Shown piece by piece: positions 1 to 64,000 of a stretch of DNA of 64,000 nt. The stretch is from Halorubrum sp. F4 (GTDB taxonomy: Archaea; Halobacteriota; Halobacteria; Halobacteriales; Haloferacaceae). Position numbers and translations under genes: made by a program. The notes under the pieces are model-generated. The model saw only the letters and a program-made list of their open reading frames with translations, made no database searches and had not been told where the DNA came from. The stretch lies in the NCBI RefSeq assembly GCF_027257195.1, contig NZ_JAPDFS010000004.1, positions 34,554 to 98,553 of the forward strand, given 5' to 3'. Each line of letters begins with the position of its first letter. Within the stretch, counting starts at the first letter, position 1.

Positions 1-759
1 AATCGGCACGAACCCGGCGGCACGCATCGCGGCGAAACCGCTTACCGTCTCGACGACCGTCCCGTCGTCGCCGCGACGCACGCGGAACCGCTTGTCCGCC
101 GGATCCCGGCGATAGACGTACGGGAACGTCCGGGCGGGCGGCGTTCGAAGACTCTCCGTGCCCGCGAGCACGGTGACGACCCGATCGTCGACCTCACAGA
201 CGAGTCGCGGGACGGTCGGACGACCGTCCGGTTCGCTCGCGGCCGCATCGACCCCGCCCACCGACGGAACCGGACCGGACGGCGTGTCCGTCTCACGCCA
301 GCGGAACGTCGGATCCGCGTCGGTTCCCGTTTTCCCCCCGGCGGGATCGTCGACGCGAACGCAAGCGTATCCGCCGGTTTTCCCGGGAATTTCACCGGTG
401 TCGACGGGGATCCGGTCGGGACCGGCGTGGAACGTCCGGTGGCCGTCCGACTCGTCGACGACGAGCGGCGGGTCTGTGAGGACCGATCGAACCGCGTCCG
501 CGAGCTCGGCGGCGGCGACGACGAACAGGGCCCGTCGGTCCCGATCGATCGCGTGACCGAGCCGGGAGACGACCGTCGTCGGCGTCGCGTCCGCCGCGGT
601 GAGCGGTTCGATCCCGAGCGTCTCCTCGCCCCGCGTGGCGATCGCCGGCGGCTCCGCTCGAGTTCCCGGCCGGGAGACGTCGTATCCGCACGCCACGAGC
701 CGGCTCGTCGCCGCCTCGGTCAGTCGCCGCCGCGCAGCGTCGCCGAGGGGGTCGGGCAT
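1..759 (-). CDS. Hypothetical protein, partial (C-terminus beyond window)
   Basis: An open frame with no stop runs from an ATG at 759 down to base 1, giving 253 residues before the window ends. It begins MPDPLGDAARRRLTEAATSR and is acidic, with haloarchaeal codon use. The central part (FVVAAAELADAVRSVL) looks like an alpha/beta fold, and the later part alternates charged loops and beta strands (TFPYVYRRDPADKRFRVRRG). I do not recognise the family. It lies 50 bases downstream of the DNA ligase gene on the same strand, so co-transcription is likely. The call as coding is secure; the function is unknown. Confidence 0.8.
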   Translation of the reverse strand, partial: MPDPLGDAARRRLTEAATSRLVACGYDVSRPGTRAEPPAIATRGEETLGIEPLTAADATPTTVVSRLGHAIDRDRRALFVVAAAELADAVRSVLTDPPLVVDESDGHRTFHAGPDRIPVDTGEIPGKTGGYACVRVDDPAGGKTGTDADPTFRWRETDTPSGPVPSVGGVDAAASEPDGRPTVPRLVCEVDDRVVTVLAGTESLRTPPARTFPYVYRRDPADKRFRVRRGDDGTVVETVSGFAAMRAAGFVPI

Positions 760-809
760 GGGTACTCGGTACGGGTCCGACCCGGAAGCGACTTTCGCGT
801 CCGCCGCGC

Positions 810-2750
810 TCAACTCGAGTCGCCGGCGTCCGTCTCGTCGTTCGTCTCGTCTCCGGCCCCGTCGGTCGTCTCGTCGTCACCCGACCGACCGCGGCCGTCG
901 GCGAGTCCCGCGACCCGTTCGAGGGTGTCGACGTCCTCGACGGACTTGTCCTCGCGGACGCCGGCGAACCGGGGGAACCGAAGGGCGTACCCGGAGCCGT
1001 ACGTCGGGGACGTCTGGATCTCCTCGTAACCGACCTCGAGGACGACCTCGGGACGGATCCGTAGCTCCGTCCCCGATTCGGCGACGACGTGCGGCTCCAG
1101 CCGCTCCGTGAGTTCCTCGAGTTCCTCGTCCGAGAGGCCCGTCGCGACCTTTCCGATGGGTTCGTACTCGTCGCCGTCGCGGACCGCGAGCAGGAACGTC
1201 CCGAACAGCTCCGCACGCCGACCCTCGCCCCACTCCGCGCCGACCACGACCGCGTCGAGCGTCTCGACGTCCGGCTTCCGTTTCAGCCAGTCTCGGCCGC
1301 GGTTTCCGGGCGTGTACGCCGAAGTCGGGTCCTTCAGCATGACGCCTTCATGGCCGGCCTCGAGGGCCGCGGACTCGATCCCGGCGATCGCCTCCGTGTC
1401 GTCGACGACCCGCAGGTCCGCGGCCGCGTCGGGGAGGACGTCGACGAGGCGGTCGTGGCGGACGCGAAGGGGTTCCTCGAGGAGGTCGTCGGGGGCGTCC
1501 TCGTCGCCGTCAGCGTCGATCCCGTCGGCGGCGTCACCGTCGCTGTCGCGGTCGCTCTCGACGTCGCCGTCGCCAGCGAGCAGGCAGTCGAACGTGTGGA
1601 GCCGGCAGGTCACCGTCTCGCGCATCCGGTCCACGTCGTGTTTCCGACGGAATCGGCGGAGCACCTCCTGAAACGGCAGCGGCGAGTCGTCGTCGTCGAC
1701 CGCGACGATCTCCCCGTCGAGGACGACGGGCACCTCGGCTCGGTCGGCGACGTACTCGACGATCTCCGGCAGCGCGTCGGTCACGTCGTCCATGTTCCGC
1801 GAGTAGAGCCGCGGCCCGAACCCCTCGGTCCCCGGCGCGTAGTGGACCTGGACGCGGGCCCCGTCGAACTTCGTCTCGACGGCGACCTCGCCGAACGAGT
1901 CGACGGCGTCGGCGGCGGTCCCCGCCTGCGCCAGCATCGCCTGGACCGGCCTGCCGACCCGGATCCGCTCGGCGTTCAGTCCCTCGATCCCCGCCTCCCG
2001 AGCGAGGCGTGCGACGTGTCCGTAGTCGTTGGTCACCTGGAGCGCGCGCTCGACGGCAGCGTACGCCTCGTCGCTCGCGCGACTCACGTCGTCGCCGCCG
2101 ACCTCGCCGGATCCGTCGCCGCCGTCGTCGGTCTCGTTCGTCGGGTCTCCCTCCCCGTTGTCGGCCTCGGTCTCGACCCCGATACCGTCATCGGCGAGGA
2201 ACGCCTCGGCGACCGCGTCGCGGACGGTCCCCTCGCCGACGCCGATCCGCATCTCGCCGAGCACCAGGCGAGCGAGCGTTCTCGCCTCCGCCGGATCGCA
2301 CCGATTGAACAACCCGAACAGCGCGTCGACCTTCCGGGACTCGCTCCCCTCCCCCGTGGCGGCCGCGAGCTCCCGGAGCGTTCCGTCTACCTCGGCGACC
2401 GAGAGCGGGTCGCGACCGTCGCCGAACGCCGAGAGCCCCCGCTGTCCGCCGAAGTCGAACCCGGCGGCGACCGCGCCGATCTCCCCGCGGCTCGCGAGTC
2501 GGTCCTCCACGTCGTCGGCGGTGACGTTCGGCCCGGCGGCGCGGGCGATGGCCTCGCGACACGAGGCGGGACCGATATCGAGGGTCCGGTCGTCGTGTGC
2601 GGGATACGTCCGCCCGAGCAGGAAGCGAGTCACCGTCTCGAGGTCGTCGCCGGCGTCGACGAGCAGGTCCGCGACGATCGCCGTCGTCTCGAGGTCGGCC
2701 GGCTCGGCCTCCAGTCGCTCCACCCGCTCGGCGAACGCGGCGAACTCCAT
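810..2750 (-). CDS. lig: ATP-dependent DNA ligase
   Basis: Seals nicks in duplex DNA through an enzyme-AMP intermediate; in archaea this class serves replication and repair. The 646-residue protein has an N-terminal DNA-binding domain (about 1-200), then the nucleotidyltransferase core. Motif I is ETKFDGARVQ with the AMP-accepting lysine at residue 294, motif III RLYSRN near 314-319, motif IV LDGEIVA near 344, motif V EGVMLKDP near 468 and WLKRKP near 488; an OB-fold tail follows. It is longer than usual because of acidic low-complexity inserts near 190-225 and 393-422 and an acidic C-terminal tail. A TATA-like stretch at about 2773-2780 fits a leaderless start at 2750. Confidence 0.96.
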   Translation of the reverse strand: MEFAAFAERVERLEAEPADLETTAIVADLLVDAGDDLETVTRFLLGRTYPAHDDRTLDIGPASCREAIARAAGPNVTADDVEDRLASRGEIGAVAAGFDFGGQRGLSAFGDGRDPLSVAEVDGTLRELAAATGEGSESRKVDALFGLFNRCDPAEARTLARLVLGEMRIGVGEGTVRDAVAEAFLADDGIGVETEADNGEGDPTNETDDGGDGSGEVGGDDVSRASDEAYAAVERALQVTNDYGHVARLAREAGIEGLNAERIRVGRPVQAMLAQAGTAADAVDSFGEVAVETKFDGARVQVHYAPGTEGFGPRLYSRNMDDVTDALPEIVEYVADRAEVPVVLDGEIVAVDDDDSPLPFQEVLRRFRRKHDVDRMRETVTCRLHTFDCLLAGDGDVESDRDSDGDAADGIDADGDEDAPDDLLEEPLRVRHDRLVDVLPDAAADLRVVDDTEAIAGIESAALEAGHEGVMLKDPTSAYTPGNRGRDWLKRKPDVETLDAVVVGAEWGEGRRAELFGTFLLAVRDGDEYEPIGKVATGLSDEELEELTERLEPHVVAESGTELRIRPEVVLEVGYEEIQTSPTYGSGYALRFPRFAGVREDKSVEDVDTLERVAGLADGRGRSGDDETTDGAGDETNDETDAGDSS

Positions 2751-2844
2751 GCCCCGGATCGGCGATCGGCGCTCAAAAGCGCGCCGATGCGGAGCTCACC
2801 CTGGGTCGGGGCTCTTTTATTACCGGGGTCCGTCCGGCCATCGC

Positions 2845-4386
2845 ATGAGCACCGAGTCGGCCCTCGCCGACGGCGTCCGTGAGGCGCTCGCCGTCGACGC
2901 GGAGGAGTTCGCCGCGCGCGCCGAGGAGGAGGCGGAGGTCGTCAAACAGGGGCTACACGACGGGGCGTTCGACAACCACCAGTCGATCGTCGGCTTCGAG
3001 TACGAGTTCTACGCGGTCGCCGACGGCCGCTGGAGCGAGGAGTCCCGCGCCGGCGAGTACGCGCTGATGCGCGTGCCGCGACGCCTCCTGGAGCTGATGG
3101 GGTTCGAGAAGGAGCTCGGGCTCCACAACGCGGAGATGTCGACGAGCCCGCAGCCCCTCTCGGACCACGGCCTGCGCGCCCAGCTCGCGGAGGTCAGAGC
3201 GCGGCTGGAGGCCGCCGAGAACACGGCCGGCGTCGAGGGAATGCGGCTCGTCTCCGACGGCGTCTGGACGATCCCGCCGGCGGGCGAGACGGCACGCGGA
3301 TACCTCACCGACAGCGTCGACCTCGACGGCGTGACCGTCGCGGCCAACATGAGCGACGCCGTCCGCTACCACGCGATGGCGAACGCCGGCGACGACGCGC
3401 CCGTCGCCCTGGAGGCACCCGGCGTCACGCTGCGGGCGGACACCGTGATGCCGGAGAGCCTCATCACCTCGATCCAGCCGCACTACCAGGTCGCACAGGC
3501 CGACACGCTACCGGTCCACTTCCGGTACGCGCTCCGGATCGCGGGACCGCTCCTGGCGCTCGGCGTGAACTCGCCGTTCCTGCCGCCGGACCTCTACGAC
3601 GACGACTGGGACGCGGAGCGGGTCCTCGAGGAGGGGGCGACGGAGAACCGGGTCCACGTGTTCGAGTCCGTGCTCAACGCCCGGACCGACGCCGACAAGG
3701 TCCGGTTCCCGCACGACTTCCACGACGTCGAGACCGCCGTCGACCGGATCGCGGGCGACGAGACGATGGTTCCCATGCCCGAATCGGACGGTACCGACCG
3801 CTTCGACGACGCGTTCGCCACGTTCCGGACGAAACACGGCACCTACTGGCGGTGGGTCCGCCCGGTGTTCGAGGGCGCGAGCCGGTCGAGCGCGAACGCC
3901 CGGATCGAGTTCCGTCCGGTGCCCGCACAACCGACCGTCCGGGACTCGATCGCGTTCCAGGCCGCGTTTGCGGGGCTGATGGGCGCGCTCCCGCGACACG
4001 AACACCCCGTCATCGGCCTGGAGTGGGAGACCGCGCGCGACAACTTCTACGCCGCGGTCGCGGACGGACTCGACGCCGAGATGGAGTGGATCGGCTACGA
4101 CGGCGAACACACCACGGACGCGACGGAGATGTACGAGGACCTCCTCGACCACGCGGCCGCCGGCCTCCGGACGGCCGGCTGCTCGGAGGCCGAGGCGGAG
4201 TCGTGGCTCGCCCCGCTCAGGTATCGGGTCGACGGCGGGATCACCCCGGCCGGCTGGAAGCGGGCCGGCGTTCGATCCCGGCTGTCGGACGGCGAGTCGT
4301 TCGCTGACGCGGTCCACAATACTCAGCGGGCGTACATCGAACGACAGGCGGACACCCTCATCGACGGCGGCTTCTCCGAGTGGTGA
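2845..4386 (+). CDS. Glutamate-cysteine ligase-like (GCS2-type) protein
   Basis: A 513-residue protein. GFEYEFYAV near residue 49 resembles the first glutamate-rich motif of GCS2/glutamine-synthetase-fold ligases, and RIEFRPVPAQPTVRDS near residue 353 resembles their late Mg/ATP-binding arginine motif. It may therefore join glutamate to cysteine (haloarchaea accumulate gamma-glutamylcysteine) or ligate another amine to an acid. It is much longer than the characterised haloarchaeal GshA (about 360 residues), so the substrate is uncertain. The start at 2845 is chosen because TTTTATTA at 2814-2821 lies about 27 bases upstream; the longer frame continues into DNA that is coding only on the other strand. 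It is divergent from the ligase gene. Confidence 0.6.
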   Translation: MSTESALADGVREALAVDAEEFAARAEEEAEVVKQGLHDGAFDNHQSIVGFEYEFYAVADGRWSEESRAGEYALMRVPRRLLELMGFEKELGLHNAEMSTSPQPLSDHGLRAQLAEVRARLEAAENTAGVEGMRLVSDGVWTIPPAGETARGYLTDSVDLDGVTVAANMSDAVRYHAMANAGDDAPVALEAPGVTLRADTVMPESLITSIQPHYQVAQADTLPVHFRYALRIAGPLLALGVNSPFLPPDLYDDDWDAERVLEEGATENRVHVFESVLNARTDADKVRFPHDFHDVETAVDRIAGDETMVPMPESDGTDRFDDAFATFRTKHGTYWRWVRPVFEGASRSSANARIEFRPVPAQPTVRDSIAFQAAFAGLMGALPRHEHPVIGLEWETARDNFYAAVADGLDAEMEWIGYDGEHTTDATEMYEDLLDHAAAGLRTAGCSEAEAESWLAPLRYRVDGGITPAGWKRAGVRSRLSDGESFADAVHNTQRAYIERQADTLIDGGFSEW

Positions 4387-4503
4387 CGCGGACGGGTCCG
4401 GATCGGTGACGCGGACGGGATCGAACGTCCGGATCGGCCGTGATCGGCGTGTAGTCGGCCGATTTAAGTAATACTCGCCGTATCGTCGGATAGATCCGAG
4501 TAC

Positions 4504-6231
4504 ATGCCATGGCAGTCGACCCCGTACGTGCTTCTGCTCTTTCTGTCGGCGCTGGTGGCGTCGCTGTGGGCGGGGTACGGGATCGTGTCGGTCCCGGCGG
4601 GAAGGCGGAACCACACGGTCACCGCGTTCGTCGTCCTCTGTCTCTCGGCCGCGGTGTGGGCCGCAACGTACGGCGTCCAGCTCGCGAGCACCGGCCTCGA
4701 GGCGAAGCTGTTCGCCCACCGGTTGTTACACGTCGGTGCGGCCGCAACCCCGTCGGCCTGGCTGGCGTTCGCGTTGGCCTACACCGGTCGAGAGGACCGC
4801 CTCACGCCGAGCGTCGTCGCGGCACTCGCGGCGATCCCCGCTGCGCTGGTCGTCCTGCTGGTCGCGAATCCGTACTCGCTGGTGTTGGTCGACGCGGAAC
4901 TCGTCACGACGACCGGGTCGTTGACGCGGCTCGAGACGACGCTCGGCCCGGTCTATCACCTCCATCTCGCCTTCTCGTACGTCGCGGTCGTCGGGGGCGC
5001 GTGGCTCGTCGTCGACCACGCTCTCGGCTCCGGTGAGCAGGTCAGACGGCAGGCGGCGCTTCTGATCCTCGGGGCGCTGGTCCCCCTCGCGTTGAACGTG
5101 TTCGAGGTCCTCTCGCTGCCGCCGTTCGGAACGGCGACCGTGAACCTGACTCCCGTGTCGCTTTCGCTCTCGACGGCGTGCTTCGGGCTGGCCGTGTTCC
5201 GGTACCGACTCTTCGATCTGACGCCCATCGCCTCGCGGGTCGTCCTCTCGGAGATGGACGACGGCGTGGTCGTCCTCGACGCCGCCGGGACGATAGTCGA
5301 AGTCAACCCGGCCGCGGAGGCCGTCGTCGGCGACCGTGAGACGGCGGTCGGCGCGCCCGTCTCGACGCGGCTCCCGGAGTACGACGGCCTCGAGACCGGA
5401 GCCGACGACGAGGTGCTCGCGACCCGCGAGAGTCCCGGTGGGAAGCGGTTCCTCCGGTTGAGCCGGTCGCCGCTGCGGCGGGGCGGCGAGACGTACGGCT
5501 GGGTGGTCCTGATCGGGGACGTGACCACGATCGAGGAGCAGCGCCGGGCCTTGGCGGAACGGAACGAGCGATTGGACGCCTTCGCCGGGATCGTCTCACA
5601 CGACCTCCGGAATCCGCTTTCGGTCATCTCGGGCTACGCGGAGATCGCGAGAGAGACGGGCGACCCGGAGCACTTCGAACGGATCGACGACACCGTCGAC
5701 CGCATGACCGAGTTCCTCGAGGACCTGTTGCAGCTCTCGAGACAGGGCGAGACCGTGACCGAGTTCGAGCCGGTCCCGCTACGGGAGGTCCTCGAGGCGG
5801 TCGAGACCGGGATCGCGGACGACGACCTGACGGTGGTCGTCGAGGACGGAGTCGACGACGCGGTCGTACTCGCGGATCGGGCCCGACTGGGACAGGTTCT
5901 CGACAACCTCCTGCGGAACGCACGCGATCACGCCGACGAGCCCGTGACGGTTGCGGTCGGCCGCCTGTCGGACGGCTTCTACCTCGCGGACGACGGGCCC
6001 GGGATCCCCGAATCCGAGCACGAGAACGTCTTCGACGTCGGCTTCACGACCCGCGAGTCGGGGACGGGACTCGGATTGGCGATCGTCCGCGACGTCGTCG
6101 AGGCCCACGGCTGGTCGATCGAGGTGACCGAGAGCGAGGAGGGCGGCACCCGGTTCGAGATCACCGGCGTCGAGTTCGACGAGCCCGGAAGGGGTGACGA
6201 ACCGATCGGCTCGTCTCCGGAAGCCCGGTGA
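4504..6231 (+). CDS. Membrane sensor histidine kinase (7TM-PAS-HisKA-HATPase)
   Basis: A 575-residue signal-transducing kinase. About seven hydrophobic segments fill residues 1-225 (histidine-kinase 7TM type). A PAS domain follows at about 235-345, beginning MDDGVVVLDAAGTIVEVNPA. The HisKA dimerisation helix carries IVSHDLRNPLS with the phosphorylated histidine at residue 366. The ATPase domain has DNLLRNARDH (N box), DDGPGIP (G1) and GTGLGLAIV (G2). No response regulator lies beside it, so its partner is elsewhere, as is usual in haloarchaea. ATTTAAGTAA at 4461-4470 is a plausible TATA element for the ATG at 4504. It ends 32 bases from the convergent purK stop. Confidence 0.93.
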   Translation: MPWQSTPYVLLLFLSALVASLWAGYGIVSVPAGRRNHTVTAFVVLCLSAAVWAATYGVQLASTGLEAKLFAHRLLHVGAAATPSAWLAFALAYTGREDRLTPSVVAALAAIPAALVVLLVANPYSLVLVDAELVTTTGSLTRLETTLGPVYHLHLAFSYVAVVGGAWLVVDHALGSGEQVRRQAALLILGALVPLALNVFEVLSLPPFGTATVNLTPVSLSLSTACFGLAVFRYRLFDLTPIASRVVLSEMDDGVVVLDAAGTIVEVNPAAEAVVGDRETAVGAPVSTRLPEYDGLETGADDEVLATRESPGGKRFLRLSRSPLRRGGETYGWVVLIGDVTTIEEQRRALAERNERLDAFAGIVSHDLRNPLSVISGYAEIARETGDPEHFERIDDTVDRMTEFLEDLLQLSRQGETVTEFEPVPLREVLEAVETGIADDDLTVVVEDGVDDAVVLADRARLGQVLDNLLRNARDHADEPVTVAVGRLSDGFYLADDGPGIPESEHENVFDVGFTTRESGTGLGLAIVRDVVEAHGWSIEVTESEEGGTRFEITGVEFDEPGRGDEPIGSSPEAR

Positions 6232-6263
6232 GGGATCGGACGAGCGGGAGGAGGTTCGCCTTC

Positions 6264-7436
6264 CTACGTCTCGCGGAACGTCAGCCCGTCGCGAAGCTCC
6301 CGGGCCCGCGACAACAGCGCGGCGCGAGCGGTCGCCTCCGGATCGACGGTTCCGTCGGTCAGCGTCAGATGCCCCATCTTCCGGAGCGGGCGCGCGTCGT
6401 TCTTGCCGTACCAGTGGAGATCGGCCTCCGGTGCGTCGAGGACTCCCTCGATCCCCCGGAGGGTCGCCGGGCGGCTCTCCTCGGTGTCCCCGAGCACGTT
6501 CGCGGTGACGGCGGGTGCGACGAGGTCGGTCGGACCCAGCGGCCAGCCGAGGACGGCGCGGACGTGGTTCTCGAACTGTGACGTCCGCGTTCCCTCGATG
6601 GTCCAGTGCCCGGAGTTGTGGGGGCGCGGCGCGATCTCGTTGACGAGCACGTCGCCCTCGCGGGTCTCGAACAGTTCGATCCCGTAGACGCCCCGCCCGT
6701 CGAGGAACTCGAGGACGTCCTCCGCGACCGCCTCGGCGCGGGCGATGGCCTCGTCGCTCGCGCGTGCGGGAGCCACGCTCTCCCGGAGGATCTCCTCGCG
6801 GTGGATCGTCTCCGTCACGGGGTAGGTCCGGGTCGCGCCGTCGGCGCCCTTCAGCCCCATCACGGCGATCTCGCGCTCGAACTCGACGAACCGCTCGGCC
6901 ATCGCGTCGCCGCCGACTTCCGCGAGCGCGTCGGCCGCCTCGCTCGGCTCGTGGACCGGGACGTTCCCGCGGCCGTCGTACCCGCCGCGCCGGGCCTTGA
7001 GCATGACGCCGTCGAACTCCTCGACGACGCGCTCGAGCCCCTCGGCGGTCGCGACCGCGGCGAACTCGGGCACGGGGATCCCGGCGTCCGCGAGCGCCTC
7101 CGTCTGGACCAGCTTGTCCTGTATCGTCTCGAGGGTCCCCGGGTCCGGGTGGACCGGTACGTCGTGTTCCTCGCTCGCCGCCGCCAGCACCTCGGGATCG
7201 GCGAGTTCGATCTCGAAGGTGAGCGCGTCGACGCGTTCGGCGAGCGCGTGGATCCCGTCCGGATCGTCGAAACCGGCGACGATCTGGTCGCGGGCGACCC
7301 CCGATGCGGGACACGCCGGCGTGGGGTCCAACACGACCACGTCAACGCCGAGGGGCGAGGCCGCCTCCGCGAGCATCCGTCCGAGCTGTCCGCCGCCGAC
7401 GACGCCCAGGGTCGGGCCGGGAAGCGTGATCGACAT
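6264..7436 (-). CDS. purK: 5-(carboxyamino)imidazole ribonucleotide synthase
   Basis: An ATP-grasp enzyme that converts AIR, ATP and bicarbonate to N5-CAIR in purine biosynthesis. The 390-residue protein opens with GVVGGGQLGRML, a preATP-grasp nucleotide fold, and has the ATP-binding loop KARRGGYDGRGN near residues 146-157. The late NEIAPRPHNSGHW segment is diagnostic for PurK. Its usual partner purE is not adjacent; the upstream gene encodes a dehydrogenase. AATAAACA at about 7463-7470, read on the minus strand, supplies a TATA element about 27-34 bases from the ATG at 7436. Confidence 0.96.
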   Translation of the reverse strand: MSITLPGPTLGVVGGGQLGRMLAEAASPLGVDVVVLDPTPACPASGVARDQIVAGFDDPDGIHALAERVDALTFEIELADPEVLAAASEEHDVPVHPDPGTLETIQDKLVQTEALADAGIPVPEFAAVATAEGLERVVEEFDGVMLKARRGGYDGRGNVPVHEPSEAADALAEVGGDAMAERFVEFEREIAVMGLKGADGATRTYPVTETIHREEILRESVAPARASDEAIARAEAVAEDVLEFLDGRGVYGIELFETREGDVLVNEIAPRPHNSGHWTIEGTRTSQFENHVRAVLGWPLGPTDLVAPAVTANVLGDTEESRPATLRGIEGVLDAPEADLHWYGKNDARPLRKMGHLTLTDGTVDPEATARAALLSRARELRDGLTFRET

Positions 7437-7493
7437 CTACGCCGGGATATCGCACGTTGACGAATAAACATTGCTGAATTCACCGATCGATAT

Positions 7494-7518
7494 GCACGAA
7501 TGCGGATCTCATTCGTGC
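7494..7518. promoter_or_regulatory. Perfect 9-bp inverted repeat between dehydrogenase gene and purK
   Basis: GCACGAATG at 7494-7502 and CATTCGTGC at 7510-7518 are perfect inverted repeats with a 7-base spacer. They lie 45 bases past the dehydrogenase stop and about 25 bases upstream of the purK TATA region. It could end the upstream transcript as a hairpin or act as a protein-binding operator for purK. No U-rich tract follows on the transcribed strand, which slightly favours an operator. Confidence 0.45.
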
Positions 7519-7563
7519 GAACCGCTCGGGATCGCCGCCGCGAACCTCCCGGGCTGTGTCGCC

Positions 7564-8475
7564 TCAGCCGTCGATCCGAGCCTCCTCGCCCGCCAGCATC
7601 TCGAGGACCTGCATCACGCCCGAGTTGTCGTCGCGGCCCATGTCGTTCCCGACCATCGACTTGTACAGCTCGTGGGCGAGTTCGGTCTGGGGCATCGGCG
7701 AGCCGAACGTCTCGCCGGCCTCCGTCGCGATCCGGAGGTCCTTGTACTGGTACTCCGCGAAGAAGCCCGGATCGAAGTCGCCGCGGATCATCGACGGGGC
7801 GCGGTTGTCGAGCGTCCAACAGCCGGCCGCGCCGCCGCTTATCGCGTCCACGACGGCCTCGAGGTTCGCGCCCGCGTTGTGTGCGAACACCAGCGCCTCG
7901 CTCACCCCGACCATCTGGGCGGCGACGACGATCTGGTTACACGCCTTCGTCGTCTGGCCGGCCCCGCTCGGCCCGCAGTGCGTCACGGTCTCGCCCATGA
8001 CCTCGAGGGCGTCCGTCCACTCCGCGAGGACGTCCTCGTCGCCGCCGACCATGATCGAGAGGGTCCCCTCGATCGCGCCCGACTCGCCGCCCGAGATCGG
8101 CGCGTCGAGGGCGTCGACTCCCTCCTCCGCGAGGCGTTCGGCGACCGCTTCGGCGACCGTCGGCGAGATGGTCGAGTGGTCAACGACCGTCATCCCGGCG
8201 CTCACGCCGTCGATCACCGGGTCGGGCTCGCCGTCCTCGCCGAGCACGACGTCCGCCACGGCCGGCGAGTCGGGGAGACACAGGAAGACGACGTCGCTCC
8301 GCTCTGCGACGCCCGCGGGCGATCCGCCGTCCTCGCCGCCGTACGCCACGAGTTCCTCGACCGGTTCGTCCGATCGGTTGTGCCCAATGACGGAGTACCC
8401 CGCGTCGAGGAGGTTCTTCGCCATCGGCAGGCCCATGATCCCGAGTCCGACGAACCCGGCAGTTGCTTTCGGCAT
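7564..8475 (-). CDS. 3-hydroxyisobutyrate dehydrogenase-type NAD(P)-dependent oxidoreductase
   Basis: A 303-residue beta-hydroxyacid dehydrogenase. The N-terminal Rossmann fold begins GFVGLGIMGLPMAKNLLDAG; the substrate-binding signature DAPISGGESGAIEGTLS and the catalytic lysine region GQTTKACNQIVVAAQ follow. The family reduces or oxidises small beta-hydroxy acids such as 3-hydroxyisobutyrate, tartronate semialdehyde or glyoxylate; which one cannot be told. The start is placed at 8475 rather than the upstream in-frame start at 8496, because the TATA element at 8499-8506 lies 24-31 bases before 8475 and would touch the longer start. Confidence 0.9.
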   Translation of the reverse strand: MPKATAGFVGLGIMGLPMAKNLLDAGYSVIGHNRSDEPVEELVAYGGEDGGSPAGVAERSDVVFLCLPDSPAVADVVLGEDGEPDPVIDGVSAGMTVVDHSTISPTVAEAVAERLAEEGVDALDAPISGGESGAIEGTLSIMVGGDEDVLAEWTDALEVMGETVTHCGPSGAGQTTKACNQIVVAAQMVGVSEALVFAHNAGANLEAVVDAISGGAAGCWTLDNRAPSMIRGDFDPGFFAEYQYKDLRIATEAGETFGSPMPQTELAHELYKSMVGNDMGRDDNSGVMQVLEMLAGEEARIDG

Positions 8476-8498
8476 ACTCCCACTGTCGAGGAACACGG

Positions 8499-8506
8499 CA
8501 TAAAAC
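8499..8506 (-). promoter_or_regulatory. TATA element of the dehydrogenase gene
   Basis: Read on the minus strand this is GTTTTATG, centred about 27 bases before the ATG at 8475. That spacing is typical for leaderless haloarchaeal transcripts and decides the start of the gene. Confidence 0.6.
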
Positions 8507-8556
8507 TGATCCCGGCGGCCGTCCTCACCCGTTTCGACCGAACGCTACACCGAACC

Positions 8557-9300
8557 CTACACCGAGACCGTCGCGAGGTCGCTTTCGAGCCCCTCGACGA
8601 ACTCGTTGTAGGCCTCGACGAAGCCCGCGAACGGTTCGGCGTACTCGCGCACGTCGGCCGCGGAGGGGGCCCCGTACTGCGAGAGGAGATAGAGGCCGCC
8701 GGAGCCGCCGACGCGGAGGTACGAGGTCGTCCCCTCCTCCCACTTGAGCTCCCAGCGATCGCCGTCGACGCGGGCGGTAAAGGTCCCGTAGTCGTCGCCC
8801 TCGTAGCGGTACACTTCACCGGCGATGACGCCGCAGGTCTCGCGGATCGAGTCGAGCACCCGGTCGCGCTCGGCGACGACGCCGTCGGTCGAGGCTGGCT
8901 CCGGAAACTCCGCGGAGACGCCGTCGAGCACGCCCGACAGCGAGTCGACGTACGCGTTCCAGGCGGCGACCATGTTCGGGTAGTCCGCCAGCGCGGTCGC
9001 CAACCTCGACGGTTCGGGCGGCTGCTTCGTCGAGACGACGTAGGTGTCGGGCCCGCTCTTCGGCGAGAAGAGCAGGAACTCCAGCTCGCCGGCCTCGTGT
9101 TTGACGGTCCACTCGCCGCCCGCCGTCGACAGCTCCGTTCGGCCGTAATCGCCGCCCTGGAGCTTCGCGAGCCGGTAGGCGATCCCGCCGGCGTGGTCGC
9201 GGACGGCGGCGACCAGCTCGTCGCGCCGGTCGGCCACCGACTCGACGTCGGACACGTCGAGATCGATGCCGAGCCCGGCGGTCTCGGAAGGGGAACTCAC
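8557..9300 (-). CDS. Conserved haloarchaeal hypothetical protein
   Basis: A 247-residue acidic protein, soluble by sequence, with two similar-looking halves. Each half has an alpha-helical stretch followed by a strand pair: EFLLFSPKSGPDTYVVSTKQ in the first half and TTSYLRVGGSGGLYLLSQYG in the second. This suggests an internal duplication. No catalytic motif is recognisable. The start is a GTG at 9300, chosen because GAGTTAAC about 25 bases upstream can serve as a TATA element and no ATG lies nearby. It stands alone between the dehydrogenase and the CetZ-like gene. Confidence 0.75.
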   Translation of the reverse strand: MSSPSETAGLGIDLDVSDVESVADRRDELVAAVRDHAGGIAYRLAKLQGGDYGRTELSTAGGEWTVKHEAGELEFLLFSPKSGPDTYVVSTKQPPEPSRLATALADYPNMVAAWNAYVDSLSGVLDGVSAEFPEPASTDGVVAERDRVLDSIRETCGVIAGEVYRYEGDDYGTFTARVDGDRWELKWEEGTTSYLRVGGSGGLYLLSQYGAPSAADVREYAEPFAGFVEAYNEFVEGLESDLATVSV

Positions 9301-9365
9301 GTCCGGAACCGGGCGACGAACGGAGTTAACCGGTTCGGTCACCGGCCACGCGGATCGGTCACGGA

Positions 9366-10535
9366 TCACCCGCTCCGGCCCGGGATCGACTCGCGTATCT
9401 CGCGTATCCGTTCCGGCTCGTCGATCCCCGCTCGAAGCACGAGCGCGAACACTTCCTCGCCGTCGGGGACTGGAGCATCCCCGCTCAGGATCGCCCCGGA
9501 ACCGGTCTCCTCGGCGAGCCATCGCCGACCGTCGGCGATCGCCTCGCGATTGAGCCAGGCGGGCGGACCGCCGACGACGAGCAGGGTTCGGTCGGCACGC
9601 CCCTCGGGCACCTCTATCGTGTTCTTTCCGCGGGTCGCCTTCCGGATCACCGTCTCGACGGCCGACACCGCGGCGCTCGCGTCCACCTTCTCCGGCTCCG
9701 AGGAACCGAACAGGCCCAGACCGAACCGCGACTCGGTTTCCGCCGGTTCGACCGCCTGCGTCGCGTACCCCAGCGCCGCGACGTCGCCCTCGTCGCCGAC
9801 CGCCCGAGCGATATCGCTCGCGTCGAGCACCTGCTGGGGCGTGACGGCGTCGGCGTCGCTCTCGCCCGCCCCGAACAGCGCCGCGATCCGATCGGCGACG
9901 ATCCCGTTCAGTCGGTCGCGAGCGTCCACGATCGTCTCGCCGGGGCGCAGCCACGCGTCGGTGTCGAAGGGGAGGACGGCGGTCGTTCCCTCCGAGAGCG
10001 CCCCGAGCGTCCGAGCCGCGTTCTTCTCCGTGAGCGGCCGTCGTGGACTCGATCCTCCGTGTCGGCTCGGTTCGTCGTCGCCGTTCTCCTTCCTGTCCGG
10101 CTCCGTGTCCGGGTCGCTCTCGGCGGACGCGGGGAGGACGGCTACCGAGTACACCGGTGCGTCGTACAGCGTTTCGAGCTCCGCGGCGAGCGCCGGTGCG
10201 ACCCCGCCGCCGGCGGCACCGCCGACGCCGACGACGAGAACGAACGCCTCCGCGATCGACGGGCGTTGGTCGTCGAGGGCTCGGCCGAGCTCGCTCGCGT
10301 GGACCTCTCCGAGCTCTCGGCCGGCATGGAGGTCTCCGTCGAGCCCGTCGCCGCCGGCGGCGTCCCCGAATCGGTATCGCCGGTCCTTGCCGAGCGACTC
10401 GAGGCGGTCGAGCGCCTCCATGTCCGTGTCGAACGCGGAGACGCCGTGGAGGAATCGGTCCCCGTCGCGGTCGGCCGTGAGCCGGTCGACGATCCGGCCG
10501 CCCGCCCCGCCGAGGCCGATGACGTGTACGCGCAT
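9366..10535 (-). CDS. Divergent CetZ/FtsZ-like tubulin-superfamily protein
   Basis: A 389-residue protein matching haloarchaeal CetZ along its length. The nucleotide-binding start is MRVHVIGLGGAGGRIVDRL. The tubulin signature loop is GVGGAAGGG at 103-111, where CetZ has GGGTGSG. VYSVAVLPAS, FDTDAW near 190 and ALFGAGE near 219 match CetZ blocks, and VLDASD corresponds to the T7 region. The asparagine of the CetZ FDNDAW block is a threonine here, and the signature loop has lost its Thr-Gly-Ser, so GTP handling may be altered. An acidic insert follows residue 136. CetZ proteins shape cells and drive motility; this paralogue's role is unknown. A TATA element at 10559-10566 overlaps the end of the upstream gene. 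Confidence 0.8.
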   Translation of the reverse strand: MRVHVIGLGGAGGRIVDRLTADRDGDRFLHGVSAFDTDMEALDRLESLGKDRRYRFGDAAGGDGLDGDLHAGRELGEVHASELGRALDDQRPSIAEAFVLVVGVGGAAGGGVAPALAAELETLYDAPVYSVAVLPASAESDPDTEPDRKENGDDEPSRHGGSSPRRPLTEKNAARTLGALSEGTTAVLPFDTDAWLRPGETIVDARDRLNGIVADRIAALFGAGESDADAVTPQQVLDASDIARAVGDEGDVAALGYATQAVEPAETESRFGLGLFGSSEPEKVDASAAVSAVETVIRKATRGKNTIEVPEGRADRTLLVVGGPPAWLNREAIADGRRWLAEETGSGAILSGDAPVPDGEEVFALVLRAGIDEPERIREIRESIPGRSG

Positions 10536-10562
10536 ACGTTCTCCCGGTCGGCGAACGGGGAT

Positions 10563-11771
10563 TTATGATCTTCGGCCGGTCGCGGAGCGGTCGCCCGGGA
10601 CGCCGGGCCAGTTGTCGTCGTCATCCGGACCCGACGCGCCGGCCCCGTCGTCGCCGGGGACCGTCCACTCGAACTCGTCGAGGCGGCACTGTCCGTCGGG
10701 GAGCCGTTCCGCGGGCTCCGGCTCCACCCCGAGCAGCCGGGGCAACGCGGTGTCCGCGAACGTCAGGACGAGCACCAACACGATCGGCGCGAGGAACAGT
10801 CCGTGAAAGCCGAACACGACGGGACCGAAGATGTACGCGAGCATCAACAGCCCGACGTGCGTCGTCTTTCCGCTGAAGTACGGCCGCAACACGATGTCGG
10901 GGATCGTGTCGACGACGACGACGGCCACGAGGAGGAACCCGACGACGTACACCAACAGTCCGGTGTCGTTCCCCATGACCGCCGGAACCGCGGTCGCCGC
11001 GGCCAACGGCAGGTAGACGACCTTCATTCCGATGACCGGTATCAGGCTCGCGACACCCGTGAGCGCACCCGCGAGGGTCGGATACGGAACGGAGACGGCC
11101 TCGGGTGCGACCAGGTTGTAGCCGGTGTACGTCGCGATCGCGATGATCGAGATGGCGATGACGTTGAGCAGGTTTCCGTACAACACCGCCTCGAGCTCCG
11201 CGTCGGCCGCCTCGAAGTACTCGCGGACGATCGCGTCGTCGTCGAACCGGAGCACCCACTCGTGGAACTTCGAGCCGTCCAAGAGGAGGTAGTAGGTGAC
11301 GACGACGGTGATGAGCAGGTTGAGGAGCAGCCCGGAGACCGTGTTCGTCAACAGCGCGGCGTTGTCGACGAGGAAGTCGATCAGCGGGTCGAACTGTCCA
11401 GACCGATACGCCTCGACGACGTTCCCGACCGAGAGGTTCGACAGCTCGGTCAGGCGCTGTACCCACTGGTTTCCCGAGCCGAGCGTCTCGGCGAGCGGGA
11501 AGTCCTCGATGAACCGCCGCGTCTCGACGACCAACAGCACCACGGCCGAACTCAAAAGCAGTATGAGCGGGACGGCGATCACCGAGAGGGCGGTCACCGC
11601 TCGGACTCGCGCGGGGAGCCGCAGTCGTTCGAGGTCGTAGTAGAACCGCCGAGTGGAGTAATAGAGGAAGACGGCGACGGTGAGGGCGGCGACGAAGCGA
11701 TAGGCGATGTAGCCGGCGATCAGCGAGACCGTGAGACCGAAGAGGGCGACGACGAAGCGCTTCTCGTCCAT
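10563..11771 (-). CDS. AI-2E family permease
   Basis: A 402-residue integral membrane protein with about eight hydrophobic segments, including an N-terminal pair (FVVALFGLTVSLIAGYIAYR) and the conserved late block DTIPDIVLRPYFSGKTTHVG typical of the AI-2E (YdiK/PerM) family. Members export small molecules or ions; the quorum-signal name does not hold for archaea. The C-terminal 50 residues are charged and cytoplasmic. A TATA element (minus-strand CATTTATGTT at about 11796-11805) lies about 25 bases before the ATG at 11771. The substrate is unknown. Confidence 0.9.
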   Translation of the reverse strand: MDEKRFVVALFGLTVSLIAGYIAYRFVAALTVAVFLYYSTRRFYYDLERLRLPARVRAVTALSVIAVPLILLLSSAVVLLVVETRRFIEDFPLAETLGSGNQWVQRLTELSNLSVGNVVEAYRSGQFDPLIDFLVDNAALLTNTVSGLLLNLLITVVVTYYLLLDGSKFHEWVLRFDDDAIVREYFEAADAELEAVLYGNLLNVIAISIIAIATYTGYNLVAPEAVSVPYPTLAGALTGVASLIPVIGMKVVYLPLAAATAVPAVMGNDTGLLVYVVGFLLVAVVVVDTIPDIVLRPYFSGKTTHVGLLMLAYIFGPVVFGFHGLFLAPIVLVLVLTFADTALPRLLGVEPEPAERLPDGQCRLDEFEWTVPGDDGAGASGPDDDDNWPGVPGDRSATGRRS

Positions 11772-11825
11772 GCGCGGACGTGTTCGACCTGGAACATAAA
11801 TGATGTGGAAGGTTCGAGGTCCGGT

Positions 11826-12938
11826 TCAGTTTCCCGCCGAGCCCGTGGTGAAACCGTCGTTCGCCTCCTCGGTCCGGTCGCTCGCCCCCTCGGCTCGATC
11901 ATCCGTCCCGTCGGCTCGCTCGCCGGTCCCGTCGGATCGATCGTCGTTCTCCGATCGAGGAGACCCGTTTTCCTCGTCCCGATGCCCGCCAGCGTCGTCG
12001 CGGACGGACGACCCCAACCGCTCCGCGACGACACGGTCCTGCCGGTCCAGTTGCTCGCGGTGTAAGGAGAGGATCATGTCGGCGAGCACGCCGAACACGA
12101 GGAGTTGCATGCCGAGGATGATCGCGCCGGTCGCGGCCACCGCGACTATCTCGTGGCCGACGCCGGAGACGATCCATCGGTAGAGGACGAACGCGGCCAT
12201 GACCGCCCCGGTGACCGTCGAGATCGTGCCGACGCTCCCGAAATAGAAGAGCGGGTTGTTGGTCTTCGCCTTCCGGTACAGCTCCAGGAATATCACGCCG
12301 CCGTCACGGACCGGGTGGAGGTTCGTCGAGGAGCCGTCGGGGCGTGGCCGGTACGTAACAGGGACGACCGCGACCGCGACCCGCTGTTTCACGCACTCGA
12401 CGGCCATCTCGGTCTCGACGCCGAACCCGTCGGCGGTGAGGGTGAGCCGGCGGAACGACTCGCGGGTGAACGCCCGATAACCGGAGAGGATGTCGCCGTA
12501 GTCCTCCCCGTGGATCGCGCGAAACGTCCCGTTGATGAGGCGGTTACCGACGCGGTTCAGCCGCGTCATCGCGCCCGGACGCATGTCCGCGAAGCGGTCC
12601 CCGATCACGTGTTCGGCCTCGCCCTCGAGAAGCGGGGTCAACATCGCCTCCGCGTCCCCGGCGTCGTAGGTGGCGTCCGCGTCGGCCATCAGGACGTACG
12701 GGGCGCCGACGTGCTCGCGGACGCCCTCGCGGATCGCCTGACCCTTTCCCTCGCCGGACTGTTCGACGACGCGTGCGCCGGCCTCGCGGGCGATCTCGCG
12801 GGTTTCGTCGGTCGACCCCCCGTCGACGACGAGGACGTTCGCGAGGCCCTCCTCCCGGAACGAGGAGACGACGGTCCCGACGGTCTCGGCCTCCTCGTAG
12901 GCCGGCAACAGGACGCAGACGTCGTCGAAGTCGCTCAT
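11826..12938 (-). CDS. aglJ: Dolichol-phosphate glucosyltransferase AglJ (protein N-glycosylation)
   Basis: A GT-A family transferase that in Haloferax adds the first sugar to dolichol phosphate for S-layer N-glycosylation. The 370-residue protein begins MSDFDDVCVLLPAYEEAETV, has the nucleotide-sugar motifs VVDGGSTDETREIA and MADADATY, and the AglJ-typical blocks AMTRLNRVGNRLINGTFR, DILSGYRAFTRES and TYRPRPDGSSTNLHP. Two transmembrane segments follow at about 225-290 and tie it to the membrane. The last 60 residues are a charged low-complexity tail not normal for AglJ. The start at 12938 is preferred to longer frames because GTTTAGC, read on the minus strand at about 12963-12969, gives TATA spacing. 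No other agl gene is nearby. Confidence 0.9.
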   Translation of the reverse strand: MSDFDDVCVLLPAYEEAETVGTVVSSFREEGLANVLVVDGGSTDETREIAREAGARVVEQSGEGKGQAIREGVREHVGAPYVLMADADATYDAGDAEAMLTPLLEGEAEHVIGDRFADMRPGAMTRLNRVGNRLINGTFRAIHGEDYGDILSGYRAFTRESFRRLTLTADGFGVETEMAVECVKQRVAVAVVPVTYRPRPDGSSTNLHPVRDGGVIFLELYRKAKTNNPLFYFGSVGTISTVTGAVMAAFVLYRWIVSGVGHEIVAVAATGAIILGMQLLVFGVLADMILSLHREQLDRQDRVVAERLGSSVRDDAGGHRDEENGSPRSENDDRSDGTGERADGTDDRAEGASDRTEEANDGFTTGSAGN

Positions 12939-13038
12939 CGTCCGGGCGATATCGGCCGAGTCGCTAAACTCTGTCCCTCCGGTCGCAAAACGACGGGAGA
13001 CCCACACGCTCATGTATCCCACCGACGTATGTGGTGGC

Positions 13039-13434
13039 ATGTCACAGGCACTCGAAGAACACGCCGAGGCGCTACTCAGCGCGGCGCGGACCGCGACGGG
13101 GGACGAGCTGCGGAGCCTCACGTACTTCACCGAAGAGGAGGTCGAACAGCTCTACCTGCGGAGCGATCTGAGCCGGACCGCCGACCTCGTCGGGTTCGCC
13201 GAGAGCGAACGACACGGGTTCCACGCGCAGTCGCTGTACGCCAACACGCAGCTCGGGAACTACTTCTTCACCGTCCGGGTGTTCGAGAACGGCTACCTCA
13301 CCCGGGTGATTGCCAACGACCACGGCGTCTGGGTGACGACCGATTCGATGGAGATCGATCGCTTCGAGGAGCTCGCCAGCGCGCTCGCGGAGATCCTCCG
13401 CTCGTTCGATCCCGCCGCGATCGACGAGGAGTGA
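13039..13434 (+). CDS. Conserved haloarchaeal protein (DUF7522-like)
   Basis: A 131-residue acidic protein of a family I recognise only from haloarchaea. Its conserved core includes LRSLTYFTEEEVEQLYLR, then ERHGFHAQSLYANTQLGNYF and TVRVFENGYLTRVI, and a C-terminal helix. The fold looks like a small alpha/beta sensor or regulatory domain, but no function is established. The start is taken at 13039; an in-frame ATG nine codons upstream (13012) is possible. It is divergent from aglJ. Confidence 0.75.
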   Translation: MSQALEEHAEALLSAARTATGDELRSLTYFTEEEVEQLYLRSDLSRTADLVGFAESERHGFHAQSLYANTQLGNYFFTVRVFENGYLTRVIANDHGVWVTTDSMEIDRFEELASALAEILRSFDPAAIDEE

Positions 13435-13450
13435 CCTCGGAGAGTTCCTC

Positions 13451-13603
13451 TCAGTCTAGCTCGGTCTTCCGTTTCGAGACCAGCCGGTCGGCGTGAACCG
13501 GCTTCGTCACGTCACCGTTCGTGCCGCCTTGAACCGGCTCCATCGGCTTCTTCCTGCTGTCGATGCCCCTCCGTCGTCGCTTTGGTCGCGGTCGGGTGCT
13601 CAC
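13451..13603 (-). CDS. Small basic protein, 50 residues, candidate
   Basis: A GTG-initiated frame on the minus strand encodes 50 residues beginning MSTRPRPKRRRRGIDSRKKP and ending HADRLVSKRKTELD. It is strongly basic, which is rare in a haloarchaeal proteome and suggests nucleic-acid or ribosome binding if real. The MST start is common in this organism (compare 2845, 29073, 52010). It occupies a gap between two plus-strand genes and would share a divergent promoter region with the AbrB-PhoU gene. No homologue is recalled, so the evidence is composition, start and position only. Confidence 0.42.
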   Translation of the reverse strand: MSTRPRPKRRRRGIDSRKKPMEPVQGGTNGDVTKPVHADRLVSKRKTELD

Positions 13604-13647
13604 GGATCGATACCCAACCGCACACTGCTATGACCGATCACCTTGTA

Positions 13648-13665
13648 TATTCGCTCGAGCGTATA
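13648..13665. promoter_or_regulatory. Palindrome in the divergent region before the AbrB-PhoU gene
   Basis: CGCTCGAGCG at 13652-13661 is a perfect 10-bp palindrome. After one mismatched pair the symmetry continues for three more pairs (TAT/ATA), giving an 18-bp operator-like element flanked by AT-rich TATA-like bases. It lies about 50-65 bases upstream of the AbrB-PhoU start and 45-60 upstream of the basic small ORF on the other strand. Confidence 0.4.
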
Positions 13666-13712
13666 ATGAACATAGGAACAAGGTTAAGGTATCTCACGCG
13701 ATACCAACGGAT

Positions 13713-14744
13713 ATGGAAACGCGGAAGGTCCAGCGGCTGGGACCGTCGACGCTGGCGATGACGCTCCCCGCCGAGTGGGCACAGGAACACGGCGTGAACA
13801 AGGGTGACGAGGTCTCCCTGCGGATGGGAGGAAAGGGGACGCTGACGGTGCTGCCCGAGTCGGTGAGCTCGGAGGAATCGGAGGCGGTGATCAACGCGGA
13901 CGGACTCGATGCACGGGCGCTCGAGCGGGCCGTCGTCGCCCAGTACGTGCTCGGCCGGCGCGTGATCCACGTCCGGAGCGAGGGGACCCTCGACAGCGAA
14001 CACATCAACGCGGTGTACAAAGCCGAGACCCAGCTCATGGGACTCGGCGTGATAGAGGAGACGCCGGAGGACATCTCGATCCGCTGTTCCGTCGACCCCG
14101 AGGACTTCACGCTCGACAACCTCCTCGAACGGTTGGAGAACACCGGCTCGACGATGCGCGGCGAGGCCGTCAAGGCGCTCGCCCACGGCAACGCCGACCT
14201 CGCTCAGCGCGCGCTCAACCGCGAGCGGCAGGCGAACAAGATCTTCGTGCTCCTGTTGCGGCTGATCTTCACGGCCTACCAGAACCCGAACCTCGCTCGG
14301 GCGGTCGGACTGGAGGAGGGATTCCCCCTCATCGGGTACCGGTCGGTCGCGAAGAACCTCGAGCTCACCGCCGACAACGCCGAGGACATCGCCGACATCG
14401 TGATGGAGGCCGACGGCCACACGCTCGACGTCGACAAGTCCACGATGCGGCAGATCCGCGAGTTCACGGACCAGGTGGACGAGCTCACCGCGCTGGCGGT
14501 CCGGGCCGTCGTCGAGCGCGACTACGACCTCACCGTCGAGTGCCGCGACCTCTTCGCGCGACTCGAGGACCGCGAACAGGAGATCCTCGGCGAACTGCCC
14601 GACGACCTCGACAACGACGTGTTGTTGATGACGCGAGAGGTGCTCGTCAGCCTCCAGCACACGGCGGAGTACGCCATGCGAAACGCCGAGATCGCCGCGA
14701 ACCTTGCGCTCAACGAGGCGTCCGACCACGTCGACATCGTCTGA
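13713..14744 (+). CDS. Phosphate-uptake-type regulator with AbrB and PhoU domains
   Basis: A 343-residue protein. Residues 1-45 (METRKVQRLGPSTLAMTLPA, then DEVSLRMG) form a SpoVT/AbrB swapped-hairpin DNA-binding domain. The remainder is helical with two PhoU-like repeats; the second is recognisable from KNLELTADNAEDIADIVMEA and the end from LLMTREVLVSLQHTAEYAMR. Haloarchaeal members of this architecture are annotated as phosphate signalling regulators. The start at 13713 has GTTAAGG 24-30 bases upstream, and the longer in-frame start would read through that promoter. No phosphate transporter adjoins it; a plain PhoU lies at 51242. Confidence 0.88.
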   Translation: METRKVQRLGPSTLAMTLPAEWAQEHGVNKGDEVSLRMGGKGTLTVLPESVSSEESEAVINADGLDARALERAVVAQYVLGRRVIHVRSEGTLDSEHINAVYKAETQLMGLGVIEETPEDISIRCSVDPEDFTLDNLLERLENTGSTMRGEAVKALAHGNADLAQRALNRERQANKIFVLLLRLIFTAYQNPNLARAVGLEEGFPLIGYRSVAKNLELTADNAEDIADIVMEADGHTLDVDKSTMRQIREFTDQVDELTALAVRAVVERDYDLTVECRDLFARLEDREQEILGELPDDLDNDVLLMTREVLVSLQHTAEYAMRNAEIAANLALNEASDHVDIV

Positions 14745-14849
14745 GCGACGGGACCACGTCTCCGACGCGTCCCCGCTTTCTCGCCTTCTCGTTCGCGCGC
14801 AGGTCGCCAGGTTCGCATGAACTAAGTGTCCACCCGCGAAGCGGTTCGT

Positions 14850-15032
14850 ATGACCGAGGGATCCATCGCGTCCGACAAGGGGATCGGCGTGACGCTCGCA
14901 CTGTCGGCCGTCGCGGTGGTCGGCGCAGTCGTGATGTACGGCCACCCGACCCAGTACGGCAAGGCTTGGGGGTTCGCGGCGGCGTTCGTCTTCGCGCTGT
15001 TGGCGGTCGTCGCCGTCCAGGCGTTCGAGTGA
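14850..15032 (+). CDS. Small two-helix membrane protein (DUF7525-like)
   Basis: A 60-residue protein with two transmembrane helices: VTLALSAVAVVGAVVMYG and WGFAAAFVFALLAVVAVQAF. It matches a haloarchaea-specific family of roughly 60 residues with the MTE...DKGIG start. Its role is unknown. The ATG at 14850 is preferred to a GTG at 14826 because ACTAAG at 14821-14826 sits at TATA distance from the ATG. Confidence 0.72.
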   Translation: MTEGSIASDKGIGVTLALSAVAVVGAVVMYGHPTQYGKAWGFAAAFVFALLAVVAVQAFE

Positions 15033-15101
15033 GACGACGCGACGAGAATCCGGACGCCTCGACGAGAAACCGTTAACCCCGTCTGACACCAACGTCCAAC
15101 G

Positions 15102-15326
15102 ATGACCGAGTACACCGAGGAGGAGCGGCGGATCCTCGCGTACCTCACGGACAGCGTCACCCGTGGCGAGCGGTACGTCCGCTCGAAGACGATCGCCGAC
15201 GCGATCGGTCTCACCGCCAAGCAGGTCGGCTCCAGGCTCCCGCGACTCGCCGAGAAGGCCGACGACGTCGAGATCGAGAAGTGGGGCCGCGCCCGCTCGA
15301 CGACGTGGCGCGTGACGCAGGGCTGA
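15102..15326 (+). CDS. Small winged-helix protein (DUF7123-like)
   Basis: A 74-residue haloarchaeal protein with a winged-helix pattern: ERRILAYLTDSVTRGERYVR, then the recognition segment TAKQVGSRLPRLAEKADDVE and a wing ending TTWRVTQG. It probably binds DNA as a small regulator, but its targets are unknown. CGTTAACC at about 15070-15077 is a suitable TATA element for the ATG at 15102. Confidence 0.78.
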   Translation: MTEYTEEERRILAYLTDSVTRGERYVRSKTIADAIGLTAKQVGSRLPRLAEKADDVEIEKWGRARSTTWRVTQG

Positions 15327-15438
15327 CGGGTCGCGCGGGAAGCGACCCGACCGTGAGGACCCGATCGAACCTGTTCGAGGTCGGCGGTCGGATCCGCGAC
15401 TCCACCCTTTTATTCACCCCCCGTTCGTATCCGGATCC

Positions 15439-15867
15439 ATGACCGTCCGAGTCTCCCGGACGTTCGAGTTCGATGCCCCCGCCGAGGACGTGTGGGCGTT
15501 CATCTCGGACGCGGAGAAGCGTGCAGGAGCGATCAGCGTGGTCGACACCTTCGAGGTCCACGGGGACGGGACGGCGACGTGGCACGTCGCGCTCCCGATC
15601 CCGATGATCCGGTCGACGATCACGGTCGACACCGAGGAGGTCGAACGCGACCCGCCGAACCGGGTGAAGTTCGTCGGCAGATCGAGCGCGTTCCGGGTGA
15701 CCGGCGAACACGTCATCAGCGAGACCGATGGAGGGTGTCAGCTCGCGAACGAGTTCGTCGTCGAGGGGAAACTGCCCGGCGTCGAGTCCTTCTTCAAGCG
15801 TAACTTCGACGCGGAGCTCGACAACTTGGAGGAGGCGCTCCGCGGGTCGCTGACGCTCGACGCCTGA
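15439..15867 (+). CDS. SRPBCC-family (CoxG-like) protein
   Basis: A 142-residue START/Bet v1-type protein with a deep hydrophobic ligand pocket. The start MTVRVSRTFEFDAPAEDVWA and VWAFISDAEK are typical of the SRPBCC fold, and the long C-terminal helix (FFKRNFDAELDNLEEALR) closes the pocket. CoxG-like members bind lipids or quinones or assist membrane enzymes. There is no informative neighbour. CTTTTATTC at 15408-15416 gives a clear TATA element at leaderless distance. Confidence 0.85.
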   Translation: MTVRVSRTFEFDAPAEDVWAFISDAEKRAGAISVVDTFEVHGDGTATWHVALPIPMIRSTITVDTEEVERDPPNRVKFVGRSSAFRVTGEHVISETDGGCQLANEFVVEGKLPGVESFFKRNFDAELDNLEEALRGSLTLDA

Positions 15868-16517
15868 GCCCGATCGACGTCCGAACGCCCTCGGACCGGA
15901 GACGGTCCGGATCGATCCGGTCTCCGTGGATTTATACGCGAGGGAACCGTACCTGACGTTGCCGGAGTTCGACGCTTTTCTCGTCGAAGTTCGGCGACAA
16001 CGACCCGCGCCCGTCCCACCTCGGGCGACGGCCCGATACAGCCTGGGGGTCCGCTGTTCGGTGCCGTCTCCCGTCCGCCCGCCTCCCGTCTTCACCCCTT
16101 CGCCTTTCGCCGTCCTTGGCCGTTCGTCGCCCCCAAGTCGTGTCGAAGTGTCCATCCGTCCGCGCCGGGAGTATCAACGAGGATAATTCGAGCGACACCT
16201 TCTTGGCCCGTTTCGGCGAGGCTTCGAACGCCGCGGACGAACTCGGTCGACCACCCGTTTCGGGCATGGTCGGCCCACCACTCGCTTCCACCGTCCGTCG
16301 TCCGTCGGCGTGGGTTCGGGCCACCCGCTCCCACCACCCGGACCCGTTCGAGGCGTGGAAGCACGGATCCCTCTCTTCGAGTCGATCCGAACCGTTGAGA
16401 GCTGCCGCGAACTGCCGAGGGTCAACCCGAACCGTCGAGTCACGACACGAACCGCGAGTCACGACCCCGTCGTCGAAACGCAAGGACGATAGGTCTCTGT
16501 GGAGAACGTCCGTTCGA
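15868..16517. other. 650-bp gap without a convincing gene; hairpins and an orphan promoter
   Basis: No frame here has a convincing start, codon bias or family match. It contains a 7-bp hairpin with a GAGA loop at 15892-15909, an overlapping palindrome CGGATCGATCCG, a TATA-like TTTATACG at 15931-15938 that points rightwards to no gene, and a 7-bp stem with 7-base loop (TTCGACG/CGTCGAA) at 15968-15988, just after the start point expected from that TATA. It is less GC-rich than its neighbours. A noncoding RNA or decayed gene would fit; neither is shown. Confidence 0.5.
15892..15909 (+). terminator. Hairpin after the SRPBCC gene
   Basis: CGGACCG and CGGTCCG form a perfect 7-bp stem closed by the tetraloop GAGA (GNRA type), 25 bases past the stop. 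No U-rich run follows, so termination is only one possibility; a structured RNA end is another. Confidence 0.4.
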
Positions 16518-17543
16518 ATGTTCCCCCGCGAGTACCGCGGCGTCGCCTTCGCGGTCGGCCTCTTCCTCGTCGTCCAGCTGGGCGCGCTGGCGCTGGTCCC
16601 CGAGTTCACGGAGAGCGGCTATCAACCCGTCGAGAACCCGCAGGACCCGACGAACAGTCTCGTGTACATCGTCGCCATCGTCGCCATGACTGGGCTGATG
16701 CTCGCCGCGTTCCGCTACGAGTTCGACTGGGCGATCCGCCTGCTGATCGTCGGGGTCTCCGCGTGGCTCTCGTGGTACGTGTTCTCCGCGATCGTCCCGC
16801 CGCTTCTCGCCACCGTCCCCGCGGTCGCGGTCGCGGTCGGCCTGCTCGTCCACCCCGAGTGGTACGTCGTCGACACCGCGGGGGTGTTGATGGGCGCGGG
16901 GGCGGCCGGCCTCTTCGGGATCTCCTTCGGGATCCTCCCCGCGCTCGTCCTCCTGACGTTCCTCGCCGTCTACGACGCGATATCGGTGTACGGAACCGAA
17001 CACATGCTCTCGCTCGCGGAGGGCGTGATGGACCTGAACATCCCGGTCGTCCTCGTGATCCCGCTTTCGCTCTCCTACTCGCTCCTCGAGGAGGACGATC
17101 CAGCCAACGGCGATGAGGTCCACGACGATGAGATCCACGACGAGATCGACGATGGCGAGGCCGACGAGGCCGTTGCCGACGAGGCCGTTGCCGACGACGT
17201 CGGCCGCGATACTGCCGCCGACGTCCCCGACATCGAGGACCGCGACGCCTTCTTCATCGGCCTCGGCGACGCCGTCATCCCGGCGGTGATGGTCGCCAGC
17301 GCCGCGACCTTCTCGTCGGCCCCGGCGCTCTCGGTCCCGTTCATCGGGCTCAACCTCCCGGCGCTCCTCGCGATGGCCGGCACGCTCGTCGGTCTCCTCG
17401 TCCTGTTGCGCTGGGTGATGAAGGGGCGGCCCCACGCCGGCTTGCCCCTGCTCAACGGCGGGGCGATCGGCGGCTACCTGCTCGGAGCGCTCGTCGCCGG
17501 CGTCCCACTCGTCGAGGCGCTCGGGCTCGGCGTCGTGTTCTAG
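16518..17543 (+). CDS. Presenilin/SPP-type intramembrane aspartyl protease
   Basis: A 341-residue polytopic membrane protein of the archaeal presenilin homologue family, which cleaves transmembrane segments of other proteins. The two catalytic aspartates are visible: VYDAISVYG (Asp153) and GLGDAV (Asp251, the GxGD motif). The third conserved element, normally PAL, is replaced by GLPLLNGG near 308-315. Between the catalytic helices lies an acidic loop (about 191-243) rich in Asp and Glu with a repeated DEAVA unit. The start is the ATG at 16518, followed by MFPREYRG and the first helix. Substrates are unknown. Confidence 0.88.
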   Translation: MFPREYRGVAFAVGLFLVVQLGALALVPEFTESGYQPVENPQDPTNSLVYIVAIVAMTGLMLAAFRYEFDWAIRLLIVGVSAWLSWYVFSAIVPPLLATVPAVAVAVGLLVHPEWYVVDTAGVLMGAGAAGLFGISFGILPALVLLTFLAVYDAISVYGTEHMLSLAEGVMDLNIPVVLVIPLSLSYSLLEEDDPANGDEVHDDEIHDEIDDGEADEAVADEAVADDVGRDTAADVPDIEDRDAFFIGLGDAVIPAVMVASAATFSSAPALSVPFIGLNLPALLAMAGTLVGLLVLLRWVMKGRPHAGLPLLNGGAIGGYLLGALVAGVPLVEALGLGVVF

Positions 17544-17608
17544 CTAGCCATCGAGATCCGGCTCCGGTGGCCACAAAGGACTTGTCGGCGGCGTTGGACG
17601 CCACGCGT

Positions 17609-17821
17609 ATGCGCGTCGGAACCCTCCCGCGACGACATCCGGTCGCGAGCCTCGCGACGGTCGCGTTCCTCCTCGCGTTCGTCTCGACCGCGGCGTACTA
17701 CGCCGGTCTGGTTCCCCTGATCCCGAGGACGCTCCCGACCTTCGTCGACCTGCTGGTCGTCACGGGACTCCTCCTCGCGGTCGCGTTGGCGACGTGGGTC
17801 GTCTCGCTTTCCCGGTCGTGA
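17609..17821 (+). CDS. Small membrane protein, hypothetical
   Basis: A 70-residue protein with two hydrophobic helices (ASLATVAFLLAFVSTAAYYA and VTGLLLAVALATWVVSL), preceded by a basic start MRVGTLPRRHP that suggests a cytoplasmic N-terminus. I do not recognise the family. An in-frame GTG at 17567 would add 14 residues; neither start has a strong TATA element. It lies 65 bases after the presenilin-type gene and may be co-transcribed with it. Confidence 0.6.
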   Translation: MRVGTLPRRHPVASLATVAFLLAFVSTAAYYAGLVPLIPRTLPTFVDLLVVTGLLLAVALATWVVSLSRS

Positions 17822-17828
17822 CCGCCGC

Positions 17829-18338
17829 TCACTCCCGGCCGTCCGCGACCCCGTAACGGACCTTCACCGCGACGCCGCTATCGAACGCGAGCGCCTCCGC
17901 GCCCGAGAGCTCCGCGCGCCCGGCCGCGAACAGGGCGTCGTCGCCGTCGACGACGAGGACCTCGTCGCCCGGCCGGATCCCGTCGTCCGCCGCGGTCACG
18001 AACTTCGCGAAGGCGTTCCGCCCGTCGCGGACGAACGGCTCGCTCTCCTCGCCGACGACGACCCGGTGGGCGGGATCGGCGAACGCCTCTCGAATCCGTC
18101 TCGCCCCGAGTTCGCCGAGCGTGAACCGCCCGTCGGTCCCGTAGGTGACGATCCGGTCGCCCTCGCTGCTCCCGGGAGTGTCGTCCACGTCGCCGGCGAT
18201 CACCTGCCGGGGTCGTCCGCCACTGGAACGGCGGATCGTGACCGACTCGTCGGGGGGAAAGAGCGCCCTCCCGGCCCCCGGCCCGAACTGGTAGTCCGCG
18301 CCGGTCCGCAGGTCGGCGAGGTCCTCGCTGTCGCTCAT
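17829..18338 (-). CDS. PUA-domain protein
   Basis: A 169-residue protein. The C-terminal half (about 85-165) is a PUA RNA-binding domain: AHRVVVGEESEPFVRDGRNA, then FAKFVTAADDGIRPGDEVLV and AAGRAELSGAEAL. The N-terminal half is the small domain that precedes PUA in archaeosine-transglycosylase-like proteins (YQFGPGAGRALFPPD). It has no catalytic domain. It probably binds tRNA or rRNA, possibly in archaeosine or pseudouridine modification; that is inference from the fold. Confidence 0.82.
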   Translation of the reverse strand: MSDSEDLADLRTGADYQFGPGAGRALFPPDESVTIRRSSGGRPRQVIAGDVDDTPGSSEGDRIVTYGTDGRFTLGELGARRIREAFADPAHRVVVGEESEPFVRDGRNAFAKFVTAADDGIRPGDEVLVVDGDDALFAAGRAELSGAEALAFDSGVAVKVRYGVADGRE

Positions 18339-18435
18339 GGCCGCGGTACCGCCGCCGCGCGCAAATCGGTTCCGGTACGGTCGTCCGTCACGTCACCGGT
18401 CCGCGCGGCCGACACGTCACCGGTACGACCGTCCG

Positions 18436-19722
18436 TCACGCCACGTTTTCGCCGGGGTTCTTGCCGGCCGCCCGCCGCGCCTGGAGGGCGAAGAGCGTCG
18501 TGGCGAACCCGATGAACCCGGCCGCGAGCAGAAATCCCGTCTCGGTCGTGGTGAAGTCCATCGTCGTGCCGACGATCACCGGTCCGACGACCTGTCCGAC
18601 CTTCCAGGAGATGGACCGAAGCGACATCGCGCTGGCGACGGAGTCGTGTCGCTCCCCCTCGTCGACGAAGAGAGACATGCTGGCGGGCAGCCGGATCGAG
18701 TCGGCTATCCCGAGCAGCGAGTAGGCGGCGAAGAGCGCGAAGAAGGCCCCGCCGAGCGTCTGTGAGTCGCCGAGATACGAGACGGTGACCGGGTCGACGG
18801 TCCCCTCGAAGTAGGTCGCAAGCGGGATCGCGGCGGTGCCGACCCCGTACAGCAGGGCCCCGATCGCGACGAAGGCGTGTCGCCTCCCGTACCGGTCGGT
18901 CAGGTCCCCGACGAACCCCTGCGTGACCGCCTTCGTCGCCTTCCCGCCGGCCATGATCCACCCGATCGCGAACGCGGAGATGCCGAACGTCGTCCGGGCG
19001 TAGATCGGGAGGAAGATGATGACGGCCATCTTGCCGACGCTGAAGGTGAACCGGAAGACGACGAGCGAGCGAAGCATCGGCAGCGCCAGAAGCGACCGGA
19101 ACGTCTCGATCCCGTCGACCGCCTCGGCGTCGGTCTGGCCGCCGGGATCGTCCCGGAGGAACCGGTAGACGAGGAGGAAGCTCACGAGCGTGATCAGGGA
19201 GAGGACCGCGTACGTCTCGGTGAACCCGTACGCGTACAGGAGGTAGCCGCCGAGCAGGTCGCCGGTCAGCGAGGACACCGACGCGAACTGGTTGTACGAC
19301 CCGAGCCAGAGGCCCTGTTCGTCGTCGGGGCTGATCTCGCCGATTATCGTCGCGCCCGTGATCCAGAGGACGCTCGCGCCGAGCCCCTGGACCATCCGCA
19401 CGAGGATCACGTGGACCGGACTCGAGACGAACGCGAATCCCACGAAGACCCCGACGTTGATCAGGAAGCCGACGAGAAGGTAGCGCTTGGCGTTGCCCGT
19501 GTCGACCGCTCGGCCGAGCGGGAGGACGACGAGCAGTTGGACGGCCGCGAAGGCGGTTCCGAACAGCCCCTCGACGAACCCGGTGGTGCCGAAGAGGTCG
19601 GCGTACAACGCGATCGCGATGAGGATCGTCGAGTACGCCTGGCTCCGCGCGAAGGCGGTCCCCGCGAGGGACGCGAACTCCGCGTTTCCGAGGAGCCGTA
19701 CCGAGTTGCCGAAGCGGGCCAC
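18436..19722 (-). CDS. MFS transporter
   Basis: A 428-residue major facilitator with about 12 hydrophobic segments. The loop between helices 2 and 3 has VLPLGRAVDTGNAKR, a variant of the MFS signature, repeated in the second half as GFVGDLTDRYGRRHA. Substrate unknown; family membership alone would allow a drug or metabolite exporter. The start is a GTG at 19722, with TATTAAAG about 32-40 bases upstream. It is followed 97 bases later by the PUA gene on the same strand. Confidence 0.9.
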   Translation of the reverse strand: MARFGNSVRLLGNAEFASLAGTAFARSQAYSTILIAIALYADLFGTTGFVEGLFGTAFAAVQLLVVLPLGRAVDTGNAKRYLLVGFLINVGVFVGFAFVSSPVHVILVRMVQGLGASVLWITGATIIGEISPDDEQGLWLGSYNQFASVSSLTGDLLGGYLLYAYGFTETYAVLSLITLVSFLLVYRFLRDDPGGQTDAEAVDGIETFRSLLALPMLRSLVVFRFTFSVGKMAVIIFLPIYARTTFGISAFAIGWIMAGGKATKAVTQGFVGDLTDRYGRRHAFVAIGALLYGVGTAAIPLATYFEGTVDPVTVSYLGDSQTLGGAFFALFAAYSLLGIADSIRLPASMSLFVDEGERHDSVASAMSLRSISWKVGQVVGPVIVGTTMDFTTTETGFLLAAGFIGFATTLFALQARRAAGKNPGENVA

Positions 19723-19848
19723 GACCGGGTATCGACTCGCCCGACGGGGTCCACGTATTAAAGCACGAGCGACCCGGCGGTCCCTGCTGGGTTCCGTCGC
19801 CGCCCCCGAGCACGGCGACGGTCGCCGGTCGTACCGGAGCGAGAACGA

Positions 19849-20670
19849 CTACAGCTCGATCCGCTCGACGAGCGAGCCCTCGCCGTTCTCCTTCGTGTTG
19901 ATCGCGACGATCCGGACGAGGTCCTCGAGCATCGACCCCTCGACTTTGGCCTGGAGAAGCGAGTCGACCTGGTAGACGCCGGCGGCGTTGTTCATCCGGA
20001 TCTCCACCTGGACGGGGAGCTCCTCGTCGGGATGGAGGACCACGGACTCGATCGCCTGCGAGGAGACGGTGTTGATCCCGCGTCCTCCCTTCTCGTAGGG
20101 GACCCGGGACCGACCGCGTTCCATGTCGAGACCGTCGGCGATCCGGATGACGCCCGCCTCCCGCGTCAGCGGTTCCTCCTCGGTGTGGTGACAGAGGATC
20201 GCGTGGAGCACCTCGGCCTTCACGCGGACCTGTTCGGAAACGTCGTAGAACTCCGGTAACAGCCGGTCGAGGACGTCGGCGGCGAGGGGGATCGAGTAGT
20301 AGGAGTGGTCGTCGCGGTGGACGACGTGGCCGACGTCGTGAAGCGTCGCCGCGAGCGCGAGTATCACCGGCTCGTCGGCCTCCTCGAGCCCCTGCTGGCG
20401 GGCTCCGTTGAACTCGACGTCGCGGGCCTTGAGCAGCTCGTAGAGTTTGAGCGCGCGGTCGCGGACGATCTCGACGTGTTTCGTCCCGTGGTCGTTGTAC
20501 CCCTTCCGGTCGACCGCGTTGACGTTCTGGGCCTCGAGGTACGTCGTGACCTCGGGGTCGGTCTCGATCCGGTCGAGCACCTCGTTGAGCCGACCGTCCG
20601 GGAACGGATGGTCGGCGTCCGGGTCGTACTCCTGTCTCTCGACGTCCGCGTCGTCGGCCGGCTTCGTCAT
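19849..20670 (-). CDS. HD-domain phosphohydrolase
   Basis: A 273-residue metal-dependent phosphohydrolase. The HD-domain residues are visible: His65 in HGTKHVEIV, the pair His111-Asp112 in ATLHDVGH, further histidines in HAILCHH and the aspartate in RIADGLDM. HD proteins remove phosphate from nucleotides or cyclic dinucleotides; the substrate here is unknown. The C-terminal beta-rich segment (VQVEIRMNNAAGVYQVD) is an extra domain. TATA (minus-strand CCTTTTAGG at about 20696-20704) fits a leaderless start at 20670. Confidence 0.88.
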   Translation of the reverse strand: MTKPADDADVERQEYDPDADHPFPDGRLNEVLDRIETDPEVTTYLEAQNVNAVDRKGYNDHGTKHVEIVRDRALKLYELLKARDVEFNGARQQGLEEADEPVILALAATLHDVGHVVHRDDHSYYSIPLAADVLDRLLPEFYDVSEQVRVKAEVLHAILCHHTEEEPLTREAGVIRIADGLDMERGRSRVPYEKGGRGINTVSSQAIESVVLHPDEELPVQVEIRMNNAAGVYQVDSLLQAKVEGSMLEDLVRIVAINTKENGEGSLVERIEL

Positions 20671-20819
20671 GGGATGTCCACGGAGGTGGCGGGAGCCTAA
20701 AAGGATGTGGCTCCGTCCGACCCCGACGACGGGAGCCGGAAGCTCCGGAGCGTCCGCCGCGTCGATCCGTGCCGATAGGCCAACCTATACCCGATCTCCG
20801 GCGAGAGGACGCCCCATCG

Positions 20820-22133
20820 ATGGGATCGCGACGGACCGGCGGTCGCCGTGCGTACGGGATGACCCTCGCCGCGGCCGCGAGCTACACCTGTCTGATGTTC
20901 GTCTGGTTCTCGCTGCCGGCGTACCTCCCGACGATCATCGGCGACGTCGGATTGACGAACACGCAGGCCGGGGTCCTCGCGGGGGCGATCCCGCTGACGT
21001 ACATCCCCCTCGCGCTGTTCTCGGGGCTCGCCGTCGATCGGCTCGGTCCCGGGAGGGCGATCGGCGTGGGCGTCCTGGTCTACGGCGGCGGACAGATCGG
21101 GCGGAGCGTCGCGCCCGGGTTCGCCTCCCTCCTGGCGTTCACGCTGGTGATGGGCGTCGGCGCGACGGCGATCACCTTCGGGCTCCCGAAGCTCGTCTCC
21201 GTGCTGTTTCCTCCCGCGCGGACCGGCCGACCGACGGCGCTCTACCTCGTCGCCGCCTCGGCGGGATCCGCCGGCGTCTTCGCCGTCGGTCGCCCCGTTC
21301 TGGGTCCTGCCCTCGGGGGATGGCGACCGCTGTTCCTCTGGAGCGGCGTGGTCGCGGTCGCCTACGGAGCGATCTGGCTCCTCGTCGCGCTCCGGATCGG
21401 CATCGACGACGCGGATGGGTCGGGGAGCGGCGACGCGGATGACACCTGGAACGGCGACACGGATGACGCCGGGAGCGGCAACGGGGACGAGGACCGGACC
21501 GGCGACGCCGGCGAGGACGGAGGGAGGCTCGACCCCGGGTCGCTGGCGGCGGACCTCCGGCTCGTGCTCACCCATCGCGAGCTCCAGCTGGTCGTCGCCG
21601 TCGGGACGATGTATCTCCTCATCAACCACGGGATGCAGGGATGGCTCCCGACGCTTCTGGAGTCGCGCGGGCTCCCCGCGGCTCTCGCCGGGCAGGCCAC
21701 GAGCCTCTTCGTCGTCGCCGTCGTCGTCGGCGTCCTCGGGATCCCCGAGCTGGCGGATCGGTTCGACGCCCGGCGACCGGCGCTCGCGGCGTCCGGGGCC
21801 GTGGCCTTCCTCGGGATCACGGCCCTGATCGCGGGCGACACTGGCGCTCTGGCGGTCGTCGGGATCGCCGCCGCCGGCCTGGGGACCGGCGGGCTCTCCC
21901 CGCTGGTCCGGACGATCCCGCCGGAGCTCGACGGGATCGGCTCCAGATTGACGGGGACGGCGGTGGGGTTCATCTTCGCGATCGGCGAGATCGGCGGGTT
22001 CGCGGGACCGGTGCTCGTCGGAACGCTATACGACGCGACCGGCTCGTACGGTCCCGGGTTCGGGATCCTCGCGGCCGGTGCCGTCGGGGTCGTCCTCGCC
22101 GGTGGCGCGCTGGTCTCGCTGGACAGGGGCTGA
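20820..22133 (+). CDS. MFS transporter
   Basis: A 437-residue permease with about 12 hydrophobic segments beginning TLAAAASYTCLMFVWFSLPA. The loop 2-3 signature is FSGLAVDRLGPGRAIG. The central cytoplasmic loop (about 198-245) is acidic and repetitive (Asp, Gly, Ser, Asn), encoded by a diverged tandem repeat around 21410-21480. Substrate unknown; it resembles nitrate/oxalate-formate-like MFS members with the LTNTQAGVLAG start. The ATG at 20820 is chosen with CCTATACC about 30 bases upstream. It is unrelated in sequence to the MFS gene at 18436. Confidence 0.88.
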   Translation: MGSRRTGGRRAYGMTLAAAASYTCLMFVWFSLPAYLPTIIGDVGLTNTQAGVLAGAIPLTYIPLALFSGLAVDRLGPGRAIGVGVLVYGGGQIGRSVAPGFASLLAFTLVMGVGATAITFGLPKLVSVLFPPARTGRPTALYLVAASAGSAGVFAVGRPVLGPALGGWRPLFLWSGVVAVAYGAIWLLVALRIGIDDADGSGSGDADDTWNGDTDDAGSGNGDEDRTGDAGEDGGRLDPGSLAADLRLVLTHRELQLVVAVGTMYLLINHGMQGWLPTLLESRGLPAALAGQATSLFVVAVVVGVLGIPELADRFDARRPALAASGAVAFLGITALIAGDTGALAVVGIAAAGLGTGGLSPLVRTIPPELDGIGSRLTGTAVGFIFAIGEIGGFAGPVLVGTLYDATGSYGPGFGILAAGAVGVVLAGGALVSLDRG

Positions 22134-22159
22134 TCGGAGGACCGGTCCGCCCGCACGAC

Positions 22160-24586
22160 CTACCGAGGGTCGATCTGCCGGGCCTCCTCGTTCCCGACCG
22201 GCCACGCACCCTCCATCCGCCACAGCGTGAGGTCGACCTCGACGGAGTCGACTCCGTCGAGGTCGGTTCCGGTCCCGTCGCCTCCGCCGCTTTCCTCGTC
22301 GCCGGCGGCGGAGGCGGAGGCAGTCTCTCCCGGAACGGTCGAAATCGAGACGCCCGTCGCGTCGTGACGCGTCGGGTAGACTCGGGTCGCGAGCGCCCGA
22401 CGCCAGTTCACGAACAGTTCGATGACGGAGGCGTCGACGAAGACGCGGACGTCGAGGGGGCGGTCGAGGTCGTCGACGCACACCCCGACCGGCGAGTCAC
22501 GCGCGTCGCGATCGAGGCTGCTCTCCGAGCGGTCGACGACGACGCGCTCGTCGCCGATCCGGACCGTCGTTCGCTCCGCGCCGTCGGGAGACTCGCGAAC
22601 TCGGAGCGCGACGACTCCGTCGCCCGGTTCGAGGCGAGCGCGGACCTCGAACGCCTCGCCGGTCGCGTCGAGTCGGTGGGGTGTCGGCCCCGCGGTCCGC
22701 GTCCCGTCGATCAGCCGGGACCCGCGGAGGCGATCGACCTCGCGGGCGGGTCGCTGCCGGAGTTCGCCGTTGACGATCTCGATCTCGCGCGGAAGGCTCA
22801 TCGCGCCCGACCAGCCGGCGTCCCACTGGCTCGCGGTCGACCGCTCCTCGCGGAGCCAGCCGACGGTCACCGTCCGGCCGTCCGGCGTCGAGAGCGACTG
22901 CGGCGCGTAGAACGCCCCGGGATCGAGGACTCCCTCGTCGTCGACGCGGAACCGACCCGCATCGGTGTCGAACGCCCCGACGAAGTACCGCACGTCCTCG
23001 TAGTCGGAGACGTGGAGCAGGTCGCCGTCGGGAAACCGCAACAGCTCCGGACACTCCCAGACGACGCCGAGGTCCGCCTCCTCGGTCACGAGGGCGGGTC
23101 CCTCGTAGGTCCACTCGCGGAGGTCGCGGCTGGTGTACAACACCGCTGCACCGCCGCGGTCCTGGAGGCCCGCGCCGATCAGCTGGTGCCAGCGGTCGTC
23201 CTCGTACCACAGACAGTGGTCGCGGAAGTGCGCCGGCTCGCCGGGCGTCGACAACAGGTCCAGTTCGGGCGGCGGCGATCGGACGACCGGGTTCCCCGGG
23301 TCGGGCTCGAACGCGGTCAGGTCGGGGTCGGTCGCGGTCGCGAGACACGGACGCTGCCACCCGTCCCGCCCGCCGGTGTAGAGCGCGTGGACCGCGTCGG
23401 CGTCGGCCGCGTCGACGGGCACGTCGGTCGCGGTGACGGCATCCCCGTCGTCGACGCCGCCGGCGGGAACGACTCGCGCCGTCTCGCCGTCCGATCCCTC
23501 GACCACGTCCACGGCGACCGCACATCCGGACCAGCAGCCGTCGCGGTCGGGTCCGCCCGGTTCGGGGGACATCGCCACCGGGCGGTCCTCCCAGTGAACG
23601 AGATCCTCGCTTACGGCGTGACCCCAGTGGACCGAGTGGTGGTACGGGCCGGCGGGATTGTACTGATAGAAGAGGTGATACGCCCCGTCGTGGTGGATCA
23701 TGCCGTTCGGATCGTTGAGCCAGTTGACCGGCGCGGTGACGTGGTAGGACGGGCGGTCCCGATCCCCGGAGAGCGCGTCGCGGTGGCGTTCGAGTTCGCG
23801 ACCGCTCTTCGGCCGCCCCGTCGCGAGCGCGGTGTCGTAGTCGTTGGCGCCGGCCAACCATCGGATCACGTCGGCCGCGAAGCGCTCGCGGGTCGCCTCC
23901 GTCGTCTCGTCGTCGTGCTGGGCGAACTCCATGCCGACGCCGACGCCGATGGCCGTTCCCGAGCCGATCCGCCACTGGAGCACGGTCACCTCCCGGGGAA
24001 CGTCCTCGACGCCGCGGTAGGTCGACGCCAGCACGTCCGCGCGCTCCGGGATCACGTCCTCGTACCGGGCGTACGGGGCGGTCGACCCCGCGGGTCGGAT
24101 GTGGTGGCGAAATCCGTCGAGACCGTCGACGGCGGGGTGGCCGGCGTACAGCGGGTGCCACAGCGGGCCGACCGGATCAGTCACCTCCTCGATCCCCGTC
24201 GCGTCCGGCGGAACGGGGTCGATCCCCAGCGCGCTCACCTGCGCGAGCGCTCGCGCGGAGCAGAAGAGACCGCCGCCGTCGGCGAGGAACGCCCGGATCG
24301 GCTCCGCGCAATCGGCGACCGTCGCGGGGTCGCTCACGGGATCGTACGCGTGCCACCAGAGCGCGTCGAACCGATCGAGGTCGACGTCGCCGGCGGCGAC
24401 CGCTGCGAGCGTCACCGTCTCCACCTCCCCCACCACGTCGCGGGCGAACGCGAGCGCGGCAGACGACTCCGTCCCTTCCGGCGGCTCCTCGCTCGCCGCT
24501 CCGTGTCCAGCCGTCCCCGTACTCTCCCTTCCCCCGTTCGTCGATCCCTCGATGAGGAACCCGAGTCGGGGCTCGATCGCGGTCAT
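22160..24586 (-). CDS. Glycoside hydrolase family 32 beta-fructosidase with N-terminal amidotransferase-like domain
   Basis: Hydrolyses beta-fructosides such as sucrose, inulin or levan. The catalytic part starts near residue 280: NWLNDPNGM holds the nucleophile Asp292, WECPELL holds the acid/base Glu511, and HYHLFYQYNP-like and WGHAVS blocks are typical. The third signature, usually RDP, reads RDH with Asp456. A beta-sandwich domain follows (VFVDASVIELFVN). The 808 residues exceed the usual 500 because residues 1-280 form a ThuA/class-I-amidotransferase-like domain (LWWHAYDP, ADGGGLFCSA, GSGTAIGVGVGMEF). No secretion signal is visible, suggesting cytoplasmic action on imported sugar. The promoter carries the element shared with the ABC operon. 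Confidence 0.9.
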   Translation of the reverse strand: MTAIEPRLGFLIEGSTNGGRESTGTAGHGAASEEPPEGTESSAALAFARDVVGEVETVTLAAVAAGDVDLDRFDALWWHAYDPVSDPATVADCAEPIRAFLADGGGLFCSARALAQVSALGIDPVPPDATGIEEVTDPVGPLWHPLYAGHPAVDGLDGFRHHIRPAGSTAPYARYEDVIPERADVLASTYRGVEDVPREVTVLQWRIGSGTAIGVGVGMEFAQHDDETTEATRERFAADVIRWLAGANDYDTALATGRPKSGRELERHRDALSGDRDRPSYHVTAPVNWLNDPNGMIHHDGAYHLFYQYNPAGPYHHSVHWGHAVSEDLVHWEDRPVAMSPEPGGPDRDGCWSGCAVAVDVVEGSDGETARVVPAGGVDDGDAVTATDVPVDAADADAVHALYTGGRDGWQRPCLATATDPDLTAFEPDPGNPVVRSPPPELDLLSTPGEPAHFRDHCLWYEDDRWHQLIGAGLQDRGGAAVLYTSRDLREWTYEGPALVTEEADLGVVWECPELLRFPDGDLLHVSDYEDVRYFVGAFDTDAGRFRVDDEGVLDPGAFYAPQSLSTPDGRTVTVGWLREERSTASQWDAGWSGAMSLPREIEIVNGELRQRPAREVDRLRGSRLIDGTRTAGPTPHRLDATGEAFEVRARLEPGDGVVALRVRESPDGAERTTVRIGDERVVVDRSESSLDRDARDSPVGVCVDDLDRPLDVRVFVDASVIELFVNWRRALATRVYPTRHDATGVSISTVPGETASASAAGDEESGGGDGTGTDLDGVDSVEVDLTLWRMEGAWPVGNEEARQIDPR

Positions 24587-24595
24587 GACGCGAAA

Positions 24596-24613
24596 TTACC
24601 ACGCTGGTAGTAA
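24596..24613. promoter_or_regulatory. Inverted-repeat operator at the fructosidase promoter
   Basis: TTACCACGCTGGTAGTAA is an inverted repeat of the form TTACNAC-N4-GTNGTAA. It matches 15 of 18 bases with the element at 50999-51016 before the sugar-binding protein gene. Here it lies 10-27 bases upstream of the start codon, overlapping the TATA element (minus-strand TTTTTAC, 24610-24616), a position suited to repression. Confidence 0.6.
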
Positions 24614-24744
24614 AAACCGTTCTGCCGACGTCGCGCGCTCCTCGTCGTCACGCCCTCCCCCGTCGACGAACTCGTGGCCACGCCCGCCCCCGTCGACGGA
24701 CCCACGGACTCCCGGCGGGGCGGCAGATTCCGTCGGAGACAAAA

Positions 24745-24752
24745 CCTATAAG
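24745..24752 (+). promoter_or_regulatory. TATA-like element far upstream of dapA
   Basis: CCTATAAG at 24745-24752 is the best promoter element in the gap between the fructosidase gene and dapA. The expected transcript start near 24775 leaves a leader of about 220 bases before dapA, long for an organism whose genes are mostly leaderless. Confidence 0.45.
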
Positions 24753-24776
24753 CGGCTCATCGATGTACGGAGGAAC

Positions 24777-24851
24777 GTGACTCGAACCGCGTCGCCGCTC
24801 GGCTCGCGATCGCCGGCAGCGGCGCGGCCCTTCTCGAAGAAACGCGCGTGA
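24777..24851 (+). CDS. Possible 24-residue leader peptide upstream of the lysine operon
   Basis: A GTG-initiated frame of 24 codons, MTRTASPLGSRSPAAARPFS then KKRA, begins at the transcript start predicted from the TATA element at 24745-24752. Two consecutive lysine codons (AAG AAA) lie three residues before its stop. Lysine is scarce in haloarchaeal proteins, and the operon makes lysine, so the arrangement resembles an amino-acid-responsive leader peptide. There is no proof that it is translated. Confidence 0.28.
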   Translation: MTRTASPLGSRSPAAARPFSKKRA

Positions 24852-24918
24852 CGCGTCCACAGGCGGGAGTGGCGACCCCGTCCCGGACGACCCCCGACCC
24901 GCGCGCGACCGTTCCGCG

Positions 24919-24932
24919 ACGAACGCGTTCGT
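24919..24932. promoter_or_regulatory. 14-bp perfect palindrome in the dapA leader
   Basis: ACGAACGCGTTCGT is perfectly self-complementary and lies 63 bases before the dapA start, within the presumed leader. It could be an operator or, as RNA, part of a hairpin downstream of the putative leader peptide. Confidence 0.4.
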
Positions 24933-24994
24933 TCCGATGGTCCGCCCGCAACGACCGTCAGCAACGACGCGACCGACACCACACCACGATACCG

Positions 24995-25978
24995 ATGACG
25001 AACACTACGACGACAACGACGCCCTACGCGACCGACGATAGCACCGACCGGGAACCGACCGACGAACCCTTCGAGGGGGTCTACCCCGCGATGACGACCC
25101 CGTTCACCGACGAGAACGAGATCGACCACGAACGGCTCGCCGAGAACGCCCGTTACCTCGAGCGGGCGGGCGTCGACGGGGTCGTTCCCGCCGGCTCCAC
25201 CGGGGAGTCCGCGACGATGACCCACGACGAACACATCGAGGTGGTCGAGACCGTTCGCGACGCCGTCGACGACGTGCCCGTGATCGCGGGCACGGGCTCG
25301 AACAACACCGCCGAGGCGCTCTCCCTTTCCCGCCGAGCCGCGGAGGCGGGTGCTGACGGGCTCCTCCTCATCTCGCCGTACTACAACAAGCCGGAGCCCG
25401 AGGGCTTCCTCGAACACTATCGGACGATCGCCGACGCGGTCGACCTCCCGCAGATCGTCTACAACGTTCCCTCGCGGACGGGGCAGTCGATCCCCGTCGA
25501 CGTCGCGGTCGAACTCGCGACCCACCCCAACGTTCAGGGATACAAGGCCGCCTCGGGCGACCTGAACCGGATCAGCGAGATCATCGAGCGGACCCGAGAC
25601 GAGGAGTTCTCCGTGCTCTCGGGCGACGACGGGCTCACGCTCCCGACGCTCTCGGTCGGCGGGACGGGCACGATAAGCGTCGTCGCGAACGTCGAACCGG
25701 AGCGCTCGTGTGCGATGGTCGGCTCGGCGCTCTCGGGCGACTACGATCGCGCGCGGGAGCTCCACCACGAGCTCGCGCCGCTGGTCCGCGCGCTGTTCGC
25801 CGAGACCAACCCGATCCCGGTGACGGAGGCGATGCACGTCCGCGGTCGCGGCGGCCCGCACGTCCGGTCGCCGCTCACGCGGCTCTCCGAGGAGCGCCGC
25901 GAGGGTCTCCGGGAACTGCTCGCGGAGTACGAGGAGGGGACGCCGACGGCGACGGGCGAGAGAGGTGGGGACGAGTGA
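24995..25978 (+). CDS. dapA: 4-hydroxy-tetrahydrodipicolinate synthase
   Basis: Condenses pyruvate with aspartate semialdehyde, the first committed step to lysine. The 327-residue TIM barrel has the Schiff-base lysine in QGYKAASGD (Lys184) and the catalytic tyrosine in IVYNVPSRTG (Tyr156); PAGSTGESATMTHDEH is the substrate-loop signature. It is some 30 residues longer than usual owing to a Thr/Asp-rich N-terminal extension from the chosen ATG at 24995; a shorter start at 25091 within VYPAMTTPF would lose the first strand and is rejected. First gene of a six-enzyme operon. Confidence 0.96.
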   Translation: MTNTTTTTTPYATDDSTDREPTDEPFEGVYPAMTTPFTDENEIDHERLAENARYLERAGVDGVVPAGSTGESATMTHDEHIEVVETVRDAVDDVPVIAGTGSNNTAEALSLSRRAAEAGADGLLLISPYYNKPEPEGFLEHYRTIADAVDLPQIVYNVPSRTGQSIPVDVAVELATHPNVQGYKAASGDLNRISEIIERTRDEEFSVLSGDDGLTLPTLSVGGTGTISVVANVEPERSCAMVGSALSGDYDRARELHHELAPLVRALFAETNPIPVTEAMHVRGRGGPHVRSPLTRLSEERREGLRELLAEYEEGTPTATGERGGDE

Positions 25979-26790
25979 CCGACGCCGACCTCCGGATCGC
26001 GGTCACGGGCGCGGGGGGCCGAATGGGCCGGGAGGTCATCGAGGCCGCGACGGCCCGGGAGGGCGTGACGGTCGCGGTCGCGGTCAACCGCACCGCCACG
26101 GACTCTGTCGCGGGCGTCGACGTCGCGGACGCGACACGGCTCGCCGACCTGCTCGCCGAGACCGACCCCGACGTGCTCGTCGACTTCACGGGGCCGGCGT
26201 CGGCCCCCGACTACGCCGAGACAGCCGCGGACGCCGGCGTGGCCGTCGTCACCGGGACGACCGGGTTCGATTCGGGAGGCACGGCCCGACTCCGGGCCGC
26301 GAGCGAGACCGTCCCGCTGCTGAAGGCGTCCAACTTCGCTCGGGGGGTCGCCGCGCTCCGCCGGGCGGTCCGCGAGGCGGTCGCGGCCGTCCCGGGATAC
26401 GACGTCGAGCTGACCGAGACCCATCACCACGGGAAGCGGGACGCTCCGTCGGGAACGGCGAAGACGCTCCTCGCCGACGTGGAGGGGGTTCGCGAGGACC
26501 TCGACCGTCGGGTTCACGGCCGCGAGGGCGACGCGCCCCGCGAGCCCGACGAGATCGGCGTCCACGCGAGACGCGCCGGCGACGTGACCGGCGAACACGA
26601 GGTGTTGCTCGCGGGCAACCGCGAGACGCTCGCGCTCACGCACCGCGCCGGCGACCGCGGCGTGTTCGCGGAGGGGGCGCTCGACGCCGCGGCGTGGCTG
26701 GTCGACCGCGATCCGGGGTGGTACGACTTCGACGAGGTTCTCGACGGAGGGTCGGCTCCGACGACGCGGGACGAGGGGACGGGCCGATGA
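25975..26790 (+). CDS. dapB: 4-hydroxy-tetrahydrodipicolinate reductase
   Basis: Reduces the DapA product to tetrahydrodipicolinate with NAD(P)H. The 271-residue protein has the nucleotide-binding start IAVTGAGGRMGREV, VDFTGPAS, and the active-site motif ELTETHHHGKRDAPSGTA with catalytic histidine and lysine. The start is a GTG overlapping the dapA stop by four bases (GTGA), implying translational coupling. It ends in an ATGA overlap with a small open frame. Confidence 0.96.
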   Translation: MTDADLRIAVTGAGGRMGREVIEAATAREGVTVAVAVNRTATDSVAGVDVADATRLADLLAETDPDVLVDFTGPASAPDYAETAADAGVAVVTGTTGFDSGGTARLRAASETVPLLKASNFARGVAALRRAVREAVAAVPGYDVELTETHHHGKRDAPSGTAKTLLADVEGVREDLDRRVHGREGDAPREPDEIGVHARRAGDVTGEHEVLLAGNRETLALTHRAGDRGVFAEGALDAAAWLVDRDPGWYDFDEVLDGGSAPTTRDEGTGR

Positions 26791-26921
26791 GTGACCGACC
26801 GCTGAGTGGACGACCGATGAACGACCGAGTAGTGAACCACCGACCGGCGGGAGCGGGGAGTGCGGTACCCATGGACACACATCGACGAATAAATACCGCC
26901 GGTCGCCATCAGGGGGAGTAA
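26787..26921 (+). CDS. Small open frame bridging dapB and dapD, 44 residues
   Basis: The ATG overlaps the dapB stop (ATGA) and the TAA overlaps the dapD start (TAATG), so the frame exactly fills the gap. The first 60 bases are four imperfect 15-base tandem repeats (26787-26801, 26802-26816, 26817-26831, 26832-26846), giving MSDRP-LSGRP-MNDRV-VNHRP. The whole reads as an Arg/Pro-rich peptide without known family. It may be a coupling device that carries ribosomes across the gap, or a repeat expansion that happens to be open. Confidence 0.4.
   Translation: MSDRPLSGRPMNDRVVNHRPAGAGSAVPMDTHRRINTAGRHQGE
26888..26895 (+). promoter_or_regulatory. Internal TATA element before dapD
   Basis: AATAAATA at 26888-26895 lies 26-33 bases before the dapD ATG at 26921, perfect for leaderless transcription. 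It suggests an internal promoter that lets dapD-lysA-dapF-dapE be expressed apart from dapA-dapB. Confidence 0.6.
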
Positions 26922-27760
26922 TGACGCTCGAATCCGACGTGTCCGACCTCTGGCGGCGATACGAGGACGGGCTCTCGGCCGCGGAGACGACCGCCGACGA
27001 CGTGGCGGTCCTCGACGACTTCCTCGCGGCGCTGGAGGCCGGCGAGATCCGTGCCGCCGAGAAGACCGGCGACGACGTGACGAGTTGGGAGGCGAACGAG
27101 TGGGTCAAACGCGGCATCCTGCTCAACTTCGCGCTCCGTGAAACCGAGCCGCGCGAGTACGGCGGCGTGACCTACTACGACGTGTTGCCGCTGCGCGAGA
27201 CGGACGACCTCGCCGAGCGCGGCACCCGGAACACTCCGGACGGGACCGTGCTCCGGCGCGGGGCCTACCTCGGGAGCGACTGTATCCTGATGAGCCCGGC
27301 CTTCGTCAACATGGGCGCGTACGTCGGAGACGGGACGCTCGTCGATTCCTGTGACACGGTCGGCTCCTGTGCGCAGATCGGCGCGGACGTGAAGCTCGGC
27401 GCGAACACGCTGATCGGCGGCGTCTTAGAGCCGATCGAGGACGCGCCAGTCGTGATCGAGGACGATGTCTCGCTCGGGGCGGGCTGCCGGGTCACGAGCG
27501 GGTTCCGCGTCGGCGAGGGCTCGATCGTCGGCGAGAACACCCTCCTCACGCCGCGGATCCCCGTCTACGACCTCGTCGAGGAGGAAGTGATCTACGGCCA
27601 CCTCCCGGCCGAGCGCCGGGCGTTCACGCGGATGGTGGAGTCGAGCGTCGGCGACCACGACCTCTTCGAGGGCGGTGCGTACAAGCCCGCGGTCGTCGCG
27701 ACCCACGTCGAGGAGGAGACGCTCGAGGCGACCCGACGCGAGGGGGCGCTCCGGGAATGA
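26921..27760 (+). CDS. dapD: 2,3,4,5-tetrahydropyridine-2,6-dicarboxylate N-succinyltransferase
   Basis: Succinylates tetrahydrodipicolinate, opening the succinylase branch to diaminopimelate. The 279-residue protein has a helical N-terminal part and then left-handed beta-helix hexapeptide repeats (MSPAFVNMGAYVGDGTLVDS, CAQIGADVKLGANTLIGGVL). The end carries the acyl-CoA-binding strand and tail. Its stop overlaps the lysA ATG by four bases. A succinyl rather than acetyl donor is inferred from the neighbouring dapE. Confidence 0.95.
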   Translation: MTLESDVSDLWRRYEDGLSAAETTADDVAVLDDFLAALEAGEIRAAEKTGDDVTSWEANEWVKRGILLNFALRETEPREYGGVTYYDVLPLRETDDLAERGTRNTPDGTVLRRGAYLGSDCILMSPAFVNMGAYVGDGTLVDSCDTVGSCAQIGADVKLGANTLIGGVLEPIEDAPVVIEDDVSLGAGCRVTSGFRVGEGSIVGENTLLTPRIPVYDLVEEEVIYGHLPAERRAFTRMVESSVGDHDLFEGGAYKPAVVATHVEEETLEATRREGALRE

Positions 27761-29076
27761 CGACGATCGAGGGAGGTGAGACCGACGCGAACCCCGCAGT
27801 CCGGCGCACGGACGACTGGGACGCCGGCCGACTCCACGAACTCGCCGCCGAGCACGACACGCCGCTGTACGTCCAGGACCTCGACCGCGTCCGCGAGAAC
27901 TGCGATCGCCTGCTCGCGGCGTTCCCCGACGCGGACGTGCGATACGCGGTCAAGGCACACACTGGCCGTGCGACGTTGGAGGCCGTTCGCGAGGCGGGAC
28001 TAGACGCCGAGTGCGCCTCCGCGGGGGAAGTCGATCGCGCGCTCGCGGCCGGATTCGACGGCGGACGGCTCCACTACACCGCGGTCAACCCGCCCGCCCG
28101 CGACCTCGACTACGTCGTCGACGTCGCGGAGCGGGAGCCGGACCTCACGATAACGGCCGGCGCGGTCGACACGCTCGACCGGCTGGCCGAGCGGGGCTAC
28201 GACGGCCGGCTCTGTCTCCGGGTGAATCCCGGGGTCGGCGCGGGCCACCACGAGAAGGTGCGGACCGGCGCGGCCCCGAAGTTCGGCGTCCCCTACGACC
28301 GGGCCGCGCGGGTCGCCCGCGAGGCGGCCGGGCGGTTCGATTTGGTCGGGATCCACGCGCACGCGGGCTCCGGGATCGACCCCGACCAGCTCGACAGCCA
28401 CCGGGAGCTCGTCTCGCGGATGGGCGAGCTTGCGCGTGAGTTGACGGATCCGGGCGCGCCAACCGACGCCCCCCTCGACCTCGAGTACGTCGACGTCGGC
28501 GGCGGCTTCGGCGTTCCGTACCGCGAGGACGCGGAACCGCTCGACCTGCCCGCCGTCGCGGAGGCGACGCGGGACGCGGTCGGCGACCTCCGGGGGCTCG
28601 CGCTCGCGATCGAGCCCGGCCGGTACGTCGTCGCCGACGCGGGCGTCCTCCTGACGCGGGTGAACACGGTGAAGCCGACGCCGGGAGAGACCGTCGTCGG
28701 CGTCGACGCCGGGATGACGGACCTCCTCCGTCCCGCGATGTACGACGCCTACCACCCGATCCGGAACCTCGGCGGGGCGGACGGCGAGCCGACCCCGGCG
28801 GATCGGGAGGAGACCCCCGTCACCGTCGCAGGACCTATCTGTGAGACCGGCGATACCTTCTGTACGAACCGCGCGATCACGCGGCCGGCCCGCGGGGACC
28901 TCCTCGCGGTCGGGATCGCGGGCGCGTACGGATACGAGATGGCGAACCAGTACAACTCGCGGCCGCGGCCCGCGGAGGTCGCGCTGGCGGACGGGGAGGC
29001 GACCGTCGTCCGGCGGCGCGAGCGGCTCGCGGACCTCACGAGGGTCGAGCGGGAGTCGGCGGAGGTGGACCGATGA
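27757..29076 (+). CDS. lysA: Diaminopimelate decarboxylase
   Basis: Converts meso-diaminopimelate to L-lysine with PLP. The 439-residue protein has the PLP lysine in RYAVKAHTG (Lys66), the glycine-rich phosphate-binding segment DVGGGFGVPY, EPGRYVVADAG, and the substrate-binding cysteine region GPICETGDTFC. The start overlaps dapD by four bases and the stop overlaps dapF by four. It is the last enzyme of the pathway although placed mid-operon. Confidence 0.96.
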   Translation: MTTIEGGETDANPAVRRTDDWDAGRLHELAAEHDTPLYVQDLDRVRENCDRLLAAFPDADVRYAVKAHTGRATLEAVREAGLDAECASAGEVDRALAAGFDGGRLHYTAVNPPARDLDYVVDVAEREPDLTITAGAVDTLDRLAERGYDGRLCLRVNPGVGAGHHEKVRTGAAPKFGVPYDRAARVAREAAGRFDLVGIHAHAGSGIDPDQLDSHRELVSRMGELARELTDPGAPTDAPLDLEYVDVGGGFGVPYREDAEPLDLPAVAEATRDAVGDLRGLALAIEPGRYVVADAGVLLTRVNTVKPTPGETVVGVDAGMTDLLRPAMYDAYHPIRNLGGADGEPTPADREETPVTVAGPICETGDTFCTNRAITRPARGDLLAVGIAGAYGYEMANQYNSRPRPAEVALADGEATVVRRRERLADLTRVERESAEVDR

Positions 29077-30047
29077 GCACCCACGCCGTCCCGGTGGAGA
29101 AGTACCACGGCACCGGCAACGACTTCCTCGTGGTCGACGCCGCCGAGGGCGTGGGCGACCGGGCGGCGTTCGCCCGGGCGTACTGCGACCGCGAGACCGG
29201 GATCACCGCGGAGGACGTGGACGCGGTCGAGGGCGGGGACGACTCCGTCCCGGCGGCCGCGGACGGTCACGCCGGCCGTCGCGGGGCGGACGGCGTCCTC
29301 TTCCTGGAGCTCGGCGAGCGCTACCGGCCGACCCGCGTCGTGATGACGCTCGTCCAGCCGGACGGCTCGACGGCCGCCATGTGCGGCAATGGCGCACGCG
29401 TCGTCGCCCGCTGGGCACACGACCGAACCGGCGAGCGCGAGTTCATGATCGACACGCAGGCGGGAACCCGCCGGGCGACCGTGAGCGCCGACTCCGCTTC
29501 GGCGACCATCGAGATGGGGACGCCGCGGTTCGACCCGGCCGCGGTGCCCGTCGACCGCGACGAGCCGCTCGTCGAGGAGGAGATCGAGGGACTCACCGTC
29601 ACCGCCGTCGACACCGGCGTTCCACACGCCGTGGCGTTTCTCGAAGGTGGTCGCGACGCCCCCGACGGGATCGACGCGGTCGACATCGACACGGTCGCGC
29701 CGCCGGTCAGACACGCGGACGTCTTCCCGCAGGGCGCGAACGTGAACCTGGCCGCGGTCGTCGACGAGGGGACGGCCGCCGGCGACGCGGAGGGAGACGA
29801 TCACCCGGCCGTCATCGACCAGCGAACCTTCGAGCGTGGCGTCGAGGGTGAGACGCGCTCGTGCGGGACGGGCGCGGTCGCCGTCGTCGCGGTCGCCCGC
29901 CGGTTGGGCCTGATCGACGGCGACACGGCCGTGACCCGGCCGCCGGGCGGCGAGTTGCGCATTACCGTCCCGGACGACGACCACGCGACGCTGACCGGTC
30001 CGGTCGCCCGCGAGTTCTCGGGACGGGTCGCGGCCGATCCGCGATGA
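29073..30047 (+). CDS. dapF: Diaminopimelate epimerase
   Basis: Interconverts LL- and meso-diaminopimelate. The 324-residue protein has the two catalytic cysteines in AAMCGNGAR (Cys104) and RSCGTGAVA (Cys264) and the start KYHGTGNDFLVVDA. It is slightly longer than the bacterial enzyme through an acidic loop near residues 46-70. It overlaps lysA and dapE by ATGA junctions. Confidence 0.96.
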   Translation: MSTHAVPVEKYHGTGNDFLVVDAAEGVGDRAAFARAYCDRETGITAEDVDAVEGGDDSVPAAADGHAGRRGADGVLFLELGERYRPTRVVMTLVQPDGSTAAMCGNGARVVARWAHDRTGEREFMIDTQAGTRRATVSADSASATIEMGTPRFDPAAVPVDRDEPLVEEEIEGLTVTAVDTGVPHAVAFLEGGRDAPDGIDAVDIDTVAPPVRHADVFPQGANVNLAAVVDEGTAAGDAEGDDHPAVIDQRTFERGVEGETRSCGTGAVAVVAVARRLGLIDGDTAVTRPPGGELRITVPDDDHATLTGPVAREFSGRVAADPR

Positions 30048-31309
30048 CCGACGCCGCCACCCCCGGCGACGACCTCGCTGGGAGCGACTTCGACCCGATC
30101 GGGTTCCTCGAGGCGGCCGTCTCGACCCCCTCACACGAGGACGTCGCGGAGATGCGTCGACTGCTCGTGGAGACGCTCGAGGGGTTCGGCGTCGACGTCG
30201 CCGTCGACGAGGCCGGCTGCGTCGTCGCCGAGAAGGCCTCCCCGAACCCCGAAAACGGCCCGCACGTCGTCGCGAACACCCACATCGACACCGTCACACC
30301 ACACGTCGCGTTCGAACGTGATCGGGCCGCGACCGGCCCGGAAGCCGGGACGACGGCGGACGACGGGAGAACCGCGAACGACGCGGAAACGGACGGGACC
30401 GACGTGATCCGGGGTCGCGGGGCGTGTGACGCCAAGGGACCGCTGGCGGCGCTCCTGTACGGGTTCCTCGCGGCCGATCCGGATCGAGGTCGACTCACGC
30501 TGGCGGTGACGCCCGACGAGGAGACGCTCTCTCTCGGGGCCGCGGCGCTTTCCGGGAAGCTTTCGGGAGGCGAGGACCGCCTCGACGGCGACCTGTATCT
30601 CGTCGGCGAGCCCACGGGTCTCGACGCCTGTACGGCCGCGAAGGGACGGTTCCAGGGACGCGTCGAGCTTTCTGGCGAGGCGGCACACGCCGCCGAGTTC
30701 GCCGGCGCGAACGCGGTCGCGGCCGCGGAGGGCGCGCTCGCCGCGATCCGTCGGTTCGACGAGGACGCGAAGGACCACCCGCAACTCGGCGCGCCGAAGC
30801 TCACGCCGACCGTCGTCGAGGGCGGCGGGGCGACGAACCAGGTGCCCGCCGACTGCGCGATCACGGTCGACCGGCGGAGCGTCCCGCCGGAGACCGCGGA
30901 AGGGTTCCGCAGCGGTCTCGCGGACGCGGTCCGAACGGCGGTCGGCGCGATGGACGGGAGCGCGGCGAGCGTCGACGTCGACGTCGCCCTCACCGACCGC
31001 GACTCCCCGTTCTTCGAGGCGTTCTCGACCGACCCGGACCACGAGTTCGTCGACACCGTCGCGGCGGCGGCGAGGACGGCGGTCGCGGACGCGGGGCTCC
31101 CGGACGGCCGCGGCGGCGAGATCCGCCCGTTCGGTGCGGCCACGGAGGCGTCGTACTTCGCGCCGGCTCCCACGGTCGTGTTCGGGCCGGGCGATCTCGC
31201 GGACGACGCCGGCGCGGTGGCCCACGCCGAACGCGAGTACGTCAGGGTCCGCGAGGTCGAGGCCGCGGCCGCGACGGTCGCGAGCGTCCTCGATCGCGTG
31301 CTCGCGTGA
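30044..31309 (+). CDS. dapE: Succinyl-diaminopimelate desuccinylase (M20 family)
   Basis: Removes succinate from N-succinyl-LL-diaminopimelate. This 421-residue M20 metallohydrolase has the first zinc histidine and aspartate in ANTHIDTV, the bridging aspartate in GRGACDAKGPL, and the catalytic and zinc glutamates in TPDEETLS. The dimerisation lid follows (GRFQGRVELSGEAAHAAEFA). An acidic insert occupies about residues 95-122. By sequence alone it could be another M20 amidohydrolase, but the overlapping position in the dap operon makes DapE the natural call. It closes the operon. Confidence 0.92.
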   Translation: MTDAATPGDDLAGSDFDPIGFLEAAVSTPSHEDVAEMRRLLVETLEGFGVDVAVDEAGCVVAEKASPNPENGPHVVANTHIDTVTPHVAFERDRAATGPEAGTTADDGRTANDAETDGTDVIRGRGACDAKGPLAALLYGFLAADPDRGRLTLAVTPDEETLSLGAAALSGKLSGGEDRLDGDLYLVGEPTGLDACTAAKGRFQGRVELSGEAAHAAEFAGANAVAAAEGALAAIRRFDEDAKDHPQLGAPKLTPTVVEGGGATNQVPADCAITVDRRSVPPETAEGFRSGLADAVRTAVGAMDGSAASVDVDVALTDRDSPFFEAFSTDPDHEFVDTVAAAARTAVADAGLPDGRGGEIRPFGAATEASYFAPAPTVVFGPGDLADDAGAVAHAEREYVRVREVEAAAATVASVLDRVLA

Positions 31310-31364
31310 GACGCCGGCGTGAGGGACGGATCTGGCGGGTCGGACGCCCGCGGATCGCCGCGAG

Positions 31365-31775
31365 CTACCCGATGAAGAAGTCGATCGCGTCGCCGGTCGA
31401 CTGGCCCTTGTACAGCTCCGAGTAGCCACAGTTCGCACACGAGACGACGACGAACCGACGGTTCTGCACGTCGAACAGCTTTGTGAGCCCGGTCCCGCTG
31501 GTCGCGATCTCGTCGGTCTCCGTCTCCTCGCCGCCGCACTTCGGACAGCCGGCGTCGCCGTCGGATCCGAGGGTCTCGGCGTCGGCGTCCGCACGCGATC
31601 CGGTCGACCAGGCGGTCCCGTCGTACTCGGCACGACCGGGGCCGGGACCATCGTCACCGTCGGCGGATCGATCGGTGCCGTCGCGGTGCCCGTCGTCGTT
31701 TTCGCCGTCGTTTCCGTCGCCGGTCGAGTCGTCGCCGAAGAGGGAGTAGCTCGTGTCGTTCTCGTCGGAGGGCAT
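31365..31775 (-). CDS. Zinc-ribbon protein with disordered acidic N-terminus
   Basis: A 136-residue protein. Residues 1-75 are acidic and Asp/Gly/Ser-rich. The C-terminal zinc ribbon has CPKCGG and CANCGYSELYKG, the arrangement of the nucleic-acid-binding zinc-ribbon family. The ribbon's partner is unknown. The start at 31775 is chosen over a longer in-frame start because ACATTTATTC, read on the minus strand at about 31797-31806, is at leaderless TATA distance. It is convergent with dapE and divergent from the amidohydrolase. Confidence 0.8.
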   Translation of the reverse strand: MPSDENDTSYSLFGDDSTGDGNDGENDDGHRDGTDRSADGDDGPGPGRAEYDGTAWSTGSRADADAETLGSDGDAGCPKCGGEETETDEIATSGTGLTKLFDVQNRRFVVVSCANCGYSELYKGQSTGDAIDFFIG

Positions 31776-31865
31776 CGGTTCGAGCCTGATCGGTCGCGAA
31801 TAAATGTTTTCCGGCGACTGCGATCCGTCCCAAACGGTTAATCCGTCCGGCGCGGGAGGACGTTC

Positions 31866-33482
31866 ATGAGCGAAGCCGCGGACCGGGTCTTCCTGAACGG
31901 GGAGATCCACACGCTAGCCGAACCCGACGCGACCCACGAGGCGGTCGCCGTTCGAGACGGCGAGATCGTGCGGCTCGGCCGGACGTACGACGTCGAGTTC
32001 CTCGCGGGGGCCGACACCGACGTCGTCGACCTCGCGGGACGAACCCTCCTGCCGGGGTTCATCGACGCACACACCCACCTGACCACCGTCGGACGGTCGC
32101 TCGTCCACGCCGACCTCTCGGCGGCCGATTCGCCGGCGGACGCGGTCGAGTTACTGGCGGAGCGGGCGGCGGAGGTCGAGGACGCGGAGATTGAGAGTGA
32201 GGTCGGCCAGGGCGGTGACGGATCCGCTGACCTCGACCCCGCGACCACGTGGGTGCTCGGCTACGGTTACGACGAGTCGACCTGGAAGGAGAACCGCTAC
32301 CTGACGCGGACCGATCTCGACCGAGTCTCGACCGACCGACCGGTGGCCGCGTTCCGCGAGGACATGCACGTGGCCGCGGTCAACGGGGTCGCACTCGACC
32401 GGTTCGCCGACGCGCTCGAGGGAGTCCCCGACGAGACGGTCCCGACCGACGACGCGGGCGACCCGACCGGCGTCCTCCTCGAGAGCGCGATCGACCCGAT
32501 CTACGAGGCGGTCGAGCCCGGCGTGGCGGGAACCCGTGCGGCCGTCGAGGCGGGCCTCGAGCTGTGCGCCGAGCGGGGTATCACGGGCTTTCACGACATG
32601 GTCCGGGACTCGCACGCCCCGCGGGTCTACCGTGAGCTCGACGCGGTCGACGAGCTGACCGCGCGCGTCCGGATCAACTACTGGACCGACCACCTGGACG
32701 CGCTCCGGGAGGTCGGGCTGGCGACGAACGCCGGCTCCGCGTTCGTCGAGACCGGCGCGATCAAGTCCTTCACCGACGGGAGCTTCGGCGGCCGGACGGC
32801 CAAACTCTCCGAGCCGTACGCCGACGACCCTGACGAGACCGGACAGTGGGTGATCGAGCCCGACGAGCTACGCGACTGGGTGCGCGAGGCGACGACGGCC
32901 GGCTACCAGTTCACGGCCCACGCCATCGGCGACGAGGCGATCCGGGCGGTCCTCGACGCCTACGAGGGGGTGGCGGCGGGCGATCCGGGTGAGGACCGCC
33001 ACCGCGTCGAACACGTCGAACTCGCCGACGACGCCGTCATCGGCCAGCTCGCGGAGACGGGCGTCGTCGCGAGCGTCCAGCCGAACTTCCTGAAGTGGGC
33101 GGGGTCCGACGGGCTCTACGAGGCGCGTCTCGGCGAGGAACGGACGGCGGAGACCAACCGATACCGCGAGATGCTCGATTCCGGCGTCCGGCTCGCGTTC
33201 GGCTCCGACGGGATGCCGATGGACCCGCTCCTCGGCGTCCACCACGCGGTCAACGCGCCCGCGGAGGGACAGCGGCTCTCCGTGACCGAGGCGCTTCGCG
33301 CGTATACCCACGGGGCGGCGTACGCCGGCTTCGACGAGGACCGGCTGGGCACCGTCGAGCCCGGAAAGCGCGCCGACTTCGTCGTCCTCGAGGAGTCGCC
33401 GTGGGCGGACCCGACGGCGATCCGCGACGTCGACGTGGCGATGACGGTCGTCGACGGCGAGGTCGTCCACGACGCGCGCTGA
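31866..33482 (+). CDS. Amidohydrolase (YtcJ-like, amidohydrolase family 3)
   Basis: A 538-residue metal-dependent hydrolase. The metal-binding HxH is in GFIDAHTHL (His69, His71); TGAIKSFTDGSFGGRTA, FTAHAIGDEAI, RVEHVELADD and FGSDGMPMDP are the remaining metal and catalytic blocks of the YtcJ group. These enzymes cleave amide or formamide bonds in exported or environmental compounds; the substrate is unknown. GGTTAATC at 31837-31844 is its TATA element. There is no operon partner. Confidence 0.9.
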   Translation: MSEAADRVFLNGEIHTLAEPDATHEAVAVRDGEIVRLGRTYDVEFLAGADTDVVDLAGRTLLPGFIDAHTHLTTVGRSLVHADLSAADSPADAVELLAERAAEVEDAEIESEVGQGGDGSADLDPATTWVLGYGYDESTWKENRYLTRTDLDRVSTDRPVAAFREDMHVAAVNGVALDRFADALEGVPDETVPTDDAGDPTGVLLESAIDPIYEAVEPGVAGTRAAVEAGLELCAERGITGFHDMVRDSHAPRVYRELDAVDELTARVRINYWTDHLDALREVGLATNAGSAFVETGAIKSFTDGSFGGRTAKLSEPYADDPDETGQWVIEPDELRDWVREATTAGYQFTAHAIGDEAIRAVLDAYEGVAAGDPGEDRHRVEHVELADDAVIGQLAETGVVASVQPNFLKWAGSDGLYEARLGEERTAETNRYREMLDSGVRLAFGSDGMPMDPLLGVHHAVNAPAEGQRLSVTEALRAYTHGAAYAGFDEDRLGTVEPGKRADFVVLEESPWADPTAIRDVDVAMTVVDGEVVHDAR

Positions 33483-33529
33483 GGGGCGTTCGCGAGGATT
33501 CGATTACCATCTACCGCCGCCGCTGCGCC

Positions 33530-34150
33530 TCACGCGACCGACTCGAGGAAGTTCCGGATCACGTCGTGGCCGACCGCGGTGAGGACGCTCTCGGGGTGGA
33601 ACTGGACCGCCTCGATCGGGTGCTCGCGGTGCCGGATCCCCATCACGACCGACTCGCCGTCGTGGTCCGTCGTCGCGGTGACCGCGAACGACTCGGGCAC
33701 CTCCGTGGCGACGAGCGAGTGGTACCGCCCCGCCCGAAAGCCCTGTTCGAGCCCGGCGAACACGCCCTCGCCGTCGTGGTCGACCGGGAACGCCTTGCCG
33801 TGGATCGGCTCGGGCGCGTGGCCGACCGTGCCGCCGTACTCGTGGACGGCCGCCTCCAACCCGAGACACACGCCGAGGGTGGGCACGTCGGGGGACAGTT
33901 CACGGAGCACCGACGCGGAGACGCCCACGTCCCGCTCGTTCCTCGGGTGGCCCGGTCCGGGGCTGATCAACACGGCGTCGGGCTCCTCGGCCTCGACCGC
34001 CGACAGCGACGCGGTGTTCTTCAGGACGGCGATGTCGACGTCTTCGCGGGCGGCGGCATCCCCGTGGTCCTCGCCGATCGACAGCTCCGAGACGTACTCG
34101 ACGAGGTTGTAGGTGAACGAGTCGAAGTTGTCGACGACGACCACCTTCAT
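33530..34150 (-). CDS. trpG: Anthranilate synthase component II (glutamine amidotransferase)
   Basis: Supplies ammonia from glutamine to TrpE for anthranilate synthesis. The 206-residue class-I amidotransferase has the nucleophile in GVCLGLEA (Cys95) and the His-Glu pair in AVQFHPESV; SPGPGHP is the oxyanion segment. The start overlaps the trpE stop by four bases. It is the last gene of trpD-F-E-G, the order known from Haloferax volcanii. Confidence 0.96.
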   Translation of the reverse strand: MKVVVVDNFDSFTYNLVEYVSELSIGEDHGDAAAREDVDIAVLKNTASLSAVEAEEPDAVLISPGPGHPRNERDVGVSASVLRELSPDVPTLGVCLGLEAAVHEYGGTVGHAPEPIHGKAFPVDHDGEGVFAGLEQGFRAGRYHSLVATEVPESFAVTATTDHDGESVVMGIRHREHPIEAVQFHPESVLTAVGHDVIRNFLESVA

Positions 34151-35859
34151 TTCCCGATCCCCTCGAGTGCCGGCTCGTCCTCGCGGACCCGATCGATCGC
34201 GGCGAGGACGCCCTCCATCTTGCGCTCGGTCTCCTCGTACTCCGCGGTCGGGTCGGAGTCGGCGACGAGTCCCGCCCCGGCACGGACCGTGATCTCGTCG
34301 GTACCGTCCTCGGCGTCGACGCCGCTCTCCGCTCCGACTCCCTCTCTTACCCCCTCGCGGATCGTCGCGGTCCGGATCACGATCGCGAAGTCGGCGTCGC
34401 CGGTCCACGAGTAGTAGCCGACGCCGCCGCCGTACGCCTCCCGCGGCGTGGTCTCGAGGTCGTCGATGATCTCCATCGCGCGCACCTTCGGCGCGCCCGT
34501 GAGCGTGCCCGCGGGGAACGTCGCCCGCGTGGCGTCGAACGGGTCCGAATCGGCCGCGAGCGTCCCCGTTACCGTCGACTCGATGTGCTGAACGTGGCTG
34601 TACTTCAACACGTTCATGAACTCCTCGACGCGGACGGACCCCGGCTCCGAGACGCGGCGAACGTCGTTGCGCGCGAGGTCGACGAGCATGGTGTGTTCGG
34701 CGCGTTCCTTCCCGTCCGCGAGCATCTCGCCGGCCAGCCGGCGGTCCTCGACCGGGCTCGTTCCGCGCGGGCAGGTGCCCGCGATCGGGTTCGAGACGAC
34801 CCGATCGCCCTTCACCGAAACGAGCGTCTCCGGGCTCGCGCCGACCACCGTCCGGTCGTCGTGGCGGAGGACGTACATGTACGGCGAGGGGTTGATCTCC
34901 CGGAGCGCCGCGTACAGTCCGAGCGGGTCGACGTCGCCCCGAAGTCGGCGGCTCCGGGAGATCACGCCCTGGTAGATGTCGCCGTCGAGCACGTGGCGTT
35001 TCGCGGTCCGGACCGCCTCCTCGTAGTCCCCCTGCGGGTCGGCCTCCTCCTCGCGTACGCGGATACCGTCGGGATCCGGCGGGTCGGCGGCATCGAGGGT
35101 AGCGGCGACGCGGTCGGCCTCCGCGGCGAGCGCGTCGTAGACCTCGCCGGGGTCGTCGTCGACGTCGATGATCGGCGTGAACACCAGCTCGACGGTTTCC
35201 TCCTTCTCGTCGAAGACGACCGTCCGGGTCGTCAGCAGGAACTCGGCGTCGGGAAAGTCGGTCTCGGGTCGGCCGACGCCGACCTCCTCGAGCCAGAGGT
35301 CGTAGACCGCCTCGTACGCGAGGAAGCCGACGAAGCCGCCGGAGAGGATCTGCCGGTCCGTCTCGGGGAAGCCGCGGCGGGCCACGTCCGGAAACGCCGC
35401 ACGGATCCGATCGATGACGTCGACGTCGCCGTTGGCGGTGTTGTCGCCGTCGCCGTCGCCGTCCTCGTCGCCAGCGTCGCCCTCGATTCCGCCGATGAAC
35501 TCCGCGGCAGGGCCGAGTTCGGTCACTTCGGTGCGGTCCGGATGAACGGAGACGACCGCTTCCGGGTCGTAGCCGACGAACGAGTAGCGGGCGTGCCTGT
35601 CGGCCTTTCCCCCCGCGGTGAACGCGCCGTCGGGATCGCTGGAGGCCACCTTCTCGCCGGACTCGAGGAGGAAGCCGTACGGTCCCTCGCCGACGAGCGT
35701 CGCGTACGCCGCGAGCGGGGTGGTCTCGGGATCGAGCGACGCGGCCGCGCGGACGACGACCGGCCGCTCGGCCTCGGCGACCAGGTCGACGAACTCCGCG
35801 CGCGAGCGGTCCAGCGGGGTCGTCCCGTCGCCACTCCCGGCCATCCCGTTTCCGGTCAT
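34147..35859 (-). CDS. trpE: Anthranilate synthase component I
   Basis: Converts chorismate and ammonia to anthranilate. The 570-residue protein has the chorismate-binding core: DIYQGVISRSRRLRGDVDPL, NPSPYMYVLRH, ASPETLVSVKGDRV, PIAGTCPRGTSP, and the metal-binding GAPKVRAMEIIDDLE. The N-terminal regulatory domain has the LLESGEK stretch that corresponds to the tryptophan-feedback LLES site. Acidic inserts (residues near 125-145 and a stretch before ITVRAG) make it longer than bacterial TrpE. The start at 35859 overlaps the trpF stop. Confidence 0.96.
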   Translation of the reverse strand: MTGNGMAGSGDGTTPLDRSRAEFVDLVAEAERPVVVRAAASLDPETTPLAAYATLVGEGPYGFLLESGEKVASSDPDGAFTAGGKADRHARYSFVGYDPEAVVSVHPDRTEVTELGPAAEFIGGIEGDAGDEDGDGDGDNTANGDVDVIDRIRAAFPDVARRGFPETDRQILSGGFVGFLAYEAVYDLWLEEVGVGRPETDFPDAEFLLTTRTVVFDEKEETVELVFTPIIDVDDDPGEVYDALAAEADRVAATLDAADPPDPDGIRVREEEADPQGDYEEAVRTAKRHVLDGDIYQGVISRSRRLRGDVDPLGLYAALREINPSPYMYVLRHDDRTVVGASPETLVSVKGDRVVSNPIAGTCPRGTSPVEDRRLAGEMLADGKERAEHTMLVDLARNDVRRVSEPGSVRVEEFMNVLKYSHVQHIESTVTGTLAADSDPFDATRATFPAGTLTGAPKVRAMEIIDDLETTPREAYGGGVGYYSWTGDADFAIVIRTATIREGVREGVGAESGVDAEDGTDEITVRAGAGLVADSDPTAEYEETERKMEGVLAAIDRVREDEPALEGIGK

Positions 35860-36500
35860 GCGACCTCCATCTCGCGGCCCGCGTTGGTGACGAATCGAGC
35901 GACCGCGTTGTGGTCCTTTCGTCCCTCGATACGTTCGACGCCGGAGGCGACGTCGACCGCGAAGGGGTCCGCGACCCGCACCGCCTCGGCGACGTTCTCC
36001 GCGGTGAGCCCGCCGGCGAGCACGACGGGAACCGTCAGTCGCTCGGCGAGGTCGCCGGTCGCCGCCCAGTCGTGGGTCTCGCCGGTGCCGCCCGCCCCGG
36101 ACTCGCGCGTCGAGTCGACGACGAGCGCGTCGGCGACGCCGTCGAACTCCTCCGCGCGGGCCGGGTCCGCGGCGTCGATCGCGAGCAGCACCTTCCGCTC
36201 GGTCTCCGCGCGGATGAACCGGAGCTCGTCGGGAGTCCACTCGCCGTGGAGCTGGACGGCGTCGGGGCCGATGGTCCGGACGAGCTCGACCGCGCGCTCG
36301 GGCGACGTCGGCATCGTGACGAGCGTCGCCGTGACGAACGGAGGAACGTCGGCGAGCAGGTCCGCCGCGCGTGCCGGGTCGACCTCTCGGGGCGTGTCGA
36401 CCGGCACCTCGGTTATGACGCCGACCGCGTCCGCCCCCGCGTCGACGGCCGCCCGGAGGTCCGCGCCGTCGGTGAGCCCGCACACCTTCACCCGCGCCAT
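35856..36500 (-). CDS. trpF: Phosphoribosylanthranilate isomerase
   Basis: Performs the Amadori rearrangement of phosphoribosylanthranilate. The 214-residue TIM barrel starts MARVKVCGLTDGADL, whose VKVCGL motif carries the catalytic cysteine. VQLHGEW, VVLAGGLTAENV and FAVDVASGVE hold the catalytic aspartate and phosphate-binding residues. The ATG at 36500 shares one base with the trpD stop (TGATG); a GTG one codon earlier is equally possible. Confidence 0.95.
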   Translation of the reverse strand: MARVKVCGLTDGADLRAAVDAGADAVGVITEVPVDTPREVDPARAADLLADVPPFVTATLVTMPTSPERAVELVRTIGPDAVQLHGEWTPDELRFIRAETERKVLLAIDAADPARAEEFDGVADALVVDSTRESGAGGTGETHDWAATGDLAERLTVPVVLAGGLTAENVAEAVRVADPFAVDVASGVERIEGRKDHNAVARFVTNAGREMEVA

Positions 36501-37564
36501 CACTCGACCTCCGCGCCGGAGCCCGCGGCCACGCTCGAGTCGGCCGGCTCGGTCTCCCCGACGGAGTCGCCACAGAGCGCCGCGAGCTTGTCGGCGGCCG
36601 CCCCGGAGTCGATCGCCTCCGCGGCGCGCTCGACGCCCGCCGACAGGGAGTCCGCCTCGCCGGCGACGTAGACGGCCGCGCCCGCGTTCGCGAGGATCAG
36701 GTCGCGTTTCGCGCCCGTCACCGACCCGTCGACGATCCCGCGGAGGTCAGCCGCGTTCTCCTCGGGCGTTCCGCCGGCGACTGCCTCGATCGGCGCTCGC
36801 TGCACGCCCAGGTCCTCCGGCGTGATCGTGAACTCCGTCACCTCCCCGCCGACGACCTCGGCGGCGACCGTCTCGTCGTGAATGCCGATCTCGTCCATCC
36901 CCGCGCCGTGGACGACGAGCGCGCGATCGACGGGCATGTGTGCGAGCGCGCGGGCTATCGGGCCGACCAGTTCGGGGTCGTAGACGCCGAGCAGTTGGGC
37001 GTCCGCCCCGGCGGGATTCGTCAGCGGGCCGAGCACGTTGAAGATCGTCCGCATCCCGAGCTCCTTTCGGGGACCGATGACCGCCTTCATCGCCGGGTGG
37101 AAGACGGGCGCGAGCATGAACCCGATCCCGTCGTCCTCGATGGCGGCCTCGACCGCGGCGGGCTCGGCCTCCACGTCCGCGCCGGCGACCTCGAGCACGT
37201 CGGCGCTGCCCGAGGAGGAGGAGACCGAGTAGTTGCCGTGTTTGGCGATCGGGACGCCCGCGCCCGCGGCGACGATCGCCGAGGTCGTCGAGACGTTGAT
37301 CGTGTCGTAGTCGTCGCCGCCGGTCCCGCACGTGTCGACGAGCGGCGCCCGGTCCGGCTCGATCGTCCGGGCCGCGTCGCGCATCCCCCGTGCGAATCCC
37401 GCGATCTCCGCCTCGGTCTCGCCCTTCGCGCGCAACGCGGCGAGAAGCGCCCCGATCTGCGCCTCGGTCATCTCCTCGAAGACGAGCCGCGCGGCCTCGC
37501 GCGCCTCCTCGAGCGACAGGTCCTCCCCGTTCGTCACGCGTTCGACCGTGTTTTGAATGTCCAT
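36500..37564 (-). CDS. trpD: Anthranilate phosphoribosyltransferase
   Basis: Joins anthranilate to PRPP. The 354-residue protein has the PRPP-binding VDTCGTGGDDYDTINVSTTS, KHGNYSVSSSSGSADVLE, and the substrate blocks FMLAPVFHPAMKAV and RTIFNVLGPLTNPAGA. The start at 37564 (MDIQNTVERV) is chosen over a longer frame because the upstream region holds TATA and operator-like elements. It is the first gene of the trpDFEG operon. Confidence 0.96.
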   Translation of the reverse strand: MDIQNTVERVTNGEDLSLEEAREAARLVFEEMTEAQIGALLAALRAKGETEAEIAGFARGMRDAARTIEPDRAPLVDTCGTGGDDYDTINVSTTSAIVAAGAGVPIAKHGNYSVSSSSGSADVLEVAGADVEAEPAAVEAAIEDDGIGFMLAPVFHPAMKAVIGPRKELGMRTIFNVLGPLTNPAGADAQLLGVYDPELVGPIARALAHMPVDRALVVHGAGMDEIGIHDETVAAEVVGGEVTEFTITPEDLGVQRAPIEAVAGGTPEENAADLRGIVDGSVTGAKRDLILANAGAAVYVAGEADSLSAGVERAAEAIDSGAAADKLAALCGDSVGETEPADSSVAAGSGAEVE

Positions 37565-37596
37565 GATGATCACTGATGTATGAGTCCGTGTTGTAA

Positions 37597-37612
37597 TGTA
37601 CAAGTGTGTACA
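37597..37612. promoter_or_regulatory. Two TGTACA hexamers (TRP-box-like) at the trp promoter
   Basis: TGTACA occurs at 37597-37602 and 37607-37612, centre to centre exactly 10 bp, one helical turn. Both lie between the TATA element (37614-37621) and the expected transcript start near 37590, a position that would block RNA polymerase. TGTACA is the TRP-box consensus bound by TrpY at the trp operon of Methanothermobacter thermautotrophicus. Whether a TrpY-like protein acts here is inference. Confidence 0.6.
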
Positions 37613-37613
37613 C

Positions 37614-37621
37614 TAATTTAA
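37614..37621 (-). promoter_or_regulatory. TATA element of the trp operon
   Basis: Read on the minus strand this is TTAAATTA, the best TATA match upstream of trpD. It predicts a start near 37590 and a short leader of about 25 bases before the trpD ATG at 37564. Confidence 0.55.
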
Positions 37622-37730
37622 CGCTGTCGCCCCGAATACGAGCGCGCCGTCCTCGGGAGGAGTTGCGGCTCCTCGGGATGACGGGCACCGTGGACGCTCG
37701 ACCGCTCGAACCGGAAAAAAGGGAAGTCGC

Positions 37731-38489
37731 TTACTCGAGCGGCTGCTCGTCGGCCGCCTCGACGACGACCACGGGGACTGCGGCCTCGTCGACGACGGTG
37801 TCGGTCGTGGAGCCGAAGACGAATCGGCCGACCGTGCCGGTCGTCGGCGCGCCGACGACGACGAGGTCGTAGTACGGCGACTGTTCGACGATCGCGCCGG
37901 CGGCGGTCCGGTCCTCGACGAGCCAACGGTCCACGCGGTCGAATCCCCCGAGCCGGTCGCGGGCGGAGTCGAGCAGGCGCTCGCCGGCCGCCCCGTAGTC
38001 CTCGCTCCCGGCGCGCTCGGCGGTTCTCCCGTCGTCCGTGGCGGCATCGCTCCCGGCGTCCGCGGCGGCATCGCTCCCGGCGTCTCCGGCCGCATCGCCC
38101 CCGTCGTCCGCGGCGGTACCGGCCCCGTCGACCTCGTTGGAGTCCCCGCCCGCGATGGCCTCGTCGGAGGGGACGACGTGGAACAGCTCCAGCCACGCGT
38201 CGGTCGCTTCGGCGATCCGTCTCGCGACGTCGACCGTCGCGCCGGAGTGCGGGCCGGGCCCCACCGCGACGAGGACCGAGGAGACGCGATCGGGGCGGTT
38301 CGCCCGGTCGAGCCCGTTCAACGCCACGTCGCCCGCCGTCGGGACGTCCTCCGAAGCCGTCGCGACGGCGGGTTCGACGACCGGTTCGCCGACGCCCGGC
38401 GTCTCGGCTCCCGGGTTCGCGTCCACCGTTGGATCGGTTCCACCGCCGCCGGCATCCGCGTCGTCGACGTCGGCGTCGCTCCCCTTCAT
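37731..38489 (-). CDS. Universal stress protein family
   Basis: A 252-residue UspA-fold protein. The fold starts near residue 69 (VSSVLVAVGPGPHSGATVDV) and ends with the ATP-loop signature LVVVGAPTTGTVGRFVFGS followed by VVDEAAVPVVVVE. Two low-complexity inserts interrupt it: an acidic N-terminal 65 residues and a central Asp/Ala-rich stretch (about 125-160) encoded by near-identical tandem units around 38040-38110. USPs bind ATP and act in stress responses; this one's trigger is unknown. Minus-strand GATTTATC at about 38512-38519 is its TATA element. Confidence 0.87.
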   Translation of the reverse strand: MKGSDADVDDADAGGGGTDPTVDANPGAETPGVGEPVVEPAVATASEDVPTAGDVALNGLDRANRPDRVSSVLVAVGPGPHSGATVDVARRIAEATDAWLELFHVVPSDEAIAGGDSNEVDGAGTAADDGGDAAGDAGSDAAADAGSDAATDDGRTAERAGSEDYGAAGERLLDSARDRLGGFDRVDRWLVEDRTAAGAIVEQSPYYDLVVVGAPTTGTVGRFVFGSTTDTVVDEAAVPVVVVEAADEQPLE

Positions 38490-38573
38490 ACCCTACGCGT
38501 CAGACGTGCGTCTGATAAATCCTCCCGTCGCGGTCTCTCACCCACCGGTCGGAGACGCGTCGTCCGAACGCGC

Positions 38574-39857
38574 TCACTCCCGGAAGAACGTCTCGTCCTC
38601 GAACGGTTCCTCCTCGCCCTCGACGGCGACGACGTCGAGGGCGGTGACGTCGGCGTCGACGCCGAGGAGTCCGGCGAGGCTCGGCTCGGTCCGTCCCTCG
38701 TCGCCGGAGATCAGCTCCTTGATGTAGAGCCCGCCGGCGCCGTGTATCTCGACGGTGGCGTGTCGGGGGTCCGCGAGCTCCGCGGTCGCCTCGTACACCT
38801 CGCGCTCGCGGGTCATGCTCGCGCGCCGGTGGTCGACGCGGTTCGGCGTGTACTGTTCTATCGTCGCGCCCTCCAGCTCCTCGATCGCCGCGGAGAGGTC
38901 GTCGCCGTCGACGTCGTCGCCGAACGTCACCTCGGCGCGGTAGCGCTTCGAGGCGTCGTGCTCCTTGACGCGCTCGACCATGTCGTAGGTCGCGAGCCGG
39001 AGTCCCTCGACCTCGACCGCGCCGTCCGCGAAGGCGTTGACGTCGGCCTGGAGCCGGTCGGTGTCGACCCGGCGACGGCGCGGCTCCGCGACCTCGATCA
39101 CGAACGGGCGGCCGGTGCCGAGCATGAGCGCGTCGACGTCCTCGCGTCCCGCGCCGTGGAACGTCGCCTCGGTGCCGTCCATCACGTCCTCGACGATCGG
39201 CGCGGTGTACTCCTCGACGCTGTCGTCGTAGAGGTATCCCGACCCGCCGCAGTGGTCACACGGGTCCGCGCCCTGCCGCCCCGAACCCTTACACTCCCGG
39301 CAGGGCCACTCGGTCTGCGGGATGTCGCGCTCCAGCTTCCGGTAGCGGCCGTAGACGAACGCGGAGTTCACCTTCGCGTCGATGGCGTCCTCGGCAAGAT
39401 CGATCGTGAACTGGACGTCCGGGCGGTCGAAGGAGACCTCCGCGCCGGTCAGTCGCCCGAACCGCTTGCCCACCTCGCGGTTGAACTCCGATTTGAACGG
39501 CTCGCCGGCGTCGGCGTCGAGGCCGGCCTCCTCGCGTAACAGCGCCTCGTTCTCCTCGATCAGCGGCGGCGGCCGCGTTCCGACGTTGTACGTGGAGAAC
39601 TCCGTTCCCTCGACGGCCTCGTCGGCGCGTTCGGCCCACGCATCGAACTCGGCACAGCGACCCTCACACACCCAACAGTCCGCGGTCGAGACCGGCTCGT
39701 GGTCGTCGTCCTCGCGCAACGCGAGCGAGACCCGCAGCGCCGACCCGCGCTCGGCGTTCGACAGCCCGAAGCTCCGGTCGGCGACGAGCCGACCGAGACA
39801 GGCGTCACACACCGGACCGGTCGCGGTCGCACGCGCGGCGACTTCCAGTACGTCCAT
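38574..39857 (-). CDS. pus10: tRNA pseudouridine synthase Pus10
   Basis: Makes pseudouridine 54 and 55 in archaeal tRNA. The 427-residue protein has an N-terminal zinc-binding THUMP-containing region (CDACLGRLVADRSFGL; CWVCEGRC), a second cysteine cluster (CRECKGSGRQG, CDHCGGSGY) and the catalytic domain with the aspartate in GREDVDALMLGTGRPFV. ASKRYRAEVTF and EIHGAGGLYIKELISGD complete the family pattern. It is single-copy and stands alone. Confidence 0.95.
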   Translation of the reverse strand: MDVLEVAARATATGPVCDACLGRLVADRSFGLSNAERGSALRVSLALREDDDHEPVSTADCWVCEGRCAEFDAWAERADEAVEGTEFSTYNVGTRPPPLIEENEALLREEAGLDADAGEPFKSEFNREVGKRFGRLTGAEVSFDRPDVQFTIDLAEDAIDAKVNSAFVYGRYRKLERDIPQTEWPCRECKGSGRQGADPCDHCGGSGYLYDDSVEEYTAPIVEDVMDGTEATFHGAGREDVDALMLGTGRPFVIEVAEPRRRRVDTDRLQADVNAFADGAVEVEGLRLATYDMVERVKEHDASKRYRAEVTFGDDVDGDDLSAAIEELEGATIEQYTPNRVDHRRASMTREREVYEATAELADPRHATVEIHGAGGLYIKELISGDEGRTEPSLAGLLGVDADVTALDVVAVEGEEEPFEDETFFRE

Positions 39858-39996
39858 ACGACCTCCAGCGTCCCCCGTGGTAACTGTCTTACTACATGTC
39901 GAGAGATGCTGGACGGTGGGAACAGACGTAACGTTTCATCGTTCTCGACTTCGAGATCGTCTTCAGCAGCAAGTCGCACAGACAGCCACCGGTTGA

Positions 39997-41229
39997 CTAT
40001 TTATACGCATAGAGATTGTTATCGCCTCCCGGAAGATAGACCCATTCGTCAACGACCAAAGGTGATCCTTTGATGTCCGCACTCAGAGTGGATTCCCAGA
40101 TCTTGTTCTGTGATTCGAGGTCAACTGCTCCAAACGCTCCGTTCTCTCCAGTATAATACAACACGTCGTCAGTAATATTACCCGCTGCCGCTTGATCGAG
40201 CGTCCACTGGACCTCTTCCGTCGGTGGATCGACTGCCCGAAGTGTTGAGCCGTCTTGACCATTTACCGTGTAGTATAGTATCCCGTCGTGTACGCTTCCT
40301 CCACCACCGTTGACATCCGTCTCCCATAGAACGGTGCCATCCCGTGTGCTGTATCCACGCTGGGGACCTCCCCTCGCGCTCTGGACAACCGTCTCTCCGA
40401 CAACCGTTGGGCTCCCTATAAGTGGGTCAGTTTGGTCCGAAGCCTGCACGGACCACAGTTCCGATCCGTCCTCTTGATCGACACAGTACAGGTTATCGTC
40501 GCGTGAAGTGAAGTAGACTCGATCGTCCGCAACGGCTGGGACACTTAAGATGGCTCCGTCTGTCGAATGCCGCCACTGTTCGGTCCCACTCTCAATATCT
40601 ACCGCGTAGAGGTTCTGATCGTTGGAACCGAAATAGACCGTGTCCTCTACTACCTTTGGGCTTCGCCAGATGCTGTCCCTCGTTTCGAACTCCCATGACA
40701 ACGATCCAGAGTCGGCATCGATCGCGTAGAGGGCGTCGTCACGCGCGGAGGTAAACAAAACCAGATCGTCCCAGAGGGCGGGCGACGTCCATCCCGTCTC
40801 GCTTGTCTCATATCGCCATCCTTCCTCACCCGTCGTTGCGTCTACGTTGTATAGATTCCCGTCAAGTGATGTGAAATACAGTTCCTCACCGCTTACCGCT
40901 GGCTCCCCTCGAACCTCCCAGCCAGTTTCGAACACCCACTGCTCTGATGGCTCTGAGCGCTGTGGGATTCCGGCGGGATTTGCAGATCTACTTTGCGCAT
41001 CGTATCCTGCCTGGGGCCAAACACCCTCTAACGAGGCATCTTCCGTCGAGGACTCTTCAGTCGAAGTATCTCCAGCCGAAGGATCTTCAGTTGAGGAATC
41101 CTCCGGTACCTGACGTACAGTCTCGTCCGATTGAATTCCGAGTAACTCCCGCGCTCCAGCGTAGAAACCGACAGCGGCTCCGATTGCTCCCGCTCCCATG
41201 TAATTGATGATTTCTCGTCGAGAACTCAT
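39997..41229 (-). CDS. Secreted PQQ-type beta-propeller protein
   Basis: A 410-residue protein of repeating propeller blades. Each blade has an SP-V-DD-VYF-S-D-LYAVD-GS--W pattern, for example LYAIDADSGSLSWEFET, LYAVDIESGTEQWRH and LYCVDQEDGSELW. The N-terminus MSSRREIINYMG followed by a hydrophobic stretch looks like a Tat-type signal, so it probably acts outside the cell as a binding or scaffold protein. A Ser/Thr/Glu/Asp repeat region (about 42-68) separates the anchor from the propeller. DNA and codon use are much less GC-rich than the flanks, suggesting acquisition. Minus-strand AAATATATTTGG at about 41251-41262 is a strong TATA element. Confidence 0.85.
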   Translation of the reverse strand: MSSRREIINYMGAGAIGAAVGFYAGARELLGIQSDETVRQVPEDSSTEDPSAGDTSTEESSTEDASLEGVWPQAGYDAQSRSANPAGIPQRSEPSEQWVFETGWEVRGEPAVSGEELYFTSLDGNLYNVDATTGEEGWRYETSETGWTSPALWDDLVLFTSARDDALYAIDADSGSLSWEFETRDSIWRSPKVVEDTVYFGSNDQNLYAVDIESGTEQWRHSTDGAILSVPAVADDRVYFTSRDDNLYCVDQEDGSELWSVQASDQTDPLIGSPTVVGETVVQSARGGPQRGYSTRDGTVLWETDVNGGGGSVHDGILYYTVNGQDGSTLRAVDPPTEEVQWTLDQAAAGNITDDVLYYTGENGAFGAVDLESQNKIWESTLSADIKGSPLVVDEWVYLPGGDNNLYAYK

Positions 41230-41547
41230 AGCATGACATCAATTGACTGCCAAATATATTTTGTGAACCATCGACACGTCGTTGAACATCTACCTTTTCG
41301 TGATGTACCCGGCGTCCAGCTATCGTCGTTGGTCATGAAAAACGCCGACGCTGACACCTTCCTGGATTACAGGACTAACTGGGGCTATCGCTTCTGTCCT
41401 CGCCACCACCTTCGTAACAGATGTTGTATATTTAATGAACTCACCCAGTACACCGTTCACTCGTACTGATCGAAACGATCCTGGACCTACCTTCCTCGTT
41501 GAATTTCAACGAATCCACTTAATAAGCACCGCGCCGTCGGCTCGGCC
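41230..41547. other. Low-GC gap without a convincing gene
   Basis: This 318-bp gap holds the TATA element of the propeller gene at its left end and the promoter of the DUF5830-like gene at its right end. A 78-codon plus-strand frame at 41233-41469 has no family features and is not called. Base composition matches the propeller gene rather than the chromosome, so the acquired segment appears to extend to about 41510. Confidence 0.5.
41496..41512. promoter_or_regulatory. Perfect 8-bp inverted repeat before the DUF5830-like gene
   Basis: TCGTTGAA and TTCAACGA flank a single central T, forming a 17-bp operator-like palindrome. It lies 6 bases upstream of the TATA element CTTAATAAG (41518-41526) of the gene starting at 41548, where an activator or repressor would act. 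Another small repeat, GATCG-AAA-CGATC, lies at 41469-41481. Confidence 0.5.
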
Positions 41548-41928
41548 GTGAGCGAGCCGGCGGCCCGCGCGGAGAAGGTGGACCTCGCCGTCGAGCTCCT
41601 CGCACATCTCGAACGCGAGGAGCTCTCGCTGCCCGAGGCGATGGACCGGATCGAGACCGTGACGACGAACCCCGCGCTCACCCGCGAGATCCTCGACACG
41701 GCGGAGAAACGCGGCGTGATCGAACGCGAGAACGCCCGCCTGCGCGTACTCCGGGGCGGAACCTACGTGGAGTACGACAGCCAGGTGGTCGCCCGCGAGG
41801 GCGACTTCGAGTGTAAACGCTGCGGTGCGGGGATCACGACCGGGCACTTCGTCCGGCTCCAGGCCGGCGAGCTGGGGCCGTTCGGCTCCTCGTGCGTTCG
41901 GAAGGTCACCGGCCGGGACTCCGAGTGA
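41548..41928 (+). CDS. Haloarchaeal DUF5830-like protein with zinc-finger-like tail
   Basis: A 126-residue protein. The N-terminal 70 residues are a winged-helix-like helical domain (VDLAVELLAHLEREELSLPE, TREILDTAEKRGVIERE). The C-terminal part has FECKRCGAGITTGHFVRL and FGSSCVRKVTG, a likely C-x2-C...H...C metal site. The family is haloarchaeal and of unknown function; a DNA-binding regulator is plausible. The GTG at 41548 is used as start because the TATA element CTTAATAAG is 22-30 bases upstream. Confidence 0.78.
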   Translation: MSEPAARAEKVDLAVELLAHLEREELSLPEAMDRIETVTTNPALTREILDTAEKRGVIERENARLRVLRGGTYVEYDSQVVAREGDFECKRCGAGITTGHFVRLQAGELGPFGSSCVRKVTGRDSE

Positions 41929-41973
41929 CGTCGAACGGCCCCGTCTGATGCCGAACGGTCCTGTGTGATGCCG

Positions 41974-43302
41974 TTAGCGTCCCTGTCGGAGCTCCTCGAT
42001 GAGCCGATCGAGAAGTTCGGCCTGCCGTTCGATCTTCGCCGACTGCGCCTCGACGGTCTGACGGAGCGCCGCGACCTCGGCGGCGATGTCGTCGTCCTCG
42101 ACGCCCGCGCTCTCGAAGGGTGACCCCTCGAACCCGTCGGCGTCGGCCGAGCCCGTCGAGGTCGTCGGGTTCGTCGAGTTCGTCGGGGACTCGGTCCCGC
42201 CGTGATTCGCGGCGGAGTCGGTCGCGGCCGGGTCGCTCGGAGCCGGATCGGTCACAGTCGGATCGTCCGCGTCCGCCATCGACGTACCGAACTCGTCCGC
42301 GAGCGGGTCGCTGCCGGCGGCTCCACCGGAACCGATGTCGGCGGGATCGGCCCGGCCGGCGTCGGCCGGAGCGTCGACCGCGTCGGCGGTCGCACCCGTG
42401 TTCTCGACCGTCCCCTCACCGCCGCCGTGACGGTCGGCGGGACCGGCACCGCCGCGGTCGAAGTCCGCTTCCGACGGGACGTCGGCGTCCATTCCCGTGG
42501 TCGATCCGGGGGCCGTTTCCGGGTCGGCCGCTGCTCCCGTTTCGATCCCCGCGTTTCGCTCGGACGTCGCCTCCGCGTCGGCCGCGGGCGACGCCGAGAG
42601 CGGGTCGGGTCCCTCCCCGAAATCGGTCGTCCCGGTCGACTCCTCGGCCGCGTCGTCCTCGTCGTCGGCGACGACGACGCGGAACTCCTCGAGGCTCCCG
42701 ACGCCGTGGAACTCACAGACCGCGTCGACGAGGCTCTCGCGGACCGCTCGGGCCGACTCGTTGGGGGCCTTGAACCGCTCGGAGCGACCGTCGTGGGCGA
42801 GCACGACCGCGGTCGCGACGGTTCCCTCCTCGAAGTCGAGGTCGGTCAGGTCCGCGTAGGGGAACTCCTCGAACTCCTCGTCCCAGACCGCCGACCCGAC
42901 GTGTTTCACGAGTCGGCTGTCGGTGACGACGAGGGTGAGTTCCGAGAATCGGAACGTGCGGACGACCGACTCGCCGGAGTCGGTCACGCCCCGCGCCGAG
43001 AGCACGCCGGCGAGCACGGGATGGACGACGTCGTCGAGGCGTTTCGACGGGACGGAGAGCGTCTTCTCGCCGTCGAGGCCGTAGCCGAAGACGACCTTCG
43101 ACTTCCGGCGGCCGGTCGAGACGGCGATCCGTTCGGCGTCGTGAGCGTACTCCTCGACCGCCTCGTCCGAGAGCAGGCCGTCGGCGCGATAGACGAGCGT
43201 TCGCGTGGGCGTGACCGCGAGGAGATCGTCTCCCCCGAGCGAAACCCGCGCGACGACCTCCTCGTCGCCGGCGGCGCCCGCGAGTAGTTCCGGAAGGCTC
43301 AT
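41974..43302 (-). CDS. Haloarchaeal DUF7115-like protein, PH-like domain with acidic linker and coiled coil
   Basis: A 442-residue protein. Residues 1-200 contain two beta-rich PH-like units (LLAVTPTRTLVYRADGLLSD; LVVTDSRLVKHVGSAVWDEE), the pattern of short PH domains in membrane or stress proteins. Residues 215-395 are an acidic, Asp/Ala/Thr/Gly-rich disordered linker, and the last 45 residues form a coiled coil (AALRQTVEAQSAKIERQAEL). Function unknown. The start at 43302 is preferred to 43329 because the TATA element at 43328-43335 would otherwise lie inside the coding region. Confidence 0.75.
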   Translation of the reverse strand: MSLPELLAGAAGDEEVVARVSLGGDDLLAVTPTRTLVYRADGLLSDEAVEEYAHDAERIAVSTGRRKSKVVFGYGLDGEKTLSVPSKRLDDVVHPVLAGVLSARGVTDSGESVVRTFRFSELTLVVTDSRLVKHVGSAVWDEEFEEFPYADLTDLDFEEGTVATAVVLAHDGRSERFKAPNESARAVRESLVDAVCEFHGVGSLEEFRVVVADDEDDAAEESTGTTDFGEGPDPLSASPAADAEATSERNAGIETGAAADPETAPGSTTGMDADVPSEADFDRGGAGPADRHGGGEGTVENTGATADAVDAPADAGRADPADIGSGGAAGSDPLADEFGTSMADADDPTVTDPAPSDPAATDSAANHGGTESPTNSTNPTTSTGSADADGFEGSPFESAGVEDDDIAAEVAALRQTVEAQSAKIERQAELLDRLIEELRQGR

Positions 43303-43327
43303 ACGCCGAACGTCCGGGGCGTCGGGC

Positions 43328-43335
43328 ATAAATCC
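43328..43335 (-). promoter_or_regulatory. TATA element deciding the DUF7115-like start
   Basis: Minus-strand GATTTATG at 43328-43335 lies 26-33 bases before the ATG at 43302, the standard leaderless spacing. Confidence 0.55.
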
Positions 43336-43486
43336 GCGGGGTCCGTTTCTCGGTCCTGGATCCGACCGCGTGGATTCGGCTCGCGGGCCACGGACCGGCC
43401 CGCGGGCCCGTCCGCCCGTGCGGAACTCTCACAGACCCCGGACGGATGGGAAGGTTAAAGAGTGTCATCGCGATACGTGAGAGTGA

Positions 43487-43640
43487 GGCCGGGTGGCTTA
43501 GCTGGACATAGCGCCGCACTCATAGGGTTCAGAGATTCGGTGCGGTGACGCCTTGGAAGCGTCCGCGTCCTTCCCGTGGCTCCGCCGAGCCTCGGACCTG
43601 GGACATGCGGAGATCGTGGGTTCGGAGCCCACCCCGGCCA
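43487..43640 (+). tRNA. Elongator tRNA-Met (CAU) with an 80-base intron
   Basis: The acceptor stem pairs GGCCGGG (43487-43493) with CCCGGCC (43633-43639) and the discriminator A is 43640. The T arm is GTGGG-TTCGGAG-CCCAC. The anticodon stem CCGCA pairs with TGCGG, and the loop CTCATAA carries CAU at 43521-43523. The intron runs from 43525 to 43604, between positions 37 and 38, the canonical archaeal site removed by the bulge-helix-bulge endonuclease. Haloferax elongator tRNA-Met has an intron of similar size at the same place. GGTTAAAG at 43453-43460 is the TATA element. Confidence 0.93.
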
Positions 43641-43677
43641 TCTAACCTTTTATTTCCCCCGACGGAGACCACGGGGT

Positions 43678-44496
43678 ATGCCACACCGCGTCTGTCTCAC
43701 CTACGACTTCGACGCCGTCGCCGGCTGGACGAGCGCCGGGATGTCCGAGTACCGCTCATGGGGAGTCTACGGGGCCGAGACGTGCGTCCCGCGACTGCTC
43801 GACCTCCACGACCGGACCGGCGTGCCCGCCACCTGGTTCGTTCCGGGACACACGATCGAGAGTTTTCCCGAGGTCTCCGGCGAGATCCACGACCGCGGCC
43901 ACGAGATCCAACACCACGGGTGGAGCCACGACCCGCTCCCGTCCTTCGGCTCGAGGGAGGCCGAACGCCGCGACTTCGTCCGCGGGATCGAGGCCATCGA
44001 GGACCTGACCGGCCGGACGCCGACCGGCTTTCGGAACCCCGCGGGCGGCTTCTCCGAACACACCGTCGACCTGCTTCGGGAGTTCGACTTCGAGTGGGAC
44101 TCGAGCGGCACCGAGCGCGACCTCCGGCCGTACTACCTCCGCGAACCGGGCACCGTCGAGGACGGGAAACCGTACCGACGCGGAGATCAGACCGACATCG
44201 TGACGGTCCCGGTGCCGTGGCACCGCGACGACTGGCTCCAGCTCTTCCCCGTCGCCTCCGACCCGCAGTTCGTCTCCTACGGACACGAGCCCGACGTGTT
44301 CCACCGCTGGCGGACGGAACTGTCGTGGATGCGCGAGCACGTCGAGGAGGGCGTCCTGACGCTTCTGTTGCACCCGCAGTGTGCCGGTCGCGCTCCGTTC
44401 GTCGCCGAGCTCGAGGCGTTCGTCGACGACGTGACGGACATGCCCGATACCGACTTCGCCGACGTCTCGACCGTCGTGTCGTCGTTCTCGGCGTGA
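43678..44496 (+). CDS. Polysaccharide deacetylase-family protein
   Basis: A 272-residue NodB-fold hydrolase. The first catalytic motif is LTYDFDAVAGW (TYDFD), the metal histidines lie in EIQHHGWSHDP (H-x3-H type), and the later RNPAGGFSEHT contributes the conserved arginine. Such enzymes remove acetyl groups from amino sugars or hydrolyse cyclic amides (allantoinase/PuuE-like members share the long substrate loops seen here). No signal peptide, so it acts in the cytoplasm. CTTTTATTTCC at about 43647-43657 is a strong TATA element 21-31 bases before the ATG. Confidence 0.88.
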   Translation: MPHRVCLTYDFDAVAGWTSAGMSEYRSWGVYGAETCVPRLLDLHDRTGVPATWFVPGHTIESFPEVSGEIHDRGHEIQHHGWSHDPLPSFGSREAERRDFVRGIEAIEDLTGRTPTGFRNPAGGFSEHTVDLLREFDFEWDSSGTERDLRPYYLREPGTVEDGKPYRRGDQTDIVTVPVPWHRDDWLQLFPVASDPQFVSYGHEPDVFHRWRTELSWMREHVEEGVLTLLLHPQCAGRAPFVAELEAFVDDVTDMPDTDFADVSTVVSSFSA

Positions 44497-44524
44497 GCAG
44501 TGCGAGCTGCGAACGGCGCTTGAG

Positions 44525-45955
44525 TCAATCGTCTCCCGTACTCGAGCGGTAGCGTCGACTGACGACCTTCCAGCGGCCGGACCGGAACAGTCCGTAGTTG
44601 ATGAGGCCCGGAACGAACGGCTCCAGGATCAGCGCCAGATGGAGCCCGACGACGCCGAGCGGCGTGACCAGCCCGATGAGCGCGGCCGGTAACGCGAAGG
44701 CGTACCGACCGAGAAGCGATGCGACGAAGGGCCACCGCGTGTCGCCGGCGCCAACGAGCGCGCCCGAGGCGGTTCCGTCGAGCCCGAGGCCGACCGCGCT
44801 CACGGCGGCGACGGCGACGAACGTCGCGGTCGCGGCGACCTCCTCGGGTCCGGAGACGAAGAGCTCCGCGAGCGGCGACGCCAGCAGGATCACGACCGCG
44901 GCGAGGAGCACGTAGATCACCATCGACAGTCGGATGATGTCCGCGCCGTACGCGCCGGCCTCGTCCTCCTCGTCGGCCCCGAGCCGCTGGCCGACGAGCG
45001 AGCTCGACGCCAGCGACATGCCCCAGTTGACGCTGTTTATCATCGCGCGGACCCGCCGTGCGACCTCGAGGGAGGTCACGACGACCGGGCCGAACGAGGC
45101 GGCGATCCACAGGAGCGGGAAGACCACGAGCCCCTGGGCGAGCCGGCGGCCGATCTCGGGCGTGGAGACCTCGAGCAGCTGCCGGACGATCCCCGCGTCG
45201 ACGACCGGACGCGACACCGAGATCGGCACCGGACTCGGTTCCATCCCCAACTGCCCGTACGAGCGTCCGACCATCCCCCACCCGAGAACGACCGTCACCG
45301 CGCCGGTCGAGAGCGTCGTCCCCAGCGCGACCCCGGCGACGCCCATGTCGAGCCCGAAGATGAACAGCGCGCTGAGGACGACGTTGAGCACCGCGCCGCC
45401 CGTCCGGGCGACCATCTCGGTGAAGGTGTCTCCGACGCCGGTGTACGTCCGGCTGGCGATGAGGTTCAGGGTCTCGAACAGCACGGCGGGCGTGACGTAC
45501 AGCAGGTAGACCGTGCCGTACCCGAGCGACTCGGGCTCGGCACCCAGAACGGCGATCAGTTCGGAAGCGAACAGGGTGAAAAGCGCCATGATCGGCAGCG
45601 ACAGCGCCACCGCGAGCAGCGCGCTCTGTGTGACCACGCGCGAGGCGCGGCGGGTTCGACCGCCGCCGTAGTTCTGCGAGACGAGGCTCACGGTCCCGCC
45701 CGCCAGTCCGAGTCCCACCAGGACGACGATGCTCCAGTAGCCGAGCGCGAACGCCAGTCCGGCGGTCCCGGCGGTGCCGATGGAGATGCCGACCATCGCC
45801 AGGTCGGCGGTCTGTTTCGACATGATCGCGAACCCCGTCACCACGCGCGGCCAGGCGAGATCGAGCGTGGGACGGAACCGATCGGCGCCGATGATCCCCC
45901 AGCGATCGAGGAGGCGTCCGAGGGCATCGATCGGGTCGTCACGAGGGATCGGCAT
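44525..45955 (-). CDS. MATE-family exporter
   Basis: A 476-residue membrane protein with 12 hydrophobic segments in two similar halves. TVSLVSQNYGGG and SSSLVGQRLGADEEDEAGAY are the matching cation/drug-binding loops of the two halves of MATE/DinF transporters. It probably exports organic cations or other compounds using Na+ or H+. The start at 45955 (MPIPRDDPIDALGRLLDRWG) is chosen over an upstream in-frame start that would extend through the gap. It lies 86 bases after the small gene that ends the sugar ABC operon and may be read from the same transcript. Confidence 0.88.
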   Translation of the reverse strand: MPIPRDDPIDALGRLLDRWGIIGADRFRPTLDLAWPRVVTGFAIMSKQTADLAMVGISIGTAGTAGLAFALGYWSIVVLVGLGLAGGTVSLVSQNYGGGRTRRASRVVTQSALLAVALSLPIMALFTLFASELIAVLGAEPESLGYGTVYLLYVTPAVLFETLNLIASRTYTGVGDTFTEMVARTGGAVLNVVLSALFIFGLDMGVAGVALGTTLSTGAVTVVLGWGMVGRSYGQLGMEPSPVPISVSRPVVDAGIVRQLLEVSTPEIGRRLAQGLVVFPLLWIAASFGPVVVTSLEVARRVRAMINSVNWGMSLASSSLVGQRLGADEEDEAGAYGADIIRLSMVIYVLLAAVVILLASPLAELFVSGPEEVAATATFVAVAAVSAVGLGLDGTASGALVGAGDTRWPFVASLLGRYAFALPAALIGLVTPLGVVGLHLALILEPFVPGLINYGLFRSGRWKVVSRRYRSSTGDD

Positions 45956-46041
45956 GGAAGGTACTGGCTCGGACGCCACTTCGCTCTGGCGACTTCCCGA
46001 GTCGGTTGCCGGAGCTCGAACGAAAGGAGATCCTTCGCCGA

Positions 46042-46245
46042 TCAGTACAGCTGTCGTTCCCGCGACTCCCGTTCCTCCTCCTCTTCGGCCTGCGCTTTCA
46101 GCTGCTTTCGACCCTCGCGGTAGTCCCGTATCCCCGGGATCAGCTTGTTCTTCACGTCGAGGACGAACGAGACGATCCCGTACGCCCAAAAGAAGAACAG
46201 CACCGTCATTCCGCCGTAGTAGACGAGGGCGACGACGTTACTCAT
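46042..46245 (-). CDS. 67-residue membrane protein closing the sugar ABC operon
   Basis: One transmembrane helix (VVALVYYGGMTVLFFFWAYG) is followed by a basic then strongly charged helical tail (LIPGIRDYREGRKQLKAQAE, then EEEERESRE). The ATG at 46245 overlaps the end of the ATPase gene by eight bases, so the two are translationally coupled. Similar small genes sit behind MalK-like ATPases in other haloarchaeal sugar operons as I recall. Function is unknown; a membrane anchor or regulator of the transporter is possible. Confidence 0.78.
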   Translation of the reverse strand: MSNVVALVYYGGMTVLFFFWAYGIVSFVLDVKNKLIPGIRDYREGRKQLKAQAEEEEERESRERQLY

Positions 46246-47437
46246 CGGCCTCACCCGAGCGCGTCTCCGAGACCCGCGTTTCGAAGCCGGAGCTCGTGAG
46301 GTCCTCGACGCCGTGGACCAGCGCGTCGCCGGAGGCGTCGTCGAAGAGGTGGACCTTCGTCCGGTCGAAGACGACCTCCATCGACTCGTCCTCCTCGATG
46401 TCCCGGTCCGGATCGACGCTCATCAACAGCTGATCCGAGCCCGTCGCGTCGCCCCGCATCGCCCCCGCGTCCGTCTCGTCGAAGGTGAGGTAGACGAAGA
46501 TCTGATCGCCCATCGGCTCGAGCACGTCGGTGGTCACCTCGATGGGATCCGACGGCGTCGAGATGGCTCCCTGCGTGTCGGTGGGGTAGACGTCCTCGGG
46601 GCGGATCCCGATCGTCACGTCGTCGCCCGCGGACGCGCCGGGAACGTTCTCGACGTCGAGGTCGATCGCGAAGTCGTCGGTCTCCGCGCCGTTCGCGGTC
46701 AGTCTCCCGCGGAGCAGGTTCATCGAAGGCGAGCCGATGAAACCGGCGACGAAGAGGTTCGCCGGCTCGTTATAACAGACGAGCGGCGGGTCGATCTGCT
46801 GGAGCTCGCCGCCGTCTATCACCGCGATCCGGTCCGACATCGTCATCGCCTCCGCCTGGTCGTGGGTGACGTAGATGATGGTGGTGTCGAGCTCCTTGTG
46901 GAGCCGCTGGAGCTCCGTTCGCATGTGGACGCGCAGCTTGGCGTCCAGGTTCGCGAGCGGCTCGTCCATGAGGAAGACGTCCGGCTCGCGGACGATCGCC
47001 CGGGCGATCGCGACCCGCTGCCGCTGGCCGCCGGACATCTCCTCGGGCATCCGGTCGAGCATCCCCTCGAGCTGGACGACGTCGGTCGCGTGCTCGACGC
47101 GCCGGTCGATCTCCTCCTTGTCGTAATCGCGGAGGCGAAGCCCGAACGAGATGTTCTCGTAGACGTCCATGTGCGGGAACAGCGCGATGTTCTGGAACAC
47201 CATCGCGACCCCGCGGTCCTTCGGCGGCAGGGTGGTGACGTCCCGGTCGCCGATGGAGATCGTTCCCTCGGTCGGTTTCGTGAGTCCGGCGATCGTCTCC
47301 ATCGTGGTCGACTTCCCGCAGCCCGACGGACCGACGAGACAGATGAACTCCCCGTCGTCGATGTCGAGGTTCATGTCGTCGACCGCCGTGACGTCCTCGT
47401 AGCGTTTCGTGACGTGTTCGAGTGTTAAGTTGGCCAT
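46238..47437 (-). CDS. Sugar ABC transporter ATP-binding protein (MalK/UgpC type)
   Basis: Powers import of a sugar through the two permeases encoded upstream. The 399-residue protein has Walker A GPSGCGKSTT, the Q-loop VFQNIALFPH, signature MSGGQRQRVAIAR, Walker B DVFLMDEPLANLDAKLR and switch histidine IYVTHDQAEA. The C-terminal TOBE/MalK regulatory domain (about 240-399) has GIRPEDVYP. It begins four bases after the permease stop. Confidence 0.96.
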   Translation of the reverse strand: MANLTLEHVTKRYEDVTAVDDMNLDIDDGEFICLVGPSGCGKSTTMETIAGLTKPTEGTISIGDRDVTTLPPKDRGVAMVFQNIALFPHMDVYENISFGLRLRDYDKEEIDRRVEHATDVVQLEGMLDRMPEEMSGGQRQRVAIARAIVREPDVFLMDEPLANLDAKLRVHMRTELQRLHKELDTTIIYVTHDQAEAMTMSDRIAVIDGGELQQIDPPLVCYNEPANLFVAGFIGSPSMNLLRGRLTANGAETDDFAIDLDVENVPGASAGDDVTIGIRPEDVYPTDTQGAISTPSDPIEVTTDVLEPMGDQIFVYLTFDETDAGAMRGDATGSDQLLMSVDPDRDIEEDESMEVVFDRTKVHLFDDASGDALVHGVEDLTSSGFETRVSETRSGEADE

Positions 47438-47441
47438 GGAT

Positions 47442-48455
47442 TTACTCCTTGAGTCCGCCCGCAGTCAGTCCGCTGACGATCCGTTCCTGTGCGACGATGA
47501 CGATGATCACGATCGGCAACACCCCGACGATGCTCGCGGCCGCCATGAGGTTGAACTCCGTCGTGTACTGCGTCTGGTAGCTCAGGATACCGCCGAGAAG
47601 CGGCGACCAGTTCTCGGGGTTGTTCTCCAGCGCCATGATCGAGCTGAAGAAGTACTCGTTGTAGACCGTGATGAACGTCAACACGGCCGCGGTCGCGAGC
47701 CCCGGTGCCGAAAGCGGCATGATGACCCTCACGAGCGCGCCGAGTCTGGTGGTTCCCTCCACGCGCGCCGCGTCCTCGAGTCCGTCCGGGATCTGCGAGT
47801 AGAACGTGGTGAGAATGAAGATCGCGAGCGGCAGGAACAGCGCGCTGAACGGCAACACCATGCTGGCGGGGGTGTTCACGAGCCGCGGCGACTCGAACAG
47901 CTCGATCCCGAGGAACGGGACGACGACGGCGTTCCCGAGGAACGCGTCGAAGAGCGGCACGAGGAACGCCGCCGGGGGGAAATACGATATCATCAACACG
48001 ACGAGCATGAGGACCCCGCGGCCGGGGAAGTCGAGCCGACCGAAGACGTACCCGGCGAGCGTCGCGACCGCGAGGACGATCACCGTCGTCGAGATCGCGA
48101 GCACGAAGCTGTTGAACATGAACAGGTGGAACGGCACCTGCTCGAACATCTCCACGAACGCGTACACGTTGAACCCCTGCGGATGGGGGAACTCGATCCC
48201 GATGATCGGCAGCGACCAGTCGCCCGTGAGGATCCGACTCGTCGGCGTCAACGCCAACACGAGCAGCCAGTAGAACGGGAACAGCGTCGTGAGGAGGAAG
48301 AAGCCGGCCGCGACGATGAAGAGCGCCCGGTAGAGCCGTTCGCGTTTCTCCTGGTCCTCGATCACGCTCTTCGTCCAGCGTGCCAGCGGACCGCCCTCCG
48401 GTTCCGTCGAGTCGTTCGATCCCGTCGAGTCGTTCGATCCGTCGATGGTTGCCAT
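47442..48455 (-). CDS. Sugar ABC transporter permease (MalG type)
   Basis: A 337-residue inner-membrane permease with six or seven helices. The EAA loop that docks to the ATPase reads EDAARVEGTTRLGALVRVIM, followed by PLSAPGLATAAVLTFI. The first helix begins near LYRALFIVAAGFFLLTTLFP, after about 40 residues of acidic cytoplasmic N-terminus. Start at 48455; the previous permease gene ends one base upstream. Confidence 0.94.
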   Translation of the reverse strand: MATIDGSNDSTGSNDSTEPEGGPLARWTKSVIEDQEKRERLYRALFIVAAGFFLLTTLFPFYWLLVLALTPTSRILTGDWSLPIIGIEFPHPQGFNVYAFVEMFEQVPFHLFMFNSFVLAISTTVIVLAVATLAGYVFGRLDFPGRGVLMLVVLMISYFPPAAFLVPLFDAFLGNAVVVPFLGIELFESPRLVNTPASMVLPFSALFLPLAIFILTTFYSQIPDGLEDAARVEGTTRLGALVRVIMPLSAPGLATAAVLTFITVYNEYFFSSIMALENNPENWSPLLGGILSYQTQYTTEFNLMAAASIVGVLPIVIIVIVAQERIVSGLTAGGLKE

Positions 48456-48456
48456 G

Positions 48457-49461
48457 TCAGAATCCCTCCTTGTACCGCTGGTAGATGACGACCGACGCGA
48501 CGATGCCGACGATCCCCGCGGTCACGAACGCGATCGCGGAGGAGAGCCCGCGACTCGAGTAGAACGTCTCGACGACCATACACGACAGCGACGGGACCGT
48601 CGTACAGCTCGAGACCGTGTCGATGAGCCCGTAGATCCGCATCGCGTTGATCGTCCGGAAGAGGACGGCGATGATGAGCGTGGGCAACACGAGCGGGAAC
48701 GTGATGAGCTTGAACTGCTGCCAGGGACTCGCGCCGGCGACCTTGGCCACGTCGTAGAGGTTGCGGTCGATGCTCTGAAGCCCGGCGAGGATGAGAAGCG
48801 CCATGAACGCCGACGTCTTCCAGATGTCGGCCACCGTGACGATCAGGAACGTGCTCGCCGGGTCGTTGAGCGTGTTCGTCTCCGCGACGAGCCCGAGCGG
48901 CGCGAGGTAGCTGGTCAGGAACCCGGTGCTCGGGTGGAACATCAGATAGAAGATCATTCCCTGAATGACGAGCGGGATCGCCCACGGGATGATGATCGCC
49001 GCGCGGACCCACCGCCGACCGGAGAAGTCCTTGTCGAGGATGAGCGCCTGCCCGAACCCGATGATCGTCTCGAAGGAGACGCTCACGAAGGTGAAGAGCA
49101 GGGTCACGATCAGGGTGCTGCGAACCCACCCGTCGACGTGGACGAACGGGAAGCTCCCGGAGGTCGTCACGTCGGGGAGGAAGGTGACCGAGCCGGGAAG
49201 CGTCGGGTTCGCCGCCCCGGTGAACAGGTCGACGTAGTTCTGGAGTCCGACGAAGGTCGGCTCGCCGGAACCCAGTACCCCGGTGAAAAGCGACAGCTCG
49301 AACGTCCGCAACAGCGGATAGAAGGCGATCGCGCCGAGCAGCACGAAGACGGGAGTCAAAAGCAGGTAGGCGAACGCGGTCTCGCCGAGGTTCTCGAGCC
49401 ACCGGCTGAACGAGACGACGGGTCCCGGCCACTTCGATTCGTGTTCGCGTCCGGTGCTCAT
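48457..49461 (-). CDS. Sugar ABC transporter permease (MalF/UgpA type)
   Basis: A 334-residue permease with about six helices. The EAA loop is YDVAKVAGASPWQQFKLITF. The large periplasmic loop between helices 1 and 2 (FVGLQNYVDLFTG, then TSGSFPFVHVDGWVRST) is typical of MalF/UgpA partners. Together with the next permease it forms the translocation pore. It starts two bases after the binding-protein stop. Confidence 0.94.
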   Translation of the reverse strand: MSTGREHESKWPGPVVSFSRWLENLGETAFAYLLLTPVFVLLGAIAFYPLLRTFELSLFTGVLGSGEPTFVGLQNYVDLFTGAANPTLPGSVTFLPDVTTSGSFPFVHVDGWVRSTLIVTLLFTFVSVSFETIIGFGQALILDKDFSGRRWVRAAIIIPWAIPLVIQGMIFYLMFHPSTGFLTSYLAPLGLVAETNTLNDPASTFLIVTVADIWKTSAFMALLILAGLQSIDRNLYDVAKVAGASPWQQFKLITFPLVLPTLIIAVLFRTINAMRIYGLIDTVSSCTTVPSLSCMVVETFYSSRGLSSAIAFVTAGIVGIVASVVIYQRYKEGF

Positions 49462-49463
49462 CG

Positions 49464-50954
49464 TTACGACCCGCTTTCCTCGCTCGCTTCGATCGCGTCT
49501 TGAAGTGTCGATGCGGCGTCAGCGGGACTCGTCTCGCCGGCGACGGCGGCGTTGACCTGTTCGGCGATGGTCGTCGACTGGGACGGCCACTGGGTCGTGA
49601 CCGGCCGCGGCATCGCGCCCTGGCCCGCCACCTGGAGCGTGCTCATGTAGTTCGCGACCACGCCGACGCTCTCCGGATCGGTCACGTCGTCGGCCTCGAA
49701 GAGGTCGGGTTTCGGCGGGAGCCACGCGATGGTCTCGAGCATGCCGATGTTGAAGTCGTCCTGCGTGGTGGCCCGCAGCACCTCGAGCGCCTCCTCCTTT
49801 CGCTCGGAGTTGGGATTCATGGTGAGGTGCCAGCCGCCCTGCGCGGAGGTCGAACCGCCGGTACCCGGATACGCGCCCTCGCCGTCCTCGACGGCGTACG
49901 GCATGGGCATCGTGCCGAGGTCGCTCTCGTCGTCGAAGCTCTCGTAGTCGCCGGTGAGCGCCTCGACGATCGCGTACGGCCAGTTGCGGTGGAAGGCCGC
50001 CTGTCCCTCCGTGAACGGCGAGAGTGCCGGGTTCTCCGTCCAGGACGTGATGTCCGGGGAGGCCAATCCGGTCGGGTACGCGTCGAGGGTGTTCTCGTCG
50101 TCCTCGGTCGCGGCGAGCGTGTACATCATCGAGAGCGCCTCGATGAACTCCGACTCGTCGATGGTGACCGGGCGGTCGCCGACGGGGCCCTGGAGGTTCT
50201 CGTCGCCGCCGAAGTACGCGCCGCCGAAGGAGGTCATGACCTCGTTGAAGCTACAGCAGGCGGTGCCCTCGTAGACGTCCATCTGCGTCGAGAACCCGAA
50301 CTCGGCGTCGGAGGCATCGACGATCTCCTGGGCCATCCCGCCCCACTCCTCCCAGGTCATGGGCTCGGACTCCCACTGGGCGAAGTCCTCGTCGGTGTAG
50401 CCGGCCTCGCGGGCGTAGTTCTTGTTGTACAGCATCACCGCGTAGTCCGGGAACAGCGGGACGCCGAACAGGTCCCCGCTCTCGGTGTCCCGGACGGTGT
50501 CGGTGAACGCCTGGAAGTAGTCCTCGTTGATCGTCGAGAGGGTCTCGTCGTCCAGTTCCTCGGAGAGGTTCGCGAGGTAGCCCCGCTGGATGAAGACGTT
50601 CGCCCACCCGGTGTCCATCATGAACAGGTCGGGGCTGGTCTCCTCGGCCTGGAGCAGGGAGACGTACTGGTCGCGCTGCTCGCCCGTGTCGTTGGACTGT
50701 TCGCTGAACTCGATCTCGATGTCCTCGCTGAGGCCGTTCTCGTAGAGGAGGTCCGGCATGTCCTCTCTGATGTCCTCGATGGTGGTCGACCCCATGGCGA
50801 TCGTCACGGACGCACCGTCTCCGTCGTCATCTCCACCGTAGATACATCCGGAGAGGCTCGCTGCTGCCCCTCCTGCCCCGGTCGCCTTGATGAACTTGCG
50901 GCGGGAGACGCTCGATCCGGTTCGATTCGCGTCGTGTGAACGACTGTCCTCCAT
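49464..50954 (-). CDS. Sugar-binding lipoprotein of the ABC importer
   Basis: Captures the sugar outside the cell and delivers it to the permeases. The 496-residue protein starts MEDSRSHDANRTGSSV, then SRRKFIKATGAGGAAASLSG and a cysteine, a Tat signal with a lipobox, so it is folded before export and lipid-anchored. The mature part is a family-1 extracellular solute-binding protein (LYNKNYAREAGYTDEDFAQW; FHRNWPYAIVEALTGDY). Which sugar is unknown; the shared promoter element with the fructosidase gene suggests a fructoside or its product. First gene of the five-gene operon, with a clear TATA at 50978-50986. Confidence 0.94.
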   Translation of the reverse strand: MEDSRSHDANRTGSSVSRRKFIKATGAGGAAASLSGCIYGGDDDGDGASVTIAMGSTTIEDIREDMPDLLYENGLSEDIEIEFSEQSNDTGEQRDQYVSLLQAEETSPDLFMMDTGWANVFIQRGYLANLSEELDDETLSTINEDYFQAFTDTVRDTESGDLFGVPLFPDYAVMLYNKNYAREAGYTDEDFAQWESEPMTWEEWGGMAQEIVDASDAEFGFSTQMDVYEGTACCSFNEVMTSFGGAYFGGDENLQGPVGDRPVTIDESEFIEALSMMYTLAATEDDENTLDAYPTGLASPDITSWTENPALSPFTEGQAAFHRNWPYAIVEALTGDYESFDDESDLGTMPMPYAVEDGEGAYPGTGGSTSAQGGWHLTMNPNSERKEEALEVLRATTQDDFNIGMLETIAWLPPKPDLFEADDVTDPESVGVVANYMSTLQVAGQGAMPRPVTTQWPSQSTTIAEQVNAAVAGETSPADAASTLQDAIEASEESGS

Positions 50955-50977
50955 GGCAGATCGTGTTATTTGTATGT

Positions 50978-50986
50978 ATTTATAAT
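50978..50986 (-). promoter_or_regulatory. TATA element of the sugar ABC operon
   Basis: Minus-strand ATTATAAAT at 50978-50986 lies 24-32 bases before the ATG at 50954, giving a leaderless operon mRNA. The shared operator lies 13-30 bases further upstream. Confidence 0.65.
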
Positions 50987-50998
50987 TAATGGTGGCTG

Positions 50999-51016
50999 TT
51001 ACAACACCGGTAGTAA
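50999..51016. promoter_or_regulatory. Inverted-repeat operator upstream of the sugar ABC promoter
   Basis: TTACAACACCGGTAGTAA has the form TTACNAC-N4-GTNGTAA and matches the fructosidase element at 24596-24613 at 15 of 18 bases. Here it is upstream of the TATA element, a position suited to activation rather than repression. Confidence 0.6.
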
Positions 51017-51241
51017 CTAATCCTGTGAGGGCCGAGACGCACTGAACCACCCGGTCCTGGCGAGTAAACGGTCGGTCGTATTCTCGTCGCCCATCGCAAA
51101 AAGTTTCGGTCCGTCAATACGTCGGCGACCTCGGCGGGTGTCGGTCGTCGATCGGTTTCGGTCCGAGGGGTGACCGTCCGTCCACCGCCGCGCGGTCGCC
51201 GACGTGTTTTTAACCGTCGGGCGTGGTCTACGACCGAGACG

Positions 51242-51916
51242 ATGCCACGGGAACAGTATCAGGCGAAACTGGAGAACCTCCGCGACGACGTCCTCTACAT
51301 GAGCGAGCTCGTCGCCGATCGGCTCAGGATGGGCCTCGACGCTCTCGAACGGCAGGACGCCGAGCTCGGCGAGCGAGTGATCACGGGCGACGCCGAGATC
51401 AACGACCTCTATCTGGAGTTGGAACAGCAGTGTACGGACCTCATCGCGCTTCAACAGCCGGTGGCCGGCGATCTGCGATTCATCGCGGCCTCGTTCAAGA
51501 TCATCACGGACCTCGAGCGGATCGCCGACCTCGCCACCAACCTCGGCGAGTACGCCGGGGAGGCCGAACGCGAGGTGTTCCCCGACGTCGACGCCCAGCG
51601 GATCGGCGATGACACCCTCGAGATGCTCGACGCCGCGATGACGGCCTACGCGGACTCCGACCCGGACCGATGTCACGCGGTCGCCGAGATGGACGACGAC
51701 CTCGACGCGGCGTGTGAGGCGGCGAGCGACCTCGTCGTCCGGGACCTGATAGAACAGAACCACCTCGGCGAGGACGGCGACGTGGAGGCGATGATGGCGA
51801 ACGTCTCCCGGCTGCTGTTGACGATCCGCGACCTCGAACGCGTGGGCGACCACGCGGTCAACATCGCCGCTCGAGCGCTCTACATGATCGAGAACGACGA
51901 CGAACTGCTCTACTAG
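51242..51916 (+). CDS. phoU: Phosphate signalling protein PhoU
   Basis: A 224-residue all-helical protein with two PhoU repeats; the metal-binding E/D-x3-D patterns are in DLERIADLATNLGEYA and DLERVGDHAVNIAARA. PhoU dampens phosphate uptake through the Pst transporter and, in bacteria, a sensor kinase. No pst genes adjoin it. GTTTTTAACCG at about 51207-51217 is its TATA element. It differs from the AbrB-fused protein at 13713, which carries a DNA-binding domain. Confidence 0.94.
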   Translation: MPREQYQAKLENLRDDVLYMSELVADRLRMGLDALERQDAELGERVITGDAEINDLYLELEQQCTDLIALQQPVAGDLRFIAASFKIITDLERIADLATNLGEYAGEAEREVFPDVDAQRIGDDTLEMLDAAMTAYADSDPDRCHAVAEMDDDLDAACEAASDLVVRDLIEQNHLGEDGDVEAMMANVSRLLLTIRDLERVGDHAVNIAARALYMIENDDELLY

Positions 51917-52009
51917 CCGGAACCGTCGTACTCGCCGGCGGATCGGCCCCGGCTTCCGGTCGGTCGCCGCTTCCGACGCGTACATACCTCAGCCCGGTGA
52001 GAAACGGAC

Positions 52010-52402
52010 ATGAGCACGTACACCACGGACGTTCCCGTTCGTTTCCGCGACATCGACGCGATGGGGCACGTGAACAACGCCGTGTACGCGACGTATCTCG
52101 AACAGGCGCGGACGGACTACTTCCGGGACGTCCTCGAGGCGGACCTCTCGGCGGTCGCGACCGTTCTCGCGTCGGTGTCGATCCAGTTCCGCCGGCCGGT
52201 CGAACTGACGGACGGTGCGGTTACCGTCGAGATCGACGTGCCCGAACTCGGCCGGTCGAGCGTGCCGATGACCTACGAGATCCGAGCGCGGGGGGAGGTC
52301 GTCGCCGAGGCGGAGTCGGTCCAGGTCGCCGTCGACGACGGTTCCTCCCGCCCGATCCCCGACGAATATCGGGAGGCGATCGAGACGTACCACGGGATCT
52401 GA
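52010..52402 (+). CDS. Acyl-CoA thioesterase (4HBT hotdog fold)
   Basis: A 130-residue hotdog-fold thioesterase. The active-site start VRFRDIDAMGHVNNAVYATY has the catalytic Asp-x-x-x-His-x-N-N signature of 4-hydroxybenzoyl-CoA thioesterase-like enzymes, followed by EQARTDYFRDVL. It cleaves acyl-CoA, possibly in fatty-acid or aromatic metabolism; the true substrate is unknown. The gene begins MSTYTTDVPV. Confidence 0.9.
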   Translation: MSTYTTDVPVRFRDIDAMGHVNNAVYATYLEQARTDYFRDVLEADLSAVATVLASVSIQFRRPVELTDGAVTVEIDVPELGRSSVPMTYEIRARGEVVAEAESVQVAVDDGSSRPIPDEYREAIETYHGI

Positions 52403-52468
52403 GTGCCGATCGCCTCCTCCCCTGGCCGAACACGCACTTTCTTGCCCGCGCGGGTCCACGTTCCGCCC

Positions 52469-52708
52469 ATGTCGATCCGACTGTACGCCCTCGAGGGATG
52501 CCCGTGGTGTGAGAAGGTTCACGACGCGCTCGCCGACGCCGGGATCGAGTACGAGACGACGTGGGTCGACGCGCTACACTCCGACCGCAACGAGGTGAAA
52601 CGCGTGAGCGGCCAGCGCGGGGTTCCCGTCCTGGTCGACGACGAACGCGGGGTGACGATGGCCGAGAGCGCGAACGTCCTCGAGTACGTCGAGCGGACGC
52701 TCGCATGA
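52469..52708 (+). CDS. Glutaredoxin/GST N-terminal-like thioredoxin-fold protein
   Basis: A 79-residue thioredoxin-fold protein. The redox site is EGCPWCEKVHDAL (CPWC) and the cis-proline loop is RGVPVLVDDE. It probably reduces disulfides or handles gamma-glutamylcysteine or bacillithiol-type thiols used by haloarchaea instead of glutathione. Its stop overlaps the start of the next gene by four bases (ATGA). Confidence 0.9.
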   Translation: MSIRLYALEGCPWCEKVHDALADAGIEYETTWVDALHSDRNEVKRVSGQRGVPVLVDDERGVTMAESANVLEYVERTLA

Positions 52709-53238
52709 CGATCTACACCGGTCGCGGCGACGACGGCGAGACCGACCTGCGCGACATGAGCCGGGTGTCGAAGTCCAGCAACCGGATCGAGGCCTACGGC
52801 ACCGTCGACGAGGCGAACGCGCTCCTCGGGACGATCCGTCCGACCGGCCACGACGACCTCGACGACCTGCTCGAGACCGTCCAGAACCACCTCCACGTGG
52901 TCCAGGCGGACCTCGCGAACCCGGACCCGTCCCCCGACGATCCGGCCGTCGAGCCCGAACACGTCGAGACGCTGGAGGGGCGGATCGACCAGTTCGACGA
53001 GGAACTGGAGCCGCTGCGGTCGTTCGTGCTTCCCGGCGGCGGGCGGGCCGGCGCGGCGCTCCATCACGCCCGGACGGTGGTCCGCCGCGCGGAGCGACGA
53101 GCCGTCGACCTCGCCCGGTCCGAACCGATAAACGAGACCGTCGTCACCTATCTCAACCGGCTCTCGGACCTGCTCTTCACGCTCGGCCGGGTCGCGAACG
53201 CGCGCGACGGCGAACCCGAGGAGTCGCCGTCGTACTGA
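52705..53238 (+). CDS. ATP:cob(I)alamin adenosyltransferase (PduO type)
   Basis: Adds the adenosyl group to cobalamin to make coenzyme B12. The 177-residue helical protein has the ATP-binding start YTGRGDDGETDLRDMSRVSK, YGTVDEANALLGTIR, the FVLPGG segment and the late RRAERRAVDLARSEPINETV, followed by YLNRLSDLLFTL. All are diagnostic of PduO-type enzymes. It overlaps the glutaredoxin-like gene by four bases. Confidence 0.94.
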   Translation: MTIYTGRGDDGETDLRDMSRVSKSSNRIEAYGTVDEANALLGTIRPTGHDDLDDLLETVQNHLHVVQADLANPDPSPDDPAVEPEHVETLEGRIDQFDEELEPLRSFVLPGGGRAGAALHHARTVVRRAERRAVDLARSEPINETVVTYLNRLSDLLFTLGRVANARDGEPEESPSY

Positions 53239-53303
53239 CGGGACACGTCGGATTCACCGGGATCGCCACAAAGCATATATTCGTCCTTCACCAAAGGACA
53301 GAT

Positions 53304-53582
53304 ATGAGCAAGCACTTCGAGGACGCACGATACTATCTCGGTCGAGCCGCAGAGCACGCGAAGGCGGGAGTCAAGGAGGAGCTCGAGCCCCTCCAGGATC
53401 GGGTCTCGAAGCTCGTCGGCGACGAGCCCGAGGAGGAGCCGGAGCCGTCGCGGCTGGAGAAGCTCCAGGCGGACCTGAAGGCTCTCGAGGATCGCGCCGA
53501 GGGCGAGGCGCGGGAGGCCGTCCAGTCGGCTCGCGAGCGCGTCGAGGCGTACCGCAAGCGCGACGAACAGTCGGCCGAGTAA
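53304..53582 (+). CDS. Small helical haloarchaeal protein (DUF7553-like)
   Basis: A 92-residue, very acidic, all-helical protein predicted to form a coiled coil: HFEDARYYLGRAAEHAKAGV, then KLQADLKALEDRAEGEAREA. The family is haloarchaeal; function unknown. GCATATATTCG at about 53273-53283 is a strong TATA element 21-31 bases before the ATG. Confidence 0.82.
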   Translation: MSKHFEDARYYLGRAAEHAKAGVKEELEPLQDRVSKLVGDEPEEEPEPSRLEKLQADLKALEDRAEGEAREAVQSARERVEAYRKRDEQSAE

Positions 53583-53698
53583 CCGCGAACTGCCCGCTGC
53601 TGACGGGACATTCCCGTCGATACGATCGGTCCGATCCGAGTCGAAGGTAAGCGACAAAGCAACTCTTAAGTCCCGACGTTGGAAAGGTGGTATCGTCC

Positions 53699-53773
53699 GG
53701 GTCGGTGGTCTAGTCCGGTTATGACGGCTCCTTCACACGGAGCAGGTCGGCGGTTCGAATCCGCCCCGACCCA
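53699..53773 (+). tRNA. tRNA-Val (CAC)
   Basis: The acceptor stem pairs GGGTCGG (53699-53705) with CCGACCC (53766-53772) and the discriminator is A53773. The anticodon arm GCTCC-TTCACAC-GGAGC carries CAC. The T arm is GGCGG-TTCGAAT-CCGCC. There is no intron. TCTTAAG at about 53664-53670 fits a TATA element. The AT-rich island begins a few bases after its 3' end, so it may be an integration site. Confidence 0.95.
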
Positions 53774-54168
53774 CTCGTTCTCCTGCCGTGTCTGAATCGC
53801 ATGACGCGAGTGGTATGTGTATAAATATTCTCTTAACTACGTCATTTTGATTCAATCGGTTCTCGTAAGTCCCTTGGACCCTCCTACCGATTCATCTATA
53901 ATTCAATCACGCGGTGATTTATAGATTGGAGATGTTTCACGGGCTTCTAATTCTATCAATAATTCGTATTGTGCCATCGCTCATGTTAAAATCAGTGTAG
54001 AGTATTCTCAAGTTCCTATATTCACCACTTAGAGATACACTACTCTCCAATATACGATTATCTTGTCCTCATGAGGGCACTATACTATTGAATATAGGTA
54101 TCATTATGTGGGTTCAGTTTTTGTTATATGGCCAATATTTAAAGCAGTAAATGACAAAGTAACACGAT
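53774..54168. other. AT-rich gap after tRNA-Val
   Basis: The base composition changes sharply from GC-rich to AT-rich immediately after tRNA-Val. No protein frame is convincing in this 395-bp gap. It contains the long hairpin at 53894-53926 and, at the right end, the TATA element AATATTTAAAG (about 54133-54143) of the lipoprotein gene. No integrase and no second copy of the tRNA end are visible. Confidence 0.6.
53894..53926. repeat. 13-bp inverted repeat hairpin in the island
   Basis: ATCTATA (53894-53900) and AATCAC (53905-53910) pair with TATAGAT (53920-53926) and GTGATT (53914-53919), with a 4-base bulge ATTC and a 3-base loop GCG. It is a strong, bulged hairpin 120 bases after tRNA-Val. 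Whether it is a terminator, a transposon end or an RNA element cannot be told. Confidence 0.5.
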
Positions 54169-55278
54169 ATGAACCGGAGAGAATATCTAGCTATCTCGGG
54201 CGGTATAGTGGCATTAGCAGGGTGTAATGGTGAATCAGGTGACGACCAATCAGGAGAAGAAACTGGGCCTGAAGTAGACCAACGGGAGGATGAAGACCAA
54301 CAGGTGGATGAAGACCAACAGGTGGATGAAGACCAACAGGTGGATGAAGACCAACAGGAGGAAACAGAGCCTGCTCGGATAGAAATAATTGAAATTAAAA
54401 GTTTCGATAAGATCCTCGTTGAGGATGACTTAGATGTCTATATTGATCTGGAAAACACAGGAGGACAAACTGGAGAAGCGGTAGTTGAAGTGAATTTAGG
54501 AGGATCCCAACAATCAGAGCAAGTAGAGATCGAACCAGATAGTACAGGCACCGTTCGGTTTGAGTTTGAAGATATCCCATCGGGCCAACAAGATATTGAG
54601 GCATCCTTATCAGAGGAAGAAATGACTCTCTCAGATACAGTAGAAGTTGTAGAACCGGATATTGAATTAACGTATGACATTGAGTCTACTCAGCTTGTTG
54701 GCCAAGATCAGACAGTTGAAATAACTCTGGACAATGAGATCGATCTTGAGATAACAACAAATCTAATGTTTGAATTGGGTAGCGTAGAACGTTCCGAAGA
54801 TGTTACGCTTGAACCCAGTTCGTCAGAGACAATTACGTTTGATTATGAAGTCCCGGAAGTAGGTTCTTACGCACAATTTGCTGAAACAGCTGGTGAGACA
54901 GTTTTGGAAGAGGAAATTAATATCACAACTGCCGTAGATGCTCTCGAAATAACAGAAATAATTGACGGAAGTTGGTCGTGTTATTCTGCGTTTGCTTTTG
55001 AAGATTTGGATACAGTTAATTGGGAGTTTGAAGTTACAAATTCAGCAGGTGTTAATCTGGAAACTGATACCGCTACAATAACTGTTCAACAATTAGATAA
55101 TGATGGCCGGCTTATTGGAACATTTGATGCCCATGGACAAATTCCGTCACCAGATACCCCGAGTGTATTTCGATCTAATGCTGAAGATATGGGGGAAGAC
55201 GAGTGCGATTATGTTCGCAGTATTGTTGAGGCGTCAAACAATGGAGGGGATCGGGAGATAACGGATGTAGAGTGGTAA
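54169..55278 (+). CDS. Secreted lipoprotein with tandem repeat and CARDB-like domains
   Basis: A 369-residue protein. MNRREYLAISGGIVALAGC is a Tat-type lipoprotein signal with the lipobox cysteine at residue 19. Residues 41-64 are four DEDQQ(V/E) hexapeptides encoded by four 18-base repeats. Two or more immunoglobulin-like CARDB-type beta domains follow (VDLENTGGQTGEAVVEVNLG-like strands; FEFEDIPSGQQDIEASLSEE). It is displayed on the cell surface, function unknown. Codon use is AT-rich, unlike the chromosome, which suggests transfer. TATA about 26-36 bases before the ATG. Confidence 0.83.
   Translation: MNRREYLAISGGIVALAGCNGESGDDQSGEETGPEVDQREDEDQQVDEDQQVDEDQQVDEDQQEETEPARIEIIEIKSFDKILVEDDLDVYIDLENTGGQTGEAVVEVNLGGSQQSEQVEIEPDSTGTVRFEFEDIPSGQQDIEASLSEEEMTLSDTVEVVEPDIELTYDIESTQLVGQDQTVEITLDNEIDLEITTNLMFELGSVERSEDVTLEPSSSETITFDYEVPEVGSYAQFAETAGETVLEEEINITTAVDALEITEIIDGSWSCYSAFAFEDLDTVNWEFEVTNSAGVNLETDTATITVQQLDNDGRLIGTFDAHGQIPSPDTPSVFRSNAEDMGEDECDYVRSIVEASNNGGDREITDVEW
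54289..54360 (+). repeat. 18-base tandem repeat, four copies
   Basis: Units at 54289-54306, 54307-54324, 54325-54342 and 54343-54360 share the 18-mer GATGAAGACCAACAGGTG; the last differs at one base. They encode the acidic linker of the lipoprotein. The near-perfect identity points to recent expansion by slippage. Confidence 0.95.
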
Positions 55279-55354
55279 TAATTAATCAGCTGTAGATATC
55301 TCCTCGCTACTTTCAGATCCAAAACAGCTCTTATTGTAGTTGTGTTATTCATAA

Positions 55355-55594
55355 TCAGTAATCCATCAATGTCTTATCTTCTTTTTCGCGGAAAAGACAG
55401 TAATCTTCATCACTATCGGTAAACGGTTCACATTCTTCGGATTTAATCGAATAATGATTTAGACTATCAATTTCATTATCCTCTTTGAGAGTGACATTCT
55501 CATTCAGGTTATTTTGTGCTATTCTCTCAAATAGATCGATAATATTCGGTCGTTCTTCTTCGGATATATCTGGGATGTGTTTGTCTAAGTTCAC
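55355..55594 (-). CDS. Hypothetical acidic protein in the AT-rich island
   Basis: A 79-residue frame, MNLDKHIPDISEEERPNIID then LFERIAQNNLNENV, acidic and soluble, with a tail rich in charged residues. No family is recognised. It lies convergent to the lipoprotein gene in AT-rich DNA, where random frames are short because stops are frequent; that a frame of this length survives mildly favours a real gene. Confidence 0.45.
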   Translation of the reverse strand: MNLDKHIPDISEEERPNIIDLFERIAQNNLNENVTLKEDNEIDSLNHYSIKSEECEPFTDSDEDYCLFREKEDKTLMDY

Positions 55595-55714
55595 TAGAAT
55601 AGCACCACATTGAGATCCGTCCGATACACTATCTTGAATCTCCCTGCTTCTCTCTCATACCTAGTCTCATTTTAGTAAAAATTCTCTATAAATGGTGCCC
55701 GTACCTTCTAGTGG

Positions 55715-56169
55715 TTTTACCCGTCGAGGAGGGTGTCGCGACGATCGTGGTCGGCGATCTCTCCGGTATCCGTGAGGACGACCAGAACAGAGAGTCGAAA
55801 AAGTGGGGGAAGCACGGCAATCTCGACTTACACTCGTGGGCGTTCGACCGTTTCACGGAGCTGCTCACCTATAAGGCCAAGATAGAAGGAATCACAGAGG
55901 TATCCGAGCGCGACACGTTAACATCGTGCTCGTGTTGTGGGCGCAAGCGGAAGGCGAACCGTATCGAGTGCGGGTTGTACGTGTGCGATGAGTGCGGAAC
56001 GACAGCAAATGTGGATGTGAAAGGAGCTGAGAACATTCGATAAAAAGTACCTCCGAATTCACCGGATTTGTCGATGAATAGGAGCAACCACTGGTTGGCA
56101 CAGCCATCGAAGTACCTGTTTGACAAGGAAACTGGCACATTCGCACCTCAAAAACAGGTAACATCGTAA
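55715..56169 (+). pseudogene. Decayed C-terminal part of an IS200/IS605-type TnpB
   Basis: The frame from about 55715 reads like the C-terminal half of haloarchaeal TnpB: TIVVGDLSGIREDD, HSWAFDRFTELLTYKAKIEG, the zinc finger CSCCGRKRKANRIECGLYVC then DECG, and the RuvC block ANVDVKGAENIR. The 5' half, including the DNA-binding part, is missing. A TAA at 56041-56043 replaces the CAA (Gln) expected after GAENIR. The same frame continues to the typical tail SNHWLAQPSKYLFDKETG and a stop at 56167-56169. The EGITEVSERDT stretch also seems to lack residues. TnpB proteins are RNA-guided nucleases; this one is dead. Confidence 0.85.
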
Positions 56170-56189
56170 ACCACAATATCTCAACCAAG

Positions 56190-56235
56190 CGGTGCCGTGG
56201 GAATCCTCGCGCTTCAGCGCCGGGAAGATATCAAC
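56190..56235 (+). mobile_element. Right end of the IS605-type element
   Basis: The stretch after the tnpB stop contains GGGAATCCTCGCGCTTCAGC and a GCGC-TTCA-GCGC hairpin, then CGGGAAGATATCAA, the recognisable right end of haloarchaeal IS200/IS605 elements. In this family the 3' end of tnpB plus the right end encodes the omega RNA, and the bases just beyond serve as guide. The left end and tnpA are absent, so the element cannot move. Confidence 0.7.
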
Positions 56236-56250
56236 GAAGTCGTGGATGCG

Positions 56251-56302
56251 GTAGAGACGTGTCTGCGGTGGTTCGAAACGTACACCCCCGACACTACCGA
56301 AC
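56251..56302 (+). repeat. Diverged copy of the toxin 3' end
   Basis: This segment matches 57091-57142 (the end and flank of the toxin-like gene) at roughly three of every four bases over about 52 positions, including TAGAGACGT and AACACTA/GACACTA. In the toxin frame the stop TAG has become TGG. It immediately follows the transposon right end, so the element appears to have landed in, or replaced, an older copy of the toxin gene. Confidence 0.55.
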
Positions 56303-56419
56303 GAGGATCTACTAGTAGGCTCGGTGGAAGTGACGCGACCTTTCCCCGGAGTAAACAGACTCCGTCGACAGGTCCAGTACTGCAGTACATTCATTACATC
56401 AGCACGCTGAGTACAGGAT

Positions 56420-56782
56420 CTGCCAGTACGTATCGAAGAGTTCGAGACCGGTGATCTACCGAACGGCCCGAGCGTCCCCGAACAGGTGCTCACCTACCTG
56501 TACACGAACCGGGACAAAGCGTTCACTCGTTCCGAGATCGCGACCGGGATCAACGAAGATCCGAACACGGTCGGAACCGCACTCTCGCGGCTGAAGCAGC
56601 GCGATCTCGTCCGACATAACGGGGTGTACTGGGCAATAATAGCGGATCTGGATCGGGTGAGAGACGCCTACGAACTTCACGCTATCACGGAACGGCTGGA
56701 CGAGGAGGATGAGGGGATCGATCCGGACGAGTGGGATGCCGTTGCCCCCGACGAACCACATCCCAGCGAACGAGACGAATAG
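56420..56782 (+). pseudogene. Winged-helix antitoxin-like gene without a standard start codon
   Basis: The frame encodes PVRIEEFETGDLPNGPSVPE then QVLTYLYTNRDKAFTRSEIA and PNTVGTALSRLKQRDLVRHN, a winged-helix domain with an acidic tail, found in haloarchaea ahead of PemK/MazF-like genes. Extending upstream, the frame reaches a stop at 56408-56410 with no ATG, GTG or TTG; at the position expected for the start is CTG (56420). A GTG at 56486 would cut off the conserved N-terminus. It is either started from CTG/GTG at low level or inactivated by a start-codon mutation. Confidence 0.6.
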
Positions 56783-57111
56783 ATGCAGCCGGAGCTAGGT
56801 GACGTGGTTCGGAGCGTGGATCCGTTCAAGCTGGGTGAAGATCGACAACGGCCGTGGCTGGTCGTCAACAACGACCTACATCCGTTCAGTGACGAACAGT
56901 TCGTCGCAGTCGCCATCTCGACCAAAGAGTACGAGGACTCGATCGCCGTGAAGCCGGACCGTGGACGGTTGGCGGAGTACCACAACAGTCGTTCGTCTCT
57001 CCGTGGGCCGTTCATTCGCCCCGTATCGAAGACCTGGTCGCGTGGCAGGGGCGAGTCACGGACGAGTTCGTGGAAGATGTCATCACCGTCTTAGAGACGT
57101 ATCTAGGGTAG
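56783..57111 (+). pseudogene. Frameshifted PemK/MazF-like toxin gene
   Basis: The ATG directly follows the antitoxin stop. The first half, MQPELGDVVRSVDPFKLGED then RPWLVVNNDLHPFSDEQFVA, matches haloarchaeal type-II toxin-like proteins. After about residue 58 the frame loses sense, but a different frame from 56959 continues the family: PWTVGGVPQQSFVSPWAVHS, then RIEDLVAWQGRVTDEFVEDV and a TAG at 57109-57111. A single-base deletion near 56955 explains this. Such toxins cleave mRNA; this copy should be inactive. Confidence 0.72.
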
Positions 57112-57422
57112 TTCGGAATGTACGCCCGCAACACTAACGACCGGTCTCATCTCCGGCGGCGTGCCGCGTCGACCGGGAAACCCTCGTGGCGGGCGGTCGC
57201 CTGCGCGGCGACGGGCGGGTCGCGTTCGCGACCGGATGTGACGTGCCTGGGTTCTCCGCGCGGTCATCGCTCCCAGCCGGGAGTACTCGGGCGGGGACTG
57301 AGGGCACGCGACCGGTCGTAGACGGCGGACGGTGTTAAACCGTCGGTCGTCGACGTACCGATGGTCACCCGAACGGACGCGTATCCGAACGCACTTATGT
57401 GACTGTCTCGCAGGGTCATCCA
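57112..57422. other. Gap between the island and asd
   Basis: No convincing gene. Composition returns from AT-rich to the GC-rich chromosomal norm, with the island ending near 57140. CACTTATGTG at about 57392-57401 is the likely promoter of asd, 22-31 bases before its ATG. Confidence 0.5.
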
Positions 57423-58466
57423 ATGTCTGTACGAGTCGGCATCCTCGGTGCGACCGGTGCGGTCGGTCAGCGATTCATCCAACTGCTCGACGACCACCCG
57501 ACCTTCGAACTGGCGGCGGTCACCGCGAGTCCCTCGAGCGCGGGCCTGACCTACCGGGAGGCCGCGAAGTGGCGCGTCGACACCCCGATCCCCGACGACG
57601 TCGCCGAGATGGAGGTCGTCGCGACCGACCCGGCGGCGATCGCCGACGCCGACGTCGACCTGCTCTTCTCGTCGCTTCCCTCCTCCGTCGCCGCGGAGGT
57701 CGAACCGCCGTTCCTCGAGGCCGGGTACGTCGTCTCCTCGAACTCCTCGAACGACCGGATGGCGGCGGACGTCCCCCTGACGATCCCCGAGATCAATCCG
57801 GACCACCTCGGGCTCATCGACGTCCAGCGCGACGAGCGCGGCTGGGACGGCGCGCTGGTGAAGAACCCGAACTGCTCGACGATCACGATGGTTCCCACGC
57901 TGGCGGCGCTCGACGAGTTCGGACTCGAGACGGTCCACGTCTCCACGCTCCAGGCCGTCTCCGGGGCGGGCTACTCCGGCGTCACGTCGATGGAGATCCT
58001 CGACAACGCGATCCCGCACATCGGCGGCGAGGAGGACAAGATGGAGACGGAGTCGCGCAAGCTGCTCGGCTCGTTCGACGGTGCCGAACTGAGCCTCCAC
58101 GACGCCGACGTGGCGGCCTCGTGTAACCGGATCCCGACGCTCGACGGCCACCTCGAGAACGTGTTCGCCGCGCTGACGGACGACCCCGATCCGGAGGAAG
58201 TCCGCGACGCCATGCGCGCGTTCGAGAGCGCGGACCTCCCCAGCTCGCCCGATCAGCTCATCAAGGTGTTCGGCCCCGACGAGCCGGACCGGCCACAGCC
58301 TCGGCTCGACCGGACCTACGCCGACGGGATGGGGATCGTCGCCGGCGGCGTCGAGACGACGACGAACGGGGTCCAGTACAACTGTCTCGCACACAACACG
58401 ATCCGCGGTGCGGCCGGCGCGTCGATCCTGAACGGCGAGCTGCTCGTCGAGGAAGGGTACGTCTAA
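57423..58466 (+). CDS. asd: Aspartate-semialdehyde dehydrogenase
   Basis: Reduces aspartyl phosphate to aspartate semialdehyde, feeding lysine (via dapA at 24995), threonine and methionine. The 347-residue protein has the NADP-binding VGILGATGAVGQRFIQLL, the catalytic cysteine in VKNPNCSTITMV (Cys151), and the archaeal/fungal-type SGAGYSGVTSMEILDNAIPH with IPTLDGHLENVF. The start at 57423 (MSVRVGILGA) is chosen over an upstream GTG that would read through the promoter. Confidence 0.96.
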   Translation: MSVRVGILGATGAVGQRFIQLLDDHPTFELAAVTASPSSAGLTYREAAKWRVDTPIPDDVAEMEVVATDPAAIADADVDLLFSSLPSSVAAEVEPPFLEAGYVVSSNSSNDRMAADVPLTIPEINPDHLGLIDVQRDERGWDGALVKNPNCSTITMVPTLAALDEFGLETVHVSTLQAVSGAGYSGVTSMEILDNAIPHIGGEEDKMETESRKLLGSFDGAELSLHDADVAASCNRIPTLDGHLENVFAALTDDPDPEEVRDAMRAFESADLPSSPDQLIKVFGPDEPDRPQPRLDRTYADGMGIVAGGVETTTNGVQYNCLAHNTIRGAAGASILNGELLVEEGYV

Positions 58467-58524
58467 CGCTCCGGAGACGATCGCGTCCTTCGTTCCGGCG
58501 GTACGTTCTCCCGGCCGCGGACGC

Positions 58525-58896
58525 CTATTCTCGGTCGATCACGACTCTCACTCCGCCGTCGAGCGACCGGAGCAGGCTCACGTCGTCGAGCGAAGCGACC
58601 ACGTTCACCGGGCTCACGGCGCGCGGCTCCCCGTCCGTGCTGACGGGCGTCGGTCCCCAGAACAGACAGAGCGCGTTCCCGCGCGGCCAGTAGGCGATCG
58701 CCCCGACCGGCACCGCTTCCCGCGCGTTCTCCGCCGGCACGTCGACGGGAACGTCGAAGTACAGCTCGTCGCCCCATCGCGTCGCGTCGCCGGAGAGGGG
58801 GAGCTCGTCGTCGATCGCCTCGACGGTCTCCGGGGCGTCGTCCGTCCACGTCGCCGGCAGTTCGCGGTCGCCGACACGGACTCGAAGGTCGCTCAC
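58525..58896 (-). CDS. Cyclophilin-like fold protein
   Basis: A 123-residue beta-barrel protein of the cyclophilin-like family (YWPRGNALCLFWGPTPVS, FDVPVDVPAENAREAVPVGA). Archaeal members have no shown prolyl isomerase activity. It begins with GTG at 58896, overlapping the end of the fusion dehydrogenase gene by four bases (GTGA), so the two are translationally coupled, which hints at a link to fatty-acid metabolism that I cannot explain. Confidence 0.82.
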   Translation of the reverse strand: MSDLRVRVGDRELPATWTDDAPETVEAIDDELPLSGDATRWGDELYFDVPVDVPAENAREAVPVGAIAYWPRGNALCLFWGPTPVSTDGEPRAVSPVNVVASLDDVSLLRSLDGGVRVVIDRE

Positions 58897-60875
58897 TTCC
58901 CCTCGAACTCGGGCTCCTCGTCGCTCATGAACGCCGTGATTCCCTCCATGAGGTCGTCGGTGTTCATCGCGTGGCCGAACGCCTGCGACTCGGCCTCGAG
59001 GCCGGCCTCGCCGTCGTCCCGTCCGGCGTGGATGACCCGCTTCGTGTACTTCTGGGCGACCGGCGGGCCTGCCGCGAGCTCCTCGGCGAGCTCCCACGCC
59101 CGGTCGTCGAGCGCGTCGTTCGCGACGACCTCGTTGACGAAGTCGTAGTCGTACATCGTCTCGGCGTCGTAGCGGTCGGCGGTGAAGATGATCTCCTTCG
59201 CGCGCCCCTCGCCGACGATCCGCGCGAGCCGCTGCGTCCCGCCCCACCCCGGGATCAGCCCGAGGTCGTGTTCGGGCTGGCCGAGCTCGGAGCGCTCGGA
59301 GGCGACGCGGAGGTCGGCCGCGGTCGCGAGCTCCATCCCGCCGCCCAGACAGTAGCCGTCGATGCCGGCGACGACGGGCTTGTCCGACTCTTCGAGCTTC
59401 CCGAAGGCGCGCTGTCCCGTCCGGGAGAGCTCGACGCCCTCGAGCGGGTCCGTGCCGCTCGCGGCCATGCTCTGGAAGTCGGCCCCCGCCGAGAAGGCCC
59501 GGTCGCCCGCGCCGGTCACCAGGATCGCCCGAACCTCGTCGTCGGCGTCGAGCCGGTCGATCGCCGACTCGAGCTCCGCGAGCAGCTCGTGGCTGATCGT
59601 GTTCATCCGGTGGGGACGGTCGATCTCGACGTGTCCGATCCGCTCTTCGACGGTGACGGAGAGGGTGTCGTAGTCGGGCGTCTCGTCTCCCGTTCCGTCG
59701 GCGTCGGTTCCGTTCCCGTGGAATCCACCCACCTCGGCCGCCTCCCTGAGGTACTCGATCGCCCGATACCGTTCCTCGCCGGTCTCCTCGTGGAGGTCGT
59801 CGAGGACGTCACACAGGTCGTCGAGACCGGCGTCGTCGGCGAGTTTCGCCGGGCCGTCCGGGAAGCCGGCTCCGAGCATCATCGCCCGGTCTATCGCCTC
59901 GGCGTCGGCCACGTCGTTCCCGACCAGCCCGGCGACCTCGTTGGCCATCACGGCGAGCAGCCGGCGTCGAACGTCCTCGTCACCCTCGCCGGTGGGGATC
60001 TCGGCGCCGTCGTCCTCGTAGTCGTAAAACCCTCTCCCCGTCTTCCTTCCGAGGTCCTCGTCTTCGACCTTCCCGACGAGCAGCGGGCAGGGGCGGTACG
60101 CCTCGCCGAGCACCTCGTGCATGTACTCGAGGACGTGATACCCCACGTCGATCCCGACCTGGTCCGCGAGCTCGAACGAGCCCATCGGCAGTCCCATGTC
60201 GTACTTCGTCGTGGAGTCGACCGTCTCGATCGTCGCGTCGCCGGACTCGACGATCCACGCCGCCTCGTTCATCAGCGGGACGAGCACGCGGTTGACGATG
60301 AACCCGGGACTGTCCTTGCGGACGCGGACGGGCGTCTTTCCCATCGACTCCGCGAGCCCCTCGATCAGTTCGAGCGTGTCCTCGCTCGTGTGTTTCCCGG
60401 AAATGACCTCGACGAGGTCCATCCGCACCGGCGGGTTGAAGAAGTGCATCCCGCAGAAGCGTTCGGGTCGATCGGTGACCTCCGAGAGTTCGGTGATCGA
60501 GAGGCTGGAGGTGTTCGTGACGAAGACGGCCTCCTCGGGGGCGTGTTCGACCACCTGGCCGTACACGTCCTTCTTGATGTCCATCCTCTCGGGGACGACC
60601 TCGATCACGACGTCGGCGTCCGCGAGCGAGTCCGCGAGGTCGACGAACGTCTCGACGCGGTCGAGCGCGGCCGTCGCCTCCTCCTCGTCGATACGGTCCT
60701 TCTCGACGAGCTTGTCGAGCGACCACTCGATCTGGTCGTAGCCGTCCCGGACGAACTCCTCCTCGATGTCGCGGAGCGCCACGTCGTAGCCGGCGAGCGC
60801 GGCGACCTCGGCGATGCCGTGGCCCATGTTTCCGGCCCCGAGTACCGCGATCCGCTGAACGTCTTCGAGTCGCAT
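58893..60875 (-). CDS. 3-hydroxyacyl-CoA dehydrogenase / enoyl-CoA hydratase fusion
   Basis: Carries out two steps of beta-oxidation. The 660-residue protein begins with the dehydrogenase: NAD-binding VLGAGNMGHGIAEVAALAGY, the catalytic histidine in FCGMHFFNPPVRMDLVEVI, and a C-terminal dimerisation domain to about 390. The crotonase domain follows (about 405-655) with GAGDRAFSAGADF, both catalytic glutamates in GGGMELATAADLRV and LGQPEHDLG, and LIPGWGGTQRLAR. The order is the reverse of bacterial FadB, as usual in archaea. Minus-strand CGTTGAAC at about 60900-60907 is a possible TATA element. Confidence 0.94.
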   Translation of the reverse strand: MRLEDVQRIAVLGAGNMGHGIAEVAALAGYDVALRDIEEEFVRDGYDQIEWSLDKLVEKDRIDEEEATAALDRVETFVDLADSLADADVVIEVVPERMDIKKDVYGQVVEHAPEEAVFVTNTSSLSITELSEVTDRPERFCGMHFFNPPVRMDLVEVISGKHTSEDTLELIEGLAESMGKTPVRVRKDSPGFIVNRVLVPLMNEAAWIVESGDATIETVDSTTKYDMGLPMGSFELADQVGIDVGYHVLEYMHEVLGEAYRPCPLLVGKVEDEDLGRKTGRGFYDYEDDGAEIPTGEGDEDVRRRLLAVMANEVAGLVGNDVADAEAIDRAMMLGAGFPDGPAKLADDAGLDDLCDVLDDLHEETGEERYRAIEYLREAAEVGGFHGNGTDADGTGDETPDYDTLSVTVEERIGHVEIDRPHRMNTISHELLAELESAIDRLDADDEVRAILVTGAGDRAFSAGADFQSMAASGTDPLEGVELSRTGQRAFGKLEESDKPVVAGIDGYCLGGGMELATAADLRVASERSELGQPEHDLGLIPGWGGTQRLARIVGEGRAKEIIFTADRYDAETMYDYDFVNEVVANDALDDRAWELAEELAAGPPVAQKYTKRVIHAGRDDGEAGLEAESQAFGHAMNTDDLMEGITAFMSDEEPEFEGK

Positions 60876-60912
60876 ACGGGAGGGTCACGAGCGCTCCGGT
60901 TCAACGTTTCCA

Positions 60913-60928
60913 TTTCTCAAACGAGAAA
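60913..60928. promoter_or_regulatory. Inverted repeat upstream of the beta-oxidation gene
   Basis: TTTCTC (60913-60918) and GAGAAA (60923-60928) flank AAAC in the divergent region between the beta-oxidation fusion gene and alkA, just upstream of the minus-strand promoter and before the plus-strand TTTATTTA at 60940-60947. It is a candidate operator. Confidence 0.4.
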
Positions 60929-61045
60929 CTCAAGGCAAGTTTATTTATGGACCGTCGATCGGCCGACGGTGCATTCGCGAACCGAGCCGCCGACGCCGTC
61001 CGTGACCGGAAACGTACACGTAGTTTCGGGCCCAACGTCGGGACG

Positions 61046-61642
61046 ATGGAGGACCGAATCGCGGCGACCTTACGCGAGGACCCGACGATGGCGACGCTCG
61101 TCGACCGACACGGACGGCTCGCGATCGAGCCCGCGGACGACGAGTTCGCGCGTCTCTGTACCTCGATCGTGAACCAGCAGCTCTCGACGGCCTCCGCGGC
61201 CGCGATTCACGAGCGGTTCGTCGGCGTTCTCGGCGGCGATCCGACCTCCGACCGCGTGCTGTCCGCGGACGAGGTCGCCCTGCGCGAGGCCGGACTCAGC
61301 CGCACGAAGGTCGAGTACCTACGGTCGGCCGCGGAGGCGTTCCGTGACGGCGACGGCGACCTCGCTCGCGAAGGACTCGCCGGCCACGACGACGACGCGG
61401 TCGTCGACAGGCTGACCGAGATCCGCGGGGTGGGCGAGTGGACCGCTCGGATGTACCTCATCTTCGCGCTCGGCCGCGAGGACGTGTTGCCGCTCGGCGA
61501 CCTCGCGGTGCGGAAGGGGATAGAGCAGGTGTACAACGACGGCGAGGAGCTGACCCGCGACGAGATGCGCGAGATCGCCGAGTCGTGGCGTCCATATCGG
61601 AGTTACGGCACGCGGTACATCTGGGCGGAGTACGAGTCGTAG
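61046..61642 (+). CDS. DNA-3-methyladenine glycosylase II (AlkA-like, HhH-GPD)
   Basis: Removes alkylated purines from DNA to start base-excision repair. The 198-residue protein has the helix-hairpin-helix LTEIRGVGEWTARMYLIFAL, the catalytic aspartate region VLPLGDLAVRKGIEQVY and the substrate-helix IVNQQLSTASAAAIHERF. It has no iron-sulfur cluster cysteines, as in AlkA. The ATG at 61046 is used; an in-frame ATG at 60947 lies within the TATA element and is rejected, leaving a leader of about 75 bases. Confidence 0.9.
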   Translation: MEDRIAATLREDPTMATLVDRHGRLAIEPADDEFARLCTSIVNQQLSTASAAAIHERFVGVLGGDPTSDRVLSADEVALREAGLSRTKVEYLRSAAEAFRDGDGDLAREGLAGHDDDAVVDRLTEIRGVGEWTARMYLIFALGREDVLPLGDLAVRKGIEQVYNDGEELTRDEMREIAESWRPYRSYGTRYIWAEYES

Positions 61643-61822
61643 CTCGGACGGGTTACTGCGGATCGGCGCTGTTGAAATCGTTCGACGCCGATATATCTCG
61701 AACTACGTGCTGAACGTAGAGGGTGAGTGTCGCAGCAAAGTCGCACGAGCGTCCGGATATCGAGTGATGGAGAACCCAATTTTATAACGAATACACGGTA
61801 CATACACGAAAGGGGAAAGAGA
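61643..61822. other. Gap with an IS-end-like fragment
   Basis: No gene. GGCGCTGTTGAAATC at 61664-61678 resembles the terminal bases of some haloarchaeal IS5-group elements, and GTGAGTGTCGCAGC follows within 70 bases. No transposase accompanies them. The bases near 61780-61800 (TTTTATAACGAATA) provide the promoter of the hydrolase. Confidence 0.35.
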
Positions 61823-62719
61823 ATGACTACACGGACGGAAACCGACGCACTGCTTCCGGATATACCATCGGTAGAGAGCACTTTCCGCGACGTAAATGAT
61901 GTGAGCCTACATACTGTCGCTGCCGGTGACCCGAATGACTCGCTCGTCGTTTTGCTTCACGGCTTTCCAGAGTTTTGGTATGAATGGCACGACTACATCG
62001 AACCGTTTGTCGAGGCCGGCTATCGCGTACTCGTCCCAGATCAGCGAGGATATAATCACAGTGAGAAGCCCGCTGGTATCCGTCCGTATCGGATTACCGA
62101 ACTCTCGGGGGATATCATCGGTCTGATTGCTACCGAAAATCGGGATACTGCACACGTCGTCGGTCATGATTGGGGAGCTGCCGTGGCGTGGGATCTGGCG
62201 CTCAGACGTCCGGATACCGTCGATCGGCTCGGAATCATCAACGTTCCCCACCCGATGGTGTTTGAGGAGCATCTTCGATCGAACCTGACGCAAATGCGCA
62301 AAAGCTGGTATATGTTCTTTTTCCAGGTCCCCCGCGTTCCTGAGTGGTATGTCAGACGGGACGACTACGAGTTCATGGTGACTGCGATGCGGCAGGAAGC
62401 TCGATCGGAGGCATTCAACGAAACGGATTTCAAGCGGTATCGTCGGGCGTGGGCACAGGACGGAGCGATCACGGCGATGCTCAACTGGTATCGGGCACTC
62501 TTTCGACACGGCGAGGAGCCACCACGCGAGCGTGTTACCGCACCCACATGTGTCGTTTGGGGTGAGAACGATCAGGCCCTCGTGCCGGAGATGGCTCCAC
62601 AGAGTCTCGACTACTGTGACGAAGGAACCCTCGAACAGATCTCCGAGGCCACTCATTGGATCCCTCACGAGTACCCCGATCGGGTGGCAAACCTACTCCT
62701 CACCCATCTCGGATCGTAA
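61823..62719 (+). CDS. Alpha/beta hydrolase, epoxide-hydrolase type
   Basis: A 298-residue alpha/beta hydrolase. The oxyanion HGFPEFWYEWHD and nucleophile elbow VVGHDWGAAVAWDLAL (Asp) are those of epoxide hydrolases and haloalkane dehalogenases; the acid is in WGENDQAL and the histidine in EATHWIPHEYP. The cap domain has WYMFFFQVPRVPEWYV with the tyrosines expected for epoxide opening. DNA composition is clearly lower in GC than its neighbours, suggesting recent acquisition, and an IS-like fragment lies just upstream. Confidence 0.9.
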   Translation: MTTRTETDALLPDIPSVESTFRDVNDVSLHTVAAGDPNDSLVVLLHGFPEFWYEWHDYIEPFVEAGYRVLVPDQRGYNHSEKPAGIRPYRITELSGDIIGLIATENRDTAHVVGHDWGAAVAWDLALRRPDTVDRLGIINVPHPMVFEEHLRSNLTQMRKSWYMFFFQVPRVPEWYVRRDDYEFMVTAMRQEARSEAFNETDFKRYRRAWAQDGAITAMLNWYRALFRHGEEPPRERVTAPTCVVWGENDQALVPEMAPQSLDYCDEGTLEQISEATHWIPHEYPDRVANLLLTHLGS

Positions 62720-62816
62720 GATACGCACTCCCATTCGGCACACCGCTTGTGTCAGTCGTAGAGTGTTTCTACAGAGTACACCGATCGTTTTCCGCGTCCC
62801 GCTCCCGGGTTCGGAC

Positions 62817-63458
62817 GTGCACCACGACCTCAGCCATCCGATCGAGACCGGCATCCAGACGTATCCCGGCGATCCCGCCGTCACCGTCGAGACCGTCGCG
62901 ACCCACGAGACCGACGGCTTCCACGTCGAATCCGTCGAGTGTGGGAGCCACACCGGAACACACGTCGACGCGCCCGCACACACGGAACCCGACGGGCGAA
63001 CCCTCGACGCGTATCCGGTCGAGCGATTCGTCTTCGACGCGATCCGCGTCGACTGCCGGGACCTCGGCGCTCGCGAGTCGATCCCCGCCGAACGCGTTCC
63101 GGACGCCGACGCGGACCTCCTCGCGTTCCGGACCGGCTGGGACGCCTCCTGGGGAACCGATCGCTATCTCGACCATCCGTACCTCTCGCCGGCGGCCGCC
63201 GAGGCGTGTGCCGAACGTGGGTTCGACGTCGCCGTGGACGCGCTGAGCCCGGATCCGACCCCGTCACCGAACGCGAGCGACGACGAGCCGGCGGGATTCG
63301 AGGCCCATCACACGTTGCTCGGTTCCGGTTCGCTGATCCTCGAGAACCTCACCGGCCTCGGTGCCGTCGACGAGCGGTTCGAGCTCCGCGCGTACCCGCT
63401 CGCGCTCCCGAGCGACGGCGCGCCGGTGCGGGCCGTGGGCGTCGACACGGCGGAATAG
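62817..63458 (+). CDS. Cyclase-family (kynurenine formamidase-like) metal hydrolase
   Basis: A 213-residue protein of the cyclase/KynB family. The metal-binding signature GSHTGTHVDAPAH is complete, preceded by DLSHPIETGIQTYPGDP, typical of the family start, and followed by LLAFRTGWDASWG. Members hydrolyse N-formylkynurenine or isatin-type amides or close polyketide rings. The start is a GTG at 62817 giving MHHDLSHP. It follows the hydrolase after 97 bases, with GC content back to normal. Confidence 0.86.
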   Translation: MHHDLSHPIETGIQTYPGDPAVTVETVATHETDGFHVESVECGSHTGTHVDAPAHTEPDGRTLDAYPVERFVFDAIRVDCRDLGARESIPAERVPDADADLLAFRTGWDASWGTDRYLDHPYLSPAAAEACAERGFDVAVDALSPDPTPSPNASDDEPAGFEAHHTLLGSGSLILENLTGLGAVDERFELRAYPLALPSDGAPVRAVGVDTAE

Positions 63459-63486
63459 CGCGGCTCACGCTCCGCCGTGGCACGGA

Positions 63487-63900
63487 TCAAAACGACAGAT
63501 GTGAGGCGGATCCCGGCCCGCCGTCGTCGATCCCGCCCTCGTGGAGGAACGTGTACCGGTCGTCGGCCAGGTGAACTACGCCGTCCTCGACGGCGACGTC
63601 GACGTCGGGAAGCGTCGTCCCCGCGGCCGGGCCGTTGTCGCACTCGCCCGAACAGGCGTCGAAGAGCGACCCGTGACGCGGACAGACGATCTCGTCGTTT
63701 CGTATCGCCGCGCCGTCGCCGGTGTCGAGCCGCTGGCTCTCGTGCGGGCAGGTGTTGGCCCACGCGCGGACGCCGGGCTCCTCGGTACAGCGGACGAGGA
63801 CCAGCTCCGTCTCGTTCGTGAACGGGTCCTCCGCGGTGAAGAGGTACGACCCGTTCTCGGGGACGGCCTCGAGGTCGACGATACGCGTCCCGTCTCCCAT
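63487..63900 (-). CDS. Rieske [2Fe-2S] protein
   Basis: A 137-residue single-domain Rieske protein. The cluster ligands are in ANTCPHESQ (Cys, His) and CPRHGSLFDACSGEC (Cys, His), the ferredoxin-type arrangement of aromatic dioxygenases and their small electron carriers. No partner oxygenase lies beside it. The ATG at 63900 is chosen with a TATA element (minus-strand GTTTTTGATCC) at about 63922-63932. Confidence 0.9.
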   Translation of the reverse strand: MGDGTRIVDLEAVPENGSYLFTAEDPFTNETELVLVRCTEEPGVRAWANTCPHESQRLDTGDGAAIRNDEIVCPRHGSLFDACSGECDNGPAAGTTLPDVDVAVEDGVVHLADDRYTFLHEGGIDDGGPGSASHLSF

Positions 63901-63940
63901 CGGCAAGGGAAACGGCGTCCCGGATCAAAAACCCCACGGC

Positions 63941-63960
63941 CGGAACGCTCCCTCGTTCCG
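63941..63960. repeat. 7-bp hairpin upstream of the Rieske gene
   Basis: CGGAACG (63941-63947) and CGTTCCG (63954-63960) pair perfectly around a 6-base loop, 12 bases upstream of the Rieske TATA element. It may be an operator or the end of a transcript entering from beyond the window. Confidence 0.4.
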
Positions 63961-64000
63961 GGGCTCCGACTACTCCTGTGCCGGGGCTCCGACTACTCCT
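63958..64000. repeat. 23-base tandem repeat at the window edge
   Basis: A unit beginning CCGGGGCTCCGACTACTCC at 63958-63980 is repeated from 63981 to the last base, identical over the 20 bases available. More copies may lie beyond the window. Confidence 0.85.

Follow-up and report, generated by a model that had tools for sequence, protein, structure and literature searches.

A conserved 18-bp dyad at sucrose/fructan gene promoters of Halorubrum and its probable TrmB3-like regulator

TrmB-family regulators in archaea

For TrmB proteins, the position of the site is described as setting the outcome, with an upstream site activating and a downstream site repressing transcription, in the accessible parts of three sources (PMC4706686, PMC4158304, PMC10817205). 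The canonical haloarchaeal TrmB (VNG1451C, HAH_1548) carries the same pair of domains as TrmB-A, the candidate regulator considered here, and the same partial sources describe it as activating where it binds upstream and repressing where it binds downstream (PMC4158304, PMC10817205); its regulon is that of gluconeogenesis, whereas the boxes described below lie at sucrose/fructan genes. Pyrococcus TrmBL1 and Thermococcus Tgr also form a dual regulator with a dyad, and the half-site TATCAC resembles the TTATCAC half found in the boxes of Halorubrum genomes of the clustered type. Their motif, however, is given in the accessible text as TATCAC-N5-GTGATA, with a 5-bp spacer and a glycolysis/gluconeogenesis regulon (PMC4706686), whereas both boxes of the present locus have a spacer of 4 and TTACNAC half-sites. 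The TrmB of the Pyrococcus/Thermococcus trehalose/maltose operon is closer in physiology, as its gene adjoins a disaccharide importer and the protein binds maltose and sucrose; it represses the importer from TACT-N3-AGTA on the BRE/TATA, as far as the accessible portion describes it (PMC4158304), while the importer box here lies upstream of the TATA element.

Among named proteins, Haloarcula hispanica TrmB3 (HAH_1557) is the nearest; it presumably belongs to the TrmB3-like clade of the present analysis. Like TrmB-A it combines a TrmB DNA-binding and a sugar-binding domain, and its gene flanks a carbohydrate ABC importer, whereas that of TrmB-A lies beside guaB; within the literature searched, the available part of the source gives no operator, ligand or target for HAH_1557 (PMC10817205). 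No report of a haloarchaeal sucrose or TrmB3 regulon was found in that literature, a search largely confined to journals open without subscription.

An 18-bp box in the window and across the genus

The window, meaning the whole stretch of 64,000 nucleotides of Halorubrum sp. F4 that was analysed, contains two 18-bp boxes with the dyad TTACNAC-N4-GTNGTAA. An earlier note on this DNA had described them, and direct reading bore out their places (Table 1), their agreement at 15 of 18 bases and the shared dyad. The element coordinates agree with its further claim that one box sits on the TATA element of the GH32 gene and the other just upstream of that of the importer: box 1 starts 10 bp before the GH32 ATG and shares bases with TTTTTA, and box 2 starts 45 bp before the ATG of the substrate-binding protein (SBP) gene, with 13 bp between it and the TATA-like element of that gene. 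A TATA element at the distance from the ATG seen at GH32 is as in a leaderless haloarchaeal transcript.

Table 1. Boxes, promoter elements and genes; plain ranges count from the first base of the window, and C1 and C34 precede contig coordinates
Feature	Position	Strand	Remarks
Box 1, TTACTACCAGCGTGGTAA (minus-strand reading)	24596..24613	-	predicted GH32-promoter operator; 12/12 dyad positions
TATA-like TTTTTA, GH32 gene	24611..24616	-	read from sequence; 25-30 bp upstream of ATG
GH32 glycosidase gene, 808 aa	22160..24586	-	PF00251 E 1.4e-70; PF08244 E 4.3e-16
Box 2, TTACTACCGGTGTTGTAA (minus-strand reading)	50999..51016	-	predicted operator upstream of importer promoter; 12/12 dyad positions
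TATA-like TTATAAATA, importer operon	about 50977..50985	-	read from sequence; 13 bp downstream of box 2
SBP gene, importer	49464..50954	-	PF01547 E 5.2e-23; PF10518 (Tat signal) E 5.6e-05
ABC permease gene	48457..49461	-	PF00528 E 6.2e-14
ABC permease gene	47442..48455	-	PF00528 E 1.9e-12
ABC ATPase gene, MalK type	46238..47437	-	PF00005 E 1.6e-36; PF17912 (OB_MalK) E 7.3e-12
GH68 fructosyltransferase gene, third target	C34:215868-217175		PF02435 E 3.2e-79
GH68 box	C34:217207-217224		10/12 dyad positions; ends at -32, touching expected BRE
TrmB-A gene, TrmB family, 370 aa	C1:426912-428024		outside window; DNA-binding and sugar-binding domains

A scan of the 3.28-Mb genome with the exact pattern returned two sites, box 1 and box 2, and none for the reversed control. 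At up to two mismatches the window gives two matches against a shuffle mean of 0.36, a count reached in 5 of 100 shuffles, and the genome gives 23 sites against 17 reversed controls, so that its weaker matches are mostly noise; 6 of the 13 retrieved (L003-L015) lie within called genes, and the two-mismatch sites were on the whole rejected. The exact pattern has 16 sites in the 53 Halorubrum genomes, spread over 13 of them, while its reversal has none; outside the genus there are 23 sites against 15 reversed in 360 genomes (20 of the 23 were inspected), both counts including related and hence non-independent species. Fifteen of the 16 Halorubrum sites are intergenic according to a simple codon-score script, some of whose called starts are wrong; the other (L018) lies within an ORF, probably because the script set its start too far upstream. 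The box is therefore not a frequent feature of coding regions, nor is it absent from the same promoters of near relatives, which carry it.

Box 1 recurs exactly, at the same -27 to -10 place, in seven congeneric GH32 promoters including that of the window, and box 2 is identical in two congeners, with variants at other SBP promoters. Promoters were scored at 30 loci each of GH68, SBP and GH32, a part of those in the genus, with L068 and L108 left out for their short upstream sequence and L056 and L101 entered as misses though their contigs begin inside the gene. Over all Halorubrum types, at least 10 of the 12 positions are matched in 8/29 GH32 and 14/29 SBP promoters, one of the latter sites (L083) being at the start codon and not upstream of a TATA element. 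In window-type genomes the GH68 box reaches at least 9/12 in 11/11 and at least 10/12 in 9/11; in the clustered type, the upstream box is mostly missing at the importer promoter and missing at GH32.

TrmB-A and the neighbours of the box

TrmB-A has an N-terminal TrmB winged helix-turn-helix (PF01978, E 4.2e-18, 65.4 bits against a cut-off of 25.6) and a C-terminal sugar-binding domain (PF11495, E 9.3e-53), and aligning it with 3qph shows G320, V324 and E326 (numbering counted by hand) to be conserved. It is 33% identical to the canonical TrmB of the same genome, and a tree of 85 proteins places the two on separate branches, with a star marking the split (5 canonical rows, support 100/90). Its gene adjoins guaB in this genome, away from the importer and other targets. 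It was assigned to the boxes by synteny and co-occurrence, and is likely the protein that uses them. Autoregulation was considered and rejected, the sites ahead of nine guaB-linked copies in Halorubrum (L156-L164) scoring 7/12 at best.

Among the 53 Halorubrum genomes, GH32 occurs in 33, GH68 in the same 33, the SBP in 32 and the TrmB clade in 32, the last being counted at E up to 1e-86, a cut-off chosen after the list was seen; all four are found together in 31 and none of them in 20. G006 gives a partial match and G044 a weaker one; eight regulon-free genomes carry the next paralogue at about 1e-74 to 1e-82, and G049 and G051 have both a clade member and that paralogue. In 13 of 18 stretches from congeners, GH32 and GH68 are clustered with the importer and a TrmB gene, and for this reason the substrate of the importer is most likely sucrose or a fructoside, which supports the fructoside-type substrate predicted earlier.

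Beyond Halorubrum, loci with a gene of this TrmB clade directly upstream of the SBP gene hold an intervening box of at least 10/12 in 34 of 34 cases. In 29 of them 9-13 bp separate the box from a TATA-like element downstream, in one 4 bp do, and in the remaining four no such element was found. As the best site in each intergenic stretch was chosen by the pattern itself, the base counts behind the consensus (about TTWACNAC-N4-GTNGTWA) are partly circular; the TATA spacing is less so. Over 80 TrmB loci there are 24 sites at up to one mismatch, whereas 89 permuted palindromes average 0.87 and reach 13 at most. The box also adjoins a TrmB-clade gene in three loci found by pattern alone (L192, L195, L196), and no other regulator family was seen at the TrmB-SBP and pattern-found loci. 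Haloarcula loci of the TrmB3-like clade have the order TrmB, importer, canonical TrmB, with boxes upstream of gfcR in part of the Haloarcula-type loci. Nine Haloferax genomes have the orthologous, guaB-linked TrmB. In the four Haloferax loci inspected, near-matches lie upstream of fbp or by an EF-1-alpha gene, and neither a sugar importer nor a hydrolase was seen with a box. Among eight PfkB sugar-kinase promoters examined near TrmB, the best score was 8/12. Deriving the canonical motif from Halorubrum fbp promoters (30 loci retrieved, 53 genomes) was abandoned, as fbp follows closely behind an upstream reading frame and the best score was 9/12.

Proposed regulation, alternatives and meaning

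Comparison of these sequences suggests that the box serves as operator for a small sucrose/fructan regulon of GH32 hydrolase, GH68 fructosyltransferase and ABC importer. The grounds are its conservation, its promoters, the shared occurrence of box and TrmB3-like clade within the genus and, in other families, its position next to the gene of that clade. That the box is an operator of the TrmB3-like clade is considered quite probable. The full reading, in which TrmB-A operates the regulon through the box, repressing GH32 and activating the importer, is given a probability of about 0.62, a compromise figure; once the operator is granted to this clade, a dual direction is somewhat favoured. A TrmB-A dimer would occupy the 18-bp dyad, covering the TATA element of GH32 and blocking its transcription, and at the importer promoter it would stand just upstream of the BRE/TATA, a position that TrmB proteins use for activation. 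Sugar in the C-terminal domain may alter DNA binding. Physical binding and ligand are presumed in this scheme, and the two directions of regulation are deduced from box position. A hydrolase lowered while its importer is raised would be an unusual logic for one sugar, which counts against the dual direction. Also against the full reading are the Haloferax loci, the many Halorubrum importer and GH32 promoters that lack the box, and the distance of the TrmB-A gene from its targets, with no site of 8/12 or better ahead of the nine guaB-linked copies.

That the dyad is shared by chance or through common promoter composition is scarcely credible; the shuffles that reach two matches and the small raw excess outside the genus would fit it, but the 16 sites against 0 in the genus and the 24 near TrmB genes against a mean of 0.87 do not, and the genus counts and the promoters of relatives support the one shared operator proposed in the earlier note. 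Ownership by a non-TrmB regulator is very unlikely: exact boxes do stand upstream of a receiver-domain gene next to sufS in G006, G010, G011 and G020, and G011 has no TrmB-clade match at E 1e-40, but a TrmB-clade gene accompanies the box in all 34 TrmB-SBP pairs and in the three pattern-found loci. It is improbable, if less so, that the canonical TrmB binds the boxes and links the sucrose genes to the gluconeogenesis switch. Its gene (C34:16433-17482, by family resemblance a probable orthologue of Halobacterium VNG1451C) shares a contig with GH68, canonical genes lie within about 3 kb of a box-bearing importer in Halogranum amylolyticum and Halegenticoccus soli and at the far end of the importer operon in several Haloarcula-type loci, and similar dyads occur at likely targets (fbp in Haloferax; a sugar MFS gene in L188 and L189). 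Against this, 52 of the 53 Halorubrum genomes have it, also those that lack the regulon, and its Halobacterium motif is given in the accessible text as TACT-N7-8-GAGTA (PMC4158304), which neither box contains. The 15 ChIP-seq sites of the Haloarcula hispanica protein include fbp and a sugar MFS gene and, in the available part of the report, none near HAH_1548-HAH_1557, with the importer flanked by HAH_1557, or near gfcR (HAH_1560) (PMC10817205; gfcR number from PMC11519228). The haloarchaeal TrmB taken as model in the earlier note thus holds as to the type of regulator, which is most likely of a separate, TrmB3-like clade and not the known TrmB.

A single direction from the same operator and a TrmB-clade regulator, such as repression of all three promoters with release by sucrose, is doubtful, though it deserves more weight than these. 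It would make the control of an importer and its hydrolase simpler, Pyrococcus TrmB is described in the accessible text as repressing its own maltose/trehalose importer (PMC4158304), and the GH68 box touches the expected BRE. In 29 of the 34 loci, however, the importer box keeps its 9-13 bp gap upstream of the TATA-like element; the Thermococcales operator that represses is placed on the BRE/TATA in that same partial account (PMC4158304).

On a wider scale, a class-wide disaccharide switch in Halobacteria can be entertained tentatively, in which the TrmB3 clade would keep one 18-bp operator across several families as the genes under its control change: in Halorubrum they would be GH32 and GH68, and in Haloarcula the activator gene gfcR and a gene of GH13 alpha-glucosidase type. 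The operator would shift between activating and repressing places, and TrmB3 would stand above GfcR in a two-step Haloarcula sugar cascade. For a TrmB clade found uncharacterised in the literature searched, there is now a candidate regulator with a consensus operator and listed targets, and a sucrose/fructoside importer is predicted. As the box lies on the TATA element in one promoter and upstream of it in another, the rule by which position sets repression or activation becomes testable on natural promoters of one small regulon. The boxes upstream of gfcR in part of the Haloarcula-type loci suggest that disaccharide sensing may be linked to the known glucose/fructose activator.

Dyads at the GH32, importer and GH68 promoters

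A scan of the whole Halorubrum sp. F4 genome (3.28 Mb in 75 contigs) for the exact dyad TTACNAC-N4-GTNGTAA returns two sites, both inside the window, and the pair of dyads claimed in the earlier note is found there as described. At GH32, box 1 covers part of the TATA-like element and stops 10 bp short of the ATG. At the promoter of an ABC importer operon, 13 bp separate box 2 from the TATA-like element, the box being on the upstream side. A lysine-synthesis operon runs divergently from GH32, and within the shared intergenic stretch the box is close to the GH32 start only. A third site, with two mismatches, occupies -49 to -32 relative to a GH68 gene, which is separated from GH32 by ~158 kb. 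The N-terminal residues 39-148 of the GH32 protein give a weak DUF4960 match (E 0.0038, below cut-off).

Features of the F4 genome and of related loci
Feature	Position	Description
GH32 gene	window 22160-24586 (-)	
Box 1	window 24596-24613	exact
Lysine-synthesis operon	window 24848-30047 (+)	DapA, THDPS-type transferase, LysA-type decarboxylase, DapF
Box 2	window 50999-51016	exact
ABC importer operon		substrate-binding protein (SBP) gene, two permeases, MalK-type ATPase
GH68 box	C34:217207-217224	TTTTAACGGGTGTAGTAA
Receiver-gene box	C40:20541-20558	10/12; receiver-domain gene beside sufS
TrmB-A gene	C1:426912-428024	adjoins guaB
Receiver-gene boxes in relatives	1501-1518 of L018, L020, L021, L023	exact
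Aldolase-dehydratase dyad	1501-1518 of L199, L200, L201	TTACTACGCGTGTAGTAA

Scored by matches to the 12 specified positions, the GH68 box reaches at least 9/12 in all 11 genomes of the F4 type and at least 10/12 in nine of them. The corresponding GH32 promoters score at least 10/12 in eight of 11 (seven exact) and 9/12 in two, the remaining one being cut by a contig end.

Clustered loci and a candidate TrmB-family regulator

Other Halorubrum genomes supplied 18 stretches for comparison. In 13 of these, genes for the importer, TrmB, GH68 and GH32 stand together; in four more (L111-L114) the importer, GH68 and GH32 do so, and ~4-7 kb separate the SBP gene from a TrmB gene (45-47% identity). A box of at least 10/12 (e.g. 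CTACCACGGCCGTGATAA) is present between GH68 and TrmB in all 15 clustered loci examined. Evidence pointing the other way comes from the L111-L114 kind, where four GH68 promoters score 6-7 only, and from the clustered type, in which the promoters of the importer and of GH32 are mostly or wholly without a box; across all types, at least 10/12 is reached at 8/29 GH32 and 14/29 SBP promoters, one of the 14 at the start codon. Five clustered-type GH32 promoters (L110, L117, L119, L123, L127) carry a dyad-like element near TGACTCG-N4-CGAGTGA at about -27, in the position matching box 1, which may be a drifted operator.

The sole F4 homologue of the cluster TrmB proteins at E 1e-40 is TrmB-A, containing PF01978 and PF11495. 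It is held at 72% identity or more by nine of the 11 genomes with the F4 type of GH32; in a tenth (G034) it is a 139-residue piece, and in G035 (79% complete) none was found. Across the 53 genomes of the genus, GH32 and GH68 occur in the same 33, and SBP and the TrmB clade (E up to 1e-86) in 32 each, such that 31 genomes hold all four and 20 hold none, the exceptions being G020 (no SBP) and G035 (no TrmB). Canonical TrmB is present in 52 of the 53, and in a tree of 85 proteins five canonical TrmB form a branch apart, with TrmB-A among the guaB-linked proteins. One record titled Halobellus captivus ZY8 (L206) has TrmB contig coordinates identical to those of G012, which is grouped with the window's genus; its name may be out of date.

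Exact sites number 16, in 13 of the 53 genomes, and the reversed pattern none, which exceeds chance. Seven lie ahead of GH32, five ahead of SBP genes (three close and two distant homologues) and four ahead of a receiver-domain gene adjoining sufS. As the receiver-gene sites include those of G011, in which nothing matches the TrmB clade, and of G006, where the match is partial, a similar dyad may serve another regulator too.

Occurrence beyond the genus

Of 393 genomes belonging to the order, 30 match the pattern; outside the genus (360 genomes) there are 23 sites vs 15 reversed controls, and the raw excess is thus small. Even so, among 20 of these loci read, eight lie ahead of an SBP homologue (three, L192, L195 and L196, with a TrmB gene adjoining the box), one ahead of GH32, two ahead of a sugar MFS gene, three by a KdgA-like gene and six elsewhere. 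The KdgA-like sites have the aldolase gene on one side and, on the other, a dehydratase gene resembling the enolase superfamily, a label from our own reading of the sequence; a weakly TrmB-like gene is close by.

An alignment scan for TrmB in named genomes kept 80 loci out of 111 relatives. TrmB is followed directly by an SBP gene in 34, and every one of these pairs has a box of at least 10/12 between the two genes (12 in five, 11 in six, 10 in 23; 18 distinct sequences), the TATA-like element starting 9-13 bp after the box in 29, 4 bp in one and not being found in four. Over the 80 loci, sites with at most one mismatch number 24, where 89 permuted palindromes average 0.87 and reach 13 at most; exact sites number five, where the permuted palindromes average 0.045 and reach 1 at most. 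Boxes of at least 10/12 also precede eight of the 14 gfcR-like genes listed (10-11/12; L230, L232, L233, L235, L236, L243, L248, L270) and four of ten GH13-like genes, plus one more (L336).

The guaB-linked TrmB is held by Halogranum amylolyticum and Halegenticoccus soli, with boxes ahead of SBP, and by Halogeometricum limi, with a box ahead of GH68. Some findings count against TrmB-A as the regulator. Nine Haloferax genomes hold the guaB-linked orthologue, but the four Haloferax loci read have near-matches ahead of fbp or by an EF-1-alpha gene, and no box was seen in them at a sugar importer or hydrolase. Similar dyads also occur at likely canonical TrmB targets, and two genomes have a canonical TrmB gene in the neighbourhood of the boxed importer.

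Predicted regulation, substrate and novelty

Sucrose can be acted on by GH68, GH32 and GH13 alpha-glucosidases; since the genes of these enzymes have an operator in common with the importer, the latter most probably takes up sucrose or a fructoside. In the available portions of published studies, TrmB-family binding over or downstream of the TATA element represses and upstream binding activates (PMC4706686, PMC10817205, PMC4158304). By this rule of position, TrmB-A on box 1 would repress GH32 and on box 2 would activate the importer.

The candidate operator differs from the published TrmB-family operators, which, in the parts available, include TACT-N3-AGTA, TATCAC-N5-GTGATA and TACT-N7-8-GAGTA (PMC4158304, PMC4706686). 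In Haloarcula hispanica, the available part of the source has HAH_1557 (TrmB3) flanking an importer of such kind and lists 15 mapped ChIP sites of canonical TrmB, none at this locus (PMC10817205); no study of HAH_1557 was found in the literature searched. The TrmB family of regulators is already known, and the candidate regulator is placed in it as a new member; what would be new besides is the predicted operator and its regulon.
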